28,343 nucleotides of DNA from a virus. The notes beneath the pieces are model-generated. The model was given only the letters and a program-made list of their open reading frames with translations, was not told where the DNA came from and made no database searches. Position 1 is the first letter of the stretch. Each line of letters begins with the position of its first letter. The DNA lies in IMG/VR virus record IMGVR_UViG_3300036715_001527, positions 1 through 28,343 of that record; one strand, given 5' to 3'. Below are positions 1-28,343 of this stretch, in pieces. The position numbers and the translations under genes are program-made.

Positions 1-1131
1 AATATGACGAGCAATCTCACCAACAAAGCCAGGAGGCCACGGTAAGTCTGAAGGACGTTGGTAGTCTTCTGTATAACCCTCGATAAAACTGTCCGGATCT
101 ACCAAGTCCTCAGGGAACGGTATATGTGTGGTTACGTATGGTGCATTTGAGGGTATTGCTGCGGGTGCTACAGCACCGCTATGCGCTTCGTTTGCGCTTG
201 CTGGTGCAGGGGTAACGTGCAGCTTAGCAAGCAGCGTAGCGGTGCTTGCTTCAGCATAAACATCCAAACGATCTTCTGAAGCTTCACGGCTACGAATGAG
301 TTTAAGGTTGAAATTTAAGTACCGATCGTTCTTAGTTGCTTTGGTTCGCTTACCAAGTGCAGTTTGCCGAAACATACGACGAACTTGTGTATTCGATTTC
401 GTATAAAACGTAAACATGGACATAAGTGCAAGATCGGCTTCAGACTGAGAGGCATAACTGCTAAACTCACCTTCACACAGACTTTTAAATTTATCTGCAT
501 TTTCTGCATTACATGCACGTTCCCAAAGGACTTCGTCTGTCTCAGTTTCTTCTAGTTCTTGCAATTCGACTTTTTCGTATCCATCTCGTCCATCGTTAAT
601 TTCTGCGACAAGAATATTAAGCAACTCTTGACGTGGTTCGATATCTCGTTGCAGATAAATGTTACCTGTACATACAATGAATCGTTCTTGCGAATAGACC
701 TCAACCCCGTCGCGACGCACTCCTTCGCCAATCGTGCCAGAAACCCAAATATGATAACCCTGACCACCAGCGCTGATCTCTGTATACGAATCGAATGTCT
801 GGATGATGCGTTGGTAACGGTCAAGTTGTTCTTGTGGTGTCCATTTCAATGGGTCATTTTCGTTAATTGCATTACGCACATCTAAATCGATGCAGGTATA
901 ACCACACTGACGCGTTAGCACATATCCGATATGTGTCCTAGCTGTGAACGCATCCTCGACAGTTGTTTCGAAGTCTTTCCATTCGTTAGGCTTAACAGGG
1001 CTTGTGCGGTGCATACCACGCGCAGTTTTGACATAAGGAGCGCGCATCTTACCATTGTCGTCAGGACCTGCAATACACCAGTTCCTGTCCCAACGAAGAC
1101 CTTCTGGGATCATCTCGTAATTCAAAGGCAT
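1..1131 (-). CDS. Primase-polymerase (AEP superfamily, NrS-1-like) with start of a helicase-type region; C-terminus outside window
   Basis: The 377 visible codons begin at ATG 1131 with a GGGGAG Shine-Dalgarno 8 bases upstream; the frame runs off the left end. The three archaeo-eukaryotic primase signatures are present: an hDhD motif (CIDLD, Asp82/Asp84), an sxH motif (GYHIWV, His127), and the third acidic position in VEVYSQ (Glu144) followed by RFIVCTG. Around residues 229-262 is a helical stretch (EADLALMSMFTFYT...RMFRQTALGKR) typical of the helix-bundle domain following the prim-pol core in NrS-1-type phage polymerases. The last visible residues (PPGFVGEIARHI) resemble the start of DUF3987/helicase modules. 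The protein probably makes primers and perhaps extends DNA at the phage fork. Family assignment is by motif recognition; the helicase part is inferred because it lies outside. Confidence 0.82.
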   Translation of the reverse strand, partial: MPLNYEMIPEGLRWDRNWCIAGPDDNGKMRAPYVKTARGMHRTSPVKPNEWKDFETTVEDAFTARTHIGYVLTRQCGYTCIDLDVRNAINENDPLKWTPQEQLDRYQRIIQTFDSYTEISAGGQGYHIWVSGTIGEGVRRDGVEVYSQERFIVCTGNIYLQRDIEPRQELLNILVAEINDGRDGYEKVELQELEETETDEVLWERACNAENADKFKSLCEGEFSSYASQSEADLALMSMFTFYTKSNTQVRRMFRQTALGKRTKATKNDRYLNFNLKLIRSREASEDRLDVYAEASTATLLAKLHVTPAPASANEAHSGAVAPAAIPSNAPYVTTHIPFPEDLVDPDSFIEGYTEDYQRPSDLPWPPGFVGEIARHI

Positions 1132-1133
1132 CG

Positions 1134-1382
1134 TCAGTCTCCCCGACGCGCATTAAGAATTATTTTCCATGCGTCAAGATAAGGCTGGACAATACTTCTT
1201 TCCCAAATAAAAAGAGTGCCGTTGTTAAGAGATACAGCGTGTGGTAATTTGCCTGTACGTCGTGCATAGAGAATTGTCCCGCGTGAAACGCTAAGGTCTT
1301 TCATAATCTCTGACGACGTTATATACTTCTGATCAAACTCTTGTTGTGCTAAATCTATTTGACTATTTGACATGGTGACCAT
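1134..1382 (-). CDS. Small helix-turn-helix DNA-binding protein (MerR/excisionase-like)
   Basis: This is an 82-aa protein, or 79 aa from the internal ATG at 1373. Residues 20-45 (YITSSEIMKDLSVSRGTILYARRTG, split here as helix YITSSEIMKDL and helix SRGTILYARR) form an HTH like those of excisionases and MerR-type phage proteins. An Arg/Lys-rich tail follows. It ends 2 bases before the primase-polymerase start, so the two are probably co-translated. Neither ATG has a clear Shine-Dalgarno, so the start is uncertain. A DNA-binding regulatory or accessory replication role is inferred from fold and neighbour only. Confidence 0.7.
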   Translation of the reverse strand: MVTMSNSQIDLAQQEFDQKYITSSEIMKDLSVSRGTILYARRTGKLPHAVSLNNGTLFIWERSIVQPYLDAWKIILNARRGD

Positions 1383-1420
1383 GATAAGAGTTTGTTTAGG
1401 CAGGAGGGTAATTGTAACGC

Positions 1421-1463
1421 GGATATAAAACTAACGCAAGCGTAAAACGCTTTGAACGCTTGC
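1421..1463 (-). terminator. Hairpin followed by T-rich tract (leftward transcripts)
   Basis: GCAAGCG (1436-1442) pairs with CGCTTGC (1457-1463) across a 14-base loop. Read leftward, the stem is followed by GTTAGTTTTATAT. The element lies downstream of the 1531-1812 gene and upstream of the HTH gene at 1382. An alternative inner stem, AAGCGT/ACGCTT, is also possible. It fits an intrinsic terminator or attenuator, though the U-tract is imperfect. Confidence 0.5.
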
Positions 1464-1477
1464 ATTATTAACTAGTC

Positions 1478-1627
1478 TTACTTAGAATTTTTAGAACGTT
1501 CATTTCGTTTAGACGCACCTATACGCCTACCTAGACGCTTATGTGCGGGAACAGCTTTGGCTCCGAACTACAAACATCGGTTTTTGCGATGACGAATCTT
1601 ACGTGCGCGTGTTTTATTTTTGGACAT
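1478..1627 (-). pseudogene. Very basic 49-codon ORF interrupted by an in-frame amber codon
   Basis: Starting at ATG 1627, this frame encodes 19 residues rich in Arg/Lys (MSKNKTRARKIRHRKNRCL), then TAG at 1568-1570. The same frame then encodes 29 more residues of the same character (AHKRLGRRIGASKRNERSKN and so on), ending in TAA at 1478. The composition is alike on both sides of the stop, as in a single gene. It overlaps the end of the 1531-1812 gene in another frame, and no Shine-Dalgarno is visible. It could be a decayed gene, an amber-readthrough gene, or a chance shadow. Confidence 0.3.
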
Positions 1628-1812
1628 TTTTGCATTTGTACATGAGTAAGATCGATTGCTTCGCATAGATCGTCATAATGTGAACAGATCGACCATGTAT
1701 TACAAGCTTTGAATGTACCATCTGATGCTGGCGTAATAGCTAATAGCATTTCCTCAGTCAGCTCTACCGGCACAATCGCGTGCGTGGCTGGGTTGAATGT
1801 TACGGTTTTCAC
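1531..1812 (-). CDS. Hypothetical phage protein with a VPVELTEEML motif, GTG start
   Basis: The start is GTG 1812: AAGGAG lies 5 bases upstream, and the codon overlaps the previous stop as GTGA. The upstream in-frame ATG at 1827 would lie on the far side of that Shine-Dalgarno. The 93-residue product begins KTVTFNPATHAIVPVELTEE. The VPVE-TEEML motif is common in small phage proteins of unknown role. It is part of a translationally coupled chain with the 1809-2105 gene. No enzymatic motif is visible. Confidence 0.7.
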   Translation of the reverse strand: MKTVTFNPATHAIVPVELTEEMLLAITPASDGTFKACNTWSICSHYDDLCEAIDLTHVQMQKCPKIKHAHVRFVIAKTDVCSSEPKLFPHISV

Positions 1813-2105
1813 GGCAACTCCTTCCAAATAACGTCAAAAGTCAGATCGTCCAGACCTTCACAGCGACCAAGAATATCGCGGCCAAAACCTGCGAACTTTT
1901 TATTGAAAACGTGTGCGCCATAGTTGGCGGTGCTGGATACTGCGCCGTCAGCGTTGATACCTATCAGGTTGACCGCACGGTCATCAAAACCAATAACCAC
2001 CCAGTACCGAGTTTTGCCGCCGCCTTTGCAAGCATAGACATTGCCAACTGCCAGTTCGTCTCTATCCAATAATGGCGCAATAGGGTTGGGTAAGTTGAAC
2101 TTCAT
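1809..2105 (-). CDS. Hypothetical protein, 98 aa
   Basis: The protein begins MKFNLPNPIAPLLDRDEL and has a beta-rich core (GNVYACKGGGKTRYWVVIGF, then VNLIGINADG), suggesting a small SH3-like or barrel fold. The stop overlaps the next gene's GTG, and its ATG overlaps the TGA of the DUF1566 gene upstream, so three genes are stop-start coupled. No catalytic motif is visible. Function is unknown. Confidence 0.72.
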   Translation of the reverse strand: MKFNLPNPIAPLLDRDELAVGNVYACKGGGKTRYWVVIGFDDRAVNLIGINADGAVSSTANYGAHVFNKKFAGFGRDILGRCEGLDDLTFDVIWKELP

Positions 2106-2575
2106 CCTTCGCTCCCTGTATAAGTAATCAAAATCCTGCGGACGGCGCGGGCACGGCCTTCAAACGACTTACCATGGTCGTACTGGTAGCCGTTGCCGAA
2201 GGACTGGTTCCATGCATAACCAGAGCCGGCGGCGTACTGCTCATTCGTCCAATACCACTCAGGCTGAAATTCTTCCTTCAGCGTGGCAAACAGCAGGGCA
2301 CTTTCGCAGCGATTTGGCAGGTCACCACCAATGCTGGCCGCCCAGTCCATCGACTTTTGCCAGGTCGAGTCTTGAATCGCGCCCGGTAGCAGGATGATGT
2401 GATGACGTTTTGTGCCGTTGGCGCTGATGATCACGCCGACCCAGAGTTCGCCCGGATTGAGCGGGGGCGCGGTAACTGTGCAGGTAGTGAATGGCGCTGG
2501 CTGCTTCTCAAACTTTGCGATCATTTCTGACAGTACAGTTTGCGCTGCTTTGATTTGTTCGATTGTGATTGTCAT
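2102..2575 (-). CDS. DUF1566-like (C-type-lectin-fold) phage protein
   Basis: The ATG at 2575 has GGGAG 8 bases upstream, so it is preferred to ATG 2656, giving 157 residues. The N-terminus is a short helix (MTITIEQIKAAQTVLSEMIA). The C-terminal half carries DUF1566/Lcl-type signatures: GGDLPNRCESALLFATL, EWYWTNEQYA, a Gly/Asn/Tyr-rich segment (YAWNQSFGNGYQYDHG) and the closing RARAVRRI. This fold is used for binding, and in some phages for diversified receptor recognition. Here it sits in the early arm rather than the tail region. Codons are GC-richer than in the flanking genes. Function is unknown, with binding inferred from the fold. Confidence 0.72.
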   Translation of the reverse strand: MTITIEQIKAAQTVLSEMIAKFEKQPAPFTTCTVTAPPLNPGELWVGVIISANGTKRHHIILLPGAIQDSTWQKSMDWAASIGGDLPNRCESALLFATLKEEFQPEWYWTNEQYAAGSGYAWNQSFGNGYQYDHGKSFEGRARAVRRILITYTGSEG

Positions 2576-2576
2576 G

Positions 2577-3479
2577 TTATTTACTCCCTGTATCAGTAAT
2601 ACCGTGGAACTGCTCGACTGCGCGGACCGCTGCGGTGGTTGCGCTATGACCGACATACTGTGTAATTTCCTCCCGAGTCATCGGCTTGCGCGTGTCGGGG
2701 ACGATTTTGCCGAGTGGGATAGCGCCGGGCATGTCGTAAAAGAACTTTGAAAAGCTGTTTGTGTTGTGAGGATTCTGGTAGGCGACCACCAGCGGCTCAA
2801 CCACCATTGCAGGCTGGGTTGCTTTCTCATGACGAAGATGGACAGCATTGATGCCAGCTTGATCGCAGAACCGGAGGATATGCTGCGCCCATTCGTCCTT
2901 GCGGAATCGAGAAGCCAGCATCCGGCAATTTTCAAGCGCCAGATATTGCGCGTGGCTCAGCTCTGTAAGCTGGTCAGCTTCCGGCAGGGCTGGCAGGGTC
3001 GGGGATGCTGCGAGCAATTTGATTTCTTCTGCAATAGCTAGAGCCAGATCGTGATCCATCTCCTTGTGCGCGTTCGATTTATGGCACCAAGCGCGCGCAA
3101 TAGTGCCTAGCAATGCTTCGCCGGACAGATTTTCAACTTGTTTGTACTTTGCTTCATACTTTGCGTACAAGTCGCAAACGTCTTTCAGCGCGATAGTGAC
3201 AAAATCAGAGTGAATATTGTCGCCAACTTTCCAGTAGCCGAAGGATGCCGTACTGATCGCGACCATTTGCATACGATACTTCTCTGATTCTTCTGCAATC
3301 CATTTGTTGAGTCGTTCATTTTCCGGCACGCACTGTACTGCCTGCGCTACGGGGACTGGCTCGGCTAGGCGGGCGCGGAGAGCTTCAATAACTTCAGCGC
3401 CCTTCACGAGTTGAGCGGCATGGTAGGACACTAAAACATCCAGCGCCTGCTGCATGAGGATTGTGTCTTGTAGAGTCAT
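2577..3479 (-). CDS. Hypothetical protein, 300 aa, coiled N-terminus
   Basis: The start at ATG 3479 has TAAGG upstream. The N-terminal 55 residues are helical (QQALDVLVSYHAAQLVKGAE; EALRARLAEPVPVA), the kind of sequence common in multi-domain accessory phage proteins. A middle segment (about 90-160) and a C-terminal segment (YQNPHNTNSFSKFFYDMPG; REEITQYVG) follow without known catalytic motifs. It ends one base before the DUF1566 start, and that gene's Shine-Dalgarno lies inside this gene's end. GC-rich codons match the DUF1566 gene, suggesting the two moved as one cassette. Confidence 0.7.
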   Translation of the reverse strand: MTLQDTILMQQALDVLVSYHAAQLVKGAEVIEALRARLAEPVPVAQAVQCVPENERLNKWIAEESEKYRMQMVAISTASFGYWKVGDNIHSDFVTIALKDVCDLYAKYEAKYKQVENLSGEALLGTIARAWCHKSNAHKEMDHDLALAIAEEIKLLAASPTLPALPEADQLTELSHAQYLALENCRMLASRFRKDEWAQHILRFCDQAGINAVHLRHEKATQPAMVVEPLVVAYQNPHNTNSFSKFFYDMPGAIPLGKIVPDTRKPMTREEITQYVGHSATTAAVRAVEQFHGITDTGSK

Positions 3480-3497
3480 GGCATTACCTTAAAATTT

Positions 3498-3722
3498 TTA
3501 TCGAACAGGGCGTGAGCCCAACGTGAAGCGCGGGTCATCCCGAGCTTCTCTTATTGTGGTTGAAATAAGCGGCTCGGTAATTGGAGTAACAAACAGCCAC
3601 GGCCCAATTTGTCCGCTAAAATTAACTCGACCAGATGGCTGAGTCACCTCCCACCTCTCGCCGTGCTGCTTCACAATTTGTTTAGCACGTTTGGTAAGAG
3701 GCAGGAGAGTGATTATCTTCAT
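3498..3722 (-). CDS. Hypothetical basic protein, 74 aa
   Basis: The protein begins MKIITLLPLTKRAKQIVKQH and ends DPRFTLGSRPVR. The ATG abuts the stop of the protease gene without a gap, implying coupled translation. The beta-rich middle (RVNFSGQIGPWLFVTPI) has no recognised motif. Function is unknown. Confidence 0.65.
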   Translation of the reverse strand: MKIITLLPLTKRAKQIVKQHGERWEVTQPSGRVNFSGQIGPWLFVTPITEPLISTTIREARDDPRFTLGSRPVR

Positions 3723-5090
3723 TTAAAGGCCCATGGCTACACGTAAGCGAGCACAAGCGGCTACTGCTGTCGGAAGTTCGTAAGTGATGCCGTCTAGCGC
3801 GTGCTGCGCAATTGATAAAATATCACAATTGAGCGTTTGACCACAGTACAAACTTACTAAGATCTTATTGCGAAACAAATTCGTAGCAGCAGATCCTTCA
3901 AAATCATTACCTTTGTAATTTAGGACAATGTTAAGCAGTTCAATGATCAGCACACCTACTTGCGGCGGTTCACCCACGATTTCTGCTTGATTTAAAACTT
4001 TGGTCCAGTAATAAAGACTGTCTGTATCGATCTGTCGGCCCAAAACGTTTGCGTAGATCTTGCGCACAATTTCCGTGTTGGTGAGATAGCCCGGATAATA
4101 TAACTGCCCTGGATCCGTTTGATACATTTGTTGAGCTAACTCTTGTGGAGACATGCCTCCAGCGAGTTTCCCGATCCAAAAATTCAATCCGCTCGCTTCA
4201 GCTGCATGGCCAAACAAGGCAGCGTACAACCCTGCAACCATTATAGCATTTTGCGGGTACGGCAAAATTGTAGGAGTAGACAGAGGCTGGTCGGGTTCGA
4301 TAAAATCATGCATCACACGGGCTTCAAAAATATCAGCAACCCATGCATAAGATAATGCACCGTAACCACGATCGCCCCAATTAATAGACCAAGAGTTCTG
4401 AATGCCGAAAATGCCCATATTGACGTTATCGTCAAATTTATCGATAACAACTTCGTGATTACCGATTGGTTCCAAATAGCCTGGCACAGAAGTGTCGAGC
4501 AGTTGTTGTTCCCATTCATCACCTTTTAAATGACGGAACCATTCGTAAACTTTGAAAGCAACGTATACTTTATCGCCTTGCATTAAAGCAGATTTAATAT
4601 TACGAATTCGTTCTTCGATACCTTCAATCGTACTCGGATCAGGCAGAGGAATCACTTCATAACGGCCGATTTTCTGCGATGCCGCTTGCGCATACGCATC
4701 TGGTGAAGGCTGCATGTTTTCGTTCGCAGGATTATAAGGCCACATAATTTCATCGCATACGCCGATATTCTTGTAGACGCGGCAAACATTACGGGGTTGT
4801 GCGCCTTCTTGTCCCAAAGTACCACCAAGTATACGAGCATCGTAGTAAGGCTGTTGGCGCGACAAATGACGAAATTGGCCGCGGGCAAGTAATTTACCTT
4901 CCAAGATAGTTGCACCCGCATTTGTTGTGCAGGAACCTTCTTGAGCTTGGTCTTCGATTGGCAAATCATGTCGACGTAAGCTAACGCGGTCGACAAAGCT
5001 TGTCACGTTACCGACAGGATAGGGATAGTCTCGGTCGTCTGGAACAGATTGTACTGTACCGGATACAACATATTGAGGTAGTGTGGTCAT
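3723..5090 (-). CDS. Papain-like (C1A) cysteine protease fused to a DUF4214 domain
   Basis: The 455-aa protein starts at ATG 5090 with AAAGGA upstream. Residues 1-265 form a papain-type domain. Gln48 is the oxyanion residue, six before the nucleophile Cys54 in EDQAQEGSCTTNAGA. His212 lies in GNHEVVIDKF and Asn232 in QNSWSINWGDRGYG, so the full catalytic set is present. Residues about 285-365 carry DUF4214 signatures (LYAALFGHAAEASGLNFWIG and IVRKIYANVLGR). No signal peptide, propeptide or membrane segment is visible, so a cytoplasmic or virion role is more likely than secretion through Sec. Possible roles are cleavage of host or virion proteins. Domain calls are by motif; the target is unknown. 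Confidence 0.85.
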   Translation of the reverse strand: MTTLPQYVVSGTVQSVPDDRDYPYPVGNVTSFVDRVSLRRHDLPIEDQAQEGSCTTNAGATILEGKLLARGQFRHLSRQQPYYDARILGGTLGQEGAQPRNVCRVYKNIGVCDEIMWPYNPANENMQPSPDAYAQAASQKIGRYEVIPLPDPSTIEGIEERIRNIKSALMQGDKVYVAFKVYEWFRHLKGDEWEQQLLDTSVPGYLEPIGNHEVVIDKFDDNVNMGIFGIQNSWSINWGDRGYGALSYAWVADIFEARVMHDFIEPDQPLSTPTILPYPQNAIMVAGLYAALFGHAAEASGLNFWIGKLAGGMSPQELAQQMYQTDPGQLYYPGYLTNTEIVRKIYANVLGRQIDTDSLYYWTKVLNQAEIVGEPPQVGVLIIELLNIVLNYKGNDFEGSAATNLFRNKILVSLYCGQTLNCDILSIAQHALDGITYELPTAVAACARLRVAMGL

Positions 5091-5258
5091 TTAATTGTCC
5101 TTTGGAGTAAATACACGATAGTTTCCATCCGCAGTTTTATGGGTTTCATTTGGAGGAGCTGCCGTGATTGGTTTTCGCTGGCAACAGTCGATACGGCTAC
5201 AACTAGGCCAGAAGTTTGGTCCATGCTTACATAAAGCACATACAGTGAATTTAGACAT
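5091..5258 (-). CDS. Small Cys-rich, probably zinc-binding protein
   Basis: ATG 5258 is chosen over ATG 5276 because GAAGGA lies just upstream of it; the product is 55 aa. Five cysteines cluster in CALCKHGPNFWPSCSRIDCC, a likely zinc ribbon. The Pro/Thr-rich tail may be disordered. It overlaps the winged-helix gene by 8 bases and its TAA abuts the protease ATG, so it is translated with both. Role unknown. Confidence 0.65.
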   Translation of the reverse strand: MSKFTVCALCKHGPNFWPSCSRIDCCQRKPITAAPPNETHKTADGNYRVFTPKDN

Positions 5259-5601
5259 GTTGTTCCTTCGAAACACCCAAAGTTAAGAGACGAAGTTGTT
5301 GACGCGAACGATAATCTGCTTGTCGTTCTGCTGGAGTTTTACGCTGCTTAGGGATATTGCGACCTTTACCTAAAGTAAAGACAGCGGAACAGTCTCGGCC
5401 GAGGCGATCTTTTTCCCATGCGCTAATATAGACAACTTTATGCCGTTTAAGTACGCGCATCAAACTTTGAAGAGTTACGCGATGCATACCGCTAATATCT
5501 TCAAGCTCAGTGATAGAACAAGGCCCTTCCAAAAATGCTTTAAACACCAAAGCATACACTTCTTGATTAACCTTTTTGATTTTTGAGCGATCTTTAAGCA
5601 T
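5251..5601 (-). CDS. Winged-helix DNA-binding regulator
   Basis: The 116-aa protein has a wHTH at about residues 13-75: EVYALVFKAFLEGPCSITEL, then helix MHRVTLQSLMRVLKRHKVV and a wing with AVFTLGKG. A basic tail (KQRKTPAERQADYRSRQQLR) follows. It is probably a phage transcription regulator. No Shine-Dalgarno precedes ATG 5601; instead the 9-mer GTGTGGTCA sits there. The RadC stop (TAG 5611-5613) is in frame with this gene with only three sense codons (TGT GGT CAT) between them, so readthrough would give a RadC-wHTH fusion. Confidence 0.75.
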   Translation of the reverse strand: MLKDRSKIKKVNQEVYALVFKAFLEGPCSITELEDISGMHRVTLQSLMRVLKRHKVVYISAWEKDRLGRDCSAVFTLGKGRNIPKQRKTPAERQADYRSRQQLRLLTLGVSKEQHV

Positions 5602-5610
5602 ATGACCACA

Positions 5611-6072
5611 CTATAGTAGTTCTGACGAATTGTAAAACGAAAAGGTGTCTGTACCAGCCACAATGATATGGTCAGCGACAGAAATGTCCACAAGTTTCAA
5701 AGCTTCTTTAAGTTTCTTTGTGAACATAATGTCCATAGGGCTAGGGTTAGCATCGCCACTTGGATGATTGTGGTATAGGACTACGCTATTTGCATTCGCC
5801 AACAGCGCTTCTTTGACAACTTCGCGCGGATAAACACTGGTGTGAGTGAGCGTACCTCGGAACAATTGGCAGTCTTTAATGAGCTTACCCGAAATGTTAA
5901 GCAATAGAATGCCGAATACCTCATGTTGAAGTTCGGCCAATTTCAAGACCAAATAAGCAGAACATGTCGCAGGCATGTTCAAGACAGGCCCATGTGTGGT
6001 CAGACGGTTACGCAGAACAGCTAGTGCTGCTTTAATCTGTTCGCTTTGCACCAATTCATCATTATTTTGCAT
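5611..6072 (-). CDS. radC: RadC-like JAB/MPN domain protein
   Basis: The 153-aa protein keeps the RadC core. Glu51 is in EVFGILLLN, and the JAMM metal site is HNH-PSGDANP-S-PM-D (His101, His103, Ser111, Asp114), followed by ISVADHIIVAGTDTFSFYN. It lacks the N-terminal HhH region of chromosomal RadC, as is usual in mobile elements. The biochemical role of RadC is not settled. It overlaps the HNH gene by 11 bases and has AAGG before its ATG. It ends in TAG, in frame with the downstream wHTH gene. Confidence 0.9.
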   Translation of the reverse strand: MQNNDELVQSEQIKAALAVLRNRLTTHGPVLNMPATCSAYLVLKLAELQHEVFGILLLNISGKLIKDCQLFRGTLTHTSVYPREVVKEALLANANSVVLYHNHPSGDANPSPMDIMFTKKLKEALKLVDISVADHIIVAGTDTFSFYNSSELL

Positions 6073-6571
6073 TTTTGCCTTGTAGCTTAAATTGTGATAT
6101 TACATGAATCTTAATCTTATCTGACAGCGACAAACTACCTGCCAGTAAGTTACATTTTTTATGCGCCAAGACTTTATTCGCGATGTGGTTTGGGCCACCG
6201 TGCGTGACGGATAACAAATGCTCCTCAGACTCATCCTCTTCTGAAACTTCATGTAAGCAAAAGAAACACAAATCGCCATCCCGTTTTCGCAAAGTCGCGA
6301 TAGACGGTTTGGAAGACTTTTTAGATCTAGACACAGGAGCTGCGCGCCAAGATCCATTTGTTTTAAATGCTGTCCATGCATTAAAAGCATCACCTAAAAA
6401 GGTAACTATACCATTTTTCTTGGTATAAACAATGGACGTAGTTTTTCCACTTTTGAAGCGGACAAGTTCCCATTCGTTTGTCGGCTCAAGAACTTCTGCA
6501 CCTCGTTCATTTAAGAAGGCACGGAAATTAATAAGCTGCGCTTTCACATTGTTTGCTTTCCAGACCGTCAT
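6062..6571 (-). CDS. HNH endonuclease-type protein
   Basis: The 169-aa protein has its C-terminal half shaped as a Cys4-type HNH module: CFFC (Cys102, Cys105), EEHLLSVTHGG (His118, His124), N-HIAN (Asn132), then LAHKKCN (His137, Cys140, Asn141). The N-terminal 80 residues (NFRAFLNERGAEVLEPTNEW, YTKKNGIVTFLG) look like a separate small alpha-beta domain. DNA nicking or cleavage is likely; target unknown. The ATG overlaps the preceding gene's stop as ATGA. It is embedded in an operon rather than standing free, so a homing role is not obvious. Confidence 0.8.
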   Translation of the reverse strand: MTVWKANNVKAQLINFRAFLNERGAEVLEPTNEWELVRFKSGKTTSIVYTKKNGIVTFLGDAFNAWTAFKTNGSWRAAPVSRSKKSSKPSIATLRKRDGDLCFFCLHEVSEEDESEEHLLSVTHGGPNHIANKVLAHKKCNLLAGSLSLSDKIKIHVISQFKLQGKNAK

Positions 6572-6744
6572 GTCGCAAAGTCCACAAACGTTAATTTGTG
6601 CTTATCGCAATATTCTTTGCAAAGCATTTCTAGGCCAGTTATGCCTTGGTCGTCTATTTCTTTTTCAGTCAAAGTCGCGACATGCAAATGTCTGTCATGC
6701 TCTTTAACTAAAGCATAGACTTTAAATGATTTATTGTTTGCCAC
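6568..6744 (-). CDS. Hypothetical protein, 58 aa, probable GTG start
   Basis: AAGGAGG sits directly against ATG 6750, leaving no spacing, but is 6 bases from GTG 6744. GTG is therefore the better start, and the product begins ANNKSFKVYALVKEHDRHLH. The stop overlaps the HNH start by 4 bases. A beta strand-rich N-terminus and a helix (ITGLEMLCKEYCDKHK) are visible. Function is unknown. Confidence 0.6.
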   Translation of the reverse strand: MANNKSFKVYALVKEHDRHLHVATLTEKEIDDQGITGLEMLCKEYCDKHKLTFVDFAT

Positions 6745-6916
6745 TTCCATCCTCCTTCAATGCAGGTAATGCGGTTTCAAAAATATAAATCGGCAGCTTA
6801 GGGAATGACCGTTTAATGCCTTCCAAAGTTGCTTTCAAATGCTCAGGATTAGGGCTAGTAAGTGTTCGCTTACGAGTCCCAATCACAACGACCGCAGTGT
6901 AACTAATTTGATCCAT
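6731..6916 (-). CDS. Hypothetical protein, 61 aa
   Basis: The protein begins MDQISYTAVVVIGTRKRTLT and includes PEHLKATLEGIKRSFPKLPI, a compact beta-alpha-beta layout. It overlaps the next gene by 14-20 bases. It follows the palindrome-rich gap 6917-7044, which may contain its promoter. No Shine-Dalgarno better than TTTGGAAA is visible. Function is unknown. Confidence 0.6.
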   Translation of the reverse strand: MDQISYTAVVVIGTRKRTLTSPNPEHLKATLEGIKRSFPKLPIYIFETALPALKEDGSGKQ

Positions 6917-7044
6917 TTTCCAAACCGTTTTAAACGCGCTATACGCTGTTTAAATAGTGCGCTTGTGCAGCGCATAGCGCAAGTGGTTTATGCAGCGGCA
7001 TGGTGCCGTACGTGCGCTATGCGCAGGGTATTGGTATGGGTTGC
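6917..7044. repeat. Intergenic gap with nested palindromes
   Basis: CGCATAGCGCA (6971-6981) is inverted as TGCGCTATGCG (7013-7023), a perfect 11-bp pair. Inside the 31-base spacer is a smaller hairpin (CGGCA-TGG-TGCCG). Upstream, TTTAAACGC (6929-6937) is followed by CGCTATACGC; the same TTTAAACGC occurs at 21733-21741 beside another palindrome with CGCTAT. The gap separates two leftward gene groups. A terminator/promoter boundary or protein binding site is possible; no gene is seen. Confidence 0.6.
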
Positions 7045-7203
7045 TTATGCTGCACCTTTGAGCTTCAGCAGATGCGCGCTAATTGCTCGCTTAGCTGCCT
7101 GAAGGCTCTTAAAGTCGCAATTCTTACCATACAAATAAACGTGGCAAGTATTGGTATGGCAAAAGCCGTGGATATAGTATCCTTTATATTCGATCGTGTA
7201 CAT
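7045..7203 (-). CDS. Small hypothetical protein, 52 aa
   Basis: The frame starts at ATG 7203, one base after the stop of the membrane-protein gene, and ends in TAA at 7045. It begins MYTIEYKGYYIHGFCHTNT and ends in a helix (KSLQAAKRAISAHLLKLKG). The opening beta hairpin (YKGYYIHGF) followed by a basic helix resembles many tiny phage proteins. The competing frame over 7065-7289 is not gene-like. Function is unknown. Confidence 0.65.
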   Translation of the reverse strand: MYTIEYKGYYIHGFCHTNTCHVYLYGKNCDFKSLQAAKRAISAHLLKLKGAA

Positions 7204-7204
7204 G

Positions 7205-7426
7205 TTAATCTTTCTTCAATTTCTGGCATAGTGCAGCAAAGAACTGCTGGTGTTCCAGTGTGGTTAAACGTGAAGCAGTATCCAAGCAACGGTCGTATTT
7301 TGTTTGGACTGCGGGTTGAGTCGCTTTATACCATTCCCATGCCGCTATATTGCCGACGATCATAGCAAAGATAATGAGACAGATAGATACTACCAATAGC
7401 CAAATTGGTAGATTGTTCATTTTCAT
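7205..7426 (-). CDS. Single-pass membrane protein, 73 aa
   Basis: The start at ATG 7426 has GGAG 7 bases upstream and overlaps the previous gene's TGA. Residues 6-28 (LPIWLLVVSICLIIFAMIVG) form a strong transmembrane helix. The rest is soluble, with EWYKATQPAVQTKYDRCLDT and a C-terminal FFAALCQKLKKD. A short N-terminus, one helix and a larger polar C-terminus recall spanin or holin-accessory layouts, but no lysis neighbours are present. Role unknown. Confidence 0.7.
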   Translation of the reverse strand: MKMNNLPIWLLVVSICLIIFAMIVGNIAAWEWYKATQPAVQTKYDRCLDTASRLTTLEHQQFFAALCQKLKKD

Positions 7427-7596
7427 TTGATTTCTCCGAGCTTACCATTCTTGAAACAGACGGTATGCAGAAATTTTTTAACATCGAAATCTGTTTTAGC
7501 GTGAAAAAGCACAGTCATGCACTCTTTCTGCTTAACAGGTTCTTTTTGTTCAGCAGACAATACCGTGTGCAGCAATATTGCTGTGTTGCTTGCCAA
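7423..7596 (-). CDS. Small hypothetical protein, 31-57 aa, start uncertain
   Basis: The frame ends with TGA overlapping the ATG of the membrane-protein gene (ATGA), as elsewhere in this operon. The product contains SAEQKEPVKQKECMTVLF then HAKTDFDVKKFLHTVCFK, which reads as a genuine protein. TTG 7596 is the longest start, right after an in-frame stop; ATG 7518 is the only ATG and has AGAAAGAG upstream. The longer version overlaps the 7550-7774 gene by 47 bases. Function is unknown. Confidence 0.5.
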   Translation of the reverse strand: MASNTAILLHTVLSAEQKEPVKQKECMTVLFHAKTDFDVKKFLHTVCFKNGKLGEIK

Positions 7597-7774
7597 AGAC
7601 TAATGAACACACTGGACGGATAATATTCACCCGTACAATAACGATGTGCAATTTACTTTGACGACGAATGAACGGCCGTTCTTTTGGTTCGTCCGGAACC
7701 GGAAGTGTGTCAGGTTGTGCGCGCACGAAATGATACTCTCGGCTACGGGACATCCTGACTGGTTCTTTAATCAT
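7550..7774 (-). CDS. Hypothetical basic protein, 74 aa
   Basis: AAGGGAG lies 7 bases before ATG 7774. The N-terminal part (REYHFVRAQPDTLPVPDEPK) is Pro-rich and charged. The C-terminal 25 residues look less protein-like and overlap another frame that reads better, so a frameshift or a shorter natural product is possible. It is the first gene after the terminator at 7801-7831. Function is unknown. Confidence 0.5.
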   Translation of the reverse strand: MIKEPVRMSRSREYHFVRAQPDTLPVPDEPKERPFIRRQSKLHIVIVRVNIIRPVCSLVFGKQHSNIAAHGIVC

Positions 7775-7800
7775 TGTAGTTCTCCCTTACGAACTGCGAT

Positions 7801-7831
7801 AAATAAAACCTGAACCCTTGGTAGGGTTCAG
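7801..7831 (-). terminator. Rho-independent terminator after the 7849-8337 gene
   Basis: CTGAACCCT (7810-7818) and AGGGTTCAG (7823-7831) form a perfect 9-bp stem with a 4-base loop. In the leftward direction the stem is followed by GTTTTATTTAT. The hairpin lies 18 bases past the stop of the 162-aa gene. Confidence 0.8.
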
Positions 7832-7848
7832 AGTGTTACAGCACCGAA

Positions 7849-8337
7849 TTATACAACTTGCCGCACATACTCGATTACGATGCCGGCTAATGTATCACGC
7901 AGCTTGCGGGTTTCGGTGCTGATTACTTTACCGCTTTCGTCGAACTTTTGCATAGTAACTTCAGCAGCCCAAGCGATATACTTTTCGATCAGTTCTACGC
8001 TGAGCTTTGTATCAATTGCATCACCATATTCGTCAGTGTTTGCAATCAACGCATTGCCAGCGACCATTTCGTCTTGAAAGCGGAAAAAGCCGATGTCGAT
8101 ATTGTCAACAGCGCTATCCATTGCAGCTTCGTCGAACAACAAACAGTTCTTGCCGAACTCTGTCGTCTGACCAGACGCAGCAGGATGGCTGTCGTTTTCG
8201 GGCACAATTACCGCGAGCTCTTTACAATTCGTGCCAATTGCAGCCATCAGTTCGCGACGTTTAGGCGCAGCATTACCTTCGCCGATTTGGATTTCGCTGA
8301 CCTTTTGCGCAGCAGCGTCGATAAATAAGAATTTCAT
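7849..8337 (-). CDS. Hypothetical phage protein, 162 aa (distantly DUF3846-like)
   Basis: AGGAG lies 7 bases before ATG 8337. The order of blocks (MKFLFIDAAAQKVSEIQIG, then CLLFDEAA, then FFRFQDEMVAGNALIANTDE) resembles the DUF3846 arrangement in the nearby 8928-9209 gene, here longer with a helical C-terminus (ELIEKYIAWAAEVTM). It forms its own transcription unit: a promoter-like pair upstream (8386-8414) and a terminator downstream. That suggests strong separate expression. Function is unknown. Confidence 0.7.
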   Translation of the reverse strand: MKFLFIDAAAQKVSEIQIGEGNAAPKRRELMAAIGTNCKELAVIVPENDSHPAASGQTTEFGKNCLLFDEAAMDSAVDNIDIGFFRFQDEMVAGNALIANTDEYGDAIDTKLSVELIEKYIAWAAEVTMQKFDESGKVISTETRKLRDTLAGIVIEYVRQVV

Positions 8338-8361
8338 ATACTTCTCCTATGGGTGGAACAT

Positions 8362-8458
8362 CAATTAAGGGTGCAGCACAACCATTTTATAATGTTGTGC
8401 AATATATTTGCGAAGCTGATGCAAATATATTTTGGATCCCTGACCCATTCACATGGGT
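8362..8458. repeat. Three consecutive inverted repeats in a 150-bp gap
   Basis: Within the gap are GCACAAC (8376-8382) with GTTGTGC (8394-8400); AATATATTTGC (8401-8411) with GCAAATATATT (8421-8431); and ACCCAT (8443-8448) with ATGGGT (8453-8458). All are perfect. The first two overlap the predicted promoter, so they are operator candidates. CAATTAAGGGTGCAGCAC at 8362-8379 recurs inverted at 10576-10593. Confidence 0.75.
8386..8414 (-). promoter_or_regulatory. Sigma70-like promoter for the 7849-8337 gene
   Basis: Reading leftward, TTCGCA (8409-8414) is followed by a 17-base spacer and TATAAA (8386-8391). The gene start is about 49 bases further on. The -35 box matches only 4 of 6 consensus bases, while the -10 matches 5 of 6. 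The whole element is buried in inverted repeats. Confidence 0.5.
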
Positions 8459-8487
8459 TTCGCTTCATCAAAGCTCTTCAGAGGGAC

Positions 8488-8772
8488 TTAGATTTGTTGC
8501 TTAATTTGTTCAAAGAAGACTTCGATTTCCATACCGTCGTAATCTTTTGGGAAAGGTTGAGTAAAAAGGCGGTAAGGTGAGATATTCTTCAGCACAAAAG
8601 CTGGAAAATCTTTCTGTGCTTCTGCAGCACAGGACAAACAAGGTATGTAGCCTGTTCCCATCCAAGGACCTCTTGGATAAGTACGCTTTGTTTCAGCACA
8701 GCGCGTTTCACAAAATTGCTTGATACAGCAACGTGGATAGCCGAAAAAAAGTACCAATGAGTAGACCGACAT
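8488..8772 (-). CDS. Cys-rich hypothetical protein, 94 aa
   Basis: The N-terminal half carries seven cysteines (FFGYPRCCIKQFCETRCAET, then GTGYIPCLSC), suggesting a bound metal. The aromatic C-terminus reads PYRLFTQPFPKDYDGMEIEV. No Shine-Dalgarno is visible before ATG 8772, but an in-frame stop upstream excludes a longer start. It lies 9 bases past the stop of the 49-aa gene. The FFGYP-CC motif recurs in phage proteins of unknown function. Confidence 0.65.
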   Translation of the reverse strand: MSVYSLVLFFGYPRCCIKQFCETRCAETKRTYPRGPWMGTGYIPCLSCAAEAQKDFPAFVLKNISPYRLFTQPFPKDYDGMEIEVFFEQIKQQI

Positions 8773-8781
8773 GAATTGGCA

Positions 8782-8931
8782 TCAATCGCTCCCAAAGTCA
8801 GAGTCTGGAGAAACAAATACGTCGCCGAGAATCTGGTGAGTTGTGCCTGGGATGCAGACGCTATGATAGAGCTTGGTAGCTTCAAGATTAACCGGCAGGT
8901 TTTTCTTGTAACCGAGCTCGTCCAGTGTCAT
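8782..8931 (-). CDS. Small hypothetical protein, 49 aa
   Basis: ATG 8931 overlaps the DUF3846 stop as ATGA. The product begins MTLDELGYKKNLPVNLEATK and ends in an acidic tail (FVSPDSDFGSD). The stop-start overlap and ordinary codon use support a real gene despite its size. The competing longer frame over 8589-8885 lacks both. Function is unknown. Confidence 0.65.
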   Translation of the reverse strand: MTLDELGYKKNLPVNLEATKLYHSVCIPGTTHQILGDVFVSPDSDFGSD

Positions 8932-9209
8932 GTCACGTCCCCTTTAGGGTACAGAAACACGTCACCGACCATTGGTTGGCCGGCAATTGCGGAGGCATGA
9001 CCGTTGATAGGTAAGCCTTTACCGATGCCGTCTTCATCACAGAGCAATTCATAACCGGGTGTGCCCGGAATATATGACACCAGTTCTGCAGTGTCTGCAC
9101 CAATGAGTGCACGCATACCTTTGAAGCCTTGGTTGGTTTCAAAGATTTGATGTGTACCATCTGCACGGAAAAGAATGCGCAGTGGCTTTTCGGGCTGTTG
9201 GTTTTTCAT
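8928..9209 (-). CDS. DUF3846 family protein
   Basis: The 93-aa protein has the DUF3846 layout: a beta-rich start (PLRILFRADGTHQIFE), ALIGADTAELVSYIPG, YELLCDEDGIGKGLPINGHA, and the closing MVGDVFLYPKG. DUF3846 occurs widely in phages and conjugative elements. Its function is not established, though related domains appear in anti-restriction proteins. Its start overlaps the preceding stop as ATGA. Confidence 0.72.
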   Translation of the reverse strand: MKNQQPEKPLRILFRADGTHQIFETNQGFKGMRALIGADTAELVSYIPGTPGYELLCDEDGIGKGLPINGHASAIAGQPMVGDVFLYPKGDVT

Positions 9210-9472
9210 AGATAGCTCACTTTCGCTTTAACACGAATTGGTTGAACGAGATCCAAACCATGTGCAACCCAAATACGTGCAGTCTGCAGGTTAATGACCC
9301 ACAACTTGTCTGTATTTGGGAGATCGTGACAGTTTTGAACCCGCATACACACTGCACCATTGCGCAAGAAAACTGAGCGCAATGGCATATCTTGCAGGTA
9401 TGCGTCTTGGTTTGGCTGAGGCTCGAATTCAATACCGGACTTGGTCGAGAATTCTCTCATAGGCATTCTCAT
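9206..9472 (-). CDS. Hypothetical protein, 88 aa
   Basis: ATG 9472 has GGAGG 4 bases upstream and overlaps the previous TGA. The chain is beta-rich (AVCMRVQNCHDLPNTDKLWV, then LQTARIWVAHGLDLVQPIRV), suggesting a barrel. Coupled on both sides by ATGA overlaps. No catalytic motif is seen. Function is unknown. Confidence 0.65.
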   Translation of the reverse strand: MRMPMREFSTKSGIEFEPQPNQDAYLQDMPLRSVFLRNGAVCMRVQNCHDLPNTDKLWVINLQTARIWVAHGLDLVQPIRVKAKVSYL

Positions 9473-9747
9473 ATCGCCTCCGGTAAAACGACAGCCGGTT
9501 TAGCGAGAACTTGGTCGATGTCCGATAAGTAATGGTTCGGCACCACGTAAAAACCGAGGTCTTCGCGGAAGTAGCCTTGCCCGTAGTCTTTGCAAACATG
9601 GGTTGCAGATGCGTCCTGCCCTTGAGCGAACGGCTCGGCAGCAGTGCGTATGACCACACAATTACCAATCGCGTGCACATCTGCTTGTATGGTATAGTTC
9701 GAGGTTAGAAAGAAGACTTTCGCCCCAGTCTTGATACATGTGTTCAT
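9469..9747 (-). CDS. Hypothetical protein, 92 aa
   Basis: AGGAGG precedes ATG 9747, which is preferred to ATG 9786. The product begins MNTCIKTGAKVFFLTSNYTI, with a beta-rich core and GYFREDLGFYVVPNHYLSDI near the end. It overlaps its neighbours by 4 bases on each side. Function is unknown. Confidence 0.65.
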   Translation of the reverse strand: MNTCIKTGAKVFFLTSNYTIQADVHAIGNCVVIRTAAEPFAQGQDASATHVCKDYGQGYFREDLGFYVVPNHYLSDIDQVLAKPAVVLPEAI

Positions 9748-9965
9748 GAAACCTCCTGTTGTGGATAAACTTCGAGTGGACACCATTTAGGAATGGTGAA
9801 CGTAGGATCGGCATACAGACGACCATTCTGATATGCTTCATTGAATGGAAGACATTTGTTAGTCTTACGACAAACTGGAACATAGGCTGTTGTCGCGAAA
9901 GCACCTTGATGGTTTCTGTGAGGACAACTGGCGCATGTTTCAATCTTAATATAACGAGTAGACAT
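9744..9965 (-). CDS. Small Cys-rich zinc-binding-type phage protein
   Basis: GGAG lies upstream of ATG 9965, giving 73 aa. Cysteines are arranged as CASCPH, VCRKTNKC and WCPLE, with the WCPLE ending common to a widespread phage family of unknown function. The order CxxC...C...C...IPxWCPL suggests a zinc ribbon. It is the first gene of a tightly overlapping block running down to 8488. Confidence 0.68.
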   Translation of the reverse strand: MSTRYIKIETCASCPHRNHQGAFATTAYVPVCRKTNKCLPFNEAYQNGRLYADPTFTIPKWCPLEVYPQQEVS

Positions 9966-10051
9966 ATTTACTCCATCTGGAACAATTCCCGTCAAAGCAA
10001 ACTGCAACTGGTGCAGAATGCTTTAGCTGATACTGTCAGAAGCTTGTGCTG

Positions 10052-10552
10052 TTACAGGCAGAAACCATGCACCAGACCAGGCTCGTTGACCTTTGGCAGT
10101 TCTCTGAGCATTGTCACCAACAGATCTGCGCTCTGCAGGTTGTTGTCTGGATAAACTTCGCCCGTCGGCTCGCTGGACAATTGGCGTTGCATACGGTCAT
10201 TGCGCAACGAACCTTCGATTAAGCGAATCAGCAGTTTGCGCTGCGGGTTACTGAGGAGAATTTCATACGGGCCGTCTGGTTGGAGTTTGCTATCAACCGG
10301 CTCGTTTTTGATGAAGCCCCATGCGTTGAGCATGCCTTCAACTCTGCCTTTGTAGATCAAATTGGTGTTGATCCAAATACCATTACCTGGATCTTCGACG
10401 TAATCGACTTCATTACCGTAGTTGATGTCGAGCGTTACTTTTTCTTGCAGGGTCAAACAACGATTGAGCATAAACTGCGAACCGTTGATGTCTGGCGCAT
10501 TCTCGAAGTACGTCGCTTGGTCGGGCAACGGAATGGGTTTTTGTGTGGTCAT
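10052..10552 (-). CDS. Hypothetical protein, 166 aa
   Basis: AAGGAG lies 7 bases before ATG 10552; the upstream in-frame ATG at 10726 would cover the promoter gap. The product has an alpha-beta middle (GNEVDYVEDPGNGIWINTNL, IYKGRVEGMLNAWGFI) and a C-terminal helix with RKLLIRLIEG. The first codons (ATG ACC ACA C) contain the dispersed 9-mer in the reverse sense. Function is unknown. Confidence 0.68.
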   Translation of the reverse strand: MTTQKPIPLPDQATYFENAPDINGSQFMLNRCLTLQEKVTLDINYGNEVDYVEDPGNGIWINTNLIYKGRVEGMLNAWGFIKNEPVDSKLQPDGPYEILLSNPQRKLLIRLIEGSLRNDRMQRQLSSEPTGEVYPDNNLQSADLLVTMLRELPKVNEPGLVHGFCL

Positions 10553-10575
10553 ATAATTCTCCTTGGTTGTGGATG

Positions 10576-10617
10576 GTGCTGCACCCTTAATTGTACGCTT
10601 GTGCGCAAGGGGTGCAA
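10576..10617 (-). promoter_or_regulatory. Possible promoter and operator before the 166-aa gene
   Basis: Reading leftward, TTGCAC (10612-10617) is followed by a 16-base spacer and TACAAT (10590-10595). The -35 match is weak. The start-site region contains CAATTAAGGGTGCAGCAC (18 bases, 10576-10593), a perfect inverted copy of 8362-8379, which also lies between a promoter-like box and a gene. A shared regulator site is plausible. Confidence 0.4.
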
Positions 10618-10622
10618 CAGAT

Positions 10623-11003
10623 TTATTGAAGATCAAGATGGGTGACGATGTATGGCATACAGCCTGGCAGGATTGACCAAATTTCGCGCTCAAACATGTA
10701 GGTGATAAAACATGTCGCAAGACCAAGCATCATTAACTCCTCAACGTTTGGATGCTCGCCCCAGTGATTGCCGTGTTTGTCCACACATGCATTGTGGAAA
10801 GTCCAACCTTGCGAAAAGGAATCGGGCAGTTCTGCCACCATTGCTTTGATGGCTTCGCGATGCTCGCGTAACTTGTCTGGATCGAAATACGCACTCTTGT
10901 TAATGCCGCGTATGAGTGGAACTTCTGTTTTTATCGCAACGAACGTATACGGGTGAATGCAAGCATGATACATTGCGTGGACGCTTTGGCATGTGAGTTT
11001 CAT
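10623..11003 (-). CDS. Hypothetical protein, 126 aa
   Basis: ATG 11003 overlaps the TGA of the next gene upstream. It has a charged helical middle (DPDKLREHREAIKAMVAELP), then QGWTFHNACVDKHGNHWG and a hydrophobic helix (EELMMLGLATCFITYMFERE). His and Cys residues in the central part could bind a metal. No known domain is recognised. Confidence 0.68.
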   Translation of the reverse strand: MKLTCQSVHAMYHACIHPYTFVAIKTEVPLIRGINKSAYFDPDKLREHREAIKAMVAELPDSFSQGWTFHNACVDKHGNHWGEHPNVEELMMLGLATCFITYMFEREIWSILPGCMPYIVTHLDLQ

Positions 11004-11344
11004 ATGAGGTTCACTTTCTTTGCACCAATACCGGCAAGGTAAGGATCTTCACCGTTGGCAATAGCAGCTTGAATTGCATCACTGCCATTACGCTGGTAAA
11101 GATCGCGTTCGGCTGTTGTGTGCTGTGGAAAGCAATCGTTGAGGATCTGCACACACTTGAGATGGAAGTTGGCAGCATTGTCAAACTCCAGAATGTCTAG
11201 ACGCTTACGCGAGGTAAGGATCTGACCGCCTTTAGCAAACTCGCGAATGCGGTTAGCTTTGGCACGGAGCTCGAGGACTTGTTCCCAGTGCCAAATACGC
11301 AGGTCAATGAGGTTGTCCAGTTTTGTTGTTTGGAGATTCATCAT
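11000..11344 (-). CDS. Hypothetical helical protein, 114 aa
   Basis: GGGAG lies 8 bases before ATG 11344, so that start is preferred to 11380. The chain is mostly helical and charged (RIWHWEQVLELRAKANRIRE), followed by DILEFDNAANFHLKCVQILN. Its start overlaps the Cys-rich gene's stop as ATGA. Function is unknown. Confidence 0.66.
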   Translation of the reverse strand: MMNLQTTKLDNLIDLRIWHWEQVLELRAKANRIREFAKGGQILTSRKRLDILEFDNAANFHLKCVQILNDCFPQHTTAERDLYQRNGSDAIQAAIANGEDPYLAGIGAKKVNLI

Positions 11345-11571
11345 TTGCGTGGCTCCCAAAAGACGCCTTGATAACCACACGTATTTGTTATCTCAGCAGA
11401 AAAGCTGCGTTCCAAGGACATGAAACAAGAACGTCCAGGATTGCGATTGGTTTGACGTTCGCAGCGATCATACTTAGCTGGTACGCCGCACAGAGCACGC
11501 CAAAACGTGCGCCATTTGGATTGGTGGTGCTTACAGGTATCGCAAGGCTTAATTACGAGGTGTGTGTTCAT
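11341..11571 (-). CDS. Cys-rich phage protein, 76 aa, zinc-ribbon-like
   Basis: AAGGAG lies 8 bases before ATG 11571. Cysteine pairs CDTC and CDRC plus SCFMSLERSF and CGYQGVFWEP match a common small phage family ending in CGxxGxFWEP, of unknown function. Overlaps of 4 bases occur on both sides. Confidence 0.7.
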   Translation of the reverse strand: MNTHLVIKPCDTCKHHQSKWRTFWRALCGVPAKYDRCERQTNRNPGRSCFMSLERSFSAEITNTCGYQGVFWEPRK

Positions 11572-11732
11572 GTTATAGACTCCTTTGCGGTTTGTTGCCG
11601 TTTATCTGGGCAGCGATGCCAGTGACGCGAAATACCCATCGAGGTGTAATATTTACCACAATGGATGCACTGCGAGAATCCGCTACCGTGCCGCTTGCAG
11701 GGATTCTTTACGTTCGTACCGTAGATTATCAT
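11568..11732 (-). CDS. Small zinc-finger protein, 54 aa
   Basis: AGGAG lies 8 bases before ATG 11732. The stop overlaps the next ATG as ATGA, and its own ATG overlaps the preceding TGA. The centre, CIHCGKYYTSMGISRHWHRC, has Cys-x2-Cys followed by His-x-His-x-Cys, a treble-clef or C2HC-like finger. An early NPCKRHG adds another Cys and His. DNA or RNA binding is plausible but unproven. Confidence 0.7.
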   Translation of the reverse strand: MIIYGTNVKNPCKRHGSGFSQCIHCGKYYTSMGISRHWHRCPDKRQQTAKESIT

Positions 11733-12121
11733 GTTACAGGCTCCTGTTTGTATTTACGGGTTTGTTGTTCTAGTGCTTTCTCAATCGATTCTTTGAGAAT
11801 TTGCTGCTTGGTACGCTTGGTACTCGAGTCTGGTACTTCCGTTGCAAGATCAGGGAAGTCGGTTGACGGCCCGCTAATCTTACGGAGGTCTTGGTCAAAG
11901 GCTGTAACTTCGCTTGAATAGCTCCAACCTTTGGAGAGGCTGAAAGATTTAAGTGGTCTTGCGAATTGACATACCCACAATTGACCTGTCATTACGCCAT
12001 GTCGCACTGTACTTATTGTGGTTAAACCACAACTTCCGACAACCGTGCAGATTGCGCCGACATTCTCAGGAAGTTCTGCCTTATGCAGATATGCTAAATC
12101 ACCTATTTTGAGGTTGGACAT
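11729..12121 (-). CDS. Hypothetical protein, 130 aa
   Basis: AAGGA precedes ATG 12121. The first 60 residues (SNLKIGDLAYLHKAELPENV; ICTVVGSCGLTT) look like a small SH3-type barrel. The C-terminal third is a charged helix (KRTKQQILKESIEKALEQQT). Within the gene, at about 12015-12031, is a palindrome made of two copies of TGTGGTT, related to the dispersed 9-mer. Function is unknown. Confidence 0.66.
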   Translation of the reverse strand: MSNLKIGDLAYLHKAELPENVGAICTVVGSCGLTTISTVRHGVMTGQLWVCQFARPLKSFSLSKGWSYSSEVTAFDQDLRKISGPSTDFPDLATEVPDSSTKRTKQQILKESIEKALEQQTRKYKQEPVT

Positions 12122-12326
12122 TATGAAAGTTCCTTAATACCAATAAACTGGTTGACCTTTGCTAAGGCTTGGGCCAGTTGAGTGGAAATAGCTGTGAGCT
12201 GTGAGCGTATGATGATTGCTCAGGCTATCGGGGTGAAGCAAAACGAATAGCGTCGTCCAAATGAATATGGACGTCCTACTGCAAACGAATGATGACCGCT
12301 ACTTTTTGTGCATCGACTTGGGACAT
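12121..12326 (-). pseudogene. Small ORF split by a 77-nt segment (broken, or translationally bypassed)
   Basis: The first half starts at ATG 12326 with AAAGGAG upstream, encodes MSQVDAQKVAVIIRLQ and stops at TAG 12276-12278. The second half is open in a different frame, encodes IIIRSQLTAISTQLAQALAK onward to VNQFIGIKELS, has no start codon or ribosome site, and ends in TAA overlapping the next ATG (TAATG), as other genes here do. Joining CAG 12281-12279 to CAG 12201-12199 gives one 41-aa helical protein. The gap begins with the stop and a 6-bp hairpin (CGTCCA/TGGACG, 12254-12273). The halves' edges are imperfect direct repeats (VIIRLQ, IIIRSQ), so an 80-bp duplication or insertion is equally possible. 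Confidence 0.45.
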
Positions 12327-12354
12327 GGTTGAGGCTCCTTTGTAGTTAGTGTGG

Positions 12355-13110
12355 TTATGTGTTGGTCTGGACTTGGCTGAAGTTAAGTTGATAATAGAAA
12401 TCTTCGTCAGACATTTGATTATCATTAGCGTACATAGCAAGTTCGAGATCTTCTACTTCGAACTGCATGTAGTCGTACAGGAACATCGCAGCATCTTTAT
12501 TTAAGATACCTTTAAGCATGATCGGCTTGAGATTGCATTCGAGCAGACCTTCAAGGTGTTTAACCACACTGGCGAGTGTTGTTAGATCTTTGGTAAGCTC
12601 TTCGCGCTCTTCACCAGTAACAGGAGAAGTTGAGCGATTGAGGACGACTGATAACATTTGCAAACGGTACGGTATTTGACCGAAGTACAGATCGTGTGCG
12701 AAGTAGTGCTGCAGCTCAGCTGAGTTGTGGCCTTCTGCTTTGTACTTCGACAATTTTGCCCAAGTGTTGGTGTCGATATTTGGGTCGGTGTTTGGGAATA
12801 GCTTGCGAGCTCCTGTTGCTGCTTTGGGCTTCGCTACAGCACGTTCCATGCGTTCGTAGACAGCTTTGGTACTTGGTGCCCATTGGCTAGGGTCAAGACG
12901 TGGTCGGCCGAGACGTTTTGGCTCATTATCTTCATCGAGATTAACTTGCTTGTTGGAGCTGTTTGCTTTTGGCATGAGAGAAAGCTTAAATTTACAATCT
13001 TTCACTATTGCTTTGTTGCGCAAGATTTCCTGCTCGCTATTATGCATTATGGTGCGTAATTCCTGCACAGATTGCATAGGGGTATTTGGGGGAGTGTTTT
13101 GGTCGTCCAT
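12355..13110 (-). CDS. Hypothetical protein with AT-hook-like motif and coiled coil, 251 aa
   Basis: ATG 13110 is preferred to 13149 by position relative to the gap, though the Shine-Dalgarno is weak (AGAGA). Residues about 15-50 form a charged helix (VQELRTIMHNSEQEILRNKA). PKRLGRPRLDP (about 77-87) contains the GRPR core of an AT-hook. The rest is helical (HNSAELQHYFAHDLYFGQIP; TTLASVVKHLEGLLECNLKP) with an acidic tail. It sits next to the AT-rich palindromic gap and may bind it, which is inference. No enzyme motif is seen. Confidence 0.7.
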   Translation of the reverse strand: MDDQNTPPNTPMQSVQELRTIMHNSEQEILRNKAIVKDCKFKLSLMPKANSSNKQVNLDEDNEPKRLGRPRLDPSQWAPSTKAVYERMERAVAKPKAATGARKLFPNTDPNIDTNTWAKLSKYKAEGHNSAELQHYFAHDLYFGQIPYRLQMLSVVLNRSTSPVTGEEREELTKDLTTLASVVKHLEGLLECNLKPIMLKGILNKDAAMFLYDYMQFEVEDLELAMYANDNQMSDEDFYYQLNFSQVQTNT

Positions 13111-13449
13111 GTGTGATCTCTGTAATTTGTCAAGTTTATAGTGTAGCACATGTAAAAAATTAAGTATGTGAAATTAATTAAAATTTCGTTAGGTAGTTTA
13201 TACGTGGCTTGGGGGAAACTAAATTAGTCAAATTAGTAGCTTTAGTTAATGTGTGCACGAAACATAATAATTAATTGTGTACTCATTTTAAAAAAAAAAT
13301 CTTTAATTATTATGTTTTCCTCCTGGGAGTACCTAATTTTACTAATTTTACTAATTCCCTATGTAATACCCTGTTATTTCACTACTATTCCTAGCCAACC
13401 AAAATTCTATCAGAAAAAGCACCTGTTTTGATGCTTTTTCTGCTATATT
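13111..13449. repeat. AT-rich non-coding region with a large inverted repeat and 9-bp repeats
   Basis: No gene is seen in 339 bases. AAACATAATAATTAA (13260-13274) and its perfect 15-bp inverse (13303-13317) flank a 28-base loop containing a run of ten A. Outside it, ACTAATTTT is repeated three times (about 13334-13356), and AAATTAGT, its inverse, occurs twice (about 13220-13236). An AT-rich palindrome flanked by opposed iteron-like repeats is the layout of some replication origins and operator regions. The function is inferred. Confidence 0.6.
13411..13442 (-). terminator. Perfect 11-bp hairpin after the 88-aa gene
   Basis: CAGAAAAAGCA (13411-13421) pairs with TGCTTTTTCTG (13432-13442) around a 10-base loop. 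It starts 8 bases past the stop of the 13450-13716 gene. In the leftward sense the 3' arm itself supplies a T5 stretch and AGAATTTT follows. Confidence 0.65.
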
Positions 13450-13716
13450 CTAGTTCAAGTGATACAATAAAAACTCGACCTGCAAAATAGCTTTTTCTTG
13501 CATCAGATCATTAATATCAGCATTCACTTGCTCAATGCTAAAATTTGTCGCTTGAACATAGCAATAATCGCGAATTTCGCCAATATTCTTGTCACCTTGA
13601 GTTCTTAACAAACCCAAGATACAACTTTTGCAGGAAATGTCCTGCAAACAGCGCATCACACCTTGGCGAAACGTGTTACACTGAATGAGATTTGCACCCG
13701 TTGTTAGTGTGGTCAT
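13450..13716 (-). CDS. Small helical protein, 88 aa, possibly winged-helix
   Basis: GAGGAG lies 7 bases before ATG 13716; the upstream ATG 13731 precedes that site. The centre (VMRCLQDISCKSCILGLLRT, then IEQVNADINDLMQEKAILQV) has the helix-helix-strand feel of a winged helix. The first codons ATG ACC ACA C are again the dispersed 9-mer. A regulator role is a guess. It lies between a palindromic gap on one side and the AT-rich region on the other. Confidence 0.62.
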   Translation of the reverse strand: MTTLTTGANLIQCNTFRQGVMRCLQDISCKSCILGLLRTQGDKNIGEIRDYCYVQATNFSIEQVNADINDLMQEKAILQVEFLLYHLN

Positions 13717-13854
13717 ACACTTGCTCCTCAATTAAAGAAATTAGACAACCAATTTAAACCGTTTTTAAGCGTTTTTACACCATACCCGCTACGCTGCTAT
13801 TACCCAACCCCTAAGCGCAGCGCCTTGGGTGTTTGCCGTGCGTTTAAACCGCAT
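13717..13854. other. Intergenic gap with TTTAAACC and AAGCG repeats
   Basis: No credible gene is seen. AATTTAAACCGTTTTTAAGC followed by GTTTTT near 13750 and GCGTTTAAACCGCATTTAAC near 13841 echo the TTTAAACGC elements at 6929 and 21733. A G+C-rich near-palindrome (AAGCGCAGCGCCTT) lies between them. A promoter for the 13716 start is likely within the gap but no clear pair of boxes is visible. Confidence 0.4.
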
Positions 13855-14049
13855 TTAACTAAGCGCACGTGGTTGCGTTTTGCACTTAACCGGCCCAGCA
13901 GGTGTATTCTTCGCATTTTGCAGCCGTTCCACCTCGCAAAAAGCAATCTTTGTGAGGTTTCGGACAAACATCCTGAAAGAGAATAACATCACGAAAATCA
14001 GGAACGCAAATACTGCCAAGATTATTAAAATTCCAGCTAAAACAGACAT
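13855..14049 (-). CDS. Small membrane protein, 64 aa
   Basis: GGAGG lies 8 bases before ATG 14049. Residues 3-27 (VLAGILIILAVFAFLIFVML) form one transmembrane helix, followed by a basic segment (RMFVRNLTKIAF) and a polar tail. The topology suggests N-out, C-in. Role unknown; small phage membrane proteins often modulate the host envelope. Confidence 0.7.
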   Translation of the reverse strand: MSVLAGILIILAVFAFLIFVMLFSFRMFVRNLTKIAFCEVERLQNAKNTPAGPVKCKTQPRALS

Positions 14050-14112
14050 TTTTACACCTCCAAAATGGAAATAGGAGCCGAAGCTCCTATTTTAAGACAC
14101 GCTGCCGACAAA

Positions 14113-14742
14113 TTACGCGATGGGTTGCAAACCGTCGTATTCGCCGGCTACTTGATGCACCGAAGTAATTTTCGGCAGACGGCCTGTCACGCCGTTAAAC
14201 TGACGCCAGCGAGCGTATTGCGTTTTGATTGTGTGCCCATTGACCGAAACAACTGCTGGATGTATTTTCAGTGCTGCGATTGTCGCTACACCGTGGGATG
14301 TACCGGACAATTCGTCGCAAGCTGCCCAGATCTTGCCACAGAGGGTTTCGACCGCAGGACGTGTGATGCCGTTGCGCTGGACTTTGTCAACTTTCGGTTT
14401 CGCGATTTTGACTGCTGTTGGTGCGATACCGTGTCTCAGTTGCAGAGCTTTGAGTTCTTCTTGGAAAGTGTCCAGTACAGCGGGCGGTGTCGACAACTGC
14501 GCAGGTGCAGACAGTTGTTGTACAGCAAAGGCCATTACGTCGACATTGCCTTTCTTTTCCGCTGCGCGTTGTTCTGCAGGGACTTCGGCCGGTTTGTCGT
14601 TCACTTTCACGATTGGAGCCTTGTCGGTCAGGTGCGCAGGGATACCTGCAACATCTTTGTCTTTGTCTTTTGCTTTAGGCGGGTTAGCGATCGCTGGTGG
14701 CTTTTTGGAAGAAGCCTTTTGGCTGGTTTGTTTCGTAGTCAT
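14113..14742 (-). CDS. Protein with disordered Lys/Pro-rich N-terminus and a small conserved C-terminal domain, 209 aa
   Basis: AAGG lies 7 bases before ATG 14742. Residues 1-65 are Lys/Ala/Pro-rich and probably disordered. Residues about 124-188 form a conserved domain (RPAVETLCGKIWAACDELSG, then GHTIKTQYARWRQFNG). The C-x2-(I/V)-W/H-x2-A pattern and the N/G-x-x-T-x-x-TQYA-R/K-W/Y pattern recur in the Ala-rich protein at 17755-18132, so the two share a domain. A basic, helix-rich domain suggests nucleic-acid binding, which is inferred. Confidence 0.7.
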   Translation of the reverse strand: MTTKQTSQKASSKKPPAIANPPKAKDKDKDVAGIPAHLTDKAPIVKVNDKPAEVPAEQRAAEKKGNVDVMAFAVQQLSAPAQLSTPPAVLDTFQEELKALQLRHGIAPTAVKIAKPKVDKVQRNGITRPAVETLCGKIWAACDELSGTSHGVATIAALKIHPAVVSVNGHTIKTQYARWRQFNGVTGRLPKITSVHQVAGEYDGLQPIA

Positions 14743-14784
14743 GCTAGTGCCTTTCAGAAATGTTAAGTGGTTGGATTACCACAG

Positions 14785-14798
14785 ACCGCTTACGCGGT
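14785..14798 (-). other. Short hairpin downstream of the 30-aa gene
   Basis: ACCGC (14785-14789) pairs with GCGGT (14794-14798) over a TTAC loop. It lies between the 30-aa membrane peptide and the 209-aa gene. No T-tract follows, so a terminator is doubtful. Confidence 0.3.
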
Positions 14799-14826
14799 TT
14801 CGGCCATTAAAGCCTCATCAGTGTGG

Positions 14827-14919
14827 TTATTCGACTAGTGCGTACATAAAGACCAAGAAACCCAAAATGGTCAATGTGTCGAAAACCAGTAAAGACATAT
14901 AGATAGCGAAAGATTTCAT
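14827..14919 (-). CDS. Tiny membrane peptide, 30 aa
   Basis: GGAG lies 8 bases before ATG 14919. The whole product is hydrophobic (MSLLVFDTLTILGFLVFMYA), one transmembrane helix with a short MKSFAIY start and an ALVE end. Its stop codon lies inside a copy of the dispersed 9-mer (14821-14829). The good ribosome site makes it more than a chance frame. Role unknown. Confidence 0.6.
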   Translation of the reverse strand: MKSFAIYMSLLVFDTLTILGFLVFMYALVE

Positions 14920-15030
14920 TTTTATTGCTCCGTTTAAAGTTTTTAACTGATGTAGTAATTGTGCGCTTAACCCGCTCACCCGTCTAATTGATTGTAACTA
15001 TTGGGCAAGCAGGTTAATAGGTTTTAGCTA

Positions 15031-15306
15031 TTAAGGAAGATTGCCGTTGTTCACACTTTGACTGTCCTCTGAGCAAATGACTTGTTCCCATGCTTCATGA
15101 TAGGCCAATTTCCAAGCAAGAGCTTCCCAAACATCTCCACCTTCTGTATTGCTCTGCATTTGCGCATCAGCGAGTTGTTTGATGCCCGGCCAGCTCAGCT
15201 GCATTTCTTTCGCAGCCGAGAGCAATTCATTCGCGCGGTCAATCAAACCACGCAAATCGGTCAAGGCAAACTTGTCTGCCAAGGCATGGTCAATATTTAA
15301 AGTCAT
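15031..15306 (-). CDS. Hypothetical helical protein, 91 aa
   Basis: ATG 15306 overlaps the previous TGA as ATGA, so it is preferred to the upstream ATG at 15366. The chain is helical throughout (LTDLRGLIDRANELLSAAKE; KQLADAQMQS; EALAWKLAYHEAWEQV) with an acidic tail. Function is unknown. Confidence 0.66.
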   Translation of the reverse strand: MTLNIDHALADKFALTDLRGLIDRANELLSAAKEMQLSWPGIKQLADAQMQSNTEGGDVWEALAWKLAYHEAWEQVICSEDSQSVNNGNLP

Positions 15307-15581
15307 TTCACACCAGCTCTTCTTTTTAATTCTGCTTTGACCGCACGAGCGGTAGGGCCTGTCCACTGAGACGCGTTGGCAAGGAAGTACAAGACGATGG
15401 ATTTACCGCTGTCTTGATAGAAATTCTGGCTGATGTTATCCAGCTCGGTCATTGGCTCGAGGTAAGCTTTTGCATGAACTGGAATATTCTTCCAGTCCTT
15501 TTTGCAAATGACCGCCAACTCATTAAGTTTCAGTCGCGGTAGTTCAGTTATTTCTTGAGTGGAAAGAATTATGTTGCTCAT
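15303..15581 (-). CDS. Hypothetical protein, 92 aa
   Basis: AAAGG lies 7 bases before ATG 15581, which overlaps the RHH protein's TGA. It begins MSNIILSTQEITELPRLKLN, has a helix (HAKAYLEPMTELDNISQNFY) and a C-terminal basic helix (GPTARAVKAELKRRAG). Coupling to the RHH gene suggests a related role, perhaps a two-gene regulatory pair. That is a guess from context. Confidence 0.66.
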   Translation of the reverse strand: MSNIILSTQEITELPRLKLNELAVICKKDWKNIPVHAKAYLEPMTELDNISQNFYQDSGKSIVLYFLANASQWTGPTARAVKAELKRRAGVK

Positions 15582-15754
15582 GATTGTACCTTTGTAGTTT
15601 CGTTTTCCATGAATGCGCGGATTACTTCAGATGCGGTAATGCCTTTGGATGCGCACAGCTTTTGAAAGTCCGCTTTGAGTTTCGGCGGGAGTTTCAAATT
15701 AAAAGTTGCCAAGACCTCTTGGGGAGGTTTGATGTAAAGTGATTCGTTACTCAT
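15578..15754 (-). CDS. Ribbon-helix-helix DNA-binding protein, 58 aa
   Basis: AGGAG lies 7 bases before ATG 15754. Residues 16-50 (LATFNLKLPPKLKADFQKLC; KGITASEVIRAFM) match the Arc/CopG RHH pattern: a short strand with alternating polar residues, then two helices. The stop overlaps the next gene as ATGA. It is likely a dimeric repressor acting on phage promoters, perhaps on the palindromes in this arm. It follows a two-hairpin RNA element in its leader. Confidence 0.75.
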   Translation of the reverse strand: MSNESLYIKPPQEVLATFNLKLPPKLKADFQKLCASKGITASEVIRAFMENETTKVQS

Positions 15755-15770
15755 TTAAATCTCCTGTTAT

Positions 15771-15813
15771 AGTCCAAAGCGGACTCACAAACTCACTGGT
15801 TACAATGAGTTTG
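15771..15813 (-). ncRNA. Two-hairpin RNA element, copy a
   Basis: In the leftward transcript, hairpin A is CAAACTCA/TGAGTTTG with a 10-base loop (plus-strand 15788-15813). It is followed by hairpin B, AGTCC-GCTTT-GGACT (15771-15785). The element lies after the 15823-16101 gene and before the Shine-Dalgarno of the RHH gene. Relative to copies b and c the stem of B has a compensatory G-C to C-G swap. Confidence 0.65.
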
Positions 15814-15822
15814 GAAATTGCT

Positions 15823-16101
15823 TTAGCTGTGAGTCGACCACTTTTTACTCGTGGTATTATAAACTGCTTGAATGTAAAAAGTGCATTCTCCTACGTCGTT
15901 GAGGTAGGTTGCGCCAATTTCTGGTTCACCGCTGTAGAAATACGGCACCAGTATCACTTTATTGTAACTCGGCAAACCCCAAAGAGTCAGATAGCCGAGA
16001 AGTATTTGGAACTTGTCCATTGCTTCGTCTTCACACATGCGTTTCTCAACTTCCATTAATGCAATTGGGTCAACGATTGTGATTGCGCGGTTGGTAGTCA
16101 T
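15823..16101 (-). CDS. Hypothetical protein, 92 aa
   Basis: GAGGAG lies 7 bases before ATG 16101. It begins MTTNRAITIVDPIALMEVEK and includes LLGYLTLWGLPSYNKVILVP with a C-terminal beta segment (ECTFYIQAVYNTTSKKW). Its 3' end runs into the first two-hairpin element. No known domain is recognised. Confidence 0.65.
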   Translation of the reverse strand: MTTNRAITIVDPIALMEVEKRMCEDEAMDKFQILLGYLTLWGLPSYNKVILVPYFYSGEPEIGATYLNDVGECTFYIQAVYNTTSKKWSTHS

Positions 16102-16139
16102 TTGTTTCTCCTCGTGATAGTGTAGTTAATGAAATTGCT

Positions 16140-16385
16140 TTAGCGCCTGTTAGCCAAGATTCGCTGAGTGGCTTCGTATAAGTCTCCCAAATGATCGTTA
16201 TTTTCGGTCATTTGGATTATAATCCACTCGCGTAAATCCGTTTCCAACGCAATTTCACCACGCTGGTAAGCTGCGTTAAAGGCTTGTAAAAGAGATTCAG
16301 CCATCATGGCATTGGCTTGATACATCAAGCTCGCCGCAATAGCCTCCATTATTTCTGGCGTGCATCTTTTGTGTAGTCTTAGCAT
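16140..16385 (-). CDS. Hypothetical helical protein, 81 aa
   Basis: The start MLRLHKRCTPEIMEAIAASL at ATG 16385 is chosen because the degenerate copy at 16892-16933 has its Shine-Dalgarno at the same spacing (GAGAAG here, AGGAGAAG there). ATG 16397, overlapping the leader stop, is an alternative. The rest is helical and acidic (MMAESLLQAFNAAYQRGEIA; REWIIIQMTENNDHLGDLYE). Function is unknown. Confidence 0.62.
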   Translation of the reverse strand: MLRLHKRCTPEIMEAIAASLMYQANAMMAESLLQAFNAAYQRGEIALETDLREWIIIQMTENNDHLGDLYEATQRILANRR

Positions 16386-16393
16386 AGTGCTTC

Positions 16394-16450
16394 TCATAGT
16401 GTGGTTAATGAAAGTACATTGTGTTGTACATGGCTTACTCCCATTTTCAT
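16394..16450 (-). CDS. Possible 18-aa leader peptide
   Basis: AAGGA lies 6 bases before ATG 16450. The product is MKMGVSHVQHNVLSLTTL, and its TGA overlaps ATG 16397. A matching MGVTHVQH frame follows the other copy of this leader (about 16938-16964) and stops early. Conservation of GV-x-HVQH between two leaders hints that it is translated, perhaps to control the downstream gene. Confidence 0.35.
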   Translation of the reverse strand: MKMGVSHVQHNVLSLTTL

Positions 16451-16469
16451 TTTATTTCCTTATCGTGAT

Positions 16470-16513
16470 AGTGCAAAGCGCACTCAGTATCCAACTATTG
16501 CTAATTGGATACT
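16470..16513 (-). ncRNA. Two-hairpin RNA element, copy b
   Basis: Hairpin A is AGTATCCAA/TTGGATACT with a 10-base loop (16486-16513). Hairpin B is AGTGC-GCTTT-GCACT (16470-16484). It lies between the 16531-16854 gene and the leader of the 81-aa gene. Loop A starts CT and ends AA on the plus strand, as in the other copies, while the stem sequence is unrelated. Confidence 0.65.
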
Positions 16514-16530
16514 AAATTACTTTATTTAGA

Positions 16531-16854
16531 TTAGAAACAATTTTCCATCAGTAGGTATTCGCAGTAATTGAGATAGTCGCGCAGCAAGTTTGGTGCAATG
16601 ATTATTTCAGCTTCATATGTTGCTGCGTCAAGATCGTACTTAGCGTCAAGCCAATCTTGTATCATTTTGCCTCGAGCAATTGTTTCAGCGTCATGCTCGG
16701 TTGCATTTTCGTCATTACGCGCTACTCGTTTAAACATCATTGCACGTTGTATGTATTGCGCAATGTTAATAAAGCGTGGTTCAGTCATGTCGGCTTCATT
16801 AAGCAGCATTTGGTCAATGAATTGCTGATCGTCGTTTAGTTTTTTGATGTCCAT
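16531..16854 (-). CDS. Hypothetical acidic helical protein, 107 aa
   Basis: The start at ATG 16854 has GAGAG a few bases upstream. Helices are evident (DIKKLNDDQQFIDQMLLNEA; INIAQYIQRAMMFKRVARND; LLRDYLNYCEYLLMENC). It is net acidic. Its 3' end meets the copy-b hairpins. Function is unknown. Confidence 0.62.
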   Translation of the reverse strand: MDIKKLNDDQQFIDQMLLNEADMTEPRFINIAQYIQRAMMFKRVARNDENATEHDAETIARGKMIQDWLDAKYDLDAATYEAEIIIAPNLLRDYLNYCEYLLMENCF

Positions 16855-16891
16855 GATACTCTCATAGTTATTATGTTTCAGTGTATGTGTC

Positions 16892-16933
16892 CTAGCTGGT
16901 ATGCCGGGGCGTGCTTTTGTGTGGTCTTATCAT
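16892..16933 (-). pseudogene. Degenerate 13-codon copy of the start of the 81-aa gene
   Basis: AGGAGAAG precedes ATG 16933, and the product MIRPHKSTPRHTS matches the first residues of MLRLHKRCTPEI before stopping at TAG 16892. The surrounding leader also matches that of the 81-aa gene, pointing to a segmental duplication with later loss of the gene body. Confidence 0.5.
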
Positions 16934-16988
16934 AGTGCTTCTCCTAGTGTTGTACATGGGTTACTCCCATTTAAATGTTCTTCATAAT

Positions 16989-17032
16989 AGTGCAAAGCGC
17001 ACTCAATACCTTGCTGTTGTCAACAAGGTATT
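16989..17032 (-). ncRNA. Two-hairpin RNA element, copy c
   Basis: Hairpin A is AATACCTTG/CAAGGTATT with a 10-base loop (17005-17032). Hairpin B is AGTGC-GCTTT-GCACT (16989-17003). It lies directly after the 17041-17259 gene. Hairpin B is identical to copy b, whereas the stem of A is different in sequence but the same length. Confidence 0.65.
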
Positions 17033-17040
17033 AAATTACT

Positions 17041-17259
17041 TTACTTAGCTAATTCTTGTTGTACCATCCACATCGTAAAATCGCCAATCAGCTCTAATCC
17101 GTCGTAGGTTGTATCGTCCTCAACAGTATCTTGCATGTCGCCAAGGTACTGTTCAATATATGTATGCCAAGAAATAGGTACATATTCTTTCAAAAACAAA
17201 GTTGCCACTTCGGGGTTAGCAGCCATTTGTGCTACTGTGCCAGTAAATATTGTCGCCAT
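17041..17259 (-). CDS. Hypothetical acidic protein, 72 aa
   Basis: AGGAG lies 7 bases before ATG 17259. It begins MATIFTGTVAQMAANPEVAT and has a strongly acidic second half (YLGDMQDTVEDDTTYDGLEL). It is the first gene of the leftward small-gene series apart from the Ala-rich gene. Acidic early phage proteins of this size are often DNA mimics or host inhibitors, but nothing in the sequence proves that here. Confidence 0.65.
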   Translation of the reverse strand: MATIFTGTVAQMAANPEVATLFLKEYVPISWHTYIEQYLGDMQDTVEDDTTYDGLELIGDFTMWMVQQELAK

Positions 17260-17591
17260 AATAGTTCTCCTAGTAAATGTGTCCTACGGGTGTAAGGCAC
17301 ATTCACATAGCACCTGTCACGTGCATGTGGTCTACCGGTTAGCGTTACTTTGCTGTTAGGTCTACTGCCCCATGTGTTTCATTTAAGTGTGCTTGCTTGT
17401 AGGGAATGTTTTAACCATACGCGGTTCTGTTGCCGCGCAATACATAGGGGTACGTTTATACAAGTTTTTACATGGGGTTGTGTAGCGCGGTATGGGTGCT
17501 GCTTCTAGTTATACTACGTACCGTGCTACACCTGCTTAGGTTTTTAAATAGCTACCCTATGTACGTACCCGCGTTATGGGGTACAGGGTTG
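17260..17591. other. Non-coding part of the divergence zone, rich in GTAC
   Basis: No convincing gene is seen on either strand. The stretch contains repeated GTAC-centred palindromes (TACGTACC near 17515 and ATGTACGTACCCGCG near 17558) and paired blocks such as ATGGGGT/GGGGTAC. The base pattern (many TGC, GTAC, GGGT) differs from the coding parts. It may contain promoters for the leftward small genes. Confidence 0.45.
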
Positions 17592-17682
17592 TTGCTTGTT
17601 GCTTGTTGCTTGTTGCTTGTTGCTTGTTGCTTGTTGCTTGTTGCTTGTTGCTTGCTGCTTGTTGCTTGTTGCTTGTTGCTTG
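17592..17682. repeat. Tandem array of TTGCTTG, 13 units
   Basis: Thirteen consecutive 7-bp units, all TTGCTTG except one CTGCTTG (17655-17661). Open frames across the array on the plus strand are by-products of the repeat. The array lies at the leftward/rightward switch point and runs into a perfect hairpin. A short tandem array here could be an iteron-type binding site or a slippage-prone contingency tract. Confidence 0.85.
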
Positions 17683-17720
17683 CTACTGCGCACTGGTGTT
17701 TTAGTACGCAGTAGCAAGCA
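17677..17720. repeat. Perfect 14-bp inverted repeat beside the tandem array
   Basis: TGCTTGCTACTGCG (17677-17690) and CGCAGTAGCAAGCA (17707-17720) flank a 16-base loop. The left arm includes the last array unit. It lies 35 bases past the stop of the Ala-rich gene, so it could end that transcript, but no T-tract follows in either direction. Confidence 0.8.
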
Positions 17721-17754
17721 GGGTACTTATGTACCCGCGCTGTGCTTACTGTGC

Positions 17755-18132
17755 TTACTGTGCTGCTTGCTTTGCTTGCTTGCTATATTTAGCAAACTGC
17801 GTCGCTGCTGTTGCGGGGTTAATACCTGCTGCTGCGCACGCTGCAAGGGTAGCGCTGCGCACCCCGTTATTAGCTGCTGCTATTGCATGTACCTGTGCAC
17901 ATGCACCGCGCTGTGCGCTTGGGGCGTACTTTTGTGGGTTGTTGTATGCACGTACCGACATGGTATTTGGTGCAGCTACACCGTACCGCGCTGCAAGTTG
18001 CTGTACTGCAAGCATGTATGCTGCTGCTTTGCGTGCATTGCGTGCTGCTGTGCGCACTTGTTGTGCAATAGCAATAGTTGCTGCTTGTACAGCTTGTATG
18101 CGTGCAGTGCGTAGTGTTGTTTGCTTAACCAT
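17755..18132 (-). CDS. Ala/Gln/Arg-rich basic protein, 125 aa
   Basis: ATG 18132 has AGGGGC upstream and is preferred to ATG 18186. The chain is Ala-rich with regularly spaced Arg/Lys/Gln (QVRTAARNARKAAAYMLAVQ) and no acidic cluster, so it is strongly basic and helical, histone-like in character. The C-terminal part (GACAQVHAIAAANNG, then GINPATAATQFAKYSKQ) resembles the conserved domain of the 209-aa protein at 14113. A DNA-binding or compacting role at the divergence zone is plausible but inferred. Confidence 0.62.
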   Translation of the reverse strand: MVKQTTLRTARIQAVQAATIAIAQQVRTAARNARKAAAYMLAVQQLAARYGVAAPNTMSVRAYNNPQKYAPSAQRGACAQVHAIAAANNGVRSATLAACAAAGINPATAATQFAKYSKQAKQAAQ

Positions 18133-18583
18133 GGTATTGCCCCTATGTAATGTTGCGCGGTAGCAAGGGTTGCACCGCGTATGCACCGTTTAGTGCATAT
18201 AACCATTATACACGTTTGGTACGTATATCCAATGTATATTCAACAACAAATAGGGTGCTTTACATTACTTTACAATAGGCGCGTAGATGGGGCAGACGCA
18301 CTACATTGGTGCAGATGTAGATACGCTGTAAGTAAATTGGTCCAAATTGGTGCAGCTAGGAACCGGGCTTTGCCCACAAACATCATCCCACCCTCTCAAT
18401 ATTCCTCACTCATTCCATCTTCCAAAAAAAAATTAGAAAATTACCATCTCCCTTCTATCATAATAATCTACTTGTACGTACTAAAGATCCCTGCTAATGT
18501 GTTACCGCACAAACCAATACGCAATGTCCCTGCGGGCTAAGTCCCTGCGGGCTAATGAAGCATAACACGTTAAGGAGCTCCAC
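18133..18583. promoter_or_regulatory. Non-coding divergence region upstream of the rightward operon
   Basis: No credible gene is seen in 451 bases. It changes from GTAC/TGC-rich to AT-rich at about 18420-18480 (an A9 run, TATCATAATAATC). ATTGGTGCAG occurs twice (about 18305 and 18344). Near the end is a 15-bp tandem repeat (18526-18555). Rightward early promoters should lie here, but no box pair is clear enough to assign. Confidence 0.45.
18526..18555 (+). repeat. Two tandem 15-bp copies of GTCCCTGCGGGCTAA
   Basis: The two copies are exact and contiguous, each with a CCC-TGC-GGG mini-palindrome. A partial third copy (ATCCCTGCTAATG, lacking CGGG) lies at about 18487. They end 16 bases before the Shine-Dalgarno of the first rightward gene, a position suited to an operator or leader hairpins. 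Confidence 0.7.
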
Positions 18584-18880
18584 ATGATTCCAACCAAGCA
18601 TCCGGTAAGTTTAGTTCCCATCCAAACTAACTGGTATCCTCACGACATCACACCTCTGCAAGACCGCCCAGGTGTCTATAAAGTCCGTCCATCAAAAGAT
18701 GCACCCAATCTAAACGCGACCAGTTTCTTCTACGCCCACTGGAACGGTTATGCATGGGGCTATTCTGCTAATACGAAAGAACAAGCAGAAAAAACCTACG
18801 TCAAGTTCGGCATAGCGAAGCAATACCAAGCGCGCGTTTGGTGCGGACTTACCAAGTTTGGTCGGTTCTGCATGACTTAA
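18584..18880 (+). CDS. Hypothetical protein, 98 aa, first rightward gene
   Basis: AAGGAG lies 7 bases before ATG 18584. It has a beta-rich layout (DRPGVYKVRPSKDAPN; ATSFFYAHWNGYAWGYSANT) ending in WCGLTKFGRFCMT. PGVY-V followed by W-G-x-WG resembles small phage proteins of unknown function. It opens the rightward early operon. Confidence 0.7.
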   Translation: MIPTKHPVSLVPIQTNWYPHDITPLQDRPGVYKVRPSKDAPNLNATSFFYAHWNGYAWGYSANTKEQAEKTYVKFGIAKQYQARVWCGLTKFGRFCMT

Positions 18881-18924
18881 ACTAAAGCTTCTAGCTGTAC
18901 CAATACTAAAATTAAAGGACATCT

Positions 18925-19188
18925 ATGCAACCGAATATTCACATCAAGAATTCAGCTGAAGCTCTTGACCTTAAAGCTCTACAAAGACTTGCCTTCTTAC
19001 CTCAAACTCCAAATTTACCGAGTTGGACCTTCGGAGTGCCCTTTCAGCATCTAGGCAAACCTCTGCTGCTTTTGTCCATAACAGGCAATTCCTTTTGCGG
19101 CATCTGGTGTGGTCAAATAGGCGAGCATTATGTCGGTTGGGCCCCAATTCAATCTCACCATCTTGCAAAGTTGCGCAATGTCCATTAA
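18925..19188 (+). CDS. Hypothetical protein, 87 aa
   Basis: AAAGGA lies 7 bases before ATG 18925. The chain contains AEALDLKALQRLAFLPQTPN and a glycine-rich beta part (LSITGNSFCGIWCGQIGEHY). It overlaps the next gene by 11 bases. A 9-mer copy (19107-19115) lies inside the gene. Function is unknown. Confidence 0.66.
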   Translation: MQPNIHIKNSAEALDLKALQRLAFLPQTPNLPSWTFGVPFQHLGKPLLLLSITGNSFCGIWCGQIGEHYVGWAPIQSHHLAKLRNVH

Positions 19189-19420
19189 ACCCATTAAACT
19201 ACCCGACGACACAGAAGATCCAAACACTGCTTTGCGCATGGCCTTGAGCCACATGGTTGCTGAGGTAGACGCTTTGCCCTTGACCAATAAAGTACAGATT
19301 TCACAATGTCAGATTATACTTGAACAAATGTTGGAGATTCATGGCACTTCTGCCGAATTAGCCATCATGATCAGCAATATGCGACTATGTATTGATGCCA
19401 ACGAAAGGAAACCTAAATGA
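19178..19420 (+). CDS. Small helical protein, 80 aa, paralogue of the next gene
   Basis: ATG 19178 is preferred to 19130 because the latter would overlap the previous gene deeply. The product begins MSIKPIKLPDDTEDPNTALR. Its second half (LPLTNKVQISQCQIILEQML, then SAELAIMISNMRLCIDANE) aligns with the next gene in the order LP-x-Q-C-x-x-x-L-SA-LA-L-I, suggesting a tandem duplication. Function is unknown. Confidence 0.64.
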   Translation: MSIKPIKLPDDTEDPNTALRMALSHMVAEVDALPLTNKVQISQCQIILEQMLEIHGTSAELAIMISNMRLCIDANERKPK

Positions 19421-19623
19421 GTAACGAAACGGAAACCAAATCTGAAGCTGACATTGCCCTTACGCTGCTGGAAAGCAAACTCCTTCAACTTCCCGTACTT
19501 GAACAAATGGAAGTTATCGAGTGCCGGCAGAAAATTCTCGAGCTTATTAAAAAGTTCGAAAGTTCTGCTAAACTGGCTACGCTATACGTCAGCCTGGAAA
19601 TCGGCATTTCGGAGGGCCGATGA
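19417..19623 (+). CDS. Small helical protein, 68 aa
   Basis: AAAGGA precedes ATG 19417, which overlaps the previous stop as ATGA. It is helical (EADIALTLLESKLLQLPVLE; MEVIECRQKILELIKKFESS; AKLATLYVSLEIGI) and appears to be a diverged copy of the preceding gene. Function is unknown. Confidence 0.66.
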   Translation: MSNETETKSEADIALTLLESKLLQLPVLEQMEVIECRQKILELIKKFESSAKLATLYVSLEIGISEGR

Positions 19624-19868
19624 ATATCTTAAACCACAAAAACTGCACGACCAGTATTGGCGCACCGGCCGATATGCCTGCGCCAGACTGTGTACCTTTA
19701 CCTGTTCATTATCTGGACACTCCAGATGGCATATTTGCTGTCAGCTATTGGGAACCAACCAAAGAAGAACTCATCGAACTCAATAACAGCAAACCTGTCG
19801 TGTTACTGGTGCGGGCACAAGGCCGGCAACACCCTGTTGTAGCACTCACAGTCGAAGAGACTCTCTAA
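19620..19868 (+). CDS. Small conserved phage protein, 82 aa
   Basis: The ATG overlaps the previous TGA. The pattern GAPADMPAPDCVPLPV, then SYWEPTKEELIELNNSKPVV, then HPVVALTVEE matches a widely distributed family of short phage proteins (GAPADM-C-LPV; S-W-PT-EEL; HP-V). The family has no established function. Confidence 0.7.
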   Translation: MNILNHKNCTTSIGAPADMPAPDCVPLPVHYLDTPDGIFAVSYWEPTKEELIELNNSKPVVLLVRAQGRQHPVVALTVEETL

Positions 19869-20041
19869 TGGCGACCAAAACTAAAGCATCTGAGGACGAT
19901 GTCATTGCTCGTGTATTCGAATTAATGGAGACTAAGCGTTTGTCCGAAATTGAAGCTATCGAGCAAGCCTTTACAGAGCTCTGGCCTCAGCCTAAAGTCC
20001 CTTGTGTGGTCATACACAAGGACGAACGCTATGGCGAGTGA
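19868..20041 (+). CDS. Small acidic hypothetical protein, 57 aa
   Basis: ATG 19868 shares a base with the previous TAA (TAATG). The product begins MATKTKASEDDVIARVFELM and ends VVIHKDERYGE. One long charged helix is likely (METKRLSEIEAIEQAFTELW). The 9-mer (20004-20012) lies inside, coding for CVVI. Function is unknown. Confidence 0.62.
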   Translation: MATKTKASEDDVIARVFELMETKRLSEIEAIEQAFTELWPQPKVPCVVIHKDERYGE

Positions 20042-20258
20042 CTACGGTGCCATGACCACACAAATCTGTAACACAGTTGATCATTGTTCGGGTTCAAAAC
20101 CGCTTACACGCGCTCAGCGCCTTACTTTGTCTGGTGCAGTTGCCATTTATCTAGACAAAGAATTTAAGCTCGGAATTGAGAAAGGTCGTCAGGCAATGTT
20201 CGACGAAATGCTGAAAGCTCGTGAAGCAACTTACAGACGTTCTTTAAGGAAAGACTAA
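20031..20258 (+). CDS. Hypothetical protein, 75 aa
   Basis: AAGGA lies 8 bases before ATG 20031, overlapping the previous gene by 11 bases. ATG 20052 (MTTQICN), which carries the 9-mer in the reverse sense, is an alternative. It contains LTRAQRLTLSGAVAIYLDKE and KGRQAMFDEMLKAREATYRR, a helical, charged chain. Its last base is shared with the next ATG (TAATG). Confidence 0.64.
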   Translation: MASDYGAMTTQICNTVDHCSGSKPLTRAQRLTLSGAVAIYLDKEFKLGIEKGRQAMFDEMLKAREATYRRSLRKD

Positions 20259-20728
20259 TGACAGGCGATCGTGATGGTGAACAAGCGTTCTTTGAATTCT
20301 TTAATCTTATGCTTGGTAAGCAATTGGGCTATGGTTCTTCAAGAAAAGTTTATAACTTGGAACTCGATAAACATTGTGTGGTTAAAGTGGAGACTGGCCC
20401 TGGAAATTTTCAAAATATACGTGAATGGGATTTATGGAACAATGTTAAAGATACCGTTCATGCAAAATGGTTCGCTCCTTGTAAACGCTTGAGCGAAAAC
20501 GGACAAATTCTTGTCATGTCGAAGACTGAACCCCCTGGTCCAAACGACTGGCCTGCAGAAATACCCGCTTTCTTTGACGACATTCATAAAGCAAACTTCG
20601 GCATGGTCCAACTTCTCGATTTACGGACGAATAAAGAAGATTGGCATTTTGTCTGCCATGATTACGGTTGGAACAATGCTGTTCGTGGTGGTCTTTCTAA
20701 ACGTATGCAAAAGGTGGACTGGAAATGA
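20258..20728 (+). CDS. Protein-kinase-like phage protein, 156 aa
   Basis: The N-terminal half has a kinase-like order: a glycine loop (LGYGSSRKVYNL, 23-34), a strand with Lys43 (CVVKVE), a helix with Glu56 (NIREWDLWNNVKD), and a hinge-like strand (GQILVMSKTEPP). The C-terminal half holds DDIHKANFG (about 107-115) and FVCHDYGWNN (131-140). The latter recalls DFG/HD motifs, but in an order that does not match a canonical kinase. At 156 residues it is much shorter than a full kinase, so it may be a mini-kinase, a pseudokinase, or a lookalike. Target unknown. Confidence 0.55.
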   Translation: MTGDRDGEQAFFEFFNLMLGKQLGYGSSRKVYNLELDKHCVVKVETGPGNFQNIREWDLWNNVKDTVHAKWFAPCKRLSENGQILVMSKTEPPGPNDWPAEIPAFFDDIHKANFGMVQLLDLRTNKEDWHFVCHDYGWNNAVRGGLSKRMQKVDWK

Positions 20729-20949
20729 GAATATCTGCTAACCCCAAAGATCCAGATTGGTGCCCAGAGGCTACTAATGCCGAAGTATATCTGGACGGCA
20801 CAAAATTGAATATGTACACGACTGCGGACGAAGAGAAAGGTGAAGTTATCGTTCTTAAGATTCGAGAAGGATGTATCGAGAAAGACAAAAATGGTGACAC
20901 TGTTTACGAAACCCTAAAGGGCCATGTTCGGATAGTTCTTAAAGGGTAA
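20725..20949 (+). CDS. Hypothetical protein, 74 aa
   Basis: The ATG overlaps the previous stop as ATGA. It is beta-rich: EVYLDGTKLNMYTTADEEKG, VIVLKIREGC, and a C-terminal HVRIVLKG. It could be a small barrel. Coupling to the kinase-like gene suggests joint action. Function is unknown. Confidence 0.68.
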   Translation: MRISANPKDPDWCPEATNAEVYLDGTKLNMYTTADEEKGEVIVLKIREGCIEKDKNGDTVYETLKGHVRIVLKG

Positions 20950-20955
20950 TTCTAA

Positions 20956-21348
20956 ATGACTCCCGAACAAATTGCAGCACCGAACACCGAGCACGCACAT
21001 CAGGCAGCTTTATTCTGTTGGTCGAATACTGTTCAAGACCAATGGCCTGAACTAAAATGGATGTATGCTATTCCGAATGGCGGCGAACGTGGCGCAGCTA
21101 CCGCTGGGCGACTTAAAGCAGAAGGGGTGAAATCGGGAGTTTCAGATATTTGTCTACCCATTCCGCGTAAAGGTTATCACGGTTTCTATATTGAAATGAA
21201 AAAACCGGGTCAACTTAAAGGAGAATCCAAAAATCAAAAAGATTTTGGTGCATTTGTTATAGTGAATGGTTATCTTTATCGTTGTATTGACAATTGGCTT
21301 GATGCCAAAAAGTCTATTGAATGGTATATGGGAGCACAAGAATGTTAG
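20956..21348 (+). CDS. VRR-NUC domain nuclease
   Basis: The 130-aa protein has all VRR-NUC motifs: Glu12 in TEHAHQAALF, PNGGERGAATAGRLKAEGVK, Asp64 in SGVSDI, the E-x-K pair Glu80/Lys82 in FYIEMK, and Gln94 in KNQKDF. This PD-(D/E)XK-type family includes Holliday-junction and flap nucleases. In phages, small stand-alone copies sit near replication or packaging genes. It likely processes branched DNA. It ends 7 bases inside the next gene. Confidence 0.9.
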   Translation: MTPEQIAAPNTEHAHQAALFCWSNTVQDQWPELKWMYAIPNGGERGAATAGRLKAEGVKSGVSDICLPIPRKGYHGFYIEMKKPGQLKGESKNQKDFGAFVIVNGYLYRCIDNWLDAKKSIEWYMGAQEC

Positions 21349-21737
21349 ACGCACCAAAATTGAGCAAAGCAATGGCTGTGATGAAAGTATTGGTTGAAGA
21401 CACATTGCGCAGAGACAGACATTCTCGCGGTACTGTGCTATTACAGGAAAATATAGATTTATGCCTAGGTGCAATAAACGGTCTAGTTCCACCACATAGA
21501 CCTCTGTACGTAATTGCAGATGCATTCCGCTTCGTACAAGACTTCAGTGTGGTCATGCAGCGTCGTTGTGTGCATTTAAGTAATGTGCAATATGCGCGCG
21601 GTATCGAAGATAGCCATATCGTCTCTTTGATAACCGGCGGACGTACAGACTCTCAGCGTAAGATCTTTGGTGAACTCATTAACCAGCTTGAACATCAACG
21701 ATGTATTGTTTGGCGTATCGGACATTGGCGCGTTTAA
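21342..21737 (+). CDS. Hypothetical protein, 131 aa, last gene before the packaging operon
   Basis: GGAG lies 8 bases before ATG 21342, which is preferred to 21321. It is helical at first (DAPKLSKAMAVMKVLVEDTL; RRDRHSRGTVLLQENIDLCL) with a basic end (EHQRCIVWRIGHWRV). It sits where many phages carry a late regulator, between early genes and terminase, but no DNA-binding motif is certain. Its stop codon lies in TTTAAACGC. Confidence 0.65.
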   Translation: MLDAPKLSKAMAVMKVLVEDTLRRDRHSRGTVLLQENIDLCLGAINGLVPPHRPLYVIADAFRFVQDFSVVMQRRCVHLSNVQYARGIEDSHIVSLITGGRTDSQRKIFGELINQLEHQRCIVWRIGHWRV

Positions 21738-21921
21738 ACGCTCGCTATGGGGTTTGCGCTATACCCTAGCGCACCCTACAAACCCTTCAAACTAACGCAA
21801 TGCCCGGGCTATATACAGGGCCTAGCGCTATTCTTGCACAATACCCCTAAATAAAGCTTGCCCGGCTCACAATTTCTACAATATACTCCAGCTAATATTC
21901 AATAGTATCAATGGGGAAATC
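21738..21921 (+). promoter_or_regulatory. Control gap before the packaging operon with hairpin and promoter-like boxes
   Basis: A palindromic part (GCTATGGG with CCCTAGC, about 21744-21774; GCCC with GGGC near 21803-21823) could end the early transcript. TTGCCC (21858-21863), an 18-base spacer and TATACT (21882-21887) form a possible promoter about 35 bases before the small terminase start. Box matches are 4 and 5 of 6. No gene is seen. Confidence 0.45.
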
Positions 21922-22470
21922 GTGGAAGATACGCAAAGCACTATCGTCCAAGAGCCATCAGTTCCGACCAATTATAGCGATCGGGAAAAGAAACTCCGTG
22001 ACTTATTTGTGGAACAGTACCTTGTCGATTACGACGAGGTGGCTGCTGCTATTCGTATCAATTATCCTAAGAGTGTTGCCCGTGAAATGGGCGTTCTCTT
22101 GTTCAACGAACCTTATGTTCGTCAGCAAATCAAACTCGCGCAAGAAAATATCAAAGTCGAAGGCTCGGAAACTGCTAAGCAGCGTATCCTTGCAGGCTTG
22201 TGGCGTGAAGCGAATTATCGTGGTACAGGTTCTTCCCAAGCCGCTCGGGTAGCTGCTCTTGCTAAACTGGCTGCAATCGAAGGCATGGACGCTCCGTCTC
22301 GTTCTAAGTTTGAAATGACTGGTCCAGATGGACAACCTCTTGGCCCGATGTCTGGCGTATTTGTTGTTCCAGGTATTATGGATGCTGAAACATGGGAAAA
22401 AATGGCTGCTGAACAGCAAGCAGCTCTTGTTGCTCAACCTCCTATCGGATCGGCACCAAAAGCTGCTTAA
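21922..22470 (+). CDS. terS: Terminase small subunit
   Basis: The start is GTG 21922 with GGGGA upstream. The 182-aa protein has an N-terminal HTH region (LRDLFVEQYLVDYDEVAAAI; PKSVAREMGVLLFNEPYVRQ) typical of small terminases that recognise the packaging site. A helical oligomerisation region (TAKQRILAGLWREANYRGTG) and a Pro/Ala-rich tail follow. It sits directly before the large subunit with a one-base overlap (TAATG). Confidence 0.85.
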   Translation: MEDTQSTIVQEPSVPTNYSDREKKLRDLFVEQYLVDYDEVAAAIRINYPKSVAREMGVLLFNEPYVRQQIKLAQENIKVEGSETAKQRILAGLWREANYRGTGSSQAARVAALAKLAAIEGMDAPSRSKFEMTGPDGQPLGPMSGVFVVPGIMDAETWEKMAAEQQAALVAQPPIGSAPKAA

Positions 22471-23954
22471 TGAGTGAAATCTTACTACCTAACCGCCAAC
22501 TTGTTGTACCGAGTCAGCAACTTGCTCCGATAGCTCGAAGCATAATTGTACCTCCGGTATGGAAGGCTTTGCCCGGTAGTCAGAGCTTATTCTTGCAGAG
22601 TCCTATTCGAGAAGTTTGTTTTGCCGGCACCCGCGGGCCTGGTAAGACTGATGCAATGCTTATGTCATTTGCACAATACTGCGGGCGAGGTTATGGGGAT
22701 TACTGGCGCGGCGTTATTTTTCGACGAAACTACAAGCACTTGGATGATATTATCTCTAAGTCGAAACGGTGGTTTAATCGTTCAGCACAGAAGCCTCGCT
22801 TTCTTGCAGGAAGTAGTAGCCTTAAATGGATTTGGCCTACTGGCGAAGAATTGTTGTTACGTGCATTTGAAGACGAAGAAGATTATTGGTCGTACCACGG
22901 ACACGAGTACCCATTTATCGGATGGGAAGAACTTACTAGCTGGCCGTCGATTGCTTGTTACGAGTCGATGAAGTCCACTAATCGTTCTTCTTATCAGGGT
23001 ACAGAGAGGCTACCAACAATCCCGCGTATCGTGCGCAGTTCGACAAACCCGTATGGTGTCGGGCACAATTGGGTCAAAGGTTATTTTATTGATCCTGCGC
23101 CTTATGGTAAAGTGATTACCGATAACGATAGTAATAAGCGCGTCTGTTTGTTTGGTTCAATTAAAGAGAATCCTTATCTTGGTGAAGAATATATCAAGAC
23201 ATTGCAGTCTATTACTGACCCAAATAAGCGTAAAGCTTGGTTGGAAGGAAGTTGGGATATTACTTCTGGCGGTATGTTCGATGATCTATGGGATGCTACC
23301 AAACATGTTCTTAAACCATTTAAGATTCCGTATAGCTGGAAAATTGATCGTGCATTTGACTGGGGCAGCTCGCGCCCTTTTAGTGTTGGTTGGTGGGCTA
23401 TGTCCGACGGCACAGACGCAACTATGGCAGATGGAACTACCCGTTCGTTCCCACCGAAGACTTTATTCCGTATCGGAGAATGGTACGGCTGTACTGGGAA
23501 ACCGAACGAAGGGTTAAGAATGACTGCGCGAAATGTCGCACAGGGTATCTTGGCAAGAGAACTTCAACTTGGAATTCAGAATCGTGTACTGCCGGGTGCA
23601 GCCGATTCTGCTATTTATAACGTTACCGACGATGCTTCTATCGGCCAGAACATGGAATTCGAAGGTGTATTTTGGGTTCCCGCAGATAAGAAACCCGGTA
23701 GTCGTAAGAATGGTTGGGAACTGATTCGAGATCGCTTATCTGCAGTTACAAGTGAAGATGCGATTGAAAAACCAGGCATGTACATCTTCGACACATGTCG
23801 CGATTTCATTCGTACTGTACCTCCTATCCCTCGGGATCCTAAAGATCCCGATGATGTTGATACAGATGCAGAAGATCATATTTCCGACGAAGTGCGCTAT
23901 CGCGTACTAGAAGCAGACCACATTGTACATCGTATAAAAATTGGCGGAGTTTAA
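22470..23954 (+). CDS. terL: Terminase large subunit
   Basis: The 494-aa protein has the ATPase and nuclease parts. Walker A is GTRGPGKT (53-60). Walker B is FIGWEE (Glu153/Glu154). The coupling motif is RSSTNPYG (189-196). The nuclease has FDWGSSRP (Asp297), GAADSAIYN (Asp379) and DAEDH (Asp469). It pumps DNA into the prohead and cuts it. Length and motif order are normal for the family. A GGAG in its last codons serves as the portal Shine-Dalgarno. Confidence 0.95.
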   Translation: MSEILLPNRQLVVPSQQLAPIARSIIVPPVWKALPGSQSLFLQSPIREVCFAGTRGPGKTDAMLMSFAQYCGRGYGDYWRGVIFRRNYKHLDDIISKSKRWFNRSAQKPRFLAGSSSLKWIWPTGEELLLRAFEDEEDYWSYHGHEYPFIGWEELTSWPSIACYESMKSTNRSSYQGTERLPTIPRIVRSSTNPYGVGHNWVKGYFIDPAPYGKVITDNDSNKRVCLFGSIKENPYLGEEYIKTLQSITDPNKRKAWLEGSWDITSGGMFDDLWDATKHVLKPFKIPYSWKIDRAFDWGSSRPFSVGWWAMSDGTDATMADGTTRSFPPKTLFRIGEWYGCTGKPNEGLRMTARNVAQGILARELQLGIQNRVLPGAADSAIYNVTDDASIGQNMEFEGVFWVPADKKPGSRKNGWELIRDRLSAVTSEDAIEKPGMYIFDTCRDFIRTVPPIPRDPKDPDDVDTDAEDHISDEVRYRVLEADHIVHRIKIGGV

Positions 23955-23955
23955 A

Positions 23956-25473
23956 ATGAGCGTAAAAAACCAACATCCCGAATATACCGACATGTTGAAT
24001 AAATGGCAGCGTTGCCTGGACGTGTGTGCAGGGCAAGACGCGATTCACGCAGCGGGTACTTTGTATTTGCCACAGTTAGTTGACCAAGATCCTGTTGAGT
24101 ATAAAAACTATACTAACAGAGCGACATTTTATAATGCGACATGGCGCACTGTCGTAGGCTTGCAAGGGATGCTATTCCGCAAACCTCCTTCAATCGTCGT
24201 ACCGCCAACTGTCGTACCAATGATGGACAATGTCGATCTGGCAGGTAGCCCGATGCATATCTTTGCTTTGGAAGCTTCCGAAGAATGTCTCAAACTTGGA
24301 CGTGTCGGCATCTTTACCGACTTCCCCGCAGTGGACGACGGCGCCACTATGGCTGATGCCAAGAAGCGTAACTATCGTCCGAACATGCGGATCTGCTGTG
24401 CGACGTCTATTATTAACTGGAAAACTTCGACAATTAATAACGAAACAATCTTGTCTCTTATCGTGCTTAAAGAAGCTGTCGACATACCTGTTGATGAATT
24501 CCAAGACACCGAAGAAATTCATTATCGTGTCTTGGACTTATTTAATATGCCCGGCGAAGATGGCTCGACCACACTGGTCTACCGAGTTCGTACTTTCAAA
24601 GTTGAAGAAAAAGCAGGTGTAGAAGTCGACGTCTTATTGACAGTTGCTTATCCCAAAATCAATGGTGCCCATCTCGACCGTATTCCTTTCCAATTTATCG
24701 GTGTAGACGATGCTAATTGGGAAATCGACGAACCCCCATTGATCGATCTGGTCGATATAAATCTTTCACACTATCGTTCTGTTGCCGATTACGAGCACGG
24801 TTGTCATTTCACAGGTCTACCTACACCTGTTATTTCTGGCTATACGCCTACAAAAGAAGGTGAAAAGTTTTATATCGGTAGTATGTCAGCATGGATCTTT
24901 CCTAATGTTCAGGCAAAAGCAACGTACCTTGAATTCACCGGTGCGGGTCTGTCAGCACTGGAAGCCAACTTAACCAAGAAAGAAGGTTACATGGCTATCC
25001 TCGGTGCTCGTATGCTCGAGGTACAGCGTAGCGGTGTTGAGTCTGCAAACACAGCAGCTATTCATCGCGGTGGTGAACAGTCAATGCTCGCATCTGTCGC
25101 ACAAGCTATTTCAATTGGCCTGACGAAGGCATTGAAAACTTTCTGCGAATTTGCCAATGCTGATCCAAAAGATGCTAAGATTGATCTTAATCGAGATTTC
25201 TTCCCTGTACCAATGGATGCACTCACACTGACTGCCATTATCGCGGGCTGGCAAAATGGTGCTTACAGTTACGATACGATGTTTGCAAACTTAAAGAAAG
25301 GTGAGATTGTCCCAGTAGACAAGACACCTGAAGAAGAACAAGCGCAAATTGACGCTAACCCAGCCCCGATAATTGGTGCTCCCACGACACCCGGCAACGC
25401 TTCTCCAAAAGGCCCTAAGACTCGTGCAGCTCCTGCGACCCCTGCTCCAACAATAACGCAACTGCAGAATTAG
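23956..25473 (+). CDS. Portal protein (DUF4055 type)
   Basis: ATG 23956 has GGAG 6 bases upstream, giving 505 aa. The start (MLNKWQRCLDVCAGQDAI; TLYLPQLVDQDPVEYKNYTN), TWRTVVGLQGMLFRKPPSIV and the acidic C-terminal tail with Pro/Ala match DUF4055 portals. It forms the dodecameric ring for DNA entry. Position between terminase and scaffold agrees. It ends in TAG, followed by TGT GGT TAT ACG ATG in the same frame, so readthrough would add the next 52-aa ORF. Confidence 0.85.
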   Translation: MSVKNQHPEYTDMLNKWQRCLDVCAGQDAIHAAGTLYLPQLVDQDPVEYKNYTNRATFYNATWRTVVGLQGMLFRKPPSIVVPPTVVPMMDNVDLAGSPMHIFALEASEECLKLGRVGIFTDFPAVDDGATMADAKKRNYRPNMRICCATSIINWKTSTINNETILSLIVLKEAVDIPVDEFQDTEEIHYRVLDLFNMPGEDGSTTLVYRVRTFKVEEKAGVEVDVLLTVAYPKINGAHLDRIPFQFIGVDDANWEIDEPPLIDLVDINLSHYRSVADYEHGCHFTGLPTPVISGYTPTKEGEKFYIGSMSAWIFPNVQAKATYLEFTGAGLSALEANLTKKEGYMAILGARMLEVQRSGVESANTAAIHRGGEQSMLASVAQAISIGLTKALKTFCEFANADPKDAKIDLNRDFFPVPMDALTLTAIIAGWQNGAYSYDTMFANLKKGEIVPVDKTPEEEQAQIDANPAPIIGAPTTPGNASPKGPKTRAAPATPAPTITQLQN

Positions 25474-25481
25474 TGTGGTTA
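25473..25481 (+). promoter_or_regulatory. Copy of the 9-mer between the portal stop and the 52-aa ORF
   Basis: GTGTGGTTA begins on the last base of the portal stop (TAG) and ends 4 bases before ATG 25486. It occupies the place where a Shine-Dalgarno would be expected, and no GGAG-type site is present. The same arrangement is seen at RadC and the wHTH gene (5603-5611). Confidence 0.55.
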
Positions 25482-25485
25482 TACG

Positions 25486-25644
25486 ATGGACGTCAACAAT
25501 ATTAAAGATACCGAAATGAAAAAACGGTATCCGGTTATTGAAGAGTGTGCATCTATTCCGACTAAGGAACAAATAAGACGAGAGTTGGGATGGGATTGGT
25601 TTCGCAAGATAGAGGAGCAGAAAAGCATAAAAGAGTGTAAATAG
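25486..25644 (+). CDS. Small ORF, 52 aa, without a ribosome binding site
   Basis: The frame begins ATG GAC GTC AAC and reads MDVNNIKDTEMKKRYPVIEE, then a charged helix (TKEQIRRELGWDWFRKIEEQ), to TAG at 25644. Protein-like composition supports a real gene, but the upstream bases are the 9-mer rather than a Shine-Dalgarno. It is in frame with the portal gene past one TAG. It may be coupled to portal termination or expressed by readthrough. Function is unknown. Confidence 0.6.
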   Translation: MDVNNIKDTEMKKRYPVIEECASIPTKEQIRRELGWDWFRKIEEQKSIKECK

Positions 25645-25647
25645 TCC

Positions 25648-25676
25648 TTGCATTCCATTTTTAGAACGAATATACT
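25648..25676 (+). promoter_or_regulatory. Possible promoter for scaffold and coat genes
   Basis: TTGCAT (25648-25653), a 17-base spacer and TATACT (25671-25676) lie 82 bases before the scaffold start. The -10 box equals that of the pre-terminase candidate (21882-21887). The -35 match is weak (3 of 6). A separate promoter for the most abundant head proteins would be logical. Confidence 0.42.
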
Positions 25677-25757
25677 TAGCTTGCAATCTGATCTAACTAC
25701 GTTGGATTAACTCAAACGCGATTACGTCGCAATTCTTAACTTCCCAAGGGGATACAA

Positions 25758-26540
25758 ATGTCTTTCAATAAGAAATATAGCAATACCGGCGCAACAGTTT
25801 TTGTCTTTGGTGAAGATGATCCAGCAGCGATTGAAGCGGCCCGTGTAGCAGCACAAGCACAGGCTACAGCAGACGCGATTACAGCAGCAGTGGCTGATGC
25901 AACAAAGGGTCTGAAAGCGAAAAATGATGAACTGCTCGGCAAGGTCGTCGAAGCAAAGAATCTTGTTAAACAGTTTGAAGGTTTGGATCCTGTGGCGTTG
26001 AAGGGTCTGAAAGACCGTCTCGACCAAGACGAAGATGCAAAACTCTTGGCAGAAGGTAAGAAGCATCTGGTTGTCGAAAAATATACTGAACGTATGCGTG
26101 CTGCACATGCGGAAGAACTGAAAGCTCTACAGTTGAAAGTTCAAGAAGAAGCGGCTCGTGCTGATACGTACAAAGGCAGCGTGTTGGACAACCAGATTCG
26201 TTCTGTTTGTAAAGATTTGCATCCAGGGGCTGTCGAAGACGCTATCCTGTATGCTCGTCAAATTTTTCAGTTGGACGCCAAGGGCAAAGCAGTGCAACTG
26301 GACACCGAAGGTCGTCCAGTATTGGGTAAAGACGGCGCTTCGCCATTCAGTCCTGCTGAGTGGATCGAAATGCAAAAAGACATCAAGCCACATTGGTTCC
26401 CGATGAGCACTTCGGGCGCAGGTGCAGGTGGTTCTCGTGATGCGAGTGGTGTCGGCAAGACTATCAAGCGTGCAGATTTTGACAAGCTCAGCGGCCCTGA
26501 TCAAGCTAAAGTCTCGCGCACAACGAAAATCGTGGATTAA
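25758..26540 (+). CDS. Head scaffolding protein
   Basis: AAGGGG lies 7 bases before ATG 25758. The 260-aa chain is Ala/Lys/Glu-rich and coiled (EAARVAAQAQATADAITAAV; KNDELLGKVVEAKNLVKQFE; ERMRAAHAEELKALQLKVQE), followed by a C-terminal region with DNQIRSVCKDLHPGAVEDAI and a basic end. Position between portal and coat and the helical composition fit a scaffold that is lost or cleaved during head assembly. It contains no protease motif. Confidence 0.78.
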   Translation: MSFNKKYSNTGATVFVFGEDDPAAIEAARVAAQAQATADAITAAVADATKGLKAKNDELLGKVVEAKNLVKQFEGLDPVALKGLKDRLDQDEDAKLLAEGKKHLVVEKYTERMRAAHAEELKALQLKVQEEAARADTYKGSVLDNQIRSVCKDLHPGAVEDAILYARQIFQLDAKGKAVQLDTEGRPVLGKDGASPFSPAEWIEMQKDIKPHWFPMSTSGAGAGGSRDASGVGKTIKRADFDKLSGPDQAKVSRTTKIVD

Positions 26541-26577
26541 GTCTTTCGACAGCGTCCAAATTTAAAGGAAATACATC

Positions 26578-27723
26578 GTGGCAAATACCCTTACCTCTCT
26601 GATCCCGGCGCTCTATTCGTCACTGGATGTCATCTCACGTGAACTCGTAGGTGCAATTCCTTGCTGTACGTTGGACGCTACTACTACCCGCGCTGCGGTC
26701 GGCCAACTGGTCTATTCTTTCCAGAGTCCTGCTGCAACAGCTACTAACATCACCCCAGGCGTTACACCACCGAATGACGGCGACCAAGTAATCGGCAACG
26801 TTTCGTTGACCATTACCAAATCGCGTCGTGTACCTTTCCGCTGGAGCGGTGAAGAAGAACTCGGCCTGAACAACAACGGCGCCGGTGCTGGTGCAATCAA
26901 GAATGCACAAATGCAGCAAGCAATGCGTACTCTGGTCAACGAAATGGAAATCGACGTGGTTCGCGCCGCTGTTGTTGCTTCCTCGCGTGCTTACGGTACA
27001 GCGGGTACAACTCCTTTCGCGTCGACTCTGGGCGATCCGGCACAAGTTCGTAAAATTCTGGACGATAACGGCGCTCCAATGGGCGATCGTTGCATGGTGA
27101 TCGACACAACCTCTGGCGCCGCTCTGCGTACACTGGCTCAACTGACCAAAGCAAACGAAGCAGGCACAACGCAAACTCTGCGTGACGGCGAACTGCTGAA
27201 TCTACATGGTTTCTCGATCCACGAATCGGCCGGTGTCGTCGCTGCTGCCAAAGGTACTGGTACATTGTACACTTCCGATACTGCCGGCTATGCGATCGGT
27301 GCAACTCAAATTGCACTGATTACTGGTACTGGTACGGTTCTGGCTGGTGACACAGTCACTTTCGCTGGCGATACGAATAAATACGTCGTCACTACTGGTG
27401 TAGCTGCACCTGGCACGATCACAATCGGCGGTCCAGGTCTGCGCAAAGCACTGGCCGCTTCGGCTGTCGCAATGACTGTCGGTAACTTGGCCACAAGCAA
27501 CATTGCATTCTCGCAATCGTCGCTGATTCTAGCTACTCGTGCTCCTGCATTGCCACAAGGCGGCGATCTGGCGGTTGACCGTATGACAATCACAGATCCT
27601 CGTTCGGGCATCTCGTTCGAAGTTGCCATGTATCCGCAATATCGTCAAATGCAATACGAAATCTCAGCATCGTGGGGCGTAGCAGGCATCAAGCCGGCGC
27701 ACTCTGCCATCCTGTTGGGCTAA
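26578..27723 (+). CDS. Major capsid protein (P22-coat-like)
   Basis: The start is GTG 26578 with AAAGGA upstream. The 381-aa protein has hallmarks of the P22 coat family: ANTLTSLIPALYSSLDVISR, ELVGAIPCC, SFQSPAATATNITPGVTPPN, MRTLVNEMEIDVVRAA, an inserted Thr/Gly-rich beta domain (about 235-300), and the ending ITDPRSGISFEVAMY to HSAILLG. It forms the icosahedral shell. Codons are visibly tuned (GGC, GGT, CTG) as expected for high expression. A terminator follows. Confidence 0.9.
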   Translation: MANTLTSLIPALYSSLDVISRELVGAIPCCTLDATTTRAAVGQLVYSFQSPAATATNITPGVTPPNDGDQVIGNVSLTITKSRRVPFRWSGEEELGLNNNGAGAGAIKNAQMQQAMRTLVNEMEIDVVRAAVVASSRAYGTAGTTPFASTLGDPAQVRKILDDNGAPMGDRCMVIDTTSGAALRTLAQLTKANEAGTTQTLRDGELLNLHGFSIHESAGVVAAAKGTGTLYTSDTAGYAIGATQIALITGTGTVLAGDTVTFAGDTNKYVVTTGVAAPGTITIGGPGLRKALAASAVAMTVGNLATSNIAFSQSSLILATRAPALPQGGDLAVDRMTITDPRSGISFEVAMYPQYRQMQYEISASWGVAGIKPAHSAILLG

Positions 27724-27747
27724 TTCGTAACGTAATTGATGTTCGTC

Positions 27748-27782
27748 AATACCGCTCTGGTTCACTCCGGAGCGGTATTTCT
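27748..27782 (+). terminator. Terminator after the major capsid gene
   Basis: AATACCGCTCTGG (27748-27760) pairs with CCGGAGCGGTATT (27767-27779) with one G-T pair and a 6-base loop, followed by TCT. The long strong stem fits an intrinsic terminator, although the T-tract is short, so partial readthrough to the next genes is likely. Confidence 0.72.
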
Positions 27783-27805
27783 ACATGCATAAATAAGGAG
27801 TCAAA

Positions 27806-28129
27806 ATGGACAACCCTCTCGAAAGCTGTGAAACAGTCGAGATTCAAACAGAACTAACCGAAGCTAATCCTTCTGGTGTGGTCATCATTAACGCCTCGGA
27901 CTACGACGAGACTACTATGAAACTTATTGGTGATTTTACTCAAACGCAGACAGCTAAAGAAGCACTGCTGAAAGCTGGTGAGCAAGCTCGTGTTGAGGCT
28001 CAAGCTGCAAAAGATGCATTGGCCGAACAAACTCGTCTTGCTAGTGAACAAAATTCGCAGGAAACTAAAATACCAGAGCAGCCCCAAACCTCGTCTGCCC
28101 CAGCAGATACTGCTAAACCTTGGGCCTAA
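27806..28129 (+). CDS. Small structural-type protein, 107 aa
   Basis: AAGGAG lies 7 bases before ATG 27806. The chain has an acidic N-terminus (VVIINASDYDETTMKLIGDF), a coiled helix (ALLKAGEQARVEAQAAKDAL) and a Pro/Ser-rich tail ending KPWA. Position after the capsid gene suggests a head-associated or head-completion role. A copy of the 9-mer (27876-27884) lies inside. No family is recognised. Confidence 0.62.
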   Translation: MDNPLESCETVEIQTELTEANPSGVVIINASDYDETTMKLIGDFTQTQTAKEALLKAGEQARVEAQAAKDALAEQTRLASEQNSQETKIPEQPQTSSAPADTAKPWA

Positions 28130-28174
28130 TAACTAAATAAGCCTGGCAATCTCTCAATTTTAATAGGGATACAA

Positions 28175-28343
28175 ATGGAAACGAAACGAAGTGGGGCTGA
28201 GATTGCGTCAGGCGACGTAAGTTCTTCAGCAATGGTTTCTCAAGCTGGTGGCGTATTCGAAGGTGCTAAAGCAGAAGGCACTTACGAGTTCGTTTGTCGG
28301 GACAAAGACGGTAACGTTAAGTGGACAGATGTTGTCGAAAATC
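28175..28343 (+). CDS. Start of a structural-type protein; C-terminus outside window
   Basis: The leader AGGGATACAA before ATG 28175 is nearly the same as before the scaffold gene. The 56 visible codons begin METKRSGAEIASGDVSSSAM and contain GTYEFVCRDKDGNVKWTDVV, a motif (YEF-CRD-DGNVKW-D) found in phage head or head-tail proteins encoded after the coat protein. Exact role unknown. Confidence 0.6.
   Translation, partial: METKRSGAEIASGDVSSSAMVSQAGGVFEGAKAEGTYEFVCRDKDGNVKWTDVVEN

Follow-up and report, generated by a model that had tools for sequence, protein, structure and literature searches.

A nine-letter word with regular same-strand spacing in phages carrying an NrS-1-like primase-polymerase: a probable priming site

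The window and its primase-polymerase gene

The window (the whole stretch of DNA analysed here, a virus fragment of 28,343 bases) has no near DNA match among known phages, and neither tRNA nor Rfam matches were found in it. Its left edge cuts a minus-strand gene (1..1131), leaving the 5′ part with 377 codons. The product matches the Pfam NrS-1 helix-bundle domain (HBD; PF22763) with 29.3 bits at a cut-off of 27.9, the NrS-1 primase chains in the PDB with E about 2e-7, and the PHROG DNA primase family with 4e-79. The catalytic motifs of archaeo-eukaryotic primases (DxD; sGxGxH) are in place, with D82, D84, G125 and H127 invariant in an alignment of 29 sequences. In a Foldseek search with the predicted fold, ranks 1–6 were N-terminal structures of NrS-1 PrimPol and ranks 7–8 were pRN1, and in the structure model helices follow the catalytic domain. 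By homology and modelled fold, the gene thus encodes an NrS-1-like archaeo-eukaryotic primase-polymerase (PrimPol) with a helix-bundle domain. The window edge cuts off the C-terminal part, where a helicase-like domain would lie; in the Seurat homologue, gp60, this part has 460 residues and is conserved, but has no Pfam helicase match. Directly upstream of the PrimPol gene lies a gene for a small, excisionase-like helix-turn-helix (HTH) protein (1134..1382, minus strand), which was detected in only part of the motif-bearing phages. The gene of the terminase large subunit (terL; 22470..23954, plus strand) served to orient the genomes and to relate them to each other.

Number, placement and orientation of the word GTGTGGTYA

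The window contains 21 exact copies of GTGTGGTYA, 15 on the plus and 6 on the minus strand, where about 0.3–1 would be expected. An earlier note on this DNA had recognized the enrichment and counted 20 copies (15 and 5), one fewer than are present. Dinucleotide shuffles give 0.5 copies, none of 100 shuffles reaching 21, and a fourth-order Markov model, the background that the note had proposed, gives 1.06. The note had let its claim depend on a codon-aware background, among other conditions. Synonymous shuffles within genes (n = 200), which left boundary and intergenic copies unshuffled, yielded a mean of 6.6 and a maximum of 9 copies, so that the enrichment stands. Since one-mismatch neighbours occur at background level, the word is a strict one.

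Two sites with the form GTGTGGTTA lie within the PrimPol gene (126..134, plus; 899..907, minus). Further sites of this form are found on the plus strand at 7258..7266, 12349..12357, 14821..14829, 16399..16407, 20376..20384 and 25473..25481, the last overlapping the stop of the portal gene, and on the minus strand at 11372..11380 and 12561..12569. The form GTGTGGTCA occurs on the plus strand at 5081..5089, where it overlaps a leftward start codon, and at 5994..6002, 10543..10551, 13707..13715, 19107..19115, 20004..20012, 21547..21555 and 27876..27884, and on the minus strand at 5603..5611, 9651..9659 and 20053..20061. According to a crude gene caller 13 copies are intragenic, 7 touch gene ends and 1 is intergenic, in close agreement with the roughly eight boundary copies reported earlier.

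Does the orientation of the word follow the DNA molecule, as the note had proposed? In the window alone the 15:6 bias is not significant (p = 0.078). Over nine contigs of the window clade, however, the ratio relative to the direction of terL is 191:79 (p = 7e-12). As the bias persists both in non-genic DNA (32:13) and within leftward genes (59:37), word orientation tracks the molecule, with a sense-frame effect in addition. An RNA-level element was ruled out, since the orientation of the word does not go with transcription. Copies at gene ends do not differ from the others in strand bias and, as most copies are intragenic, need no role of their own. These observations also bear on stoperator-like repressor binding sites, as in relatives of mycobacteriophage L5, which would likewise be strict and asymmetric and some of which would lie over start or stop codons as seen here. 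Such an array would have its orientation fixed to transcription and be served by a shared repressor; instead, orientation tracks the molecule more than transcription, most sites are intragenic and no shared repressor gene was recognized among the motif-bearing genomes. It would also leave the same-strand spacing described below unexplained, and we regard it as highly improbable. The chi-like, packaging, repressor and ribosome-related roles suggested in the note found no support, the last two having been drawn from boundary copies that are outnumbered by intragenic ones of the same bias.

The copies are distributed in a strand-specific manner. Among 16 phages only 3 same-strand pairs lie less than 500 bp apart versus 123 expected; in the intervals of 0–250, 250–500 and 500–750 bp there are 1, 2 and 10 pairs versus 61, 62 and 61 expected. 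Close pairs are even rarer than background copies alone would yield (3 versus 13.1, p = 0.001). The median same-strand nearest gap is 2.2 kb. For opposite-strand pairs observed/expected ratios are 0.77–1.31; the two strands ignore each other. A genome has about 20–60 sites, some 2 kb apart on each strand separately. In the window clade this spacing is weaker than in the isolates, with same-strand pairs below 750 bp at 0.2–0.6 of expectation.

A conserved short word dispersed on phage DNA is also known from the programmed single-strand nick sites in the virion DNA of T5, tf and Rembedalsseter, and one such motif is a 9-mer with enrichment across 60 related genomes (PMC11780129). This motif has an unrelated sequence, though, is confined to one strand with about 9 net copies per genome gathered towards one end, and has no link to a PrimPol. 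Here, sites occur on both strands and opposite-strand sites come near each other at chance frequency, so that nicking would break the DNA. We therefore give very little credence to nick sites.

Distribution among phages and candidate readers

The core TGTGG[T/C/G]YA ranks with the most strongly over-represented words, and usually first, in Queuovirinae-like phages (Seurat, 9g, CSP1 and Vibrio, Acinetobacter, Stenotrophomonas and Providencia phages), and likewise in several phages built on other genome backbones (73, Halfdan, Lucius). Among relatives of the window with about 77–85% identical TerL and sequences long enough for the test, most are enriched in the word, and a few TerL relatives carry drifted words instead; the enrichment in relatives for which the note had called is thus present. 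A host-derived motif was ruled out, as phages of about ten host genera use one and the same word and Pseudomonas and Acinetobacter phages lacking PrimPol are devoid of it.

Which protein reads the word? PrimPol is encoded in 15 of 15 motif-bearing genomes and in none of 6 without the motif. Several of the genomes compared in the analysis are near-duplicates (Seurat/CSP1, L259/L260, L267/L268), which leaves the counts not wholly independent. The phages 73, Halfdan, Lucius and shaaii, which have a PrimPol on a different backbone, keep both motif and spacing. In 71 further loci, found by PrimPol protein search alone, there are 798 copies versus 166 expected, the reversed word having 211, and 44 same-strand pairs below 700 bp versus 169 expected; the word stands at threefold or more in 62 of these loci. 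Farther away among PrimPol phages, 9NA, PSA and phiadh have no such array. The HTH protein next to PrimPol was ruled out as reader, no homologue being detected in many motif-bearing phages, and so were the dG+ enzymes, Sak4, RusA, terS and the DUF7173 protein, each of which dissociates from the motif.

The sliding clamp, the helicase and a Cas4-type nuclease co-occur with the motif nearly as well as PrimPol does. This raises the question of a chi-like recombination signal read by a phage Cas4-type exonuclease/helicase similar to AddAB or RecBCD, all the more as the word resembles Chi in being a strict, asymmetric, G-rich, over-represented and strand-biased octamer that is evenly spread, and as Cas4-type nuclease and helicase are found in nearly all motif-bearing phages. 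Unlike Chi, the motif is not tracked by a RecBCD/AddAB-like reader: Moraxella phage Mcat24 has homologues of Cas4 (48%), helicase and Sak4 and lacks both PrimPol and the array, whereas shaaii has array and PrimPol, yet no detectable Cas4 homologue. In addition, Sak4 was not detected in the window clade. A chi-like signal is therefore very unlikely. A modification or restriction-evasion site tied to the 7-deazaguanine pathway, which most Queuovirinae have together with the motif, appears barely credible, since the array is present without a DpdA homologue in BUCT548, 73, Halfdan and Lucius; moreover, a published modification motif of this group is, going by the title of Olsen 2023, the short GA.

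GTGTGGTYA as a putative PrimPol priming site

NrS-1 PrimPol is reported to start primers at TTTGGTTA and at GTGG/GTGA (PMC8718748). The word TGTGGTTA, found blind to the NrS-1 site sequence, agrees with TTTGGTTA in 7 of 8 bases and includes GTGG. For NrS-1 PrimPol, GTG by itself can serve as site too (PMC8718748), a looser requirement than the strict word of 8–9 nt seen here. From homology, co-occurrence and word identity we infer that GTGTGGTYA is very probably recognized on the template by the NrS-1-type PrimPol which the phage itself encodes, its proposed reader, and is dispersed for repeated priming, most likely of the lagging strand. Among the functions that the earlier note had listed, primase recognition is thus singled out by PrimPol homology, gene tracking, word identity and spacing.

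Presumably the helix-bundle domain reads 5′-TGTGGNYA-3′ on the single-stranded template at the fork. By analogy with NrS-1, PrimPol would synthesize a short primer from a position immediately 5′ of the site, and the phage's own polymerase and clamp would extend this primer as an Okazaki-type fragment. With scattered sites, priming could begin at intervals of about 2 kb on each strand when it is the template, and selection against close same-strand copies together with filling of sparse stretches could produce the regular spacing. Forks moving in either direction would account for the sites on both strands, and the excess in terL sense may indicate that forks move mostly in the direction of terL, with the terL-sense strand as lagging template.

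Alternatively, the same PrimPol sites could act as multiple origins of replication or places of restart, instead of regularly starting the lagging strand. The NrS-1 sites were proposed as origin or restart signal (PMC7102993; PMC8718748); the NrS-1 genome has few copies, not dispersed, most of them clustered at about 17.2–17.6 kb, and they were interpreted as origin (PMC7102993). Here, about 20–60 sites lie genome-wide some 2 kb apart per strand with independent strands, as lagging-strand priming predicts, whereas origins need no strand-wise spacing, which makes origins or restart points unlikely.

Among the closest known systems is NrS-1 itself, with a near-identical word, a homologous enzyme with HBD and a strand-specific template site for primer start; it differs in copy number and dispersal. 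The sites of T7 gp4, T4 gp61 and DnaG are likewise short asymmetric template words that fix lagging-strand primer starts. They comprise about 3–5 nt and are very frequent by chance, too short in well-studied phages to reveal where priming is needed. The word here has 8–9 nt, and its copy number and spacing are apparently set by selection. With sites of this length, seldom met by chance and apparently placed by selection, the sequence would show how often the lagging strand is primed, which way forks move and how the strands are used, all of it testable at the level of the single site. We consider it likely that this phage group encodes its Okazaki starts in the DNA, with a strict PrimPol site of 8–9 nt about every 2 kb per strand and selection against close extras; fragment length as well as strand usage would be legible from the spacing, and the word would co-evolve with the HBD (T- versus G-type words). 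Such a genome-wide, strand-specific ruler of sites appears to be unreported in the literature searched, in which nothing relevant on the words in phage or primase context was found. It would offer a role for the NrS-1-type PrimPols of hundreds of phage records, many of them labelled just 'primase', and the word/HBD pairs form a natural series for studying template choice by these enzymes.

Enrichment and strand-specific spacing

The 9-mer GTGTGGTYA occurs in 21 exact copies (15 plus, 6 minus) in the window, against 0.5 expected from shuffles and 1.06 from a fourth-order Markov model, whereas its one-base variants are not enriched there. The over-representation described in an earlier note is thus borne out, also under the codon-aware background named there as a possible refutation, as synonymous-codon shuffles of the window yield at most 9 copies. 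Taken by itself, the window shows the strand bias claimed in the same note only weakly (p = 0.078), but the bias is strong when nine contigs of the window clade are counted together (191:79, p = 7e-12), and it holds outside genes too. Relatives are enriched as well, with 267 copies against 17 expected in thirteen pooled genomes of the wider clade, and some use the variant words GTGTGGGCA (G009), ATGTGGTCA (G006, G011) and ATGTGGTTA (G014). Moreover, among over-represented octamers the core (TGTGGTYA or TGTGGCCA) ranks first or close to it in the isolates Seurat, 9g, CSP1, Vibrio 1.207.B, VpKK5, pVco-14, HD01, Pa-oumiga, BUCT548 and PSTCR7; in PaMx11, phiH1, P106B, CN1 and M6 this core is absent or at background. 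The word is common to the whole family and drifts between its members. A more distant TerL relative, L067, has a strand-exclusive over-represented word, GGCCGTGTG (9/0 in 18 kb).

Copies are close to regularly spaced when each strand is taken separately, plus-strand gaps in ten isolates having coefficients of variation of 0.30-0.49 and means of 1.7-2.3 kb. Among 20 genomes, neighbours on the same strand lie within 700 bp of each other in 38 cases against 192 expected, neighbours on opposite strands in 178 against 196. Pair-distance histograms of 16 phages reveal a same-strand exclusion zone of about 1 kb (ratios of 0.02, 0.03, 0.16 and 0.35 in successive 250-bp bins; median same-strand gap 2.18 kb) and none between opposite strands. 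Close same-strand pairs were seen 3 times, compared to 13.1 from background copies alone; the avoidance is weaker in the window clade. Exclusion on the same strand and not across strands therefore indicates that the reader works on one strand and senses the last copy there, as would a primase on the lagging-strand template.

An NrS-1-like PrimPol as candidate reader

Which protein could read the word? When protein clusters were compared between 15 genomes with the motif and 6 without it, three were present in all of the former and in none of the latter, namely the primase, a small DUF7173 protein and terS. Some of the genomes compared in this analysis are near-duplicates. Clamp, helicase and Cas4 track the motif almost as well, but none of them is known to recognise this word. 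Other genes dissociate from the motif: Mcat24 carries homologues of Cas4, helicase and Sak4 and lacks both PrimPol and array, shaaii has PrimPol and array with no detectable Cas4, homologues of DpdA, terS and DUF7173 are missing from 73, Halfdan and Lucius, and BUCT548 is without DpdA.

The Seurat primase contains the Pfam domain 'NrS-1 polymerase HBD' (helix-bundle domain) and matches NrS-1 PrimPol structures. The window holds the first 377 residues of the same gene, which begins at its left edge (1-1131, minus strand); in this part the HBD scores above the Pfam cut-off, the PDB matches are NrS-1 and other primases, the DxD and GxH residues are invariant, and the best six matches of the predicted fold are all NrS-1 PrimPol.

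Arrays are also found in PrimPol phages of other backbones, namely Pseudomonas phage 73 (TGTGGGCA, 19 against 2.6 expected), Halfdan (20 against 0.7), Lucius (19 against 1.3) and shaaii (TGTGGGC, 26 against 4.5), and likewise in another phage of the Queuovirinae, Klebsiella K9PH25C2 (TGTGGTCA, 24 against 2.4); none of these five has close same-strand pairs of its own word. In 71 IMG/VR loci selected by PrimPol sequence alone, TGTGG[TCG]YA occurs 798 times against 166 expected (reversed word 211), with three-fold or more enrichment in 62, and pairs within 700 bp number 44 against 169 on the same strand and 178 against 198 on opposite strands. The Salmonella phage S144 (Loughboroughvirus) has its own genus-specific array, TTGTGGGT (20/12 against 3.2 expected), with same-strand avoidance and an only distantly related primase, which suggests that the same system has drifted further here. 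HBD residues read SNxQCRR in phages with TGTGGTYA and NRxQ[IL]xR in those of the TGTGGGCA type (73, Halfdan, Lucius, shaaii), making them candidate specificity residues, albeit confounded by ancestry.

Comparison with NrS-1 and proposed mechanism

Experiments that PMC8718748 summarises show NrS-1 PrimPol to initiate primers at 5'-TTTGGTTA-3' and at 5'-GTGG-3', of which the latter works better; the start lies just upstream of the site. The TGTGGTTA of the word differs from TTTGGTTA by one base and includes GTGG. The NrS-1 genome has few copies, and its TGTGGTYA/TTTGGTYA cluster at 17.2-17.6 kb, in agreement with the origin idea of PMC7102993. In this putative origin region of NrS-1 (17150-17650), GTTACACTTT iterons are numerous, TGTGGTYA stands twice on the plus strand, and the minus strand carries TTTGGTTA/TGTGGTTA.

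The sequences establish the word, its strand-wise spacing, its tracking of PrimPol and the homology. In the proposed lagging-strand priming, the HBD would recognise the word on the single-stranded template, the primer would begin 5' of it, and polymerase and clamp would extend it. A plus-strand site would be a lagging-strand start for forks travelling in the terL direction, and the plus-strand excess suggests that most forks run this way. Alternatively, the sites might be used as many origins or restart points. The pyrimidine of the word and its varying position 7 would be compatible with a purine-led primer if initiation took place inside the word; however, published work on NrS-1 places the start upstream of the site. 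Earlier reports were not found in the open-licence papers searched, an absence that is provisional.

Gene order and repeats of the window

No known phage closely matches this virus record of 28,343 bases at the DNA level. Its TerL shares up to 85% identity with those of uncultured IMG/VR phages and about 52% with those of isolated Queuovirinae, e.g., Seurat. A long leftward arm, which includes a 'DNA repair protein' family member (phrog_10276; 5611-6072, minus), precedes terL (22470-23954), portal (23941-25473) and major head (26578-27723) genes, all on the plus strand. Near the junction of leftward and rightward arms, a unit of 7 nt (TTGCTTG/TTGTTGC) is repeated in tandem (17588-17690). Two gaps of the leftward arm harbour the copies of an 18-nt perfect inverted repeat, CAATTAAGGGTGCAGCAC (8362-8379 and 10576-10593, 2.2 kb apart). 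In addition, an internally symmetrical intergenic element of 67 nt (ATCCAACTATTGCTAATTGGAT-like) occurs between small leftward genes in three copies that have diverged from one another (15764-15830, 16463-16529, 16982-17048); these are possibly repeated leaders or terminators.
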